NCBI RefSeq assembly: GCF_036669915.1
Contig: NW_027078186.1
Location: 1-64,000, forward strand
DNA: 64,000 bases
From: Pocillopora verrucosa
Taxonomy: Eukaryota > Cnidaria > Anthozoa > Scleractinia > Pocilloporidae
Reading direction: 5' to 3'
Both the position numbers and the translations under genes were made by a program. Each line of letters starts with the position of its first letter. Within the stretch, counting starts at the first letter, position 1. The notes beneath the pieces were generated by a model that worked only from the letters and a program-made list of their open reading frames with translations, made no database searches and had not been told where the DNA came from. This document shows, one piece after another, positions 1 through 64,000 of this stretch.

Positions 1-442
1 TTTTCCCGATTCGTTTTGCAGTCTGAATCCAACCATTGTCGACTTCAGTGCCGTTTTTCGCGCGCCTCCTCTTGGAAGTGTGCGAGTGTTTGCCACGTCA
101 CGATGGCTTTAAAACTGCGTCCTCAGAAGTGTGCGTTTTTTCCTATTTCATTTTTTCGTTCGTTTTTGAATGCTTGATATCACAGAAGTAGAATTTGACA
201 TCATAAAACTGTTCATCTCGCGCGTGCTCACTCGCTCGCGCGCGCTCTGTAAGAAAAGTCGATCGCACTAGAGTTTTCGCCATTAGCTGGCCGATTTTTG
301 ACAAAAAGGTGTTTTCCCTCCCCCCCCCCGTTTTTTGCTTTGATTTTGTTCCTCACTCCCTACGGCTCTCTATGTGAATTGTGGTGTATGGAGAGCTATT
401 TATTGGGATAAAACGTTTAGATGTTCGCAAGACAAAAAATTG
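1..442. other. Spacer tail of a preceding unit
   Basis: This is the end of the U1-to-5S spacer of a unit that starts outside the window. It matches the reference spacer from the acceptor-like site before TCTGAATCC onward, including the CG-rich block near 215-250 and a long C-run near 318-330. No RNA gene or credible protein gene is seen in it. Confidence 0.8.
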
Positions 443-466
443 AAGCCTACAACACGGGGTATTCCC

Positions 467-501
<35 letters not shown>

Positions 502-561
502 CAGGCTTAACTTCGTTGATCGGACAGAAACCGGTGCTTTCCCTGTGGTATGGTCGTAGAC
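443..561 (-). rRNA. 5S rRNA, unit 1, variant copy
   Basis: The minus strand reads as 5S from GTCTACGACC to GGCTT but at 119 nt instead of 120. It has small changes around the central loop compared with the reference copy at 11506, for example CTTCGTTGAT on the plus strand where others have CTTCGGTGAT. It is either a mildly degenerate gene or unpolished sequence. Confidence 0.9.
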
Positions 562-1096
562 GAGGAAATGGGGGTCGAAATTGTGCTTGTTATCGGCCAG
601 TTCAGCTGTAAAGCGGCCACATCCCTGAGTGTAGGCGAATTTGAAATTCTAAAGCCCTAGTTTCGTTACTCTAACCCTAAGAAATCGATACGCTAAACCC
701 TAAGAAAATTGTTACCAGCTAACCCTAAGAAATGGTTACGCGCAGCCTACGCAGGTCTAACCGCAGGCGTCGTTACCTAACCCTAATGTATTTTCCTCAA
801 CCCAGTTAACAACATTGAGGATCATCGATTCCTCAGAGCACTATTCCCTAGGGAAGGGGAGGGAGGGTCCCAAGAGACATAAACGTGTCCTAAAAACCTA
901 ATTATACAATGTTTTAGCTCCGTAGGTGCGTCGTATCTGGCTTTCAAATCTGACAGTGAGGAGATACCAACGGGTCAGCCTCTGTGACCGTCTGCGGGAA
1001 CTTCGCACGGGCTTGGTGTGGGCGACCTGCTACTATCCAACATAAACCGTGGGAAGGATCCCTCGACCACCCCCCTCACCCAGGGCATGCTTCGGC

Positions 1097-1282
1097 ATCG
1101 CTTCTCGGCCTTTTGGCTAGATCAAGTGTATTATCTGTTCTTATCAGCTTAATATCTGATACGCTGCTCATTGAGCAGCTCATATATTAAACTGATTTTT
1201 GGAACTGGGCTGTGGAAAAGAGGCTTGCCTCGTACCAGCCACGGGTTGCCTCGGTATAGCACTACCTCCGAGTGCGGCCCAC
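1097..1282 (+). ncRNA. U2 snRNA, unit 1, the only unmasked copy
   Basis: This copy shows the U2 5' domain that is N in all others: ATCGCTTCTCGG, GGCTAGATC and TTATCAGCTTAATATC, followed by the Sm site ATTTTTGG and the 3' stem-loops. Compared with the usual metazoan U2, one A is missing in GGCTAAGATC. The branch-site-pairing stretch usually written GTAGTA reads GTATTA here. U2 pairs with the intron branch site in the spliceosome, so this copy would be impaired if the bases are real. It lies in an error-prone unit. Confidence 0.93.
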
Positions 1283-1516
1283 TTCCCTCTGGGGAAGACA
1301 CAGTCAATCCAACACAAAGTCAACGGTATAGCATTCTTTTATGTTTACAGGAGCCCCGCCCGCCCTTTGAGGGGGAATAGTTGAAATAGGGATGATAATT
1401 CAGACAACAGACAATGGCAGGAACGGCCGCTGGCCTACGTTTTCTGAAGGCGCAAGCACTACCACAAGACATAGGGGTAAGTGGATTTTTTCACCGAGGG
1501 CAGACGATGAAAAAGC

Positions 1517-1680
1517 ATACTTACCTGACGCGGGAGTACTGTGATCAAGGAGGCAGTCCTCTCAAGGCGAGGCCCTTTCATTGCACTTCGACTGGGTTGA
1601 CCCTTGCGATTACCCCAATGTGGGTAACTCGAGCGTATAATTTCTGGTAAGTGGGGACCTGCGTTCGCGCTCGTCCCCGC
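1517..1680 (+). ncRNA. U1 snRNA, unit 1, variant copy
   Basis: It starts ATACTTACCTG and has the U1A loop ATTGCAC and the Sm site ATTTCTGG. It lacks one G after CGGGAG, lacks an A in the CCCCAAATG stretch, and has an extra A after CTGGTA, relative to the reference copy at 12556. These are one-base length changes typical of this noisy unit. Confidence 0.92.
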
Positions 1681-2657
1681 AAAGTCATCCAAACTATGTC
1701 TATATGGCCCTCTTACTGACTATCGAGGGTATTTTTTGCTTTTGCAGTGACCGGTAGACTTGCAAAGAAAGCAAAGGACGCACAACTGGCCAAGGTGTTG
1801 GCACGTTTGGAGGGGTAGACAGTGCATTGGAGAGACTGGAGGAAGGAAACAAGGTGAGTTCGGGGCGGTGCGTAACTTTGCTGGCTGTTTTTGTTCAAGG
1901 CCTGTCTGCTCTATTGTGTGTAAAGTCCTGTTCGTTTGTATTTGCAGGTTGTGCGTGCCGTGCCGTGCTGTGCTATGCGCGCGAAGGGAAAGGAAATGAA
2001 AGGAAACCAAACGGCCGATCGACCGAGCGAGCGAGCATAGAAGGGCATTCGACTTGGACCGTGAGTACACTTTGAACCTTTTGAGCGGTTTTATTGTCAC
2101 TGGAGCCGCTTTTAGAAATGCTATTGCTATCGTTAGTGTATCCTTTGTGCGAGCAAGCGAGTGAACGAATGAACGAGGGAAGGAAACAAACTAGCAGAGT
2201 AGTAAAAGTATCGAACCTTTTTCCCGATTCGTTTGCAGTCTGAATCCAACCATTGTCGACTTTCAGTGCCGTTTTTCGCGCGCCTCCTCTTGGAAGTGTG
2301 CGAGTGTTTTGCCACGTCACGATGGCTTAAAACTGCGTCTCAGAAGTGTGCGTTTTTTTCCTATTCATTTTTTCGTTCGTTATTTGGAATGATTTGATAT
2401 CACAGAAGTAGAATTTGACATCATAAACTGTTCATCTCGCGCGTGCTCACTCGCTCGCGCGCGCTCTGTAAGAAAGTCGATCGCACTAGAGTTTTCGCCA
2501 TTAGCTGGCCGATTTTTGACAAAAGGTGTTTTTCCCCCCCTCGTTTTTTGCTTTGATTTTGTTCCTCACTCACCTACGGCTCTCTATGGAAATTGTGGTG
2601 TATGGAGAGCTATTTATTGGGATAAAACGTTTAGAGATGTTCGCAAGACAAAAATTG

Positions 2658-2681
2658 AAGCCTACAACACGGGGTATTCCC

Positions 2682-2716
<35 letters not shown>

Positions 2717-2775
2717 CAGGGCTTAACTTCGGTGATCGGACGAGAACCGGTGCTTCCTGTGGTATGGTCGTAGAC
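2658..2775 (-). rRNA. 5S rRNA, unit 2
   Basis: This 118-nt copy reads like the reference except for a 2-nt shortening in the GGTGCTTTCCCTG stretch (plus-strand sense). The internal control regions are intact. Confidence 0.94.
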
Positions 2776-3277
2776 GAGGAAATGGGGTCGAAATTCTGCT
2801 TGTTATCGGCCAGGTTCAGGCTGTAAAGCGGCCACATCCCTGAGTGTAGGCGAATTTGAAATTCTAAAGCCCTAGTTTCGTTACTCTAACCCTAAGAAAT
2901 CGATACTCTAACCCTAAGAAATTGTTACCCTAACCCTAAGAAATGGTTACCCTAACCCGAAGTCGTTACCTAACCCTAATGTATTTTCCTCACCAGTTCA
3001 CACATTGAGGAGCATCGATTTGAAGCACTATTCCCTAGGGAGGGGAGGGAGGGGTCCCAAGAGACATAACGTGTCCTAAAACCTATTATACAATGTTTTA
3101 GCTCCGTAGGTGCGTGTATCTGGCTTTAAAATCTTACAGTGAGGAGATACCAAACGGGTCAGCCTCTGGGACCGTCTGCGGGACTCGCAAGGGCTTGTGG
3201 GGGCGACCTGCTACTATCCACCATAAACCGTGGGAAGGATCCCTCGACCACCCCCCTCACCCAGGGCATGCTTCGGC

Positions 3278-3464
3278 ATCNNNNNNNNNNNNNNNNNNNN
3301 NNNNNNNNNNNNNNNNNNNNNNNNNNNNNNNNNNNNNNNNNNNCGCTGCTCATTGAGCAGCTCATATATTAAACTGATTTTTGGAACTGGGCTGTGGAAA
3401 AGAGGCTTGCCTCGTCCCAGCCACGGGTTGCCTCGGTATAGCACTACCTCCGAGTGCGGCCCAC
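3278..3464 (+). ncRNA. U2 snRNA, unit 2
   Basis: ATC is followed by 63 N (3281-3343), then the U2 core with its Sm site and the two 3' stem-loops as in the reference copy at 12132. Confidence 0.95.
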
Positions 3465-3702
3465 TTCCCTCTGGGGAAGACACATTCAATCCAAAACAAA
3501 GTCAAACGGTATAGCATTCTTTTATGTTTACAGGAGCCCCGCCCGCCCTTAGAGGGGGAAGAGGTGAAAGAGGGATGATAATTCAGACAACAGACAATGG
3601 CAGGAACGGCCGCTGGCCTACGTTTTCTGAAGTGCGCAAAGCACTACCACAAGGACCTAGGGGTAAGTGGATTTTTTCACCGAGGGCAGACGCTGAAAAA
3701 GC

Positions 3703-3780
3703 ATACTTACCTGACGCGGGAGGTACTGTGATCAAGGAGGCAGTCCTCTCAAGGCGAGGCCCTTTCATTGCACTTCGACT

Positions 3781-3823
<43 letters not shown>

Positions 3824-3867
3824 TATAATTTCTGGTAGTGGGGACCTGCGTTCGCGCTCGTCACCGC
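3703..3867 (+). ncRNA. U1 snRNA, unit 2
   Basis: Full-length U1 starting ATACTTACCTG. One substitution is seen in the 3' stem (TCACCGC where other units have TCCCCGC), which unpairs one position of stem-loop IV. Confidence 0.96.
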
Positions 3868-4843
3868 AAAAGTCATCCAAACTATGTCTATATGGCCCTC
3901 TTACTGGCTATCGAGGGTATTTTTGCTTTTGCAGTGGACCGGTAGACTTGCAAAGAAAGCAAGGACGCACAACTGGCCAAGGTGTTGGCACGTTTGGAGG
4001 GGTAGAAGTGCATTGGAGAGACTGGAGGAAGGAACGCAGGTGAGTTTCGGGGCGGTGCGTGGCTTGGCTGGCTGTTTTTGTTCAGGCCTGTCTGCTCTAT
4101 GTGTGTAAAGTCCTGTTCGTTTGTATTTGAAGGTTGTGCGTGCCGTGCCGTGCTGTGCTATGCGCGCGAAGGGAAAGGAAATGAAAGGAAACCAAACGGC
4201 CGATCGACCGAGCGAGCGAGCATAGAAGGGCATTCGACTTGGACCGTGAGTACACTTTGAACCTTTTGAGCGGTTTTATTGTCACTGGAGCCGCTTTTAG
4301 AAATGCTATTGCTATCGTTAGTGTATCCTTTGTGCGAGCAAGCGAGTGAACGAATGAACGAGGGAAGGAACAAACTAGCAGAGTAGTAAAAGTATCGAAC
4401 CTTTTTCCCGATTCGTTTGCAGTCTGAATCCAACCATTGTCGACTTTCAGGCCGTTTTTCGCGCGCCTCCTCTTGGAAGTGTGCGAGTGTTTTGCCACGT
4501 CACGATGGCTTAAAACTGCGTCTCAGAAGTGTGCGTTTTTTCCTATTCATTTTTTCGTTCGTTATTTGGAATGATTTGATATCACAGAAGTAGAATTTGA
4601 CATCATAAACTGTTCATCTCGCGCGTGCTCACTCGCTCGCGCGCGCTCTGTAAGAAAAGTCGATCGCACTAGAGTTTTCGCCATTAGCTGGCCGATTTTT
4701 GACAAAAAGGTGTTTTCCCCCCCCTCGTTTTTTGCTTTGATTTTGTTCCTCACTCACCTACGGCTCTCTATGTGAAATTGTGGTGTATGGAGAGCTATTT
4801 ATTGGGATAAAACGTTTAGAGATGTTCGCAAGACAAAAAATTG

Positions 4844-4867
4844 AAGCCTACAAAACGGGGTATTCCC

Positions 4868-4902
<35 letters not shown>

Positions 4903-4963
4903 CAGGGCTTAACTTCGGTGATCGGACGAGAACCGGTGCTTTACCTGTGGTATGGTCTTAGAC
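4844..4963 (-). rRNA. 5S rRNA, unit 3, variant copy
   Basis: It has the full 120 nt but several substitutions (plus-strand CCTACAAAACG, GCTTTACCTG and GGTCTTAGAC). Two of them fall in the terminal stem region, so this copy may be a pseudogene or low-quality sequence. Confidence 0.9.
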
Positions 4964-5467
4964 GAGGAAATGGGGTCGAAATTCTGCTTGTTATAGGCCA
5001 GGTTCAGGCTGTAAAGCGGCCACATCCCTGAGTGTAGGCGAATTTGAAATTCTAAAGCCCTAGTTTCGTTACTCTAACCCTAAGAAATCGATACTCTAAC
5101 CCTAAGAATTGTTACCCTAACCCTATGAAATGGGTACCAAAACCCCGAAGTCTTTACCTAACCCTAATTTATTTTCCTAAACCCAGTTAAAACATTTAGT
5201 AGCATCGTTTTGAAGCACTATTCCCTAGGGTGGGGAGGTCGGGGTCCCTAGAGAAATAACGTGTCCTAAAAAACTATTATACAATGTTTTAGCTCCGTAG
5301 GTGCGTGTATCTGGCTTTAAAATCTTACGTGAGGAGATACCAAACGGGTCAGCCTCTGGGACCGTCTGCGGACTCGCAAGGGCTTGTGGGGGCGACCTGC
5401 TACTATCCACCATAAACCCGTGGGAAGGATCCATCGACCACCCCCCTCACCCAGGGCATGCTTCGGC

Positions 5468-5653
5468 ATCNNNNNNNNNNNNNNNNNNNNNNNNNNNNNN
5501 NNNNNNNNNNNNNNNNNNNNNNNNNNNNNNNNNCGCTGCTCATGAGCAGCTCATATATTAAACTGATTTTTGGAACTGGGCTGTGGAAAAGAGGCTTGCC
5601 TCGTCCCAGCCACGGGTTGCCTCGGTATAGCACTACCTCCGAGTGCGGCCCAC
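5468..5653 (+). ncRNA. U2 snRNA, unit 3
   Basis: ATC, 63 N (5471-5533), then U2 core. One T is missing from the GCTCATTGAGC stem-loop that follows the masked piece. The Sm site ATTTTTGG is present. Confidence 0.93.
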
Positions 5654-5916
5654 TTCCCTCTGGGGAAGACACATTCAATCCAAAACAAAGTCAACCGGTT
5701 ATAATAGCATTGCTTTTATGTTCATACCAGAGAGACCGCCCGCCCTTAGAGGGGCGAAGAAGAACTGGTGAAAGAGGGAGGATTAATTCAGAACAACAGA
5801 CAATGGCAGGAACGGCCGCTTACTGGCCTACGTTTTTCTGAAGTGCGCAAAGCACTACCAACAAGCGACCTAGGGTGTAAGTGGATTTTATCACCGAGGT
5901 CAGACGCAGAAAAAGC

Positions 5917-6099
5917 ATACTTACCTGACGCGGGAGGTACTGTGATCAAGGGGAGCAGTCCGATCTCAAGGACAAGAGGCCCTTTCATTTGCCACTTCAG
6001 GCTGGGTTGACCGTGCCCCGATTACCCCAAATGTGGCGTAACTCGAGCGTACTAATTTGCTAGTGTAGTGGGGACCTTGCGTTCGCGGCTCGTCCCCGC
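5917..6099 (+). ncRNA. U1 snRNA, unit 3, insertion-rich copy
   Basis: It starts as normal U1 but is stretched to about 183 nt by many scattered one- to three-base additions through stem-loops I, II and IV. The same insertion-rich noise extends about 250 bp on both sides, so it probably reflects raw long-read error rather than a distinct gene. Confidence 0.8.
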
Positions 6100-7112
6100 A
6101 AATAGTCCATCCAAACTATGTATGCATATGTCCCTCTTACTGACTATCGTAGGGTAATTTTTATGCTTTTGCAGGGGAGCCGGTAGACTTGCGGGAACGA
6201 GAACGGCAAAGGACGACACAACTGGGCCACGCGAGCGTTATGGCAGCGTTTGGAGTGGTTAAAGTGCATTGGAGAGACTGGAGGAAGGAAACAAAGGTGA
6301 TTGTCGGGGCGGTGCGTAACTTTGCTGGCTGATTTTGTTCAAGGCCTGTCTGCTCTATTGTGTGTAAAGTCCTGTTCGTTTGTATTTGCAGGGTGTGCGG
6401 GCCGTGCCGTGCTGTGCTATGCGCGCGAAGGGAAAGGAAATGGAAAGGAACCAAACGGCAGATCGAGCCGAGCGAGCGAGCATAGAAGGGCAGTCGACTA
6501 GGACCGGGAGTACACTTTGAACCTTTTGAGCGGTTTTATTGTCACTGGAGCCGCTTTTAGAAATGCTATTGCTATCGTTAGTGGATCCTTTGTGCGAGCA
6601 AGCGAGTGAACCGAATGAACGAGGGAAGGAAACAAACTAGCAGAGTAAGTAAAAGTATCGAACCTTTTTACCGATTCGTTTGCAGTATGAATCCAACCAT
6701 TGTCGACTTTCAGTGCCGTTTTTCGCGCGCCTCCTCTTGGAAGTGTGCGGAGTGTTTTGCCACGTCACGATGGCTTAAAACTGCGTATCAGAAGTGTGCG
6801 TTTTTTATATTCATTTTTTCGTTCGGATTTGGAATGAATTGATATTCACAGAAGTAGAATTTGACATCATACAACTGTTCATCTCGAGCGTGCTCACTCG
6901 CTCGCGCGCGCTCTGTAAGAAAAGTCGATCGCACTAGAGTTTTCGCCATTAGCTGGCCGATTTTTGACAAAAAGGTGTTTTCCCCCCCTAGTTTTTTCGC
7001 TTTGATTTTGTTCCTCACTCACCTACGGCTCTCTATGTGAAATTGTGGTGTATGGAAGAGCTATTGATTGGGATAAAAACGTTTAGAGGTGTTCGCAAGA
7101 CCAAAAAAATTG

Positions 7113-7232
7113 AAGCCTACAACACGGGGTATTCCCAGGCGGTCACCCATCCAAGTAATAACCCCGCCGGACAGGGCTTAACTTCGGTGATCGGACGAGA
7201 ACCGGTGCTTTCCCTGTGGTATGGTCGTAGAC
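7113..7232 (-). rRNA. 5S rRNA, unit 4
   Basis: A 120-nt copy with two visible substitutions in the middle (plus-strand AAGTAATAACCCCGCCGGACAGG). It belongs to a noisy stretch from about 6,630 to 7,480. Confidence 0.93.
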
Positions 7233-7741
7233 GAGGAAATGGGGCGGAAATTCTGCTTGTTATCGGCCAGGTTCAGGATGTAAAGCGGCCACATCCATGA
7301 GTGTAGGCGAATTTGAAATTCTAAAGCCCTAGTTTCGTTAATCTAACCCTAAGCAAGCGATACTCTAACCCTAAGAAATTGGTACCCTAACCCGACGAAA
7401 TTGGGTACCCTAACCCAGAAGTCGGTTACCTAACCCCTAATGTATTTTCCTCAACCCAGTTAACACAGTGAGGAGCATCGATTTGAAGCACTATTCCCTA
7501 GGGAGGGGAGGGAGGGGTCCCAAGAGACATAACGTGTCCTAAAAACCTATTATACAATGTTTTAGCTCCGTAGGTGCGTGTATCTGGCTTTAAAATCTTA
7601 CAGTGAGGAGATACCAAACGGGTCAGCCTCTGGGACCGTCTGCGGGACTCGCAAGGGCTTGTGGGGGCGACCTGCTACTATCCACCATAAACCGTGGGAA
7701 GGATCCCTCGACCACCCCCCTCACCCAGGGCATGCTTCGGC

Positions 7742-7928
7742 ATCNNNNNNNNNNNNNNNNNNNNNNNNNNNNNNNNNNNNNNNNNNNNNNNNNNNNNNNN
7801 NNNNNNNCGCTGCTCATTGAGCAGCTCATATATTAAACTGATTTTTGGAACTGGGCTGTGGAAAAGAGGCTTGCCTCGTCCCAGCCACGGGTTGCCTCGG
7901 TATAGCACTACCTCCGAGTGCGGCCCAC
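7742..7928 (+). ncRNA. U2 snRNA, unit 4
   Basis: ATC, 63 N (7745-7807), then U2 core as in the reference. No difference seen by eye. Confidence 0.95.
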
Positions 7929-8165
7929 TTCCCTCTGGGGAAGACACATTCAATCCAAAACAAAGTCAACGGTATAGCATTCTTTTATGTTTACAGGAGC
8001 CCCGCCCGCCCTTAGAGGGGGAAGAGGTGAAAGAGGGATGATAATTCAGACAACAGACAATGGCAGGAACGGCCGCTGGCCTACGTTTTCTGAAGTGCGC
8101 AAAGCACTACCACAAGGACCTAGGGGTAAGTGGATTTTTTCACCGAGGGCAGACGCTGAAAAAGC

Positions 8166-8243
8166 ATACTTACCTGACGCGGGAGGTACTGTGATCAAGG
8201 AGGCAGTCCTCTCAAGGCGAGGCCCTTTCATTGCACTTCGACT

Positions 8244-8286
<43 letters not shown>

Positions 8287-8330
8287 TATAATTTCTGGTA
8301 GTGGGGACCTGCGTTCGCGCTCGTCCCCGC
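8166..8330 (+). ncRNA. U1 snRNA, unit 4
   Basis: Full-length copy. No difference from the reference at 12556 seen by eye. Confidence 0.97.
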
Positions 8331-9310
8331 AAAAGTCATCCAAACTATGTCTATATGGCCCTCTTACTGACTATCGAGGGTATTTTTGCTTTTGCAGTGG
8401 ACCGGTAGACTTGCAAAGAAAGCAAAGGACGCACAACTGGCCAAGGTGTTGGCACGTTTGGAGGGGTAGAAGTGCATTGGAGAGACTGGAGGAAGGAAAC
8501 AAGGTGAGTTTCGGGGCGGTGCGTAACTTTGCTGGCTGTTTTTGTTCAAGGCCTGTCTGCTCTATTGTGTGTAAAGTCCTGTTCGTTTGTATTTGCAGGT
8601 TGTGCGTGCCGTGCCGTGCTGTGCTATGCGCGCGAAGGGAAAGGAAATGAAAGGAAACCAAACGGCCGATCGACCGAGCGAGCGAGCATAGAAGGCATTC
8701 GACTTGGACCGTGAGTACACTTTGAACCTTTTGAGCGGTTTTATTGTCACTGGAGCCGCTTTTAGAAATGCTATTGCTATCGTTAGTGTATCCTTTGTGC
8801 GAGCAAGCGAGTGAACGAATGAACGAGGGAAGGAAACAAACTAGCAGAGTAGTAAAAGTATCGAACCTTTTTCCCGATTCGTTTGCAGTCTGAATCCAAC
8901 CATTGTCGACTTTCAGTGCCGTTTTTCGCGCGCCTCCTCTTGGAAGTGTGCGAGTGTTTTGCCACGTCACGATGGCTTAAAACTGCGTCTCAGAAGTGTG
9001 CGTTTTTTTCCTATTCATTTTTTCGTTCGTTATTTGGAATGATTTGATATCACAGAAGTAGAATTTGACATCATAAACTGTTCATCTCGCGCGTGCTCAC
9101 TCGCTCGCGCGCGCTCTGTAAGAAAAGTCGATCGCACTAGAGTTTTCGCCATTAGCTGGCCGATTTTTGACAAAAAGGTGTTTTCCCCCCCTCGTTTTTT
9201 GCTTTGATTTTGTTCCTCACTCACCTACGGCTCTCTATGTGAAATTGTGGTGTATGGAGAGCTATTTATTGGGATAAAACGTTTAGAGATGTTCGCAAGA
9301 CAAAAAATTG

Positions 9311-9334
9311 AAGCCTACAACACGGGGTATTCCC

Positions 9335-9369
<35 letters not shown>

Positions 9370-9430
9370 CAGGGCTTAACTTCGGTGATCGGACGAGAAC
9401 CGGTGCTTTCCCTGTGGTATGGTCGTAGAC
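9311..9430 (-). rRNA. 5S rRNA, unit 5
   Basis: A 120-nt copy matching the reference, followed on the minus strand by CAA and a six-T terminator. Confidence 0.97.
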
Positions 9431-9535
9431 GAGGAAATGGGGTCGAAATTCTGCTTGTTATCGGCCAGGTTCAGGCTGTAAAGCGGCCACATCCCTGAGT
9501 GTAGGCGAATTTGAAATTCTAAAGCCCTAGTTTCG

Positions 9536-9637
9536 TTACTCTAACCCTAAGAAATCGATACTCTAACCCTAAGAAATTGTTACCCTAACCCTAAGAAATG
9601 GTTACCCTAACCCCGAAGTCGTTACCTAACCCTAATG
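9536..9637. repeat. Telomere-like minisatellite, about 22 bp x 5
   Basis: About five imperfect copies of a roughly 22-bp unit, consensus TTACYCTAACCCTAAGAAATNG, lie between the 5S and U2 promoters. The core TAACCCTAA equals 1.5 units of the TTAGGG telomere repeat read on the other strand. The block recurs at about -400 to -299 from the U2 start in every unit and is more degraded in units 1, 3, 4 and 18. Confidence 0.85.
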
Positions 9638-9935
9638 TATTTTCCTCAACCCAGTTAACACATTGAGGAGCATCGATTTGAAGCACTATTCCCTAGGGAG
9701 GGGAGGGAGGGGTCCCAAGAGACATAACGTGTCCTAAAAACCTATTATACAATGTTTTAGCTCCGTAGGTGCGTGTATCTGGCTTTAAAATCTTACAGTG
9801 AGGAGATACCAAACGGGTCAGCCTCTGGGACCGTCTGCGGGACTCGCAAGGGCTTGTGGGGCGACCTGCTACTATCCACCATAAACCGTGGGAAGGATCC
9901 CTCGACCACCCCCCTCACCCAGGGCATGCTTCGGC

Positions 9936-10122
9936 ATCNNNNNNNNNNNNNNNNNNNNNNNNNNNNNNNNNNNNNNNNNNNNNNNNNNNNNNNNNNNNNN
10001 NCGCTGCTCATTGAGCAGCTCATATATTAAACTGATTTTTGGAACTGGGCTGTGGAAAAGAGGCTTGCCTCGTCCCAGCCACGGGTTGCCTCGGTATAGC
10101 ACTACCTCCGAGTGCGGCCCAC
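9936..10122 (+). ncRNA. U2 snRNA, unit 5
   Basis: ATC, 63 N (9939-10001), then U2 core. The upstream flank has one G fewer (GTGGGGCGACC) than other units, at about -75. Confidence 0.95.
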
Positions 10123-10359
10123 TTCCCTCTGGGGAAGACACATTCAATCCAAAACAAAGTCAACGGTATAGCATTCTTTTATGTTTACAGGAGCCCCGCC
10201 CGCCCTTAGAGGGGGAAGAGGTGAAAGAGGGATGATAATTCAGACAACAGACAATGGCAGGAACGGCCGCTGGCCTACGTTTTCTGAAGTGCGCAAAGCA
10301 CTACCACAAGGACCTAGGGGTAAGTGGATTTTTTCACCGAGGGCAGACGCTGAAAAAGC

Positions 10360-10437
10360 ATACTTACCTGACGCGGGAGGTACTGTGATCAAGGAGGCAG
10401 TCCTCTCAAGGCGAGGCCCTTTCATTGCACTTCGACT

Positions 10438-10480
<43 letters not shown>

Positions 10481-10524
10481 TATAATTTCTGGTAGTGGGG
10501 ACCTGCGTTCGCGCTCGTCCCCGC
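10360..10524 (+). ncRNA. U1 snRNA, unit 5
   Basis: Full-length copy. No difference from the reference seen by eye. Confidence 0.97.
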
Positions 10525-11496
10525 AAAAGTCATCCAAACTATGTCTATATGGCCCTCTTACTGACTATCGAGGGTATTTTTGCTTTTGCAGTGGACCGGT
10601 AGACTTGCAAAGAAAGCAAAGGACGCACAACTGGCCAAGGTGTTGGCACGTTTGGAGGGGTAGAAGTGCATTGGAGAGACTGGAGGAAGGAAACAAGGTG
10701 AGTTTCGGGGCGGTGCGTAACTTTGCTGGCTGTTTTTGTTCAAGGCCTGTCTGCTCTATTGTGTGTAAAGTCCTGTTCGTTTGTATTTGCAGGTTGTGCG
10801 TGCCGTGCCGTGCTGTGCTATGCGCGCGAAGGGAAAGGAAATGAAAGGAAACCAAACGGCCGATCGACCGAGCGAGCGAGCATAGAAGGTCATTCGACTT
10901 GGACCGTGAGTACACTTTGAACCTTTTGAGCGGTTTTATTGTCACTGGAGCCGCTTTTAGAAATGCTATTGCTATCGTTAGTGTATCCTTTGTGCGAGCA
11001 AGCGAGTGAACGAATGAACGAGGGAAGGAAACAAACTAGCAGAGTAGTAAAAGTATCGAACCTTTTTCCCGATTCGTTTGCAGTCTGAATCCAACCATTG
11101 TCGACTTTCAGTGCCGTTTTTCGCGCGCCTCCTCTTGGAAGTGTGCGAGTGTTTTGCCACGTCACGATGGCTTAAAACTGCGTCTCAGAAGTGTGCGTTT
11201 TTTTCCTATTCATTTTTTCGTTCGTTATTTGGAATGATTTGATATCACAGAAGTAGAATTTGACATCATAAACTGTTCATCTCGCGCGTGCTCACTCGCT
11301 CGCGCGCGCTCTGTAAGAAAAGTCGATCGCACTAGAGTTTTCGCCATTAGCTGGCCGATTTTTGACAAAAAGGTGTTTTCCCCCCCTCGTTTTTTGCTTT
11401 GATTTTGTTCCTCACTCACCTACGGCTCTCTATGTGAAATTGTGGTGTATGGAGAGCTATTTATTGGGATAAAACGTTTAGAGATGTTCGCAAGAC

Positions 11497-11502
11497 AAAA
11501 AA
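11497..11502 (-). terminator. Pol III terminator of 5S (reference unit)
   Basis: Six T on the minus strand, three bases after the 5S 3' end. RNA polymerase III stops at runs of four or more T. The same run is present behind each 5S, five to seven T depending on the unit. Confidence 0.85.
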
Positions 11503-11505
11503 TTG

Positions 11506-11529
11506 AAGCCTACAACACGGGGTATTCCC

Positions 11530-11564
<35 letters not shown>

Positions 11565-11625
11565 CAGGGCTTAACTTCGGTGATCGGACGAGAACCGGTG
11601 CTTTCCCTGTGGTATGGTCGTAGAC
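11506..11625 (-). rRNA. 5S rRNA, unit 6 (reference copy)
   Basis: The minus strand is a complete 120-nt metazoan 5S rRNA. It begins GTCTACGACCATACCAC, has the TCTCGTCCGATC and AAGTTAAGC stretches (helix III and A box), then GGATGGGTGACCGCCTGGG (C box), and ends GTAGGCTT, pairing with the start. 5S rRNA is part of the large ribosomal subunit and is made by RNA polymerase III from internal control regions bound by TFIIIA, so no strong upstream element is expected. The gene points away from U2 and U1, which are RNA polymerase II genes. Divergent placement keeps its short transcript from reading into them. Confidence 0.98.
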
Positions 11626-12067
11626 GAGGAAATGGGGTCGAAATTCTGCTTGTTATCGGCCAGGTTCAGGCTGTAAAGCGGCCACATCCCTGAGTGTAGG
11701 CGAATTTGAAATTCTAAAGCCCTAGTTTCGTTACTCTAACCCTAAGAAATCGATACTCTAACCCTAAGAAATTGTTACCCTAACCCTAAGAAATGGTTAC
11801 CCTAACCCCGAAGTCGTTACCTAACCCTAATGTATTTTCCTCAACCCAGTTAACACATTGAGGAGCATCGATTTGAAGCACTATTCCCTAGGGAGGGGAG
11901 GGAGGGGTCCCAAGAGACATAACGTGTCCTAAAAACCTATTATACAATGTTTTAGCTCCGTAGGTGCGTGTATCTGGCTTTAAAATCTTACAGTGAGGAG
12001 ATACCAAACGGGTCAGCCTCTGGGACCGTCTGCGGGACTCGCAAGGGCTTGTGGGGGCGACCTGCTA
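11626..12067. other. 5S-U2 spacer (reference unit)
   Basis: This 0.44-kb stretch holds the telomere-like minisatellite (about 11731-11833), a CCTAGG / GGGGAGGGAGGGG purine block near 11887-11910, and otherwise unremarkable AT-rich sequence up to the U2 promoter. No protein gene or further RNA gene is seen. Confidence 0.7.
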
Positions 12068-12094
12068 CTATCCACCATAAACCGTGGGAAGGAT
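12068..12094 (+). promoter_or_regulatory. U2 PSE-like promoter element (reference unit)
   Basis: Located at -64 to -38 from U2. By eye it aligns with the region at -59 to -31 of U1: CTA, CCAC, ACC, GGG, AAG and GAT occur in the same order with only small spacing changes. A shared element at this distance fits the proximal sequence element that recruits SNAPc to snRNA genes. It is inferred from the U1/U2 comparison alone. Confidence 0.55.
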
Positions 12095-12131
12095 CCCTCG
12101 ACCACCCCCCTCACCCAGGGCATGCTTCGGC

Positions 12132-12318
12132 ATCNNNNNNNNNNNNNNNNNNNNNNNNNNNNNNNNNNNNNNNNNNNNNNNNNNNNNNNNNNNNNNNCGC
12201 TGCTCATTGAGCAGCTCATATATTAAACTGATTTTTGGAACTGGGCTGTGGAAAAGAGGCTTGCCTCGTCCCAGCCACGGGTTGCCTCGGTATAGCACTA
12301 CCTCCGAGTGCGGCCCAC
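12132..12318 (+). ncRNA. U2 snRNA, unit 6 (reference copy)
   Basis: U2 snRNA pairs with the intron branch site and with U6 in the spliceosome. ATC is visible, then 63 N (12135-12197) replace the branch-site and stem-loop I/IIa region. Visible parts are the GCTGCTCATTGAGCAGC hairpin, ATATATTAAA, the Sm-ring site ATTTTTGG (12231-12238), stem-loop III, and stem-loop IV with loop TATAGCACTA, the U2B''/SNF-type binding loop. The 3' end is estimated from the human U2 length (about 187 nt). No TATA box is seen, as expected for a Pol II snRNA gene. Confidence 0.97.
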
Positions 12319-12350
12319 TTCCCTCTGGGGAAGACACATTCAATCCAAAA

Positions 12351-12358
12351 CAAAGTCA
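12351..12358 (+). promoter_or_regulatory. Candidate 3' box of U2 (reference unit)
   Basis: CAAAGTCA lies about 33 bp after the U2 end and resembles CAAAAGTCA just after U1. Vertebrate U1 3' boxes contain CAAAAGTAGA, so this may be the 3'-end formation signal used by Integrator. Weak call. Confidence 0.35.
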
Positions 12359-12496
12359 ACGGTATAGCATTCTTTTATGTTTACAGGAGCCCCGCCCGCC
12401 CTTAGAGGGGGAAGAGGTGAAAGAGGGATGATAATTCAGACAACAGACAATGGCAGGAACGGCCGCTGGCCTACGTTTTCTGAAGTGCGCAAAGCA

Positions 12497-12525
12497 CTAC
12501 CACAAGGACCTAGGGGTAAGTGGAT
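12497..12525 (+). promoter_or_regulatory. U1 PSE-like promoter element (reference unit)
   Basis: Located at -59 to -31 from U1 and similar in order and spacing to the U2 element at 12068-12094. It includes ACCTAGGGGTAAGTGGAT, whose GGTAAGT also looks like a splice donor. Confidence 0.5.
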
Positions 12526-12555
12526 TTTTTCACCGAGGGCAGACGCTGAAAAAGC

Positions 12556-12633
12556 ATACTTACCTGACGCGGGAGGTACTGTGATCAAGGAGGCAGTCCT
12601 CTCAAGGCGAGGCCCTTTCATTGCACTTCGACT

Positions 12634-12676
<43 letters not shown>

Positions 12677-12720
12677 TATAATTTCTGGTAGTGGGGACCT
12701 GCGTTCGCGCTCGTCCCCGC
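12556..12720 (+). ncRNA. U1 snRNA, unit 6 (reference copy)
   Basis: U1 snRNA recognises 5' splice sites through its 5' end, seen here as ATACTTACCTG. Stem-loop I has GATCAAGGAGG in the U1-70K-binding position. Stem-loop II has the U1A-type loop ATTGCACTTC (12620-12629). Stem-loop III contains TACCCCAAATGTGGGTA. The Sm site is ATTTCTGG (12681-12688) and the last hairpin closes with GGGGACC / CGTCCCC. Length is about 165 nt against 164 in human. It follows U2 by 237 bp on the same strand, so each unit supplies U1, U2 and 5S in equal gene dose. Confidence 0.98.
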
Positions 12721-12728
12721 AAAAGTCA
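12720..12728 (+). promoter_or_regulatory. Candidate 3' box of U1 (reference unit)
   Basis: CAAAAGTCA starts at the last base assigned to U1 and is close to the CAAAAGTAGA core of vertebrate U1 3' boxes. It is nearer to the RNA end than usual, so the call is tentative. Confidence 0.35.
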
Positions 12729-13701
12729 TCCAAACTATGTCTATATGGCCCTCTTACTGACTATCGAGGGTATTTTTGCTTTTGCAGTGGACCGGTAGAC
12801 TTGCAAAGAAAGCAAAGGACGCACAACTGGCCAAGGTGTTGGCACGTTTGGAGGGGTAGAAGTGCATTGGAGAGACTGGAGGAAGGAAACAAGGTGAGTT
12901 TCGGGGCGGTGCGTAACTTTGCTGGCTGTTTTTGTTCAAGGCCTGTCTGCTCTATTGTGTGTAAAGTCCTGTTCGTTTGTATTTGCAGGTTGTGCGTGCC
13001 GTGCCGTGCTGTGCTATGCGCGCGAAGGGAAAGGAAATGAAAGGAAACCAAACGGCCGATCGACCGAGCGAGCGAGCATAGAAGGGCATTCGACTTGGAC
13101 CGTGAGTACACTTTGAACCTTTTGAGCGGTTTTATTGTCACTGGAGCCGCTTTTAGAAATGCTATTGCTATCGTTAGTGTATCCTTTGTGCGAGCAAGCG
13201 AGTGAACGAATGAACGAGGGAAGGAAACAAACTAGCAGAGTAGTAAAAGTATCGAACCTTTTTCCCGATTCGTTTGCAGTCTGAATCCAACCATTGTCGA
13301 CTTTCAGTGCCGTTTTTCGCGCGCCTCCTCTTGGAAGTGTGCGAGTGTTTTGCCACGTCACGATGGCTTAAAACTGCGTCTCAGAAGTGTGCGTTTTTTT
13401 CCTATTCATTTTTTCGTTCGTTATTTGGAATGATTTGATATCACAGAAGTAGAATTTGACATCATAAACTGTTCATCTCGCGCGTGCTCACTCGCTCGCG
13501 CGCGCTCTGTAAGAAAAGTCGATCGCACTAGAGTTTTCGCCATTAGCTGGCCGATTTTTGACAAAAAGGTGTTTTCCCCCCCTCGTTTTTTGCTTTGATT
13601 TTGTTCCTCACTCACCTACGGCTCTCTATGTGAAATTGTGGTGTATGGAGAGCTATTTATTGGGATAAAACGTTTAGAGATGTTCGCAAGACAAAAAATT
13701 G
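12729..13701. other. U1-to-5S spacer (reference unit)
   Basis: About 0.97 kb with no recognisable tRNA, U4, U5, U6, 7SK or spliced-leader gene on either strand. It holds the splice-like signals described for the candidate transcript, a CCACGTCACGATGGC motif near 13352, a CG-rich alternating block (about 13476-13508), and a C-run near 13575 whose length varies between units. Long open frames here are low-complexity and overlap on both strands. I do not treat them as genes. Confidence 0.7.
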
Positions 13702-13725
13702 AAGCCTACAACACGGGGTATTCCC

Positions 13726-13760
<35 letters not shown>

Positions 13761-13821
13761 CAGGGCTTAACTTCGGTGATCGGACGAGAACCGGTGCTTT
13801 CCCTGTGGTATGGTCGTAGAC
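13702..13821 (-). rRNA. 5S rRNA, unit 7
   Basis: A 120-nt copy; no difference from the reference seen by eye. Confidence 0.97.
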
Positions 13822-14327
13822 GAGGAAATGGGGTCGAAATTCTGCTTGTTATCGGCCAGGTTCAGGCTGTAAAGCGGCCACATCCCTGAGTGTAGGCGAA
13901 TTTGAAATTCTAAAGCCCTAGTTTCGTTACTCTAACCCTAAGAAATCGATACTCTAACCCTAAGAAATTGTTACCCTAACCCTAAGAAATGGTTACCCTA
14001 ACCCCGAAGTCGTTACCTAACCCTAATGTATTTTCCTCAACCCAGTTAACACATTGAGGAGCATCGATTTGAAGCACTATTCCCTAGGGAGGGGAGGGAG
14101 GGGTCCCAAGAGACATAACGTGTCCTAAAAACCTATTATACAATGTTTTAGCTCCGTAGGTGCGTGTATCTGGCTTTAAAATCTTACAGTGAGGAGATAC
14201 CAAACGGGTCAGCCTCTGGGACCGTCTGCGGGACTCGCAAGGGCTTGTGGGGGCGACCTGCTACTATCCACCATAAACCGTGGGAAGGATCCCTCGACCA
14301 CCCCCCTCACCCAGGGCATGCTTCGGC

Positions 14328-14514
14328 ATCNNNNNNNNNNNNNNNNNNNNNNNNNNNNNNNNNNNNNNNNNNNNNNNNNNNNNNNNNNNNNNNCGCTGCT
14401 CATTGAGCAGCTCATATATTAAACTGATTTTTGGAACTGGGCTGTGGAAAAGAGGCTTGCCTCGTCCCAGCCACGGGTTGCCTCGGTATAGCACTACCTC
14501 CGAGTGCGGCCCAC
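14328..14514 (+). ncRNA. U2 snRNA, unit 7
   Basis: ATC, 63 N (14331-14393), then U2 core as in the reference. Confidence 0.95.
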
Positions 14515-14751
14515 TTCCCTCTGGGGAAGACACATTCAATCCAAAACAAAGTCAACGGTATAGCATTCTTTTATGTTTACAGGAGCCCCGCCCGCCCTTA
14601 GAGGGGGAAGAGGTGAAAGAGGGATGATAATTCAGACAACAGACAATGGCAGGAACGGCCGCTGGCCTACGTTTTCTGAAGTGCGCAAAGCACTACCACA
14701 AGGACCTAGGGGTAAGTGGATTTTTTCACCGAGGGCAGACGCTGAAAAAGC

Positions 14752-14829
14752 ATACTTACCTGACGCGGGAGGTACTGTGATCAAGGAGGCAGTCCTCTCA
14801 AGGCGAGGCCCTTTCATTGCACTTCGACT

Positions 14830-14872
<43 letters not shown>

Positions 14873-14916
14873 TATAATTTCTGGTAGTGGGGACCTGCGT
14901 TCGCGCTCGTCCCCGC
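14752..14916 (+). ncRNA. U1 snRNA, unit 7
   Basis: Full-length copy matching the reference. Confidence 0.97.
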
Positions 14917-15896
14917 AAAAGTCATCCAAACTATGTCTATATGGCCCTCTTACTGACTATCGAGGGTATTTTTGCTTTTGCAGTGGACCGGTAGACTTGC
15001 AAAGAAAGCAAAGGACGCACAACTGGCCAAGGTGTTGGCACGTTTGGAGGGGTAGAAGTGCATTGGAGAGACTGGAGGAAGGAAACAAGGTGAGTTTCGG
15101 GGCGGTGCGTAACTTTGCTGGCTGTTTTTGTTCAAGGCCTGTCTGCTCTATTGTGTGTAAAGTCCTGTTCGTTTGTATTTGCAGGTTGTGCGTGCCGTGC
15201 CGTGCTGTGCTATGCGCGCGAAGGGAAAGGAAATGAAAGGAAACCAAACGGCCGATCGACCGAGCGAGCGAGCATAGAAGGGCATTCGACTTGGACCGTG
15301 AGTACACTTTGAACCTTTTGAGCGGTTTTATTGTCACTGGAGCCGCTTTTAGAAATGCTATTGCTATCGTTAGTGTATCCTTTGTGCGAGCAAGCGAGTG
15401 AACGAATGAACGAGGGAAGGAAACAAACTAGCAGAGTAGTAAAAGTATCGAACCTTTTTCCCGATTCGTTTGCAGTCTGAATCCAACCATTGTCGACTTT
15501 CAGTGCCGTTTTTCGCGCGCCTCCTCTTGGAAGTGTGCGAGTGTTTTGCCACGTCACGATGGCTTAAAACTGCGTCTCAGAAGTGTGCGTTTTTTTCCTA
15601 TTCATTTTTTCGTTCGTTATTTGGAATGATTTGATATCACAGAAGTAGAATTTGACATCATAAACTGTTCATCTCGCGCGTGCTCACTCGCTCGCGCGCG
15701 CTCTGTAAGAAAAGTCGATCGCACTAGAGTTTTCGCCATTAGCTGGCCGATTTTTGACAAAAAGGTGTTTTCCCCCCCTCGTTTTTTGCTTTGATTTTGT
15801 TCCTCACTCACCTACGGCTCTCTATGTGAAATTGTGGTGTATGGAGAGCTATTTATTGGGATAAAACGTTTAGAGATGTTCGCAAGACAAAAAATG

Positions 15897-15920
15897 AAGC
15901 CTACAACACGGGGTATTCCC

Positions 15921-15955
<35 letters not shown>

Positions 15956-16016
15956 CAGGGCTTAACTTCGGTGATCGGACGAGAACCGGTGCTTTCCCTG
16001 TGGTATGGTCGTAGAC
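15897..16016 (-). rRNA. 5S rRNA, unit 8
   Basis: A 120-nt copy matching the reference. One base is missing between the gene and its T-run terminator, which is still six T long. Confidence 0.97.
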
Positions 16017-16522
16017 GAGGAAATGGGGTCGAAATTCTGCTTGTTATCGGCCAGGTTCAGGCTGTAAAGCGGCCACATCCCTGAGTGTAGGCGAATTTGA
16101 AATTCTAAAGCCCTAGTTTCGTTACTCTAACCCTAAGAAATCGATACTCTAACCCTAAGAAATTGTTACCCTAACCCTAAGAAATGGTTACCCTAACCCC
16201 GAAGTCGTTACCTAACCCTAATGTATTTTCCTCAACCCAGTTAACACATTGAGGAGCATCGATTTGAAGCACTATTCCCTAGGGAGGGGAGGGAGGGGTC
16301 CCAAGAGACATAACGTGTCCTAAAAACCTATTATACAATGTTTTAGCTCCGTAGGTGCGTGTATCTGGCTTTAAAATCTTACAGTGAGGAGATACCAAAC
16401 GGGTCAGCCTCTGGGACCGTCTGCGGGACTCGCAAGGGCTTGTGGGGGCGACCTGCTACTATCCACCATAAACCGTGGGAAGGATCCCTCGACCACCCCC
16501 CTCACCCAGGGCATGCTTCGGC

Positions 16523-16709
16523 ATCNNNNNNNNNNNNNNNNNNNNNNNNNNNNNNNNNNNNNNNNNNNNNNNNNNNNNNNNNNNNNNNCGCTGCTCATTG
16601 AGCAGCTCATATATTAAACTGATTTTTGGAACTGGGCTGTGGAAAAGAGGCTTGCCTCGTCCCAGCCACGGGTTGCCTCGGTATAGCACTACCTCCGAGT
16701 GCGGCCCAC
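16523..16709 (+). ncRNA. U2 snRNA, unit 8
   Basis: ATC, 63 N (16526-16588), then U2 core as in the reference. Confidence 0.95.
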
Positions 16710-16946
16710 TTCCCTCTGGGGAAGACACATTCAATCCAAAACAAAGTCAACGGTATAGCATTCTTTTATGTTTACAGGAGCCCCGCCCGCCCTTAGAGGG
16801 GGAAGAGGTGAAAGAGGGATGATAATTCAGACAACAGACAATGGCAGGAACGGCCGCTGGCCTACGTTTTCTGAAGTGCGCAAAGCACTACCACAAGGAC
16901 CTAGGGGTAAGTGGATTTTTTCACCGAGGGCAGACGCTGAAAAAGC

Positions 16947-17024
16947 ATACTTACCTGACGCGGGAGGTACTGTGATCAAGGAGGCAGTCCTCTCAAGGCG
17001 AGGCCCTTTCATTGCACTTCGACT

Positions 17025-17067
<43 letters not shown>

Positions 17068-17111
17068 TATAATTTCTGGTAGTGGGGACCTGCGTTCGCG
17101 CTCGTCCCCGC
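16947..17111 (+). ncRNA. U1 snRNA, unit 8
   Basis: Full-length copy matching the reference. Confidence 0.97.
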
Positions 17112-18092
17112 AAAAGTCATCCAAACTATGTCTATATGGCCCTCTTACTGACTATCGAGGGTATTTTTGCTTTTGCAGTGGACCGGTAGACTTGCAAAGA
17201 AAGCAAAGGACGCACAACTGGCCAAGGTGTTGGCACGTTTGGAGGGGTAGAAGTGCATTGGAGAGACTGGAGGAAGGAAACAAGGTGAGTTTCGGGGCGG
17301 TGCGTAACTTTGCTGGCTGTTTTTGTTCAAGGCCTGTCTGCTCTATTGTGTGTAAAGTCCTGTTCGTTTGTATTTGCAGGTTGTGCGTGCCGTGCCGTGC
17401 TGTGCTATGCGCGCGAAGGGAAAGGAAATGAAAGGAAACCAAACGGCCGATCGACCGAGCGAGCGAGCATAGAAGGGCATTCGACTTGGACCGTGAGTAC
17501 ACTTTGAACCTTTTGAGCGGTTTTATTGTCACTGGAGCCGCTTTTAGAAATGCTATTGCTATCGTTAGTGTATCCTTTGTGCGAGCAAGCGAGTGAACGA
17601 ATGAACGAGGGAAGGAAACAAACTAGCAGAGTAGTAAAAGTATCGAACCTTTTTCCCGATTCGTTTGCAGTCTGAATCCAACCATTGTCGACTTTCAGTG
17701 CCGTTTTTCGCGCGCCTCCTCTTGGAAGTGTGCGAGTGTTTTGCCACGTCACGATGGCTTAAAACTGCGTCTCAGAAGTGTGCGTTTTTTTCCTATTCAT
17801 TTTTTCGTTCGTTATTTGGAATGATTTGATATCACAGAAGTAGAATTTGACATCATAAACTGTTCATCTCGCGCGTGCTCACTCGCTCGCGCGCGCTCTG
17901 TAAGAAAAGTCGATCGCACTAGAGTTTTCGCCATTAGCTGGCCGATTTTTGACAAAAAGGTGTTTTCCCCCCCTCGTTTTTTGCTTTGATTTTGTTCCTC
18001 ACTCACCTACGGCTCTCTATGTGAAATTGTGGTGTATGGAGAGCTATTTATTGGGATAAAACGTTTAGAGATGTTCGCAAGACAAAAAATTG

Positions 18093-18116
18093 AAGCCTAC
18101 AACACGGGGTATTCCC

Positions 18117-18151
<35 letters not shown>

Positions 18152-18212
18152 CAGGGCTTAACTTCGGTGATCGGACGAGAACCGGTGCTTTCCCTGTGGT
18201 ATGGTCGTAGAC
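18093..18212 (-). rRNA. 5S rRNA, unit 9
   Basis: A 120-nt copy; no difference seen. Confidence 0.97.
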
Positions 18213-18718
18213 GAGGAAATGGGGTCGAAATTCTGCTTGTTATCGGCCAGGTTCAGGCTGTAAAGCGGCCACATCCCTGAGTGTAGGCGAATTTGAAATT
18301 CTAAAGCCCTAGTTTCGTTACTCTAACCCTAAGAAATCGATACTCTAACCCTAAGAAATTGTTACCCTAACCCTAAGAAATGGTTACCCTAACCCCGAAG
18401 TCGTTACCTAACCCTAATGTATTTTCCTCAACCCAGTTAACACATTGAGGAGCATCGATTTGAAGCACTATTCCCTAGGGAGGGGAGGGAGGGGTCCCAA
18501 GAGACATAACGTGTCCTAAAAACCTATTATACAATGTTTTAGCTCCGTAGGTGCGTGTATCTGGCTTTAAAATCTTACAGTGAGGAGATACCAAACGGGT
18601 CAGCCTCTGGGACCGTCTGCGGGACTCGCAAGGGCTTGTGGGGGCGACCTGCTACTATCCACCATAAACCGTGGGAAGGATCCCTCGACCACCCCCCTCA
18701 CCCAGGGCATGCTTCGGC

Positions 18719-18905
18719 ATCNNNNNNNNNNNNNNNNNNNNNNNNNNNNNNNNNNNNNNNNNNNNNNNNNNNNNNNNNNNNNNNCGCTGCTCATTGAGCA
18801 GCTCATATATTAAACTGATTTTTGGAACTGGGCTGTGGAAAAGAGGCTTGCCTCGTCCCAGCCACGGGTTGCCTCGGTATAGCACTACCTCCGAGTGCGG
18901 CCCAC
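18719..18905 (+). ncRNA. U2 snRNA, unit 9
   Basis: ATC, 63 N (18722-18784), then U2 core. Confidence 0.95.
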
Positions 18906-19142
18906 TTCCCTCTGGGGAAGACACATTCAATCCAAAACAAAGTCAACGGTATAGCATTCTTTTATGTTTACAGGAGCCCCGCCCGCCCTTAGAGGGGGAA
19001 GAGGTGAAAGAGGGATGATAATTCAGACAACAGACAATGGCAGGAACGGCCGCTGGCCTACGTTTTCTGAAGTGCGCAAAGCACTACCACAAGGACCTAG
19101 GGGTAAGTGGATTTTTTCACCGAGGGCAGACGCTGAAAAAGC

Positions 19143-19220
19143 ATACTTACCTGACGCGGGAGGTACTGTGATCAAGGAGGCAGTCCTCTCAAGGCGAGGC
19201 CCTTTCATTGCACTTCGACT

Positions 19221-19263
<43 letters not shown>

Positions 19264-19307
19264 TATAATTTCTGGTAGTGGGGACCTGCGTTCGCGCTCG
19301 TCCCCGC
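19143..19307 (+). ncRNA. U1 snRNA, unit 9
   Basis: Full-length copy matching the reference. Confidence 0.97.
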
Positions 19308-20288
19308 AAAAGTCATCCAAACTATGTCTATATGGCCCTCTTACTGACTATCGAGGGTATTTTTGCTTTTGCAGTGGACCGGTAGACTTGCAAAGAAAGC
19401 AAAGGACGCACAACTGGCCAAGGTGTTGGCACGTTTGGAGGGGTAGAAGTGCATTGGAGAGACTGGAGGAAGGAAACAAGGTGAGTTTCGGGGCGGTGCG
19501 TAACTTTGCTGGCTGTTTTTGTTCAAGGCCTGTCTGCTCTATTGTGTGTAAAGTCCTGTTCGTTTGTATTTGCAGGTTGTGCGTGCCGTGCCGTGCTGTG
19601 CTATGCGCGCGAAGGGAAAGGAAATGAAAGGAAACCAAACGGCCGATCGACCGAGCGAGCGAGCATAGAAGGGCATTCGACTTGGACCGTGAGTACACTT
19701 TGAACCTTTTGAGCGGTTTTATTGTCACTGGAGCCGCTTTTAGAAATGCTATTGCTATCGTTAGTGTATCCTTTGTGCGAGCAAGCGAGTGAACGAATGA
19801 ACGAGGGAAGGAAACAAACTAGCAGAGTAGTAAAAGTATCGAACCTTTTTCCCGATTCGTTTGCAGTCTGAATCCAACCATTGTCGACTTTCAGTGCCGT
19901 TTTTCGCGCGCCTCCTCTTGGAAGTGTGCGAGTGTTTTGCCACGTCACGATGGCTTAAAACTGCGTCTCAGAAGTGTGCGTTTTTTTCCTATTCATTTTT
20001 TCGTTCGTTATTTGGAATGATTTGATATCACAGAAGTAGAATTTGACATCATAAACTGTTCATCTCGCGCGTGCTCACTCGCTCGCGCGCGCTCTGTAAG
20101 AAAAGTCGATCGCACTAGAGTTTTCGCCATTAGCTGGCCGATTTTTGACAAAAAGGTGTTTTCCCCCCCTCGTTTTTTGCTTTGATTTTGTTCCTCACTC
20201 ACCTACGGCTCTCTATGTGAAATTGTGGTGTATGGAGAGCTATTTATTGGGATAAAACGTTTAGAGATGTTCGCAAGACAAAAAATTG

Positions 20289-20312
20289 AAGCCTACAACA
20301 CGGGGTATTCCC

Positions 20313-20347
<35 letters not shown>

Positions 20348-20408
20348 CAGGGCTTAACTTCGGTGATCGGACGAGAACCGGTGCTTTCCCTGTGGTATGG
20401 TCGTAGAC
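20289..20408 (-). rRNA. 5S rRNA, unit 10
   Basis: A 120-nt copy; no difference seen. Confidence 0.97.
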
Positions 20409-20914
20409 GAGGAAATGGGGTCGAAATTCTGCTTGTTATCGGCCAGGTTCAGGCTGTAAAGCGGCCACATCCCTGAGTGTAGGCGAATTTGAAATTCTAA
20501 AGCCCTAGTTTCGTTACTCTAACCCTAAGAAATCGATACTCTAACCCTAAGAAATTGTTACCCTAACCCTAAGAAATGGTTACCCTAACCCCGAAGTCGT
20601 TACCTAACCCTAATGTATTTTCCTCAACCCAGTTAACACATTGAGGAGCATCGATTTGAAGCACTATTCCCTAGGGAGGGGAGGGAGGGGTCCCAAGAGA
20701 CATAACGTGTCCTAAAAACCTATTATACAATGTTTTAGCTCCGTAGGTGCGTGTATCTGGCTTTAAAATCTTACAGTGAGGAGATACCAAACGGGTCAGC
20801 CTCTGGGACCGTCTGCGGGACTCGCAAGGGCTTGTGGGGGCGACCTGCTACTATCCACCATAAACCGTGGGAAGGATCCCTCGACCACCCCCCTCACCCA
20901 GGGCATGCTTCGGC

Positions 20915-21101
20915 ATCNNNNNNNNNNNNNNNNNNNNNNNNNNNNNNNNNNNNNNNNNNNNNNNNNNNNNNNNNNNNNNNCGCTGCTCATTGAGCAGCTC
21001 ATATATTAAACTGATTTTTGGAACTGGGCTGTGGAAAAGAGGCTTGCCTCGTCCCAGCCACGGGTTGCCTCGGTATAGCACTACCTCCGAGTGCGGCCCA
21101 C
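20915..21101 (+). ncRNA. U2 snRNA, unit 10
   Basis: ATC, 63 N (20918-20980), then U2 core. Confidence 0.95.
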
Positions 21102-21338
21102 TTCCCTCTGGGGAAGACACATTCAATCCAAAACAAAGTCAACGGTATAGCATTCTTTTATGTTTACAGGAGCCCCGCCCGCCCTTAGAGGGGGAAGAGG
21201 TGAAAGAGGGATGATAATTCAGACAACAGACAATGGCAGGAACGGCCGCTGGCCTACGTTTTCTGAAGTGCGCAAAGCACTACCACAAGGACCTAGGGGT
21301 AAGTGGATTTTTTCACCGAGGGCAGACGCTGAAAAAGC

Positions 21339-21416
21339 ATACTTACCTGACGCGGGAGGTACTGTGATCAAGGAGGCAGTCCTCTCAAGGCGAGGCCCTT
21401 TCATTGCACTTCGACT

Positions 21417-21459
<43 letters not shown>

Positions 21460-21503
21460 TATAATTTCTGGTAGTGGGGACCTGCGTTCGCGCTCGTCCC
21501 CGC
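21339..21503 (+). ncRNA. U1 snRNA, unit 10
   Basis: Full-length copy matching the reference. Confidence 0.97.
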
Positions 21504-22484
21504 AAAAGTCATCCAAACTATGTCTATATGGCCCTCTTACTGACTATCGAGGGTATTTTTGCTTTTGCAGTGGACCGGTAGACTTGCAAAGAAAGCAAAG
21601 GACGCACAACTGGCCAAGGTGTTGGCACGTTTGGAGGGGTAGAAGTGCATTGGAGAGACTGGAGGAAGGAAACAAGGTGAGTTTCGGGGCGGTGCGTAAC
21701 TTTGCTGGCTGTTTTTGTTCAAGGCCTGTCTGCTCTATTGTGTGTAAAGTCCTGTTCGTTTGTATTTGCAGGTTGTGCGTGCCGTGCCGTGCTGTGCTAT
21801 GCGCGCGAAGGGAAAGGAAATGAAAGGAAACCAAACGGCCGATCGACCGAGCGAGCGAGCATAGAAGGGCATTCGACTTGGACCGTGAGTACACTTTGAA
21901 CCTTTTGAGCGGTTTTATTGTCACTGGAGCCGCTTTTAGAAATGCTATTGCTATCGTTAGTGTATCCTTTGTGCGAGCAAGCGAGTGAACGAATGAACGA
22001 GGGAAGGAAACAAACTAGCAGAGTAGTAAAAGTATCGAACCTTTTTCCCGATTCGTTTGCAGTCTGAATCCAACCATTGTCGACTTTCAGTGCCGTTTTT
22101 CGCGCGCCTCCTCTTGGAAGTGTGCGAGTGTTTTGCCACGTCACGATGGCTTAAAACTGCGTCTCAGAAGTGTGCGTTTTTTTCCTATTCATTTTTTCGT
22201 TCGTTATTTGGAATGATTTGATATCACAGAAGTAGAATTTGACATCATAAACTGTTCATCTCGCGCGTGCTCACTCGCTCGCGCGCGCTCTGTAAGAAAA
22301 GTCGATCGCACTAGAGTTTTCGCCATTAGCTGGCCGATTTTTGACAAAAAGGTGTTTTCCCCCCCTCGTTTTTTGCTTTGATTTTGTTCCTCACTCACCT
22401 ACGGCTCTCTATGTGAAATTGTGGTGTATGGAGAGCTATTTATTGGGATAAAACGTTTAGAGATGTTCGCAAGACAAAAAATTG

Positions 22485-22508
22485 AAGCCTACAACACGGG
22501 GTATTCCC

Positions 22509-22543
<35 letters not shown>

Positions 22544-22604
22544 CAGGGCTTAACTTCGGTGATCGGACGAGAACCGGTGCTTTCCCTGTGGTATGGTCGT
22601 AGAC
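22485..22604 (-). rRNA. 5S rRNA, unit 11
   Basis: A 120-nt copy; no difference seen. Confidence 0.97.
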
Positions 22605-23110
22605 GAGGAAATGGGGTCGAAATTCTGCTTGTTATCGGCCAGGTTCAGGCTGTAAAGCGGCCACATCCCTGAGTGTAGGCGAATTTGAAATTCTAAAGCC
22701 CTAGTTTCGTTACTCTAACCCTAAGAAATCGATACTCTAACCCTAAGAAATTGTTACCCTAACCCTAAGAAATGGTTACCCTAACCCCGAAGTCGTTACC
22801 TAACCCTAATGTATTTTCCTCAACCCAGTTAACACATTGAGGAGCATCGATTTGAAGCACTATTCCCTAGGGAGGGGAGGGAGGGGTCCCAAGAGACATA
22901 ACGTGTCCTAAAAACCTATTATACAATGTTTTAGCTCCGTAGGTGCGTGTATCTGGCTTTAAAATCTTACAGTGAGGAGATACCAAACGGGTCAGCCTCT
23001 GGGACCGTCTGCGGGACTCGCAAGGGCTTGTGGGGGCGACCTGCTACTATCCACCATAAACCGTGGGAAGGATCCCTCGACCACCCCCCTCACCCAGGGC
23101 ATGCTTCGGC

Positions 23111-23297
23111 ATCNNNNNNNNNNNNNNNNNNNNNNNNNNNNNNNNNNNNNNNNNNNNNNNNNNNNNNNNNNNNNNNCGCTGCTCATTGAGCAGCTCATAT
23201 ATTAAACTGATTTTTGGAACTGGGCTGTGGAAAAGAGGCTTGCCTCGTCCCAGCCACGGGTTGCCTCGGTATAGCACTACCTCCGAGTGCGGCCCAC
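23111..23297 (+). ncRNA. U2 snRNA, unit 11
   Basis: ATC, 63 N (23114-23176), then U2 core. Confidence 0.95.
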
Positions 23298-23534
23298 TTC
23301 CCTCTGGGGAAGACACATTCAATCCAAAACAAAGTCAACGGTATAGCATTCTTTTATGTTTACAGGAGCCCCGCCCGCCCTTAGAGGGGGAAGAGGTGAA
23401 AGAGGGATGATAATTCAGACAACAGACAATGGCAGGAACGGCCGCTGGCCTACGTTTTCTGAAGTGCGCAAAGCACTACCACAAGGACCTAGGGGTAAGT
23501 GGATTTTTTCACCGAGGGCAGACGCTGAAAAAGC

Positions 23535-23612
23535 ATACTTACCTGACGCGGGAGGTACTGTGATCAAGGAGGCAGTCCTCTCAAGGCGAGGCCCTTTCAT
23601 TGCACTTCGACT

Positions 23613-23655
<43 letters not shown>

Positions 23656-23699
23656 TATAATTTCTGGTAGTGGGGACCTGCGTTCGCGCTCGTCCCCGC
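23535..23699 (+). ncRNA. U1 snRNA, unit 11
   Basis: Full-length copy matching the reference. Confidence 0.97.
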
Positions 23700-24680
23700 A
23701 AAAGTCATCCAAACTATGTCTATATGGCCCTCTTACTGACTATCGAGGGTATTTTTGCTTTTGCAGTGGACCGGTAGACTTGCAAAGAAAGCAAAGGACG
23801 CACAACTGGCCAAGGTGTTGGCACGTTTGGAGGGGTAGAAGTGCATTGGAGAGACTGGAGGAAGGAAACAAGGTGAGTTTCGGGGCGGTGCGTAACTTTG
23901 CTGGCTGTTTTTGTTCAAGGCCTGTCTGCTCTATTGTGTGTAAAGTCCTGTTCGTTTGTATTTGCAGGTTGTGCGTGCCGTGCCGTGCTGTGCTATGCGC
24001 GCGAAGGGAAAGGAAATGAAAGGAAACCAAACGGCCGATCGACCGAGCGAGCGAGCATAGAAGGGCATTCGACTTGGACCGTGAGTACACTTTGAACCTT
24101 TTGAGCGGTTTTATTGTCACTGGAGCCGCTTTTAGAAATGCTATTGCTATCGTTAGTGTATCCTTTGTGCGAGCAAGCGAGTGAACGAATGAACGAGGGA
24201 AGGAAACAAACTAGCAGAGTAGTAAAAGTATCGAACCTTTTTCCCGATTCGTTTGCAGTCTGAATCCAACCATTGTCGACTTTCAGTGCCGTTTTTCGCG
24301 CGCCTCCTCTTGGAAGTGTGCGAGTGTTTTGCCACGTCACGATGGCTTAAAACTGCGTCTCAGAAGTGTGCGTTTTTTTCCTATTCATTTTTTCGTTCGT
24401 TATTTGGAATGATTTGATATCACAGAAGTAGAATTTGACATCATAAACTGTTCATCTCGCGCGTGCTCACTCGCTCGCGCGCGCTCTGTAAGAAAAGTCG
24501 ATCGCACTAGAGTTTTCGCCATTAGCTGGCCGATTTTTGACAAAAAGGTGTTTTCCCCCCCTCGTTTTTTGCTTTGATTTTGTTCCTCACTCACCTACGG
24601 CTCTCTATGTGAAATTGTGGTGTATGGAGAGCTATTTATTGGGATAAAACGTTTAGAGATGTTCGCAAGACAAAAAATTG

Positions 24681-24704
24681 AAGCCTACAACACGGGGTAT
24701 TCCC

Positions 24705-24739
<35 letters not shown>

Positions 24740-24800
24740 CAGGGCTTAACTTCGGTGATCGGACGAGAACCGGTGCTTTCCCTGTGGTATGGTCGTAGAC
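24681..24800 (-). rRNA. 5S rRNA, unit 12
   Basis: A 120-nt copy; no difference seen. Confidence 0.97.
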
Positions 24801-25306
24801 GAGGAAATGGGGTCGAAATTCTGCTTGTTATCGGCCAGGTTCAGGCTGTAAAGCGGCCACATCCCTGAGTGTAGGCGAATTTGAAATTCTAAAGCCCTAG
24901 TTTCGTTACTCTAACCCTAAGAAATCGATACTCTAACCCTAAGAAATTGTTACCCTAACCCTAAGAAATGGTTACCCTAACCCCGAAGTCGTTACCTAAC
25001 CCTAATGTATTTTCCTCAACCCAGTTAACACATTGAGGAGCATCGATTTGAAGCACTATTCCCTAGGGAGGGGAGGGAGGGGTCCCAAGAGACATAACGT
25101 GTCCTAAAAACCTATTATACAATGTTTTAGCTCCGTAGGTGCGTGTATCTGGCTTTAAAATCTTACAGTGAGGAGATACCAAACGGGTCAGCCTCTGGGA
25201 CCGTCTGCGGGACTCGCAAGGGCTTGTGGGGGCGACCTGCTACTATCCACCATAAACCGTGGGAAGGATCCCTCGACCACCCCCCTCACCCAGGGCATGC
25301 TTCGGC

Positions 25307-25493
25307 ATCNNNNNNNNNNNNNNNNNNNNNNNNNNNNNNNNNNNNNNNNNNNNNNNNNNNNNNNNNNNNNNNCGCTGCTCATTGAGCAGCTCATATATTA
25401 AACTGATTTTTGGAACTGGGCTGTGGAAAAGAGGCTTGCCTCGTCCCAGCCACGGGTTGCCTCGGTATAGCACTACCTCCGAGTGCGGCCCAC
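25307..25493 (+). ncRNA. U2 snRNA, unit 12
   Basis: ATC, 63 N (25310-25372), then U2 core. Confidence 0.95.
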
Positions 25494-25730
25494 TTCCCTC
25501 TGGGGAAGACACATTCAATCCAAAACAAAGTCAACGGTATAGCATTCTTTTATGTTTACAGGAGCCCCGCCCGCCCTTAGAGGGGGAAGAGGTGAAAGAG
25601 GGATGATAATTCAGACAACAGACAATGGCAGGAACGGCCGCTGGCCTACGTTTTCTGAAGTGCGCAAAGCACTACCACAAGGACCTAGGGGTAAGTGGAT
25701 TTTTTCACCGAGGGCAGACGCTGAAAAAGC

Positions 25731-25808
25731 ATACTTACCTGACGCGGGAGGTACTGTGATCAAGGAGGCAGTCCTCTCAAGGCGAGGCCCTTTCATTGCA
25801 CTTCGACT

Positions 25809-25851
<43 letters not shown>

Positions 25852-25895
25852 TATAATTTCTGGTAGTGGGGACCTGCGTTCGCGCTCGTCCCCGC
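25731..25895 (+). ncRNA. U1 snRNA, unit 12
   Basis: Full-length copy matching the reference. Confidence 0.97.
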
Positions 25896-26876
25896 AAAAG
25901 TCATCCAAACTATGTCTATATGGCCCTCTTACTGACTATCGAGGGTATTTTTGCTTTTGCAGTGGACCGGTAGACTTGCAAAGAAAGCAAAGGACGCACA
26001 ACTGGCCAAGGTGTTGGCACGTTTGGAGGGGTAGAAGTGCATTGGAGAGACTGGAGGAAGGAAACAAGGTGAGTTTCGGGGCGGTGCGTAACTTTGCTGG
26101 CTGTTTTTGTTCAAGGCCTGTCTGCTCTATTGTGTGTAAAGTCCTGTTCGTTTGTATTTGCAGGTTGTGCGTGCCGTGCCGTGCTGTGCTATGCGCGCGA
26201 AGGGAAAGGAAATGAAAGGAAACCAAACGGCCGATCGACCGAGCGAGCGAGCATAGAAGGGCATTCGACTTGGACCGTGAGTACACTTTGAACCTTTTGA
26301 GCGGTTTTATTGTCACTGGAGCCGCTTTTAGAAATGCTATTGCTATCGTTAGTGTATCCTTTGTGCGAGCAAGCGAGTGAACGAATGAACGAGGGAAGGA
26401 AACAAACTAGCAGAGTAGTAAAAGTATCGAACCTTTTTCCCGATTCGTTTGCAGTCTGAATCCAACCATTGTCGACTTTCAGTGCCGTTTTTCGCGCGCC
26501 TCCTCTTGGAAGTGTGCGAGTGTTTTGCCACGTCACGATGGCTTAAAACTGCGTCTCAGAAGTGTGCGTTTTTTTCCTATTCATTTTTTCGTTCGTTATT
26601 TGGAATGATTTGATATCACAGAAGTAGAATTTGACATCATAAACTGTTCATCTCGCGCGTGCTCACTCGCTCGCGCGCGCTCTGTAAGAAAAGTCGATCG
26701 CACTAGAGTTTTCGCCATTAGCTGGCCGATTTTTGACAAAAAGGTGTTTTCCCCCCCTCGTTTTTTGCTTTGATTTTGTTCCTCACTCACCTACGGCTCT
26801 CTATGTGAAATTGTGGTGTATGGAGAGCTATTTATTGGGATAAAACGTTTAGAGATGTTCGCAAGACAAAAAATTG

Positions 26877-26900
26877 AAGCCTACAACACGGGGTATTCCC

Positions 26901-26935
<35 letters not shown>

Positions 26936-26996
26936 CAGGGCTTAACTTCGGTGATCGGACGAGAACCGGTGCTTTCCCTGTGGTATGGTCGTAGAC
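26877..26996 (-). rRNA. 5S rRNA, unit 13
   Basis: A 120-nt copy; no difference seen. Confidence 0.97.
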
Positions 26997-27502
26997 GAGG
27001 AAATGGGGTCGAAATTCTGCTTGTTATCGGCCAGGTTCAGGCTGTAAAGCGGCCACATCCCTGAGTGTAGGCGAATTTGAAATTCTAAAGCCCTAGTTTC
27101 GTTACTCTAACCCTAAGAAATCGATACTCTAACCCTAAGAAATTGTTACCCTAACCCTAAGAAATGGTTACCCTAACCCCGAAGTCGTTACCTAACCCTA
27201 ATGTATTTTCCTCAACCCAGTTAACACATTGAGGAGCATCGATTTGAAGCACTATTCCCTAGGGAGGGGAGGGAGGGGTCCCAAGAGACATAACGTGTCC
27301 TAAAAACCTATTATACAATGTTTTAGCTCCGTAGGTGCGTGTATCTGGCTTTAAAATCTTACAGTGAGGAGATACCAAACGGGTCAGCCTCTGGGACCGT
27401 CTGCGGGACTCGCAAGGGCTTGTGGGGGCGACCTGCTACTATCCACCATAAACCGTGGGAAGGATCCCTCGACCACCCCCCTCACCCAGGGCATGCTTCG
27501 GC

Positions 27503-27689
27503 ATCNNNNNNNNNNNNNNNNNNNNNNNNNNNNNNNNNNNNNNNNNNNNNNNNNNNNNNNNNNNNNNNCGCTGCTCATTGAGCAGCTCATATATTAAACT
27601 GATTTTTGGAACTGGGCTGTGGAAAAGAGGCTTGCCTCGTCCCAGCCACGGGTTGCCTCGGTATAGCACTACCTCCGAGTGCGGCCCAC
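27503..27689 (+). ncRNA. U2 snRNA, unit 13
   Basis: ATC, 63 N (27506-27568), then U2 core. Confidence 0.95.
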
Positions 27690-27926
27690 TTCCCTCTGGG
27701 GAAGACACATTCAATCCAAAACAAAGTCAACGGTATAGCATTCTTTTATGTTTACAGGAGCCCCGCCCGCCCTTAGAGGGGGAAGAGGTGAAAGAGGGAT
27801 GATAATTCAGACAACAGACAATGGCAGGAACGGCCGCTGGCCTACGTTTTCTGAAGTGCGCAAAGCACTACCACAAGGACCTAGGGGTAAGTGGATTTTT
27901 TCACCGAGGGCAGACGCTGAAAAAGC

Positions 27927-28004
27927 ATACTTACCTGACGCGGGAGGTACTGTGATCAAGGAGGCAGTCCTCTCAAGGCGAGGCCCTTTCATTGCACTTC
28001 GACT

Positions 28005-28047
<43 letters not shown>

Positions 28048-28091
28048 TATAATTTCTGGTAGTGGGGACCTGCGTTCGCGCTCGTCCCCGC
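27927..28091 (+). ncRNA. U1 snRNA, unit 13
   Basis: Full-length copy matching the reference. Confidence 0.97.
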
Positions 28092-29072
28092 AAAAGTCAT
28101 CCAAACTATGTCTATATGGCCCTCTTACTGACTATCGAGGGTATTTTTGCTTTTGCAGTGGACCGGTAGACTTGCAAAGAAAGCAAAGGACGCACAACTG
28201 GCCAAGGTGTTGGCACGTTTGGAGGGGTAGAAGTGCATTGGAGAGACTGGAGGAAGGAAACAAGGTGAGTTTCGGGGCGGTGCGTAACTTTGCTGGCTGT
28301 TTTTGTTCAAGGCCTGTCTGCTCTATTGTGTGTAAAGTCCTGTTCGTTTGTATTTGCAGGTTGTGCGTGCCGTGCCGTGCTGTGCTATGCGCGCGAAGGG
28401 AAAGGAAATGAAAGGAAACCAAACGGCCGATCGACCGAGCGAGCGAGCATAGAAGGGCATTCGACTTGGACCGTGAGTACACTTTGAACCTTTTGAGCGG
28501 TTTTATTGTCACTGGAGCCGCTTTTAGAAATGCTATTGCTATCGTTAGTGTATCCTTTGTGCGAGCAAGCGAGTGAACGAATGAACGAGGGAAGGAAACA
28601 AACTAGCAGAGTAGTAAAAGTATCGAACCTTTTTCCCGATTCGTTTGCAGTCTGAATCCAACCATTGTCGACTTTCAGTGCCGTTTTTCGCGCGCCTCCT
28701 CTTGGAAGTGTGCGAGTGTTTTGCCACGTCACGATGGCTTAAAACTGCGTCTCAGAAGTGTGCGTTTTTTTCCTATTCATTTTTTCGTTCGTTATTTGGA
28801 ATGATTTGATATCACAGAAGTAGAATTTGACATCATAAACTGTTCATCTCGCGCGTGCTCACTCGCTCGCGCGCGCTCTGTAAGAAAAGTCGATCGCACT
28901 AGAGTTTTCGCCATTAGCTGGCCGATTTTTGACAAAAAGGTGTTTTCCCCCCCTCGTTTTTTGCTTTGATTTTGTTCCTCACTCACCTACGGCTCTCTAT
29001 GTGAAATTGTGGTGTATGGAGAGCTATTTATTGGGATAAAACGTTTAGAGATGTTCGCAAGACAAAAAATTG

Positions 29073-29096
29073 AAGCCTACAACACGGGGTATTCCC

Positions 29097-29131
<35 letters not shown>

Positions 29132-29192
29132 CAGGGCTTAACTTCGGTGATCGGACGAGAACCGGTGCTTTCCCTGTGGTATGGTCGTAGAC
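29073..29192 (-). rRNA. 5S rRNA, unit 14
   Basis: A 120-nt copy matching the reference. The noisy part of this unit begins only further on, near 29620. Confidence 0.97.
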
Positions 29193-29701
29193 GAGGAAAT
29201 GGGGTCGAAATTCTGCTTGTTATCGGCCAGGTTCAGGCTGTAAAGCGGCCACATCCCTGAGTGTAGGCGAATTTGAAATTCTAAAGCCCTAGTTTCGTTA
29301 CTCTAACCCTAAGAAATCGATACTCTAACCCTAAGAAATTGTTACCCTAACCCTAAGAAATGGTTACCCTAACCCCGAAGTCGTTACCTAACCCTAATGT
29401 ATTTTCCTCAACCCAGTTAACACATTGAGGAGCATCGATTTGAAGCACTATTCCCTAGGGAGGGGAGGGAGGGGTCCCAAGAGACATAACGTGTCCTAAA
29501 AACCTATTATACAATGTTTTAGCTCCGTAGGTGCGTGTATCTGGCTTTAAAATCTTACAGTGAGGAGATACCAAACGGGTCAGCCTCTGGGACCGTCTGC
29601 GGGACTCGCAAGGGCTTGTGGTGGCTGACCTGCTACTATCCACCATAAACCGTGGGAATGATCCCTCGACCACGCCCGCTCTACCCAGGGCATTCTTCGG
29701 C

Positions 29702-29900
29702 ATCGNNNNNNNNNNNNNNNNNNNNNNNNNNNNNNNNNNNNNNNNNNNNNNNNNNNNNNNNNNNNNNNNNNNNNNNNNCGCTGCTCATTGAGCAGCTCAT
29801 ATATTAAACTGATTTTTGGAACTGGGCTGTGGAAAAGAGGCTTGCCTCGTCCCAGCCACGGGTTGCCTCGGTTATAGCACTACCTCCGAGTGCGGCCCAC
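29702..29900 (+). ncRNA. U2 snRNA, unit 14, longer masked gap
   Basis: ATCG is followed by 73 N (29706-29778) instead of 63, so the unmasked original was about 11 bases longer than elsewhere. The flank just upstream also has extra and changed bases (GTGGTGGCTGACC, CACGCCCGCTCTACCC). The U2 core after the gap is normal apart from one extra T in stem-loop IV (CGGTTATAGC). Confidence 0.9.
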
Positions 29901-30137
29901 TTCCCTCTGGGGAAGACACATTCAATCCAAAACAAAGTCAACGGTATAGCATTCTTTTATGTTTACAGGAGCCCCGCCCGCCCTTAGAGGGGGAAGAGGT
30001 GAAAGAGGGATGATAATTCAGACAACAGACACTGGCAGGAACGGCCGCTGGCCTACGTTTTCTGAAGTGCGCAAAGCACTACCACAAGGACCTAGGGGTA
30101 AGTGGATTTTTTCACCGAGGGCAGACGCTGAAAAAGC

Positions 30138-30215
30138 ATACTTACCTGACGCGGGAGGTACTGTGATCAAGGAGGCAGTCCTCTCAAGGCGAGGCCCTTT
30201 CATTGCACTTCGACT

Positions 30216-30258
<43 letters not shown>

Positions 30259-30302
30259 TATAATTTCTGGTAGTGTTGACCTGCGTTCGCGCTCGTCCCC
30301 GC
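30138..30302 (+). ncRNA. U1 snRNA, unit 14
   Basis: Full-length copy with two substitutions at the base of stem-loop IV (GTAGTGTTGACC where others have GTAGTGGGGACC), which would break pairing with CGTCCCC. Confidence 0.94.
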
Positions 30303-31291
30303 AAAAGTCATCCAAACTATGTCTATATGGCCCTCTTACTGACTATCGAGGGTATTTTTGCTTTTGCAGTGGACCGGTAGACTTGCAAAGAAAGCAAAGG
30401 ACGCACAACTGGCCAAGGTGTTGGCACGTTTGGAGGGGTAGAAGTGCATTGGAGAGACTGGAGGAAGGAAACAAGGTGAGTTTCGGGGCGGTGCGTAACT
30501 TTGCTGGCTGTTTTTGTTCAAGGCCTGGTCCTTGCTCTATTGTGTGTAAAGTCCTGTTCGTTTGTATTTGCAGGTTGTGCGTGCCGTGCCGTGCTGTGCT
30601 ATGCGCGCGAAGGGAAAGGAAATGAAAGGAAACCAAACGGCCGATCGACCGAGCGAGCGAGCATAGAAGGGCATTCGACTTGGACCGTGAGTACACTTTT
30701 AACCTTTTGAGCGGTTTTATTGTCACTGGAGCCGCTTTTTAGAAATGCTATTGCTATCGTTAGTGTATCCTTTGTGCGAGCAAGCGAGTGAACGAATGAA
30801 CGAGGGAAGGAAACAAAACTAGCAGAGTAGTACAAGTATCGAACCTTTTTCCCCGATTCGTTTGCAGTCTGAATCCAACCATTGTCGACTTTCAGTGCCG
30901 TTTTTTCGCGCTGCCTCCTCTTGGAAGTGTGCGAGTGTTTTGCCACGTCACGATGGCTTAAACTGGCGTCTCAGAAGTGTGCGTTTTTTTTCCTATTCAT
31001 TTTTTCGTTCGTTATTTGGAATGATTTGATATCACAGAAGTAGAATTTGACATCATAAACTGTTCATCTCGCGCGTGCTCACTCGCTCGCGCGCGCTCTG
31101 TAAGAAAAGTCGATCGCACTAGAGTTTTCGCCATTAGCTGGCCGATTTTTGACAAAAAGGTGTTTTCCCCCCCTCGTTTTTTGCTTTGATTTGTTCCTCA
31201 CTCACCTACGGCTCTCTATGTGAAATTGTGGTGTATGGAGAGCTATTATTGGGATTAAAACGTTTAGAGATGTTCGCAAGACAAAAAATTG

Positions 31292-31315
31292 AAGCCTACA
31301 ACACGGGGTATTCCC

Positions 31316-31350
<35 letters not shown>

Positions 31351-31411
31351 CAGGGCTTAACTTCGGTGATCGGACGAGAACCGGTGCTTTCCCTGTGGTA
31401 TGGTCGTAGAC
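31292..31411 (-). rRNA. 5S rRNA, unit 15
   Basis: A 120-nt copy matching the reference, although the spacer before it (to about 31,260) contains scattered indels. Confidence 0.97.
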
Positions 31412-31917
31412 GAGGAAATGGGGTCGAAATTCTGCTTGTTATCGGCCAGGTTCAGGCTGTAAAGCGGCCACATCCCTGAGTGTAGGCGAATTTGAAATTC
31501 TAAAGCCCTAGTTTCGTTACTCTAACCCTAAGAAATCGATACTCTAACCCTAAGAAATTGTTACCCTAACCCTAAGAAATGGTTACCCTAACCCCGAAGT
31601 CGTTACCTAACCCTAATGTATTTTCCTCAACCCAGTTAACACATTGAGGAGCATCGATTTGAAGCACTATTCCCTAGGGAGGGGAGGGAGGGGTCCCAAG
31701 AGACATAACGTGTCCTAAAAACCTATTATACAATGTTTTAGCTCCGTAGGTGCGTGTATCTGGCTTTAAAATCTTACAGTGAGGAGATACCAAACGGGTC
31801 AGCCTCTGGGACCGTCTGCGGGACTCGCAAGGGCTTGTGGGGGCGACCTGCTACTATCCACCATAAACCGTGGGAAGGATCCCTCGACCACCCCCCTCAC
31901 CCAGGGCATGCTTCGGC

Positions 31918-32104
31918 ATCNNNNNNNNNNNNNNNNNNNNNNNNNNNNNNNNNNNNNNNNNNNNNNNNNNNNNNNNNNNNNNNCGCTGCTCATTGAGCAG
32001 CTCATATATTAAACTGATTTTTGGAACTGGGCTGTGGAAAAGAGGCTTGCCTCGTCCCAGCCACGGGTTGCCTCGGTATAGCACTACCTCCGAGTGCGGC
32101 CCAC
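31918..32104 (+). ncRNA. U2 snRNA, unit 15
   Basis: ATC, 63 N (31921-31983), then U2 core. Confidence 0.95.
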
Positions 32105-32341
32105 TTCCCTCTGGGGAAGACACATTCAATCCAAAACAAAGTCAACGGTATAGCATTCTTTTATGTTTACAGGAGCCCCGCCCGCCCTTAGAGGGGGAAG
32201 AGGTGAAAGAGGGATGATAATTCAGACAACAGACAATGGCAGGAACGGCCGCTGGCCTACGTTTTCTGAAGTGCGCAAAGCACTACCACAAGGACCTAGG
32301 GGTAAGTGGATTTTTTCACCGAGGGCAGACGCTGAAAAAGC

Positions 32342-32419
32342 ATACTTACCTGACGCGGGAGGTACTGTGATCAAGGAGGCAGTCCTCTCAAGGCGAGGCC
32401 CTTTCATTGCACTTCGACT

Positions 32420-32462
<43 letters not shown>

Positions 32463-32506
32463 TATAATTTCTGGTAGTGGGGACCTGCGTTCGCGCTCGT
32501 CCCCGC
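32342..32506 (+). ncRNA. U1 snRNA, unit 15
   Basis: Full-length copy matching the reference. Confidence 0.97.
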
Positions 32507-33488
32507 AAAAGTCATCCAAACTATGTCTATATGGCCCTCTTACTGACTATCGAGGGTATTTTTGCTTTTGCAGTGGACCGGTAGACTTGCAAAGAAAGCA
32601 AAGGACGCACAACTGGCCAAGGTGTTGGCACGTTTGGAGGGGTAGAAGTGCATTGGAGAGACTGGAGGAAGGAAACAAGGTGAGTTTCGGGGCGGTGCGT
32701 AACTTTGCTGGCTGTTTTTGTTCAAGGCCTGTCTGCTCTATTGTGTGTAAAGTCCTGTTCGTTTGTATTTGCAGGTTGTGCGTGCCGTGCCGTGCTGTGC
32801 TATGCGCGCGAAGGGAAAGGAAATGAAAGGAAACCAAACGGCCGATCGACCGAGCGAGCGAGCATAGAAGGGCATTCGACTTGGACCGTGAGTACACTTT
32901 GAACCTTTTGAGCGGTTTTATTGTCACTGGAGCCGCTTTTAGAAATGCTATTGCTATCGTTAGTGTATCCTTTGTGCGAGCAAGCGAGTGAACGAATGAA
33001 CGAGGGAAGGAAACAAACTAGCAGAGTAGTAAAAGTATCGAACCTTTTTCCCGATTCGTTTGCAGTCTGAATCCAACCATTGTCGACTTTCAGTGCCGTT
33101 TTTCGCGCGCCTCCTCTTGGAAGTGTGCGAGTGTTTTGCCACGTCACGATGGCTTAAAACTGCGTCTCAGAAGTGTGCGTTTTTTTCCTATTCATTTTTT
33201 CGTTCGTTATTTGGAATGATTTGATATCACAGAAGTAGAATTTGACATCATAAACTGTTCATCTCGCGCGTGCTCACTCGCTCGCGCGCGCTCTGTAAGG
33301 AAAAGTCGATCGCACTAGAGTTTTCGCCATTAGCTGGCCGATTTTTGACAAAAAGGTGTTTTCCCCCCCTCGTTTTTTGCTTTGATTTTGTTCCTCACTC
33401 ACCTACGGCTCTCTATGTGAAATTGTGGTGTATGGAGAGCTATTTATTGGGATAAAACGTTTAGAGATGTTCGCAAGACAAAAAATTG

Positions 33489-33512
33489 AAGCCTACAACA
33501 CGGGGTATTCCC

Positions 33513-33547
<35 letters not shown>

Positions 33548-33608
33548 CAGGGCTTAACTTCGGTGATCGGACGAGAACCGGTGCTTTCCCTGTGGTATGG
33601 TCGTAGAC
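33489..33608 (-). rRNA. 5S rRNA, unit 16
   Basis: A 120-nt copy; no difference seen. Confidence 0.97.
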
Positions 33609-34114
33609 GAGGAAATGGGGTCGAAATTCTGCTTGTTATCGGCCAGGTTCAGGCTGTAAAGCGGCCACATCCCTGAGTGTAGGCGAATTTGAAATTCTAA
33701 AGCCCTAGTTTCGTTACTCTAACCCTAAGAAATCGATACTCTAACCCTAAGAAATTGTTACCCTAACCCTAAGAAATGGTTACCCTAACCCCGAAGTCGT
33801 TACCTAACCCTAATGTATTTTCCTCAACCCAGTTAACACATTGAGGAGCATCGATTTGAAGCACTATTCCCTAGGGAGGGGAGGGAGGGGTCCCAAGAGA
33901 CATAACGTGTCCTAAAAACCTATTATACAATGTTTTAGCTCCGTAGGTGCGTGTATCTGGCTTTAAAATCTTACAGTGAGGAGATACCAAACGGGTCAGC
34001 CTCTGGGACCGTCTGCGGGACTCGCAAGGGCTTGTGGGGGCGACCTGCTACTATCCACCATAAACCGTGGGAAGGATCCCTCGACCACCCCCCTCACCCA
34101 GGGCATGCTTCGGC

Positions 34115-34301
34115 ATCNNNNNNNNNNNNNNNNNNNNNNNNNNNNNNNNNNNNNNNNNNNNNNNNNNNNNNNNNNNNNNNCGCTGCTCATTGAGCAGCTC
34201 ATATATTAAACTGATTTTTGGAACTGGGCTGTGGAAAAGAGGCTTGCCTCGTCCCAGCCACGGGTTGCCTCGGTATAGCACTACCTCCGAGTGCGGCCCA
34301 C
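34115..34301 (+). ncRNA. U2 snRNA, unit 16
   Basis: ATC, 63 N (34118-34180), then U2 core. It is intact although the U1 gene of the same unit is interrupted. Confidence 0.95.
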
Positions 34302-34538
34302 TTCCCTCTGGGGAAGACACATTCAATCCAAAACAAAGTCAACGGTATAGCATTCTTTTATGTTTACAGGAGCCCCGCCCGCCCTTAGAGGGGGAAGAGG
34401 TGAAAGAGGGATGATAATTCAGACAACAGACAATGGCAGGAACGGCCGCTGGCCTACGTTTTCTGAAGTGCGCAAAGCACTACCACAAGGACCTAGGGGT
34501 AAGTGGATTTTTTCACCGAGGGCAGACGCTGAAAAAGC

Positions 34539-34556
34539 ATACTTACCTGACGCGGG
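34539..34556 (+). pseudogene. U1 snRNA 5' fragment (nt 1-18), unit 16
   Basis: The first 18 nt of U1, ATACTTACCTGACGCGGG, remain behind an intact U1 promoter and lead directly into the inserted element. A transcript from the U1 promoter would start with these bases and continue into the element. Confidence 0.95.
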
Positions 34557-34867
34557 TTTTGCCTGCGTTATAGTATCGCGCGTGGATTCGTGGATTCACA
34601 AGTGTCTTTGGATTAAAGAAGCAGGATTTTTTGTAAGTATTATTGTGTTCTGGTTTGGCTGTTTTTTTCTGGTGACCCTCCCAGGGACTCATGCTCGGCT
34701 CCTTGCCGTAACCTGGGGTAGCCAGTCTCTGGTTGTTTTTCCAGTCTTGGGCTGGATTGGCTTTTCTTCTTGGCTTTTTTGGCCTGTTGAGTGTGGTATT
34801 TTGCCAGCTCACAGGTTTTGCCGTTTTTTCGGGTCACCCATCCACTTTTGGGTTGTTTGTTTTTGCC

Positions 34868-36421
34868 ATGGGTGTTGAGTGTGTCAGGACGTGCGTGATT
34901 CACGCGTCAGTGATGTTGGCTAATTATGATAAGGACCGTGTGATGGCTCTCCTTAGGGAGCATATTGATTTTGAAAGGCTTTCTGCCATTCAGTTTTGCC
35001 CTAGGGGCTTGATTCGTATTACTTTTAAGAATGTCTCAGACAAAGAAGAATTTGTGCGTATGGGTTCACTGGCGTTGGATGGGCACGATCTTAGTGTGAC
35101 GTCTTCTGATAAGCCGCCGTCTTTTGTGTATGTACACTATTTTCCTGCCGAAGGTGACGATGCTCTGATCTGTGATGAGCTAAGAAAATACGGAGAAGTT
35201 ATCAGTATTAAGCACCAGAATTTTTCAGGAATTCCGGGCCTTCTAACTGGGTCACGGATTCTTAGGATGTTATTATCGGATCCAGTCCCTGCTGAGTTCC
35301 GCATTGACGACTATCCTGTGCGGGTTTGGTATAGGGGTATCCCTCCGTTCTGCCAGATATGTAAAGTTAATGGCCATAAGGCCGCAGATTGCCAGTTCAA
35401 CGGAAAATGTAGAAGGTGTGGTTCCCCAGACCACAAAGCGCATGCGTGTGTCCGGCCGTGGGGTCAGTCTGTTGTTCCAACAGAGGCAGCTGTCCCTGAG
35501 GCGGTCCCTGACCCCTCTGGGACTGTTGTGCCTGTTGTCTCTGAAAGTTCTGCCGGTTTGGATAAGGGTGTGGTTGTGGATGTGATTGAGGGTGCGGTTG
35601 AAGATGTGGTTGTGGAGAATGTGGTTTCGGATGAGGATGATGAGGATGTAGTCGAGGGTGTGGTTGAAGATGGGGTTGTGGAGAATGAGGTTTCGGATAC
35701 GATTGAGGATGCTGTGGATGCTAATGTGGAGGATGAGGTTGCTGTTAGTACCCCTGTTCCTGTCCCTAGTCGAGTTAGTGCTCCTGTTGAGTTGGGGCTA
35801 GCCCCCCCGGTCCCTGTAGTGACTGAGGATGTGCAGACCCCCGCAGATTCTGTTATTCGTAGGAAGGTTTTGAAGTGGTATCGGGATGAGTTATGCCGCT
35901 GTTCTAAGGATCAAGCCTTTGTTCTGTCCTACAGGGATATGAGGGTGCGTGAGGTTTCCCCTACGGATTTTTTGGAGTTGGTGTCGGTAGTTTTGGAAAA
36001 TGTGGATCCAAATCTTCTTCGTATCGCTAGAGTGGATACGAGTGGTGAGCAGTCTGAAGTGGGTTTTGCGCAGTATCTTCTTGAAGTACAGGGGGACCCT
36101 TCCTTTTTGATTGGTTTCAGGGGCTCTCTTGTTGACCAGATTGGTCCTACGGAGCATGATAACGTTTTGTGTGTGGAGTTTGTGGACCTCAATGGTCGGC
36201 AATGTCGGAGGCTTCCCGCCAAGGCTTTGTGGGTTAAGAAGGCCACAGTTTGTAATTTTACCAGTACCAATGTGGATAATAGTGTAATTAATGTTGTAAA
36301 TGATGGCGTTTCTAAGTCTCGTCCTGTGGTCCCTACTGCTGCAGTTCTTGCTGCAGAGCTGCTGAAGCGTTCTGCCCCCCCTTCTGTTGTGGGAGTTCCG
36401 AAATGTAGGAAGAAATTGTAG
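34868..36421 (+). CDS. ORF1/Gag-like protein with two CCHC knuckles, copy A
   Basis: The frame is open from 34733, but the ATG at 34868 has a strong context (GCCATGG) and gives 517 aa starting MGVECVRT, so I prefer it. Residues about 25-75 and 85-155 look like two RRM-like folds (the second begins FVYVHYFP and ends near VRVWYRG), typical of LINE ORF1 proteins that coat element RNA. Zinc knuckles CX2CX4HX4C follow at about 162-175 (CQICKVNGHKAADC) and 181-194 (CRRCGSPDHKAHAC). Residues about 233-292 are an acidic Val/Glu/Asp tract with an imperfect repeat (VEDVVVENVVSD, VEDGVVENEVSD). The C-terminal part of about 220 aa is not recognised. Copy A lacks five residues (GVSLS) present in B and ends in a different frame from B because a C-run is one base longer. 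Confidence 0.85.
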   Translation: MGVECVRTCVIHASVMLANYDKDRVMALLREHIDFERLSAIQFCPRGLIRITFKNVSDKEEFVRMGSLALDGHDLSVTSSDKPPSFVYVHYFPAEGDDALICDELRKYGEVISIKHQNFSGIPGLLTGSRILRMLLSDPVPAEFRIDDYPVRVWYRGIPPFCQICKVNGHKAADCQFNGKCRRCGSPDHKAHACVRPWGQSVVPTEAAVPEAVPDPSGTVVPVVSESSAGLDKGVVVDVIEGAVEDVVVENVVSDEDDEDVVEGVVEDGVVENEVSDTIEDAVDANVEDEVAVSTPVPVPSRVSAPVELGLAPPVPVVTEDVQTPADSVIRRKVLKWYRDELCRCSKDQAFVLSYRDMRVREVSPTDFLELVSVVLENVDPNLLRIARVDTSGEQSEVGFAQYLLEVQGDPSFLIGFRGSLVDQIGPTEHDNVLCVEFVDLNGRQCRRLPAKALWVKKATVCNFTSTNVDNSVINVVNDGVSKSRPVVPTAAVLAAELLKRSAPPSVVGVPKCRKKL

Positions 36422-36604
36422 TAAATATTAGTAAACAATACTATCTAAGTAAATAATATGTGAATAAAGTATTTAAGTCCTGGTTTTAAATAATGTAATA
36501 TTGTAAATAATAGTTTTTCTATGTTTTTGTATCCGTTTTTGTTCGTTTGTTTTGGAGTGGGCGTGTTCAATTTTTGGGTGTGAGTGTGTTCAATGTTTGC
36601 GAGG

Positions 36605-36621
36605 TGGGGTTCGATTCCCCA
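36605..36621 (+). other. tRNA T-arm-like hairpin in element 3' UTR, copy A
   Basis: TGGGG-TTCGATT-CCCCA forms a five-pair stem with a seven-base loop, and contains GGTTCGATTCC, a perfect fit to the Pol III B box. No convincing A box or other tRNA arms are seen upstream, so it may be a relic of a tRNA or SINE-like tail, or chance. The same hairpin is in copies B and C. Confidence 0.5.
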
Positions 36622-36660
36622 ACGAAGTTGGTGTCTGGTGGCCCTCGGTTTATGGTGGAC

Positions 36661-36730
36661 CCAACCCTAAGGCATTGCACTTTCAGCCATGGGTTGGATT
36701 AGGTCTGAGATCGGCAGGCATTGCACCGCC
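36661..36730 (+). other. Twin AUUGCAC hairpins in element 3' UTR, copy A
   Basis: The 11-mer AGGCATTGCAC occurs twice, with ATTGCAC at 36674-36680 and 36720-36726. The first sits as GGC[ATTGCACTTTCA]GCC inside an outer stem CCAACCC (36661-36667) / GGGTTGG (36691-36697). The second is GGC[ATTGCACC]GCC. AUUGCAC directly after a closing C-G pair is what U1A-family proteins bind in U1 stem-loop II. The U1 genes here share CATTGCACTT with the first box. Function is inferred. Confidence 0.6.
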
Positions 36731-36767
36731 CTCACGGGAGCCTGGCCGTTCACCTTAAATATAAAAA

Positions 36768-36843
36768 ACTTACCTGACGCGGGAGGTACTGTGATCAAGG
36801 AGGCAGTCCTCTCAAGGCGAGGCCCTTTCATTGCACTTCGACT

Positions 36844-36886
<43 letters not shown>

Positions 36887-36930
36887 TATAATTTCTGGTA
36901 GTGGGGACCTGCGTTCGCGCTCGTCCCCGC
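36768..36930 (+). pseudogene. U1 snRNA 3' portion (nt 3 to end), unit 16
   Basis: Because of the target duplication, U1 from ACTTACCTG to the 3' end is present after the element, lacking only the first two bases, and is followed by the usual downstream sequence. It has lost its promoter and would be made only by read-through. Confidence 0.93.
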
Positions 36931-37909
36931 AAAAGTCATCCAAACTATGTCTATATGGCCCTCTTACTGACTATCGAGGGTATTTTTGCTTTTGCAGTGG
37001 ACCGGTAGACTTGCAAAGAAAGCAAAGGACGCACAACTGGCCAAGGTGTTGGCACGTTTGGAGGGGTAGAAGTGCATTGGAGAGACTGGAGGAAGGAAAC
37101 AAGGTGAGTTTCGGGGCGGTGCGTAACTTTGCTGGCTGTTTTTGTTCAAGGCCTGTCTGCTCTATTGTGTGTAAAGTCCTGTTCGTTTGTATTTGCAGGT
37201 TGTGCGTGCCGTGCCGTGCTGTGCTATGCGCGCGAAGGGAAAGGAAATGAAAGGAAACCAAACGGCCGATCGACCGAGCGAGCGAGCATAGAAGGGCATT
37301 CGACTTGGACCGTGAGTACACTTTGAACCTTTTGAGCGGTTTTATTGTCACTGGAGCCGCTTTTAGAAATGCTATTGCTATCGTTAGTGTATCCTTTGTG
37401 CGAGCAAGCGAGTGAACGAATGAACGAGGGAAGGAAACAAACTAGCAGAGTAGTAAAAGTATCGAACCTTTTTCCCGATTCGTTTGCAGTCTGAATCCAA
37501 CCATTGTCGACTTTCAGTGCCGTTTTCGCGCGCCTCCTCTTGGAAGTGTGCGAGTGTTTTGCCACGTCACGATGGCTTAAAACTGCGTCTCAGAAGTGTG
37601 CGTTTTTTTCCTATTCATTTTTTCGTTCGTTATTTGGAATGATTTGATATCACAGAAGTAGAATTTGACATCATAAACTGTTCATCTCGCGCGTGCTCAC
37701 TCGCTCGCGCGCGCTCTGTAAGAAAAGTCGATCGCACTAGAGTTTTCGCCATTAGCTGGCCGATTTTTGACAAAAAGGTGTTTTCCCCCCCTCGTTTTTT
37801 GCTTTGATTTTGTTCCTCACTCACCTACGGCTCTCTATGTGAAATTGTGGTGTATGGAGAGCTATTTATTGGGATAAAACGTTTAGAGATGTTCGCAAGA
37901 CAAAAATTG

Positions 37910-37933
37910 AAGCCTACAACACGGGGTATTCCC

Positions 37934-37968
<35 letters not shown>

Positions 37969-38029
37969 CAGGGCTTAACTTCGGTGATCGGACGAGAACC
38001 GGTGCTTTCCCTGTGGTATGGTCGTAGAC
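37910..38029 (-). rRNA. 5S rRNA, unit 17
   Basis: A 120-nt copy matching the reference; the T-run behind it is five T. Confidence 0.97.
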
Positions 38030-38535
38030 GAGGAAATGGGGTCGAAATTCTGCTTGTTATCGGCCAGGTTCAGGCTGTAAAGCGGCCACATCCCTGAGTG
38101 TAGGCGAATTTGAAATTCTAAAGCCCTAGTTTCGTTACTCTAACCCTAAGAAATCGATACTCTAACCCTAAGAAATTGTTACCCTAACCCTAAGAAATGG
38201 TTACCCTAACCCCGAAGTCGTTACCTAACCCTAATGTATTTTCCTCAACCCAGTTAACACATTGAGGAGCATCGATTTGAAGCACTATTCCCTAGGGAGG
38301 GGAGGGAGGGGTCCCAAGAGACATAACGTGTCCTAAAAACCTATTATACAATGTTTTAGCTCCGTAGGTGCGTGTATCTGGCTTTAAAATCTTACAGTGA
38401 GGAGATACCAAACGGGTCAGCCTCTGGGACCGTCTGCGGGACTCGCAAGGGCTTGTGGGGGCGACCTGCTACTATCCACCATAAACCGTGGGAAGGATCC
38501 CTCGACCACCCCCCTCACCCAGGGCATGCTTCGGC

Positions 38536-38722
38536 ATCNNNNNNNNNNNNNNNNNNNNNNNNNNNNNNNNNNNNNNNNNNNNNNNNNNNNNNNNNNNNNN
38601 NCGCTGCTCATTGAGCAGCTCATATATTAAACTGATTTTTGGAACTGGGCTGTGGAAAAGAGGCTTGCCTCGTCCCAGCCACGGGTTGCCTCGGTATAGC
38701 ACTACCTCCGAGTGCGGCCCAC
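38536..38722 (+). ncRNA. U2 snRNA, unit 17
   Basis: ATC, 63 N (38539-38601), then U2 core. Confidence 0.95.
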
Positions 38723-38959
38723 TTCCCTCTGGGGAAGACACATTCAATCCAAAACAAAGTCAACGGTATAGCATTCTTTTATGTTTACAGGAGCCCCGCC
38801 CGCCCTTAGAGGGGGAAGAGGTGAAAGAGGGATGATAATTCAGACAACAGACAATGGCAGGAACGGCCGCTGGCCTACGTTTTCTGAAGTGCGCAAAGCA
38901 CTACCACAAGGACCTAGGGGTAAGTGGATTTTTTCACCGAGGGCAGACGCTGAAAAAGC

Positions 38960-39037
38960 ATACTTACCTGACGCGGGAGGTACTGTGATCAAGGAGGCAG
39001 TCCTCTCAAGGCGAGGCCCTTTCATTGCACTTCGACT

Positions 39038-39080
<43 letters not shown>

Positions 39081-39124
39081 TATAATTTCTGGTAGTGGGG
39101 ACCTGCGTTCGCGCTCGTCCCCGC
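38960..39124 (+). ncRNA. U1 snRNA, unit 17
   Basis: Full-length, uninterrupted copy just after the first element-bearing unit. Confidence 0.97.
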
Positions 39125-40104
39125 AAAAGTCATCCAAACTATGTCTATATGGCCCTCTTACTGACTATCGAGGGTATTTTTGCTTTTGCAGTGGACCGGT
39201 AGACTTGCAAAGAAAGCAAAGGACGCACAACTGGCCAAGGTGTTGGCACGTTTGGAGGGGTAGAAGTGCATTGGAGAGACTGGAGGAAGGAAACAAGGTG
39301 AGTTTCGGGGCGGTGCGTAACTTTGCTGGCTGTTTTTGTTCAAGGCCTGTCTGCTCTATTGTGTGTAAAGTCCTGTTCGTTTGTATTTGCAGGTTGTGCG
39401 TGCCGTGCCGTGCTGTGCTATGCGCGCGAAGGGAAAGGAAATGAAAGGAAACCAAACGGCCGATCGACCGAGCGAGCGAGCATAGAAGGGCATTCGACTT
39501 GGACCGTGAGTACACTTTGAACCTTTTGAGCGGTTTTATTGTCACTGGAGCCGCTTTTAGAAATGCTATTGCTATCGTTAGTGTATCCTTTGTGCGAGCA
39601 AGCGAGTGAACGAATGAACGAGGGAAGGAAACAAACTAGCAGAGTAGTAAAAGTATCGAACCTTTTTCCCGATTCGTTTGCAGTCTGAATCCAACCATTG
39701 TCGACTTTCAGTGCCGTTTTTCGCGCGCCTCCTCTTGGAAGTGTGCGAGTGTTTTGCCACGTCACGATGGCTTAAAACTGCGTCTCAGAAGTGTGCGTTT
39801 TTTTCCTATTCATTTTTTCGTTCGTTATTTGGAATGATTTGATATCACAGAAGTAGAATTTGACATCATAAACTGTTCATCTCGCGCGTGCTCACTCGCT
39901 CGCGCGCGCTCTGTAAGAAAAGTCGATCGCACTAGAGTTTTCGCCATTAGCTGGCCGATTTTTGACAAAAAGGTGTTTTCCCCCCCTCGTTTTTGCTTTG
40001 ATTTTGTTCCTCACTCACCTACGGCTCTCTATGTGAAATTGTGGTGTATGGAGAGCTATTTATTGGGATAAAACGTTTAGAGATGTGCGGAAGACAAAAA
40101 ATTG

Positions 40105-40227
40105 AAGCCTACAACACGGGGTATTCCCAGGCGGGTCACCCATCCAAGTACTAACCCCGACCGACAGGGCTTAACTTCGGTGATCGGACGAGAACCGGTG
40201 CTTTCCCTGTGGTTATGGTCGTTAGAC
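40105..40227 (-). rRNA. 5S rRNA, unit 18, variant copy
   Basis: It is stretched to 123 nt by single-base additions (plus-strand GGCGGGTCACC, GTGGTTATGGTCGTTAGAC) and has a substitution in CCCCGACCGACAGG. The changes touch both the C-box region and the 5' end. It is a pseudogene candidate or noisy sequence. Confidence 0.88.
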
Positions 40228-40736
40228 GAGGAAAATGGGGTCGAAATTCGGCTTGTTATCGGCCAGGTTCAGGCTGTAAAGCGGACACATCCCTGAGTGT
40301 AGGCGAATTTGAAATTCTAAAAGCCCTAGTTTCGTTACTCTAACCCTAAGAAATCGATCCTATAAACCTAAGAAATTGTTCACCTAACCCTAAGAAATGG
40401 TTACCCTAACCCCGAAGTAGTTCCCTAAACCTAATGTATTTTCCTCAACCAGTTAACACATTGAGGAGAATCGATTTGAAGCACTATTCCCTAGGGAGGG
40501 GAGGGAGGGGTCCCAAGAGGACATAACGTTGTCCTAAAAACCTATTATACAATGTTTTAGCTCCGTAGGTGCGTGTATCTGGCTTTAAAATCTTACAGTG
40601 AGGAGATACCAAACGGGTCAGCCTCTGGGACCGTCTGCGGGACTCGCAAGGGCTTGTGGGGGCGACCTGCTACTATCCACCATAAACCGTGGGAAGGATC
40701 CCTCGACCACCCCCCTCACCCAGGGCATGCTTCGGC

Positions 40737-40923
40737 ATCNNNNNNNNNNNNNNNNNNNNNNNNNNNNNNNNNNNNNNNNNNNNNNNNNNNNNNNNNNNNN
40801 NNCGCTGATCATTGAGCAGCTCATATATTAAACTGATGTTTGGAACTGGGCTGTGGAAAAGAGGCTTGCCTCGTCCCAGCCACGGGTTGCCTCGGTATAG
40901 CACTACCTCCGAGTGCGGCCCAC
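40737..40923 (+). ncRNA. U2 snRNA, unit 18, altered Sm site
   Basis: ATC, 63 N (40740-40802), then U2 core with two substitutions. One is CGCTGATCATTGAGC in the first visible hairpin. The other is ATGTTTGG where all other copies have the Sm site ATTTTTGG. If real, Sm-ring assembly on this RNA would be weakened. Confidence 0.9.
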
Positions 40924-41160
40924 TTCCCTCTGGGGAAGACACATTCAATCCAAAACAAAGTCAACGGTATAGCATTCTTTTATGTTTACAGGAGCCCCGC
41001 CCGCCCTTAGAGGGGGAAGAGGTGAAAGAGGGATGATAATTCAGACAACAGACAATGGCAGGAACGGCCGCTGGCCTACGTTTTCTGAAGTGCGCAAAGC
41101 ACTACCACAAGGACCTAGGGGTAAGTGGATTTTTTCACCGAGGGCAGACGCTGAAAAAGC

Positions 41161-41238
41161 ATACTTACCTGACGCGGGAGGTACTGTGATCAAGGAGGCA
41201 GTCCTCTCAAGGCGAGGCCCTTTCATTGCACTTCGACT

Positions 41239-41281
<43 letters not shown>

Positions 41282-41325
41282 TATAATTTCTGGTAGTGGG
41301 GACCTGCGTTCGCGCTCGTCCCCGC
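41161..41325 (+). ncRNA. U1 snRNA, unit 18
   Basis: Full-length copy matching the reference. Confidence 0.97.
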
Positions 41326-42306
41326 AAAAGTCATCCAAACTATGTCTATATGGCCCTCTTACTGACTATCGAGGGTATTTTTGCTTTTGCAGTGGACCGG
41401 TAGACTTGCAAAGAAAGCAAAGGACGCACAACTGGCCAAGGTGTTGGCACGTTTGGAGGGGTAGAAGTGCATTGGAGAGACTGGAGGAAGGAAACAAGGT
41501 GAGTTTCGGGGCGGTGCGTAACTTTGCTGGCTGTTTTTGTTCAAGGCCTGTCTGCTCTATTGTGTGTAAAGTCCTGTTCGTTTGTATTTGCAGGTTGTGC
41601 GTGCCGTGCCGTGCTGTGCTATGCGCGCGAAGGGAAAGGAAATGAAAGGAAACCAAACGGCCGATCGACCGAGCGAGCGAGCATAGAAGGGCATTCGACT
41701 TGGACCGTGAGTACACTTTGAACCTTTTGAGCGGTTTTATTGTCACTGGAGCCGCTTTTAGAAATGCTATTGCTATCGTTAGTGTATCCTTTGTGCGAGC
41801 AAGCGAGTGAACGAATGAACGAGGGAAGGAAACAAACTAGCAGAGTAGTAAAAGTATCGAACCTTTTTCCCGATTCGTTTGCAGTCTGAATCCAACCATT
41901 GTCGACTTTCAGTGCCGTTTTTCGCGCGCCTCCTCTTGGAAGTGTGCGAGTGTTTTGCCACGTCACGATGGCTTAAAACTGCGTCTCAGAAGTGTGCGTT
42001 TTTTTCCTATTCATTTTTTCGTTCGTTATTTGGAATGATTTGATATCACAGAAGTAGAATTTGACATCATAAACTGTTCATCTCGCGCGTGCTCACTCGC
42101 TCGCGCGCGCTCTGTAAGAAAAGTCGATCGCACTAGAGTTTTCGCCATTAGCTGGCCGATTTTTGACAAAAAGGTGTTTTCCCCCCCTCGTTTTTTGCTT
42201 TGATTTTGTTCCTCACTCACCTACGGCTCTCTATGTGAAATTGTGGTGTATGGAGAGCTATTTATTGGGATAAAACGTTTAGAGATGTTCGCAAGACAAA
42301 AAATTG

Positions 42307-42330
42307 AAGCCTACAACACGGGGTATTCCC

Positions 42331-42365
<35 letters not shown>

Positions 42366-42426
42366 CAGGGCTTAACTTCGGTGATCGGACGAGAACCGGT
42401 GCTTTCCCTGTGGTATGGTCGTAGAC
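42307..42426 (-). rRNA. 5S rRNA, unit 19
   Basis: A 120-nt copy; no difference seen. Confidence 0.97.
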
Positions 42427-42932
42427 GAGGAAATGGGGTCGAAATTCTGCTTGTTATCGGCCAGGTTCAGGCTGTAAAGCGGCCACATCCCTGAGTGTAG
42501 GCGAATTTGAAATTCTAAAGCCCTAGTTTCGTTACTCTAACCCTAAGAAATCGATACTCTAACCCTAAGAAATTGTTACCCTAACCCTAAGAAATGGTTA
42601 CCCTAACCCCGAAGTCGTTACCTAACCCTAATGTATTTTCCTCAACCCAGTTAACACATTGAGGAGCATCGATTTGAAGCACTATTCCCTAGGGAGGGGA
42701 GGGAGGGGTCCCAAGAGACATAACGTGTCCTAAAAACCTATTATACAATGTTTTAGCTCCGTAGGTGCGTGTATCTGGCTTTAAAATCTTACAGTGAGGA
42801 GATACCAAACGGGTCAGCCTCTGGGACCGTCTGCGGGACTCGCAAGGGCTTGTGGGGGCGACCTGCTACTATCCACCATAAACCGTGGGAAGGATCCCTC
42901 GACCACCCCCCTCACCCAGGGCATGCTTCGGC

Positions 42933-43119
42933 ATCNNNNNNNNNNNNNNNNNNNNNNNNNNNNNNNNNNNNNNNNNNNNNNNNNNNNNNNNNNNNNNNCG
43001 CTGCTCATTGAGCAGCTCATATATTAAACTGATTTTTGGAACTGGGCTGTGGAAAAGAGGCTTGCCTCGTCCCAGCCACGGGTTGCCTCGGTATAGCACT
43101 ACCTCCGAGTGCGGCCCAC
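42933..43119 (+). ncRNA. U2 snRNA, unit 19
   Basis: ATC, 63 N (42936-42998), then U2 core. Confidence 0.95.
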
Positions 43120-43356
43120 TTCCCTCTGGGGAAGACACATTCAATCCAAAACAAAGTCAACGGTATAGCATTCTTTTATGTTTACAGGAGCCCCGCCCGC
43201 CCTTAGAGGGGGAAGAGGTGAAAGAGGGATGATAATTCAGACAACAGACAATGGCAGGAACGGCCGCTGGCCTACGTTTTCTGAAGTGCGCAAAGCACTA
43301 CCACAAGGACCTAGGGGTAAGTGGATTTTTTCACCGAGGGCAGACGCTGAAAAAGC

Positions 43357-43434
43357 ATACTTACCTGACGCGGGAGGTACTGTGATCAAGGAGGCAGTCC
43401 TCTCAAGGCGAGGCCCTTTCATTGCACTTCGACT

Positions 43435-43477
<43 letters not shown>

Positions 43478-43521
43478 TATAATTTCTGGTAGTGGGGACC
43501 TGCGTTCGCGCTCGTCCCCGC
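43357..43521 (+). ncRNA. U1 snRNA, unit 19
   Basis: Full-length copy matching the reference. Confidence 0.97.
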
Positions 43522-44502
43522 AAAAGTCATCCAAACTATGTCTATATGGCCCTCTTACTGACTATCGAGGGTATTTTTGCTTTTGCAGTGGACCGGTAGA
43601 CTTGCAAAGAAAGCAAAGGACGCACAACTGGCCAAGGTGTTGGCACGTTTGGAGGGGTAGAAGTGCATTGGAGAGACTGGAGGAAGGAAACAAGGTGAGT
43701 TTCGGGGCGGTGCGTAACTTTGCTGGCTGTTTTTGTTCAAGGCCTGTCTGCTCTATTGTGTGTAAAGTCCTGTTCGTTTGTATTTGCAGGTTGTGCGTGC
43801 CGTGCCGTGCTGTGCTATGCGCGCGAAGGGAAAGGAAATGAAAGGAAACCAAACGGCCGATCGACCGAGCGAGCGAGCATAGAAGGGCATTCGACTTGGA
43901 CCGTGAGTACACTTTGAACCTTTTGAGCGGTTTTATTGTCACTGGAGCCGCTTTTAGAAATGCTATTGCTATCGTTAGTGTATCCTTTGTGCGAGCAAGC
44001 GAGTGAACGAATGAACGAGGGAAGGAAACAAACTAGCAGAGTAGTAAAAGTATCGAACCTTTTTCCCGATTCGTTTGCAGTCTGAATCCAACCATTGTCG
44101 ACTTTCAGTGCCGTTTTTCGCGCGCCTCCTCTTGGAAGTGTGCGAGTGTTTTGCCACGTCACGATGGCTTAAAACTGCGTCTCAGAAGTGTGCGTTTTTT
44201 TCCTATTCATTTTTTCGTTCGTTATTTGGAATGATTTGATATCACAGAAGTAGAATTTGACATCATAAACTGTTCATCTCGCGCGTGCTCACTCGCTCGC
44301 GCGCGCTCTGTAAGAAAAGTCGATCGCACTAGAGTTTTCGCCATTAGCTGGCCGATTTTTGACAAAAAGGTGTTTTCCCCCCCTCGTTTTTTGCTTTGAT
44401 TTTGTTCCTCACTCACCTACGGCTCTCTATGTGAAATTGTGGTGTATGGAGAGCTATTTATTGGGATAAAACGTTTAGAGATGTTCGCAAGACAAAAAAT
44501 TG

Positions 44503-44526
44503 AAGCCTACAACACGGGGTATTCCC

Positions 44527-44561
<35 letters not shown>

Positions 44562-44622
44562 CAGGGCTTAACTTCGGTGATCGGACGAGAACCGGTGCTT
44601 TCCCTGTGGTATGGTCGTAGAC
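44503..44622 (-). rRNA. 5S rRNA, unit 20
   Basis: A 120-nt copy; no difference seen. Confidence 0.97.
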
Positions 44623-45128
44623 GAGGAAATGGGGTCGAAATTCTGCTTGTTATCGGCCAGGTTCAGGCTGTAAAGCGGCCACATCCCTGAGTGTAGGCGA
44701 ATTTGAAATTCTAAAGCCCTAGTTTCGTTACTCTAACCCTAAGAAATCGATACTCTAACCCTAAGAAATTGTTACCCTAACCCTAAGAAATGGTTACCCT
44801 AACCCCGAAGTCGTTACCTAACCCTAATGTATTTTCCTCAACCCAGTTAACACATTGAGGAGCATCGATTTGAAGCACTATTCCCTAGGGAGGGGAGGGA
44901 GGGGTCCCAAGAGACATAACGTGTCCTAAAAACCTATTATACAATGTTTTAGCTCCGTAGGTGCGTGTATCTGGCTTTAAAATCTTACAGTGAGGAGATA
45001 CCAAACGGGTCAGCCTCTGGGACCGTCTGCGGGACTCGCAAGGGCTTGTGGGGGCGACCTGCTACTATCCACCATAAACCGTGGGAAGGATCCCTCGACC
45101 ACCCCCCTCACCCAGGGCATGCTTCGGC

Positions 45129-45315
45129 ATCNNNNNNNNNNNNNNNNNNNNNNNNNNNNNNNNNNNNNNNNNNNNNNNNNNNNNNNNNNNNNNNCGCTGC
45201 TCATTGAGCAGCTCATATATTAAACTGATTTTTGGAACTGGGCTGTGGAAAAGAGGCTTGCCTCGTCCCAGCCACGGGTTGCCTCGGTATAGCACTACCT
45301 CCGAGTGCGGCCCAC
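45129..45315 (+). ncRNA. U2 snRNA, unit 20
   Basis: ATC, 63 N (45132-45194), then U2 core. Confidence 0.95.
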
Positions 45316-45552
45316 TTCCCTCTGGGGAAGACACATTCAATCCAAAACAAAGTCAACGGTATAGCATTCTTTTATGTTTACAGGAGCCCCGCCCGCCCTT
45401 AGAGGGGGAAGAGGTGAAAGAGGGATGATAATTCAGACAACAGACAATGGCAGGAACGGCCGCTGGCCTACGTTTTCTGAAGTGCGCAAAGCACTACCAC
45501 AAGGACCTAGGGGTAAGTGGATTTTTTCACCGAGGGCAGACGCTGAAAAAGC

Positions 45553-45570
45553 ATACTTACCTGACGCGGG
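45553..45570 (+). pseudogene. U1 snRNA 5' fragment (nt 1-18), unit 20
   Basis: The same 18-nt stub as in unit 16, left by insertion at the same base. Confidence 0.95.
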
Positions 45571-45881
45571 TTTTGCCTGCGTTATAGTATCGCGCGTGGA
45601 TTCGTGGATTCACAAGTGTCTTTGGATTAAAGAAGCAGGATTTTTTGTAAGTATTATTGTGTTCTGGTTTGGCTGTTTTTTTCTGGTGACCCTCCCAGGG
45701 ACTCATGCTCGGCTCCTTGCCGTAACCTGGGGTAGCCAGTCTCTGGTTGTTTTTCCAGTCTTGGGCTGGATTGGCTTTTCTTCTTGGCTTTTTTGGCCTG
45801 TTGAGTGTGGTATTTTGCCAGCTCACAGGTTTTGCCGTTTTTTCGGGTCACCCATCCACTTTTGGGTTGTTTGTTTTTGCC

Positions 45882-47459
45882 ATGGGTGTTGAGTGTGTCA
45901 GGACGTGCGTGATTCACGCGTCAGTGATGTTGGCTAATTATGATAAGGACCGTGTGATGGCTCTCCTTAGGGAGCATATTGATTTTGAAAGGCTTTCTGC
46001 CATTCAGTTTTGCCCTAGGGGCTTGATTCGTATTACTTTTAAGAATGTCTCAGACAAAGAAGAATTTGTGCGTATGGGTTCACTGGCGTTGGATGGGCAC
46101 GATCTTAGTGTGACGTCTTCTGATAAGCCGCCGTCTTTTGTGTATGTACACTATTTTCCTGCCGAAGGTGACGATGCTCTGATCTGTGATGAGCTAAGAA
46201 AATACGGAGAAGTTATCAGTATTAAGCACCAGAATTTTTCAGGAATTCCGGGCCTTCTAACTGGGTCACGGATTCTTAGGATGTTATTATCGGATCCAGT
46301 CCCTGCTGAGTTCCGCATTGACGACTATCCTGTGCGGGTTTGGTATAGGGGTATCCCTCCGTTCTGCCAGATATGTAAAGTTAATGGCCATAAGGCCGCA
46401 GATTGCCAGTTCAACGGAAAATGTAGAAGGTGTGGTTCCCCAGACCACAAAGCGCATGCGTGTGTCCGGCCGTGGGGTCAGTCTGTTGTTCCAACAGAGG
46501 CAGCTGTCCCTGAGGCGGTCCCTGACCCCTCTGGGACTGTTGTGCCTGTTGTCTCTGAAAGTTCTGCCGGTTTGGATAAGGGTGTGGTTGTGGATGTGAT
46601 TGAGGGTGCGGTTGAAGATGTGGTTGTGGAGAATGTGGTTTCGGATGAGGATGATGAGGATGTAGTCGAGGGTGTGGTTGAAGATGGGGTTGTGGAGAAT
46701 GAGGTTTCGGATACGATTGAGGATGCTGTGGATGCTAATGTGGAGGATGAGGTTGCTGTTAGTACCCCTGTTCCTGTCCCTAGTCGAGTTAGTGCTCCTG
46801 TTGAGTTGGGGCTAGCCCCCCCGGTCCCTGTAGTGACTGAGGATGTGCAGACCCCCGCAGATTCTGTTATTCGTAGGAAGGTTTTGAAGTGGTATCGGGA
46901 TGAGTTATGCCGCTGTTCTAAGGATCAAGCCTTTGTTCTGTCCTACAGGGATATGAGGGTGCGTGAGGTTTCCCCTACGGATTTTTTGGAGTTGGTGTCG
47001 GTAGTTTTGGAAAATGGGGTGTCTCTCAGTGTGGATCCAAATCTTCTTCGTATCGCTAGAGTGGATACGAGTGGTGAGCAGTCTGAAGTGGGTTTTGCGC
47101 AGTATCTTCTTGAAGTACAGGGGGACCCTTCCTTTTTGATTGGTTTCAGGGGCTCTCTTGTTGACCAGATTGGTCCTACGGAGCATGATAACGTTTTGTG
47201 TGTGGAGTTTGTGGACCTCAATGGTCGGCAATGTCGGAGGCTTCCCGCCAAGGCTTTGTGGGTTAAGAAGGCCACAGTTTGTAATTTTACCAGTACCAAT
47301 GTGGATAATAGTGTAATTAATGTTGTAAATGATGGCGTTTCTAAGTCTCGTCCTGTGGTCCCTACTGCTGCAGTTCTTGCTGCAGAGCTGCTGAAGCGTT
47401 CTGCCCCCCTTCTGTTGTGGGAGTTCCGAAATGTAGGAAGAAATTGTAGTAAATATTAG
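45882..47459 (+). CDS. ORF1/Gag-like protein with two CCHC knuckles, copy B
   Basis: 525 aa from the GCCATGG start. The order is the same as in copy A: two RRM-like regions, two CX2CX4HX4C knuckles, the acidic Val-rich repeat tract, and an unrecognised C-terminal region that here contains the segment LENGVSLSVDPN. The last residues read RSAPLLLWEFRNVGRNCSKY rather than the ending of copy A, because of C-run length. Which ending is original cannot be told from three copies. Confidence 0.87.
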   Translation: MGVECVRTCVIHASVMLANYDKDRVMALLREHIDFERLSAIQFCPRGLIRITFKNVSDKEEFVRMGSLALDGHDLSVTSSDKPPSFVYVHYFPAEGDDALICDELRKYGEVISIKHQNFSGIPGLLTGSRILRMLLSDPVPAEFRIDDYPVRVWYRGIPPFCQICKVNGHKAADCQFNGKCRRCGSPDHKAHACVRPWGQSVVPTEAAVPEAVPDPSGTVVPVVSESSAGLDKGVVVDVIEGAVEDVVVENVVSDEDDEDVVEGVVEDGVVENEVSDTIEDAVDANVEDEVAVSTPVPVPSRVSAPVELGLAPPVPVVTEDVQTPADSVIRRKVLKWYRDELCRCSKDQAFVLSYRDMRVREVSPTDFLELVSVVLENGVSLSVDPNLLRIARVDTSGEQSEVGFAQYLLEVQGDPSFLIGFRGSLVDQIGPTEHDNVLCVEFVDLNGRQCRRLPAKALWVKKATVCNFTSTNVDNSVINVVNDGVSKSRPVVPTAAVLAAELLKRSAPLLLWEFRNVGRNCSKY

Positions 47460-47687
47460 TAAACAATACTATCTAAGTAAATAATATGTGAATAAAGTAT
47501 TTAAGTCCTGGTTTTAAATAATGTAATATTGTAAATAATAGTTTTTCTATGTTTTTGTATCCGTTTTTGTTCGTTTGTTTTGGAGTGGGCGTGTTCAATT
47601 TTGGGTGTGAGTGTGTTCAATGTTTGCGAGGTGGGGTTCGATTCCCCAACGAAGTTGGTGTCTGGTGGCCCTCGGTTTATGGTGGAC

Positions 47688-47757
47688 CCAACCCTAAGGC
47701 ATTGCACTTTCAGCCATGGGTTGGATTAGGTCTGAGATCGGCAGGCATTGCACCGCC
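47688..47757 (+). other. Twin AUUGCAC hairpins in element 3' UTR, copy B
   Basis: ATTGCAC at 47701-47707 and 47747-47753 in the same GGC/GCC hairpin setting as copy A, with no change seen. Confidence 0.6.
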
Positions 47758-47795
47758 CTCACGGGAGCCTGGCCGTTCACCTTAAATATAAAAAA

Positions 47796-47871
47796 ACTTA
47801 CCTGACGCGGGAGGTACTGTGATCAAGGAGGCAGTCCTCTCAAGGCGAGGCCCTTTCATTGCACTTCGACT

Positions 47872-47914
<43 letters not shown>

Positions 47915-47958
47915 TATAATTTCTGGTAGTGGGGACCTGCGTTCGCGCTCGTCCCCGC
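47796..47958 (+). pseudogene. U1 snRNA 3' portion (nt 3 to end), unit 20
   Basis: U1 without its first two bases and without a promoter, directly after the A-run of copy B. Its sequence is otherwise like intact U1. Confidence 0.93.
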
Positions 47959-48938
47959 AAAAGTCATCCAAACTATGTCTATATGGCCCTCTTACTGACT
48001 ATCGAGGGTATTTTTGCTTTTGCAGTGGACCGGTAGACTTGCAAAGAAAGCAAAGGACGCACAACTGGCCAAGGTGTTGGCACGTTTGGAGGGGTAGAAG
48101 TGCATTGGAGAGACTGGAGGAAGGAAACAAGGTGAGTTTCGGGGCGGTGCGTAACTTTGCTGGCTGTTTTTGTTCAAGGCCTGTCTGCTCTATTGTGTGT
48201 AAAGTCCTGTTCGTTTGTATTTGCAGGTTGTGCGTGCCGTGCCGTGCTGTGCTATGCGCGCGAAGGGAAAGGAAATGAAAGGAAACCAAACGGCCGATCG
48301 ACCGAGCGAGCGAGCATAGAAGGGCATTCGACTTGGACCGTGAGTACACTTTGAACCTTTTGAGCGGTTTTATTGTCACTGGAGCCGCTTTTAGAAATGC
48401 TATTGCTATCGTTAGTGTATCCTTTGTGCGAGCAAGCGAGTGAACGAATGAACGAGGGAAGGAAACAAACTAGCAGAGTAGTAAAAGTATCGAACCTTTT
48501 TCCCGATTCGTTTGCAGTCTGAATCCAACCATTGTCGACTTTCAGTGCCGTTTTTCGCGCGCCTCCTCTTGGAAGTGTGCGAGTGTTTTGCCACGTCACG
48601 ATGGCTTAAAACTGCGTCTCAGAAGTGTGCGTTTTTTTCCTATTCATTTTTTCGTTCGTTATTTGGAATGATTTGATATCACAGAAGTAGAATTTGACAT
48701 CATAAACTGTTCATCTCGCGCGTGCTCACTCGCTCGCGCGCGCTCTGTAAGAAAAGTCGATCGCACTAGAGTTTTCGCCATTAGCTGGCCGATTTTTGAC
48801 AAAAAGGTGTTTTCCCCCCTCGTTTTTTGCTTTGATTTTGTTCCTCACTCACCTACGGCTCTCTATGTGAAATTGTGGTGTATGGAGAGCTATTTATTGG
48901 GATAAAACGTTTAGAGATGTTCGCAAGACAAAAAATTG

Positions 48939-48962
48939 AAGCCTACAACACGGGGTATTCCC

Positions 48963-48997
<35 letters not shown>

Positions 48998-49058
48998 CAG
49001 GGCTTAACTTCGGTGATCGGACGAGAACCGGTGCTTTCCCTGTGGTATGGTCGTAGAC
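48939..49058 (-). rRNA. 5S rRNA, unit 21
   Basis: A 120-nt copy; no difference seen. Confidence 0.97.
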
Positions 49059-49564
49059 GAGGAAATGGGGTCGAAATTCTGCTTGTTATCGGCCAGGTTC
49101 AGGCTGTAAAGCGGCCACATCCCTGAGTGTAGGCGAATTTGAAATTCTAAAGCCCTAGTTTCGTTACTCTAACCCTAAGAAATCGATACTCTAACCCTAA
49201 GAAATTGTTACCCTAACCCTAAGAAATGGTTACCCTAACCCCGAAGTCGTTACCTAACCCTAATGTATTTTCCTCAACCCAGTTAACACATTGAGGAGCA
49301 TCGATTTGAAGCACTATTCCCTAGGGAGGGGAGGGAGGGGTCCCAAGAGACATAACGTGTCCTAAAAACCTATTATACAATGTTTTAGCTCCGTAGGTGC
49401 GTGTATCTGGCTTTAAAATCTTACAGTGAGGAGATACCAAACGGGTCAGCCTCTGGGACCGTCTGCGGGACTCGCAAGGGCTTGTGGGGGCGACCTGCTA
49501 CTATCCACCATAAACCGTGGGAAGGATCCCTCGACCACCCCCCTCACCCAGGGCATGCTTCGGC

Positions 49565-49751
49565 ATCNNNNNNNNNNNNNNNNNNNNNNNNNNNNNNNNN
49601 NNNNNNNNNNNNNNNNNNNNNNNNNNNNNNCGCTGCTCATTGAGCAGCTCATATATTAAACTGATTTTTGGAACTGGGCTGTGGAAAAGAGGCTTGCCTC
49701 GTCCCAGCCACGGGTTGCCTCGGTATAGCACTACCTCCGAGTGCGGCCCAC
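49565..49751 (+). ncRNA. U2 snRNA, unit 21
   Basis: ATC, 63 N (49568-49630), then U2 core. Confidence 0.95.
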
Positions 49752-49988
49752 TTCCCTCTGGGGAAGACACATTCAATCCAAAACAAAGTCAACGGTATAG
49801 CATTCTTTTATGTTTACAGGAGCCCCGCCCGCCCTTAGAGGGGGAAGAGGTGAAAGAGGGATGATAATTCAGACAACAGACAATGGCAGGAACGGCCGCT
49901 GGCCTACGTTTTCTGAAGTGCGCAAAGCACTACCACAAGGACCTAGGGGTAAGTGGATTTTTTCACCGAGGGCAGACGCTGAAAAAGC

Positions 49989-50066
49989 ATACTTACCTGA
50001 CGCGGGAGGTACTGTGATCAAGGAGGCAGTCCTCTCAAGGCGAGGCCCTTTCATTGCACTTCGACT

Positions 50067-50109
<43 letters not shown>

Positions 50110-50153
50110 TATAATTTCTGGTAGTGGGGACCTGCGTTCGCGCTCGTCCCCGC
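49989..50153 (+). ncRNA. U1 snRNA, unit 21
   Basis: Full-length copy matching the reference. Confidence 0.97.
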
Positions 50154-51134
50154 AAAAGTCATCCAAACTATGTCTATATGGCCCTCTTACTGACTATCGA
50201 GGGTATTTTTGCTTTTGCAGTGGACCGGTAGACTTGCAAAGAAAGCAAAGGACGCACAACTGGCCAAGGTGTTGGCACGTTTGGAGGGGTAGAAGTGCAT
50301 TGGAGAGACTGGAGGAAGGAAACAAGGTGAGTTTCGGGGCGGTGCGTAACTTTGCTGGCTGTTTTTGTTCAAGGCCTGTCTGCTCTATTGTGTGTAAAGT
50401 CCTGTTCGTTTGTATTTGCAGGTTGTGCGTGCCGTGCCGTGCTGTGCTATGCGCGCGAAGGGAAAGGAAATGAAAGGAAACCAAACGGCCGATCGACCGA
50501 GCGAGCGAGCATAGAAGGGCATTCGACTTGGACCGTGAGTACACTTTGAACCTTTTGAGCGGTTTTATTGTCACTGGAGCCGCTTTTAGAAATGCTATTG
50601 CTATCGTTAGTGTATCCTTTGTGCGAGCAAGCGAGTGAACGAATGAACGAGGGAAGGAAACAAACTAGCAGAGTAGTAAAAGTATCGAACCTTTTTCCCG
50701 ATTCGTTTGCAGTCTGAATCCAACCATTGTCGACTTTCAGTGCCGTTTTTCGCGCGCCTCCTCTTGGAAGTGTGCGAGTGTTTTGCCACGTCACGATGGC
50801 TTAAAACTGCGTCTCAGAAGTGTGCGTTTTTTTCCTATTCATTTTTTCGTTCGTTATTTGGAATGATTTGATATCACAGAAGTAGAATTTGACATCATAA
50901 ACTGTTCATCTCGCGCGTGCTCACTCGCTCGCGCGCGCTCTGTAAGAAAAGTCGATCGCACTAGAGTTTTCGCCATTAGCTGGCCGATTTTTGACAAAAA
51001 GGTGTTTTCCCCCCCTCGTTTTTTGCTTTGATTTTGTTCCTCACTCACCTACGGCTCTCTATGTGAAATTGTGGTGTATGGAGAGCTATTTATTGGGATA
51101 AAACGTTTAGAGATGTTCGCAAGACAAAAAATTG

Positions 51135-51158
51135 AAGCCTACAACACGGGGTATTCCC

Positions 51159-51193
<35 letters not shown>

Positions 51194-51254
51194 CAGGGCT
51201 TAACTTCGGTGATCGGACGAGAACCGGTGCTTTCCCTGTGGTATGGTCGTAGAC
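51135..51254 (-). rRNA. 5S rRNA, unit 22
   Basis: A 120-nt copy; no difference seen. Confidence 0.97.
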
Positions 51255-51760
51255 GAGGAAATGGGGTCGAAATTCTGCTTGTTATCGGCCAGGTTCAGGC
51301 TGTAAAGCGGCCACATCCCTGAGTGTAGGCGAATTTGAAATTCTAAAGCCCTAGTTTCGTTACTCTAACCCTAAGAAATCGATACTCTAACCCTAAGAAA
51401 TTGTTACCCTAACCCTAAGAAATGGTTACCCTAACCCCGAAGTCGTTACCTAACCCTAATGTATTTTCCTCAACCCAGTTAACACATTGAGGAGCATCGA
51501 TTTGAAGCACTATTCCCTAGGGAGGGGAGGGAGGGGTCCCAAGAGACATAACGTGTCCTAAAAACCTATTATACAATGTTTTAGCTCCGTAGGTGCGTGT
51601 ATCTGGCTTTAAAATCTTACAGTGAGGAGATACCAAACGGGTCAGCCTCTGGGACCGTCTGCGGGACTCGCAAGGGCTTGTGGGGGCGACCTGCTACTAT
51701 CCACCATAAACCGTGGGAAGGATCCCTCGACCACCCCCCTCACCCAGGGCATGCTTCGGC

Positions 51761-51947
51761 ATCNNNNNNNNNNNNNNNNNNNNNNNNNNNNNNNNNNNNN
51801 NNNNNNNNNNNNNNNNNNNNNNNNNNCGCTGCTCATTGAGCAGCTCATATATTAAACTGATTTTTGGAACTGGGCTGTGGAAAAGAGGCTTGCCTCGTCC
51901 CAGCCACGGGTTGCCTCGGTATAGCACTACCTCCGAGTGCGGCCCAC
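51761..51947 (+). ncRNA. U2 snRNA, unit 22
   Basis: ATC, 63 N (51764-51826), then U2 core. Confidence 0.95.
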
Positions 51948-52184
51948 TTCCCTCTGGGGAAGACACATTCAATCCAAAACAAAGTCAACGGTATAGCATT
52001 CTTTTATGTTTACAGGAGCCCCGCCCGCCCTTAGAGGGGGAAGAGGTGAAAGAGGGATGATAATTCAGACAACAGACAATGGCAGGAACGGCCGCTGGCC
52101 TACGTTTTCTGAAGTGCGCAAAGCACTACCACAAGGACCTAGGGGTAAGTGGATTTTTTCACCGAGGGCAGACGCTGAAAAAGC

Positions 52185-52262
52185 ATACTTACCTGACGCG
52201 GGAGGTACTGTGATCAAGGAGGCAGTCCTCTCAAGGCGAGGCCCTTTCATTGCACTTCGACT

Positions 52263-52305
<43 letters not shown>

Positions 52306-52349
52306 TATAATTTCTGGTAGTGGGGACCTGCGTTCGCGCTCGTCCCCGC
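52185..52349 (+). ncRNA. U1 snRNA, unit 22
   Basis: Full-length copy matching the reference. Confidence 0.97.
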
Positions 52350-53329
52350 AAAAGTCATCCAAACTATGTCTATATGGCCCTCTTACTGACTATCGAGGGT
52401 ATTTTTGCTTTTGCAGTGGACCGGTAGACTTGCAAAGAAAGCAAAGGACGCACAACTGGCCAAGGTGTTGGCACGTTTGGAGGGGTAGAAGTGCATTGGA
52501 GAGACTGGAGGAAGGAAACAAGGTGAGTTTCGGGGCGGTGCGTAACTTTGCTGGCTGTTTTTGTTCAAGGCCTGTCTGCTCTATTGTGTGTAAAGTCCTG
52601 TTCGTTTGTATTTGCAGGTTGTGCGTGCCGTGCCGTGCTGTGCTATGCGCGCGAAGGGAAAGGAAATGAAAGGAAACCAAACGGCCGATCGACCGAGCGA
52701 GCGAGCATAGAAGGGCATTCGACTTGGACCGTGAGTACACTTTGAACCTTTTGAGCGGTTTTATTGTCACTGGAGCCGCTTTTAGAAATGCTATTGCTAT
52801 CGTTAGTGTATCCTTTGTGCGAGCAAGCGAGTGAACGAATGAACGAGGGAAGGAAACAAACTAGCAGAGTAGTAAAAGTATCGAACCTTTTTCCCGATTC
52901 GTTTGCAGTCTGAATCCAACCATTGTCGACTTTCAGTGCCGTTTTTCGCGCGCCTCCTCTTGGAAGTGTGCGAGTGTTTTGCCACGTCACGATGGCTTAA
53001 AACTGCGTCTCAGAAGTGTGCGTTTTTTTCCTATTCATTTTTTCGTTCGTTATTTGGAATGATTTGATATCACAGAAGTAGAATTTGACATCATAAACTG
53101 TTCATCTCGCGCGTGCTCACTCGCTCGCGCGCGCTCTGTAAGAAAAGTCGATCGCACTAGAGTTTTCGCCATTAGCTGGCCGATTTTTGACAAAAAGGTG
53201 TTTTCCCCCCTCGTTTTTTGCTTTGATTTTGTTCCTCACTCACCTACGGCTCTCTATGTGAAATTGTGGTGTATGGAGAGCTATTTATTGGGATAAAACG
53301 TTTAGAGATGTTCGCAAGACAAAAAATTG

Positions 53330-53353
53330 AAGCCTACAACACGGGGTATTCCC

Positions 53354-53388
<35 letters not shown>

Positions 53389-53449
53389 CAGGGCTTAACT
53401 TCGGTGATCGGACGAGAACCGGTGCTTTCCCTGTGGTATGGTCGTAGAC
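53330..53449 (-). rRNA. 5S rRNA, unit 23
   Basis: A 120-nt copy; no difference seen. Confidence 0.97.
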
Positions 53450-53955
53450 GAGGAAATGGGGTCGAAATTCTGCTTGTTATCGGCCAGGTTCAGGCTGTAA
53501 AGCGGCCACATCCCTGAGTGTAGGCGAATTTGAAATTCTAAAGCCCTAGTTTCGTTACTCTAACCCTAAGAAATCGATACTCTAACCCTAAGAAATTGTT
53601 ACCCTAACCCTAAGAAATGGTTACCCTAACCCCGAAGTCGTTACCTAACCCTAATGTATTTTCCTCAACCCAGTTAACACATTGAGGAGCATCGATTTGA
53701 AGCACTATTCCCTAGGGAGGGGAGGGAGGGGTCCCAAGAGACATAACGTGTCCTAAAAACCTATTATACAATGTTTTAGCTCCGTAGGTGCGTGTATCTG
53801 GCTTTAAAATCTTACAGTGAGGAGATACCAAACGGGTCAGCCTCTGGGACCGTCTGCGGGACTCGCAAGGGCTTGTGGGGGCGACCTGCTACTATCCACC
53901 ATAAACCGTGGGAAGGATCCCTCGACCACCCCCCTCACCCAGGGCATGCTTCGGC

Positions 53956-54142
53956 ATCNNNNNNNNNNNNNNNNNNNNNNNNNNNNNNNNNNNNNNNNNN
54001 NNNNNNNNNNNNNNNNNNNNNCGCTGCTCATTGAGCAGCTCATATATTAAACTGATTTTTGGAACTGGGCTGTGGAAAAGAGGCTTGCCTCGTCCCAGCC
54101 ACGGGTTGCCTCGGTATAGCACTACCTCCGAGTGCGGCCCAC
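53956..54142 (+). ncRNA. U2 snRNA, unit 23
   Basis: ATC, 63 N (53959-54021), then U2 core. Confidence 0.95.
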
Positions 54143-54379
54143 TTCCCTCTGGGGAAGACACATTCAATCCAAAACAAAGTCAACGGTATAGCATTCTTTT
54201 ATGTTTACAGGAGCCCCGCCCGCCCTTAGAGGGGGAAGAGGTGAAAGAGGGATGATAATTCAGACAACAGACAATGGCAGGAACGGCCGCTGGCCTACGT
54301 TTTCTGAAGTGCGCAAAGCACTACCACAAGGACCTAGGGGTAAGTGGATTTTTTCACCGAGGGCAGACGCTGAAAAAGC

Positions 54380-54397
54380 ATACTTACCTGACGCGGG
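54380..54397 (+). pseudogene. U1 snRNA 5' fragment (nt 1-18), unit 23
   Basis: The same 18-nt stub and junction as in units 16 and 20. Confidence 0.95.
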
Positions 54398-54708
54398 TTT
54401 TGCCTGCGTTATAGTATCGCGCGTGGATTCGTGGATTCACAAGTGTCTTTGGATTAAAGAAGCAGGATTTTTTGTAAGTATTATTGTGTTCTGGTTTGGC
54501 TGTTTTTTTCTGGTGACCCTCCCAGGGACTCATGCTCGGCTCCTTGCCGTAACCTGGGGTAGCCAGTCTCTGGTTGTTTTTCCAGTCTTGGGCTGGATTG
54601 GCTTTTCTTCTTGGCTTTTTTGGCCTGTTGAGTGTGGTATTTTGCCAGCTCACAGGTTTTGCCGTTTTTTCGGGTCACCCATCCACTTTTGGGTTGTTTG
54701 TTTTTGCC

Positions 54709-55884
54709 ATGGGTGTTGAGTGTGTCAGGACGTGCGTGATTCACGCGTCAGTGATGTTGGCTAATTATGATAAGGACCGTGTGATGGCTCTCCTTAGGGA
54801 GCATATTGATTTTGAAAGGCTTTCTGCCATTCAGTTTTGCCCTAGGGGCTTGATTCGTATTACTTTTAAGAATGTCTCAGACAAAGAAGAATTTGTGCGT
54901 ATGGGTTCACTGGCGTTGGATGGGCACGATCTTAGTGTGACGTCTTCTGATAAGCCGCCGTCTTTTGTGTATGTACACTATTTTCCTGCCGAAGGTGACG
55001 ATGCTCTGATCTGTGATGAGCTAAGAAAATACGGAGAAGTTATCAGTATTAAGCACCAGAATTTTTCAGGAATTCCGGGCCTTCTAACTGGGTCACGGAT
55101 TCTTAGGATGTTATTATCGGATCCAGTCCCTGCTGAGTTCCGCATTGACGACTATCCTGTGCGGGTTTGGTATAGGGGTATCCCTCCGTTCTGCCAGATA
55201 TGTAAAGTTAATGGCCATAAGGCCGCAGATTGCCAGTTCAACGGAAAATGTAGAAGGTGTGGTTCCCCAGACCACAAAGCGCATGCGTGTGTCCGGCCGT
55301 GGGGTCAGTCTGTTGTTCCAACAGAGGCAGCTGTCCCTGAGGCGGTCCCTGACCCCTCTGGGACTGTTGTGCCTGTTGTCTCTGAAAGTTCTGCCGGTTT
55401 GGATAAGGGTGTGGTTGTGGATGTGATTGAGGGTGCGGTTGAAGATGTGGTTGTGGAGAATGTGGTTTCGGATGAGGATGATGAGGATGTAGTCGAGGGT
55501 GTGGTTGAAGATGGGGTTGTGGAGAATGAGGTTTCGGATACGATTGAGGATGCTGTGGATGCTAATGTGGAGGATGAGGTTGCTGTTAGTACCCCTGTTC
55601 CTGTCCCTAGTCGAGTTAGTGCTCCTGTTGAGTTGGGGCTAGCCCCCCCGGTCCCTGTAGTGACTGAGGATGTGCAGACCCCCGCAGATTCTGTTATTCG
55701 TAGGAAGGTTTTGAAGTGGTATCGGGATGAGTTATGCCGCTGTTCTAAGGATCAAGCCTTTGTTCTGTCCTACAGGGATATGAGGGTGCGTGAGGTTTCC
55801 CTACGGATTTTTGGAGTTGGTGTCGGTAGTTTTGGAAAATGGGGTGTCTCTCAGTGTGGATCCAAATCTTCTTCGTATCGCTAG
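54709..55884 (+). CDS. ORF1/Gag-like protein, copy C, shortened
   Basis: From the same GCCATGG start this copy reads 391 aa, keeping both RRM-like regions, both zinc knuckles and the acidic Val-rich tract. It then leaves the family frame after VREVS and stops at 55884. The remaining C-terminal sequence is present in another frame up to 56284. RNA-binding parts would be unaffected if this product is made. Confidence 0.8.
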   Translation: MGVECVRTCVIHASVMLANYDKDRVMALLREHIDFERLSAIQFCPRGLIRITFKNVSDKEEFVRMGSLALDGHDLSVTSSDKPPSFVYVHYFPAEGDDALICDELRKYGEVISIKHQNFSGIPGLLTGSRILRMLLSDPVPAEFRIDDYPVRVWYRGIPPFCQICKVNGHKAADCQFNGKCRRCGSPDHKAHACVRPWGQSVVPTEAAVPEAVPDPSGTVVPVVSESSAGLDKGVVVDVIEGAVEDVVVENVVSDEDDEDVVEGVVEDGVVENEVSDTIEDAVDANVEDEVAVSTPVPVPSRVSAPVELGLAPPVPVVTEDVQTPADSVIRRKVLKWYRDELCRCSKDQAFVLSYRDMRVREVSLRIFGVGVGSFGKWGVSQCGSKSSSYR

Positions 55885-56513
55885 AGTGGATACGAGTGGT
55901 GAGCAGTCTGAAGTGGGTTTTGCGCAGTATCTTCTTGAAGTACAGGGGGACCCTTCCTTTTTGATTGGTTTCAGGGGCTCTCTTGTTGACCAGATTGGTC
56001 CTACGGAGCATGATAACGTTTTGTGTGTGGAGTTTGTGGACCTCAATGGTCGGCAATGTCGGAGGCTTCCCGCCAAGGCTTTGTGGGTTAAGAAGGCCAC
56101 AGTTTGTAATTTTACCAGTACCAATGTGGATAATAGTGTAATTAATGTTGTAAATGATGGCGTTTCTAAGTCTCGTCCTGTGGTCCCTACTGCTGCAGTT
56201 CTTGCTGCAGAGCTGCTGAAGCGTTCTGCCCCCCTTCTGTTGTGGGAGTTCCGAAATGTAGGAAGAAATTGTAGTAAATATTAGTAAACAATACTATCTA
56301 AGTAAATAATATGTGAATAAAGTATTTAAGTCCTGGTTTTAAATAATGTAATATTGTAAATAATAGTTTTTCTATGTTTTTGTATCCGTTTTTGTTCGTT
56401 TGTTTTGGAGTGGGCGTGTTCAATTTTTGGGTGTGAGTGTGTTCAATGTTTGCGAGGTGGGGTTCGATTCCCCAACGAAGTTGGTGTCTGGTGGCCCTCG
56501 GTTTATGGTGGAC

Positions 56514-56583
56514 CCAACCCTAAGGCATTGCACTTTCAGCCATGGGTTGGATTAGGTCTGAGATCGGCAGGCATTGCACCGCC
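56514..56583 (+). other. Twin AUUGCAC hairpins in element 3' UTR, copy C
   Basis: ATTGCAC at 56527-56533 and 56573-56579, same setting as in copies A and B. Confidence 0.6.
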
Positions 56584-56620
56584 CTCACGGGAGCCTGGCC
56601 GTTCACCTTAAATATAAAAA

Positions 56621-56696
56621 ACTTACCTGACGCGGGAGGTACTGTGATCAAGGAGGCAGTCCTCTCAAGGCGAGGCCCTTTCATTGCACTTCGACT

Positions 56697-56739
<43 letters not shown>

Positions 56740-56783
56740 TATAATTTCTGGTAGTGGGGACCTGCGTTCGCGCTCGTCCCCGC
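56621..56783 (+). pseudogene. U1 snRNA 3' portion (nt 3 to end), unit 23
   Basis: Promoterless U1 lacking its first two bases, after copy C. Confidence 0.93.
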
Positions 56784-57762
56784 AAAAGTCATCCAAACTA
56801 TGTCTATATGGCCCTCTTACTGACTATCGAGGGTATTTTTGCTTTTGCAGTGGACCGGTAGACTTGCAAAGAAAGCAAAGGACGCACAACTGGCCAAGGT
56901 GTTGGCACGTTTGGAGGGGTAGAAGTGCATTGGAGAGACTGGAGGAAGGAAACAAGGTGAGTTTCGGGGCGGTGCGTAACTTTGCTGGCTGTTTTTGTTC
57001 AAGGCCTGTCTGCTCTATTGTGTGTAAAGTCCTGTTCGTTTGTATTTGCAGGTTGTGCGTGCCGTGCCGTGCTGTGCTATGCGCGCGAAGGGAAAGGAAA
57101 TGAAAGGAAACCAAACGGCCGATCGACCGAGCGAGCGAGCATAGAAGGGCATTCGACTTGGACCGTGAGTACACTTTGAACCTTTTGAGCGGTTTTATTG
57201 TCACTGGAGCCGCTTTTAGAAATGCTATTGCTATCGTTAGTGTATCCTTTGTGCGAGCAAGCGAGTGAACGAATGAACGAGGGAAGGAAACAAACTAGCA
57301 GAGTAGTAAAAGTATCGAACCTTTTTCCCGATTCGTTTGCAGTCTGAATCCAACCATTGTCGACTTTCAGTGCCGTTTTTCGCGCGCCTCCTCTTGGAAG
57401 TGTGCGAGTGTTTTGCCACGTCACGATGGCTTAAAACTGCGTCTCAGAAGTGTGCGTTTTTTTCCTATTCATTTTTTCGTTCGTTATTGGAATGATTTGA
57501 TATCACAGAAGTAGAATTTGACATCATAAACTGTTCATCTCGCGCGTGCTCACTCGCTCGCGCGCGCTCTGTAAGAAAAGTCGATCGCACTAGAGTTTTC
57601 GCCATTAGCTGGCCGATTTTTGACAAAAAGGTGTTTCCCCCCCTCGTTTTTTGCTTTGATTTTGTTCCTCACTCACCTACGGCTCTCTATGTGAAATTGT
57701 GGTGTATGGAGAGCTATTTATTGGGATAAAACGTTTAGAGATGTTCGCAAGACAAAAAATTG

Positions 57763-57786
57763 AAGCCTACAACACGGGGTATTCCC

Positions 57787-57821
<35 letters not shown>

Positions 57822-57882
57822 CAGGGCTTAACTTCGGTGATCGGACGAGAACCGGTGCTTTCCCTGTGGTATGGTCGTAGAC
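57763..57882 (-). rRNA. 5S rRNA, unit 24
   Basis: A 120-nt copy; no difference seen. Confidence 0.97.
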
Positions 57883-58388
57883 GAGGAAATGGGGTCGAAA
57901 TTCTGCTTGTTATCGGCCAGGTTCAGGCTGTAAAGCGGCCACATCCCTGAGTGTAGGCGAATTTGAAATTCTAAAGCCCTAGTTTCGTTACTCTAACCCT
58001 AAGAAATCGATACTCTAACCCTAAGAAATTGTTACCCTAACCCTAAGAAATGGTTACCCTAACCCCGAAGTCGTTACCTAACCCTAATGTATTTTCCTCA
58101 ACCCAGTTAACACATTGAGGAGCATCGATTTGAAGCACTATTCCCTAGGGAGGGGAGGGAGGGGTCCCAAGAGACATAACGTGTCCTAAAAACCTATTAT
58201 ACAATGTTTTAGCTCCGTAGGTGCGTGTATCTGGCTTTAAAATCTTACAGTGAGGAGATACCAAACGGGTCAGCCTCTGGGACCGTCTGCGGGACTCGCA
58301 AGGGCTTGTGGGGGCGACCTGCTACTATCCACCATAAACCGTGGGAAGGATCCCTCGACCACCCCCCTCACCCAGGGCATGCTTCGGC

Positions 58389-58575
58389 ATCNNNNNNNNN
58401 NNNNNNNNNNNNNNNNNNNNNNNNNNNNNNNNNNNNNNNNNNNNNNNNNNNNNNCGCTGCTCATTGAGCAGCTCATATATTAAACTGATTTTTGGAACTG
58501 GGCTGTGGAAAAGAGGCTTGCCTCGTCCCAGCCACGGGTTGCCTCGGTATAGCACTACCTCCGAGTGCGGCCCAC
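58389..58575 (+). ncRNA. U2 snRNA, unit 24
   Basis: ATC, 63 N (58392-58454), then U2 core. Confidence 0.95.
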
Positions 58576-58812
58576 TTCCCTCTGGGGAAGACACATTCAA
58601 TCCAAAACAAAGTCAACGGTATAGCATTCTTTTATGTTTACAGGAGCCCCGCCCGCCCTTAGAGGGGGAAGAGGTGAAAGAGGGATGATAATTCAGACAA
58701 CAGACAATGGCAGGAACGGCCGCTGGCCTACGTTTTCTGAAGTGCGCAAAGCACTACCACAAGGACCTAGGGGTAAGTGGATTTTTTCACCGAGGGCAGA
58801 CGCTGAAAAAGC

Positions 58813-58890
58813 ATACTTACCTGACGCGGGAGGTACTGTGATCAAGGAGGCAGTCCTCTCAAGGCGAGGCCCTTTCATTGCACTTCGACT

Positions 58891-58933
<43 letters not shown>

Positions 58934-58977
58934 TATAATTTCTGGTAGTGGGGACCTGCGTTCGCGCTCGTCCCCGC
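58813..58977 (+). ncRNA. U1 snRNA, unit 24
   Basis: Full-length copy matching the reference. Confidence 0.97.
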
Positions 58978-59958
58978 AAAAGTCATCCAAACTATGTCTA
59001 TATGGCCCTCTTACTGACTATCGAGGGTATTTTTGCTTTTGCAGTGGACCGGTAGACTTGCAAAGAAAGCAAAGGACGCACAACTGGCCAAGGTGTTGGC
59101 ACGTTTGGAGGGGTAGAAGTGCATTGGAGAGACTGGAGGAAGGAAACAAGGTGAGTTTCGGGGCGGTGCGTAACTTTGCTGGCTGTTTTTGTTCAAGGCC
59201 TGTCTGCTCTATTGTGTGTAAAGTCCTGTTCGTTTGTATTTGCAGGTTGTGCGTGCCGTGCCGTGCTGTGCTATGCGCGCGAAGGGAAAGGAAATGAAAG
59301 GAAACCAAACGGCCGATCGACCGAGCGAGCGAGCATAGAAGGGCATTCGACTTGGACCGTGAGTACACTTTGAACCTTTTGAGCGGTTTTATTGTCACTG
59401 GAGCCGCTTTTAGAAATGCTATTGCTATCGTTAGTGTATCCTTTGTGCGAGCAAGCGAGTGAACGAATGAACGAGGGAAGGAAACAAACTAGCAGAGTAG
59501 TAAAAGTATCGAACCTTTTTCCCGATTCGTTTGCAGTCTGAATCCAACCATTGTCGACTTTCAGTGCCGTTTTTCGCGCGCCTCCTCTTGGAAGTGTGCG
59601 AGTGTTTTGCCACGTCACGATGGCTTAAAACTGCGTCTCAGAAGTGTGCGTTTTTTTCCTATTCATTTTTTCGTTCGTTATTTGGAATGATTTGATATCA
59701 CAGAAGTAGAATTTGACATCATAAACTGTTCATCTCGCGCGTGCTCACTCGCTCGCGCGCGCTCTGTAAGAAAAGTCGATCGCACTAGAGTTTTCGCCAT
59801 TAGCTGGCCGATTTTTGACAAAAAGGTGTTTTCCCCCCCTCGTTTTTTGCTTTGATTTTGTTCCTCACTCACCTACGGCTCTCTATGTGAAATTGTGGTG
59901 TATGGAGAGCTATTTATTGGGATAAAACGTTTAGAGATGTTCGCAAGACAAAAAATTG

Positions 59959-59982
59959 AAGCCTACAACACGGGGTATTCCC

Positions 59983-60017
<35 letters not shown>

Positions 60018-60078
60018 CAGGGCTTAACTTCGGTGATCGGACGAGAACCGGTGCTTTCCCTGTGGTATGGTCGTAGAC
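59959..60078 (-). rRNA. 5S rRNA, unit 25
   Basis: A 120-nt copy; no difference seen. Confidence 0.97.
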
Positions 60079-60584
60079 GAGGAAATGGGGTCGAAATTCT
60101 GCTTGTTATCGGCCAGGTTCAGGCTGTAAAGCGGCCACATCCCTGAGTGTAGGCGAATTTGAAATTCTAAAGCCCTAGTTTCGTTACTCTAACCCTAAGA
60201 AATCGATACTCTAACCCTAAGAAATTGTTACCCTAACCCTAAGAAATGGTTACCCTAACCCCGAAGTCGTTACCTAACCCTAATGTATTTTCCTCAACCC
60301 AGTTAACACATTGAGGAGCATCGATTTGAAGCACTATTCCCTAGGGAGGGGAGGGAGGGGTCCCAAGAGACATAACGTGTCCTAAAAACCTATTATACAA
60401 TGTTTTAGCTCCGTAGGTGCGTGTATCTGGCTTTAAAATCTTACAGTGAGGAGATACCAAACGGGTCAGCCTCTGGGACCGTCTGCGGGACTCGCAAGGG
60501 CTTGTGGGGGCGACCTGCTACTATCCACCATAAACCGTGGGAAGGATCCCTCGACCACCCCCCTCACCCAGGGCATGCTTCGGC

Positions 60585-60771
60585 ATCNNNNNNNNNNNNN
60601 NNNNNNNNNNNNNNNNNNNNNNNNNNNNNNNNNNNNNNNNNNNNNNNNNNCGCTGCTCATTGAGCAGCTCATATATTAAACTGATTTTTGGAACTGGGCT
60701 GTGGAAAAGAGGCTTGCCTCGTCCCAGCCACGGGTTGCCTCGGTATAGCACTACCTCCGAGTGCGGCCCAC
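60585..60771 (+). ncRNA. U2 snRNA, unit 25
   Basis: ATC, 63 N (60588-60650), then U2 core. Confidence 0.95.
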
Positions 60772-61008
60772 TTCCCTCTGGGGAAGACACATTCAATCCA
60801 AAACAAAGTCAACGGTATAGCATTCTTTTATGTTTACAGGAGCCCCGCCCGCCCTTAGAGGGGGAAGAGGTGAAAGAGGGATGATAATTCAGACAACAGA
60901 CAATGGCAGGAACGGCCGCTGGCCTACGTTTTCTGAAGTGCGCAAAGCACTACCACAAGGACCTAGGGGTAAGTGGATTTTTTCACCGAGGGCAGACGCT
61001 GAAAAAGC

Positions 61009-61086
61009 ATACTTACCTGACGCGGGAGGTACTGTGATCAAGGAGGCAGTCCTCTCAAGGCGAGGCCCTTTCATTGCACTTCGACT

Positions 61087-61129
<43 letters not shown>

Positions 61130-61173
61130 TATAATTTCTGGTAGTGGGGACCTGCGTTCGCGCTCGTCCCCGC
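61009..61173 (+). ncRNA. U1 snRNA, unit 25
   Basis: Full-length copy matching the reference. The spacer after it carries a unique 5-bp duplication near 61650 (GCAAGCGAAGCGAGTG). Confidence 0.97.
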
Positions 61174-62158
61174 AAAAGTCATCCAAACTATGTCTATATG
61201 GCCCTCTTACTGACTATCGAGGGTATTTTTGCTTTTGCAGTGGACCGGTAGACTTGCAAAGAAAGCAAAGGACGCACAACTGGCCAAGGTGTTGGCACGT
61301 TTGGAGGGGTAGAAGTGCATTGGAGAGACTGGAGGAAGGAAACAAGGTGAGTTTCGGGGCGGTGCGTAACTTTGCTGGCTGTTTTTGTTCAAGGCCTGTC
61401 TGCTCTATTGTGTGTAAAGTCCTGTTCGTTTGTATTTGCAGGTTGTGCGTGCCGTGCCGTGCTGTGCTATGCGCGCGAAGGGAAAGGAAATGAAAGGAAA
61501 CCAAACGGCCGATCGACCGAGCGAGCGAGCATAGAAGGGCATTCGACTTGGACCGTGAGTACACTTTGAACCTTTTGAGCGGTTTTATTGTCACTGGAGC
61601 CGCTTTTAGAAATGCTATTGCTATCGTTAGTGTATCCTTTGTGCGAGCAAGCGAAGCGAGTGAACGAATGAACGAGGGAAGGAAACAAACTAGCAGAGTA
61701 GTAAAAGTATCGAACCTTTTTCCCGATTCGTTTGCAGTCTGAATCCAACCATTGTCGACTTTCAGTGCCGTTTTTCGCGCGCCTCCTCTTGGAAGTGTGC
61801 GAGTGTTTTGCCACGTCACGATGGCTTAAAACTGCGTCTCAGAAGTGTGCGTTTTTTTCCTATTCATTTTTTCGTTCGTTATTTGGAATGATTTGATATC
61901 ACAGAAGTAGAATTTGACATCATAAACTGTTCATCTCGCGCGTGCTCACTCGCTCGCGCGCGCTCTGTAAGAAAAGTCGATCGCACTAGAGTTTTCGCCA
62001 TTAGCTGGCCGATTTTTGACAAAAAGGTGTTTCCCCCCCTCGTTTTTTGCTTTGATTTTGTTCCTCACTCACCTACGGCTCTCTATGTGAAATTGTGGTG
62101 TATGGAGAGCTATTTATTGGGATAAAACGTTTAGAGATGTTCGCAAGACAAAAAATTG

Positions 62159-62182
62159 AAGCCTACAACACGGGGTATTCCC

Positions 62183-62217
<35 letters not shown>

Positions 62218-62278
62218 CAGGGCTTAACTTCGGTGATCGGACGAGAACCGGTGCTTTCCCTGTGGTATGGTCGTAGAC
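62159..62278 (-). rRNA. 5S rRNA, unit 26
   Basis: A 120-nt copy; no difference seen. It is the last 5S gene in the window. Confidence 0.97.
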
Positions 62279-62783
62279 GAGGAAATGGGGTCGAAATTCT
62301 GCTTGTTATCGGCCAGGTTCAGGCTGTAAAGCGGCCACATCCCTGAGTGTAGGCGAATTTGAAATTCTAAAGCCCTAGTTTCGTTACTCTAACCCTAAGA
62401 AATCGATACTCTAACCCTAAGAAATTGTTACCCTAACCCTAAGAAATGGTTACCCTAACCCCGAAGTCGTTACCTAACCCTAATGTATTTTCCTCAACCC
62501 AGTTAACACATTGAGGAGCATCGATTTGAAGCACTATTCCCTAGGGAGGGGAGGGAGGGGTCCCAAGAGACATAACGTGTCCTAAAAACCTATTATACAA
62601 TGTTTTAGCTCCGTAGGTGCGTGTATCTGGCTTTAAAATCTTACAGTGAGGAGATACCAAACGGGTCAGCCTCTGGGACCGTCTGCGGGACTCGCAAGGG
62701 CTTGTGGGGGCGACCTGCTACTATCCACCATAAACCGTGGGAAGGATCCCTCGACCACCCCCTCACCCAGGGCATGCTTCGGC

Positions 62784-62970
62784 ATCNNNNNNNNNNNNNN
62801 NNNNNNNNNNNNNNNNNNNNNNNNNNNNNNNNNNNNNNNNNNNNNNNNNCGCTGCTCATTGAGCAGCTCATATATTAAACTGATTTTTGGAACTGGGCTG
62901 TGGAAAAGAGGCTTGCCTCGTCCCAGCCACGGGTTGCCTCGGTATAGCACTACCTCCGAGTGCGGCCCAC
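62784..62970 (+). ncRNA. U2 snRNA, unit 26
   Basis: ATC, 63 N (62787-62849), then U2 core. One C is missing in the C-run about 30 bp upstream (GACCACCCCCTC). Confidence 0.95.
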
Positions 62971-63207
62971 TTCCCTCTGGGGAAGACACATTCAATCCAA
63001 AACAAAGTCAACGGTATAGCATTCTTTTATGTTTACAGGAGCCCCGCCCGCCCTTAGAGGGGGAAGAGGTGAAAGAGGGATGATAATTCAGACAACAGAC
63101 AATGGCAGGAACGGCCGCTGGCCTACGTTTTCTGAAGTGCGCAAAGCACTACCACAAGGACCTAGGGGTAAGTGGATTTTTTCACCGAGGGCAGACGCTG
63201 AAAAAGC

Positions 63208-63285
63208 ATACTTACCTGACGCGGGAGGTACTGTGATCAAGGAGGCAGTCCTCTCAAGGCGAGGCCCTTTCATTGCACTTCGACT

Positions 63286-63328
<43 letters not shown>

Positions 63329-63372
63329 TATAATTTCTGGTAGTGGGGACCTGCGTTCGCGCTCGTCCCCGC
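63208..63372 (+). ncRNA. U1 snRNA, unit 26
   Basis: Full-length copy matching the reference; the last RNA gene in the window. Confidence 0.97.
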
Positions 63373-64000
63373 AAAAGTCATCCAAACTATGTCTATATGG
63401 CCCTCTTACTGACTATCGAGGGTATTTTTGCTTTTGCAGTGGACCGGTAGACTTGCAAAGAAAGCAAAGGACGCACAACTGGCCAAGGTGTTGGCACGTT
63501 TGGAGGGGTAGAAGTGCATTGGAGAGACTGGAGGAAGGAAACAAGGTGAGTTTCGGGGCGGTGCGTAACTTTGCTGGCTGTTTTTGTTCAAGGCCTGTCT
63601 GCTCTATTGTGTGTAAAGTCCTGTTCGTTTGTATTTGCAGGTTGTGCGTGCCGTGCCGTGCTGTGCTATGCGCGCGAAGGGAAAGGAAATGAAAGGAAAC
63701 CAAACGGCCGATCGACCGAGCGAGCGAGCATAGAAGGGCATTCGACTTGGACCGTGAGTACACTTTGAACCTTTTGAGCGGTTTTATTGTCACTGGAGCC
63801 GCTTTTAGAAATGCTATTGCTATCGTTAGTGTATCCTTTGTGCGAGCAAGCGAGTGAACGAATGAACGAGGGAAGGAAACAAACTAGCAGAGTAGTAAAA
63901 GTATCGAACCTTTTTCCCGATTCGTTTGCAGTCTGAATCCAACCATTGTCGACTTTCAGTGCCGTTTTTCGCGCGCCTCCTCTTGGAAGTGTGCGAGTGT
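63373..64000. other. U1-to-5S spacer, cut by the window end
   Basis: The first 628 bp of the usual spacer, including candidate exons B and C and the acceptor before exon D. No other gene is seen. The array evidently continues past the window. Confidence 0.8.

Follow-up and report, generated by a model that had tools for sequence, protein, structure and literature searches.

In an array of small-RNA genes, an insert of ~2.2 kb interrupts three U1 snRNA genes at the same base; we believe it is probably a non-autonomous, ORF1-only retroelement of the LINE (non-LTR) type with U1 genes as its home. The window (the whole 64-kb stretch of DNA analysed) is a tandem array with a unit of ~2,196 bp, composed of U1 (+), 5S (−), and U2 (+). 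Rfam finds 25 above-cutoff U1 matches in it, and one further, noisy U1 lies near 5.9 kb. The spacer of the array contains TTAGGG-type repeats, which together with the array point to an animal host, and the 5S gene may resemble that of cnidarians. Our literature search returned no account of linked U1, U2, and 5S genes in corals.

The boundaries of the insert can be read directly. U1 nucleotides 1–18 end at positions 34556, 45570, and 54397, the insert begins directly after them in all three copies, and U1 then restarts at nucleotide 3 or 4. The resulting target duplication is 16 bp long (ACTTACCTGACGCGGG), or 15 bp (CTTACCTGACGCGGG) if the one shared A is assigned to the tail; the A-tail itself (TATAAAAAA) has six A's including the shared one, and seven in copy 2. 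The 5′ end (TTTTGCC..., TTTTGCCTGCG...) and the 3′ end (TATAAAAA(A)) are common to all three copies, and self-comparison gives an internal coding repeat only, without terminal repeats. Target duplication, A-rich 3′ end, and lack of LTRs are together those of a LINE-type insertion, and no copy of the element lies outside U1 within the 64 kb. The preliminary description of this DNA had placed the junctions after U1 nucleotide 18, with a 15–16-bp duplication and an A-rich end, and its coordinates prove exact to the base save for the shared A.

Positions of the element copies, their target duplications, and their features in the 64-kb window
Feature	Position	Strand	Remarks
U1 nt 1–18 before copy 1	34539–34556	+	5′ duplication copy ACTTACCTGACGCGGG at 34541–34556; promoter region intact
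Element copy 1	34557–36767	+	End 36767/36768, one-A ambiguity
ORF1-like gene, copy 1	34868–36421	+	517 aa; open frame extends back to 34712
Two CX2CX4HX4C zinc knuckles	35351–35449	+	Residues 162–194 of the 517-aa protein
3′ UTR of copy 1	36422–36767	+	346 nt; stop codons; AATAAA at 36463–36468
First ATTGCAC (U1A/SNF-type heptamer)	36674–36680	+	Predicted in a 12-nt hairpin loop closed by C-G (GGC/GCC)
Second ATTGCAC	36720–36726	+	Predicted mostly in an internal loop
3′ target duplication, copy 1	36768–36783	+	U1 from nt 3 runs to 36929; no promoter directly upstream
Element copy 2	45571–47795	+	End 47795/47796, one-A ambiguity; duplications: 5′ 45555–45570, 3′ 47796–47811
ORF of copy 2	45882–47459	+	525 aa; C-terminus shifted by C-run length; 15 extra bp at 47015–47029
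Element copy 3	54398–56620	+	End 56620/56621, one-A ambiguity; duplications: 5′ 54382–54397, 3′ 56621–56636
ORF of copy 3	54709–55884	+	391 aa; shortened by single-base homopolymer differences

Copy 1 carries one long reading frame, open for 569 codons from stop to stop, and in 1,000 dinucleotide shuffles the longest open frame reached 215 codons. The two zinc knuckles of its protein (CQICKVNGHKAADC and CRRCGSPDHKAHAC) were found by inspection; Pfam zf-CCHC, at E 0.0005 and 20.5 bits just under the cutoff of 20.8, is the sole match in the protein, and NCBIfam gives none. The knuckles are followed by an acidic, repetitive linker and then by a C-terminal part without detectable relatives. On their N-terminal side Pfam finds no RRM, and the predicted secondary structure is beta-alpha-beta-beta-alpha, the order of an RRM, at low confidence (pLDDT about 50). 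Type I ORF1 proteins have an RRM immediately upstream of the CCHC knuckles (PMC4120745), and a putative RRM-like domain followed by knuckles would make the protein a type I ORF1. Mean pLDDT values of AlphaFold models built without an alignment were 34.5 and 40.6, too low to classify the protein, and Foldseek returned nothing from the PDB at E ≤ 0.001. The label “ORF1/gag-like” is thus well supported by the knuckles and their context and is as fine as the assignment goes; a tie of the putative ORF1 to the Tx1 clade is an impression gained from the RRM-CCHC layout. The lack of a clade assignment for the ORF1 counts against our reading, as does the lack of relatives in IMG/VR (viral) and GTDB (prokaryotic), although neither collection is a promising source of animal elements.

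In nine open frames from the insert region, taken from both strands, Pfam finds no reverse transcriptase (RT), endonuclease, RNase H, or transposase. The preliminary description had called the insert an ORF1- or gag-only retroelement in U1, and the hallmarks of target-primed reverse transcription, the ORF, the knuckles, and the lack of an RT in the window bear this out. It had also held that each copy encodes an ORF1-like protein with two CCHC knuckles and no RT: the knuckles and the missing RT stand, but the 517-aa frame is found only in copy 1, copies 2 and 3 being altered in homopolymers. These frameshifts speak against our reading unless they are assembly errors, and homopolymers are noisy in this assembly.

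It is quite possible that “gag-only” describes these three copies and not a separate lineage, and that they derive by internal deletion from an autonomous, U1-specific LINE with ORF1 and ORF2. Internal deletion is a common origin of non-autonomous elements, such as the R2 SIDEs (PMC3414825), both U2 and 5S are already targets of Tx1-clade LINEs (PMC4640811, PMC3706591), and some source of RT is required in any case. Against such a deletion, all three copies have the same RT-less layout, in which a clean stop is followed directly by the 3′ UTR, and the window contains no full-length copy.

How many insertion events the three copies represent bears directly on whether the element is specific for U1. 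Aligned together with 300-bp flanks, the inserts show zero substitutions and differ in one 15-bp in-frame indel (missing in copy 1) and in single-base homopolymer lengths. The array has undergone strong homogenisation, its empty units being as alike as the filled ones when the obviously noisy units are set aside. Three independent insertions are therefore not demonstrable, as one amplified insertion would look the same, and this weighs against our reading: the three copies demonstrate neither independent insertion nor site preference. Of the earlier statement that three copies sit at the same base, the positions hold, but not their independence as evidence for targeting. A single chance insertion of an ORF1-only or internally deleted LINE-type element, with no preference for U1, could then have been multiplied by unequal exchange or gene conversion. 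Such an origin, which would also account for the identical 5′ end and duplication, seems to us possible but rather unlikely, even though the chance of U1 being hit by one random insertion is about 7.5%. Against it, the filled units are irregularly spaced (four units, then three), and the insertion point lies within the most conserved stretch of U1. In Drosophila rDNA, moreover, Eickbush and Eickbush attribute the likeness of R1 and R2 copies to the recency of all insertions, and high amplification of one inserted unit was never seen (PMC3414825), which leans toward repeated insertion here.

The inferred nick site also argues against chance. The bottom-strand site that we infer for the insert is not T-rich. 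Unspecialised L1-type endonucleases typically nick at TTTT/AA, and the difference from that site favours a dedicated endonuclease. Given this site, the complete 5′ end, and the insertion into the most conserved stretch of U1, specificity for U1 is likely on the sequence evidence, but short of demonstrated.

Two further explanations are very improbable. A domesticated, gag-derived host gene, carried as a passenger of the array and expressed from the U1 promoter, would fit the single long ORF of copy 1 and the intact upstream promoter, but the target duplication and A-tail are those of recent retroposition and two of the three copies are frameshifted as assembled. An assembly artefact, with chimeric joins or duplicated contig segments, might be suspected because some array units are clearly noisy, but the junctions are clean and biologically sensible, complete with target duplication, and the 15-bp indel tells the copies apart.

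For an ORF1-only element at home in U1 genes, a simple cycle can be proposed. Over the 350 bp that precede the U1 gene, each filled unit matches an empty unit exactly, so that the U1 promoter should be usable. A metazoan PSE-type motif was looked for there and could not be pinned down. From this intact promoter, transcription would pass through U1 nucleotides 1–18 straight into the sense-oriented insert and might continue through the almost complete U1 that follows. The RNA would be translated into the 517-aa nucleic-acid-binding protein, with its probably RRM-like domains and two knuckles, which would coat its own RNA. Because the element encodes neither RT nor endonuclease, both must be provided in trans, and an autonomous LINE not seen here would be their source. 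Its endonuclease would nick an empty U1 gene on the bottom strand at about CAGGTAAGT/AT, the complement of the first U1 nucleotides; reverse transcription would be primed at the short A-tail (target-primed reverse transcription), and a cut of the top strand after nucleotide 18 would give the 15–16-bp duplication. Of all this, the sequence itself shows the insert with its junctions and duplication, the ORF and knuckles, the lack of an RT in the inserts, and the unchanged promoter region, whereas the RRM fold, transcription from the U1 promoter, the RT in trans, and specificity for U1 are inferred.

Parts of this scheme have counterparts among known elements. HAL1 of mammals is likewise an ORF1-only LINE derivative, descended from L1; unlike the U1 element it is not site-specific, and its L1-type ORF1 is without CCHC knuckles. 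In its way of working the U1 element would resemble HeT-A of Drosophila telomeres, which, as the preliminary description stated, is an ORF1-only retroelement: it is of the non-LTR type, encodes one structural protein but no RT, and relies on another element to retrotranspose (PMC4700185). HeT-A is also confined to one genomic niche. It joins chromosome ends, whereas the present element enters a defined U1 base with a target duplication. In Drosophila 28S rDNA, the R2 and hybrid R2/R1 SIDEs are also non-autonomous, occupy a multicopy RNA gene, and are moved by an autonomous element, the hybrids with 14-bp target duplications (PMC3414825); SIDEs differ in their 28S target, in having no protein gene, and in retaining the 5′ ribozyme and 3′ end. 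Unlike R2, and as a further point against our reading, the element has no HDV-like ribozyme at its 5′ end (Rfam at E ≤ 5 over 34200–37000 gives U1 and U2 only).

The preliminary description also named Keno and Utopia in U2, Mutsu in 5S, and Dada in U1. Keno, which has an apurinic-like endonuclease, and Mutsu are site-specific LINEs in multicopy small-RNA genes, but autonomous and directed to U2 or 5S (PMC4640811, PMC3706591). Utopia is a site-specific LINE in an snRNA gene with 20-bp duplications in some families (PMC4640811); it differs in its U2 target and in its single protein with RT and restriction-like endonuclease. Dada-U1A/B of zebrafish do sit in U1 genes (PMC3706591), but they are DDE-transposase DNA transposons with 6–8-bp duplications, another U1 site, and no A-tail. 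A Dada-U1 transposon was accordingly considered for the insert and rejected, since the nine scanned frames contain no DDE transposase and the insert lacks a 6–8-bp GCGAAT/C duplication (PMC3706591).

Up to 2015, reports of transposons in snRNA genes were limited to Keno and Utopia (both in U2), Dada-U1, and Dada-U6 (PMC4640811), and we found no U1 retroelement in a 2022 paper on Dada (PMC8869645). In the literature searched, with Repbase and most subscription journals outside it, we found no retroelement in U1 genes, which accordingly appears unreported within that literature; the earlier remark that no gag-only, U1-specific element is known agrees with this within the same bounds. The parts are known (a gag-only LINE-type element, an RNA-gene target, target-primed insertion), and it is their combination at U1 that is not. 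If U1 specificity is true, this would be the first retroelement reported in U1 genes within the literature searched, and a gag-only element held to one target, like HeT-A, in which the contribution of gag alone to targeting could be tested away from telomeres. The parasite would also occupy a gene whose RNA product defines 5′ splice sites, and the duplicated target includes the nucleotides that pair with the splice site.

The 3′ region holds a second possible link to U1. Both copies of ATTGCAC fall within ~100 nt of the 3′ end of the insert, and the region is identical in all three element copies; the motif, which occurs at least twice in 0.16% of whole-element shuffles, was noticed post hoc. 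In RNA, AUUGCAC is the loop sequence of U1 stem-loop II that U1A contacts along with the C-G pair closing the loop. Selection also recovered it in loops of other sizes, and the U1A pre-mRNA has a near-identical site within an internal loop (PMC2203988). The sequence around the first heptamer aligns over 24 columns with stem-loop II of the host U1 (P 0.04). The fold of the 3′ domain, at −42.4 kcal/mol, has a z of only −0.89, and its structure is therefore unsupported by energy alone. ATTGCAC also occurs close to the ends of Dada-U1 transposons, where it matches U1 (PMC3706591), and its presence there as well as here may be coincidence.

From these heptamers one could picture a U1-specific, gag-only lineage that uses U1 twice, first as promoter and then through an RNA with two candidate U1A/SNF sites, its RT again coming from another element. 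A host U1 snRNP protein would join the RNP and either steer it to U1 genes or block early polyadenylation at AATAAA 36463. We regard this extension as improbable; if true, the element RNA would mimic part of the RNA of its own target. The AATAAA is in any case awkward for an ORF1-only retroelement in U1, as it lies 300 nt before the 3′ end and fits the observed end poorly unless bypassed.

Other signals in the 3′ region are minor. An Sm-like AATTTTTGG at 36569 falls short of significance (P 0.07 by shuffles), and the insert contains no Rfam or tRNA families apart from the U1/U2 flanks. A perfect B box (GGTTCGATTCC) at 36608–36618 (P 0.003 by shuffles) comes with a T-arm-like hairpin; the tRNA-derived tail that it suggested was rejected, as ARAGORN finds no tRNA and no acceptor stem is seen. 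Finally, the 3′ UTR has an 18-bp antisense match, for which we found no mechanism, to the sequence upstream of U2, with P 0.004 when the 3′ UTR is shuffled and 0.016 when the element is.

Throughout the window, one tandem unit of ~2,196 bp links U1, 5S (on the opposite strand) and U2. The 3' UTR of the insert, the ORF1-only retroelement that enters U1, carries a perfect pol III B-box with a T-arm-like hairpin (TGGGGTTCGATTCCCCA), at which no tRNA was called, and, further downstream, an 18-bp antisense match (17/18) to the region about 44–61 bp upstream of U2; shuffled 3' UTRs give this match a P of about 0.004. At ~20–26 bp upstream of their starts, U1 and U2 have TCACCSAGGGCA in common, possibly a promoter element that the two genes share in this host.

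Nearly all U2 genes have their 5' part hidden under a run of Ns, of which each unit has one (that listed and 24 more), 63 bases long, or 73 in a single unit. These runs look like masking, not gaps, and the short U2 matches are therefore really full-length genes; one U2 is complete and free of masking.

Coordinates of features in the array and the insert
Feature	Position
Complete U2	1097-1287
N run	3281-3343
Noisy units	5.9-8.1 kb; units at 27927, 30138, 38960
TCACCSAGGGCA, U1	8140-8151
Splice-site-like sequences	about 8.4-8.9 kb
Telomere-like repeats	about 9.5-9.65 kb
Partner of antisense match	9875-9892
TCACCSAGGGCA, U2	9915-9926
B-box/hairpin, insert 3' UTR	36605-36621
Antisense match, insert 3' UTR	36642-36659

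Noisy units carry scattered single-base insertions and A/C swaps, with near-identical units beside them (one noisy stretch has 92.6% identity and 67 gaps), which looks like poorly corrected long reads and not real divergence.

In the spacer following U1, several sequences resemble splice donors and acceptors (AAGGTGAGT, TTTGCAG) and might belong to a spliced non-coding host transcript. Past the 5S gene, the spacer of every unit contains degenerate CCCTAA telomere-like repeats.
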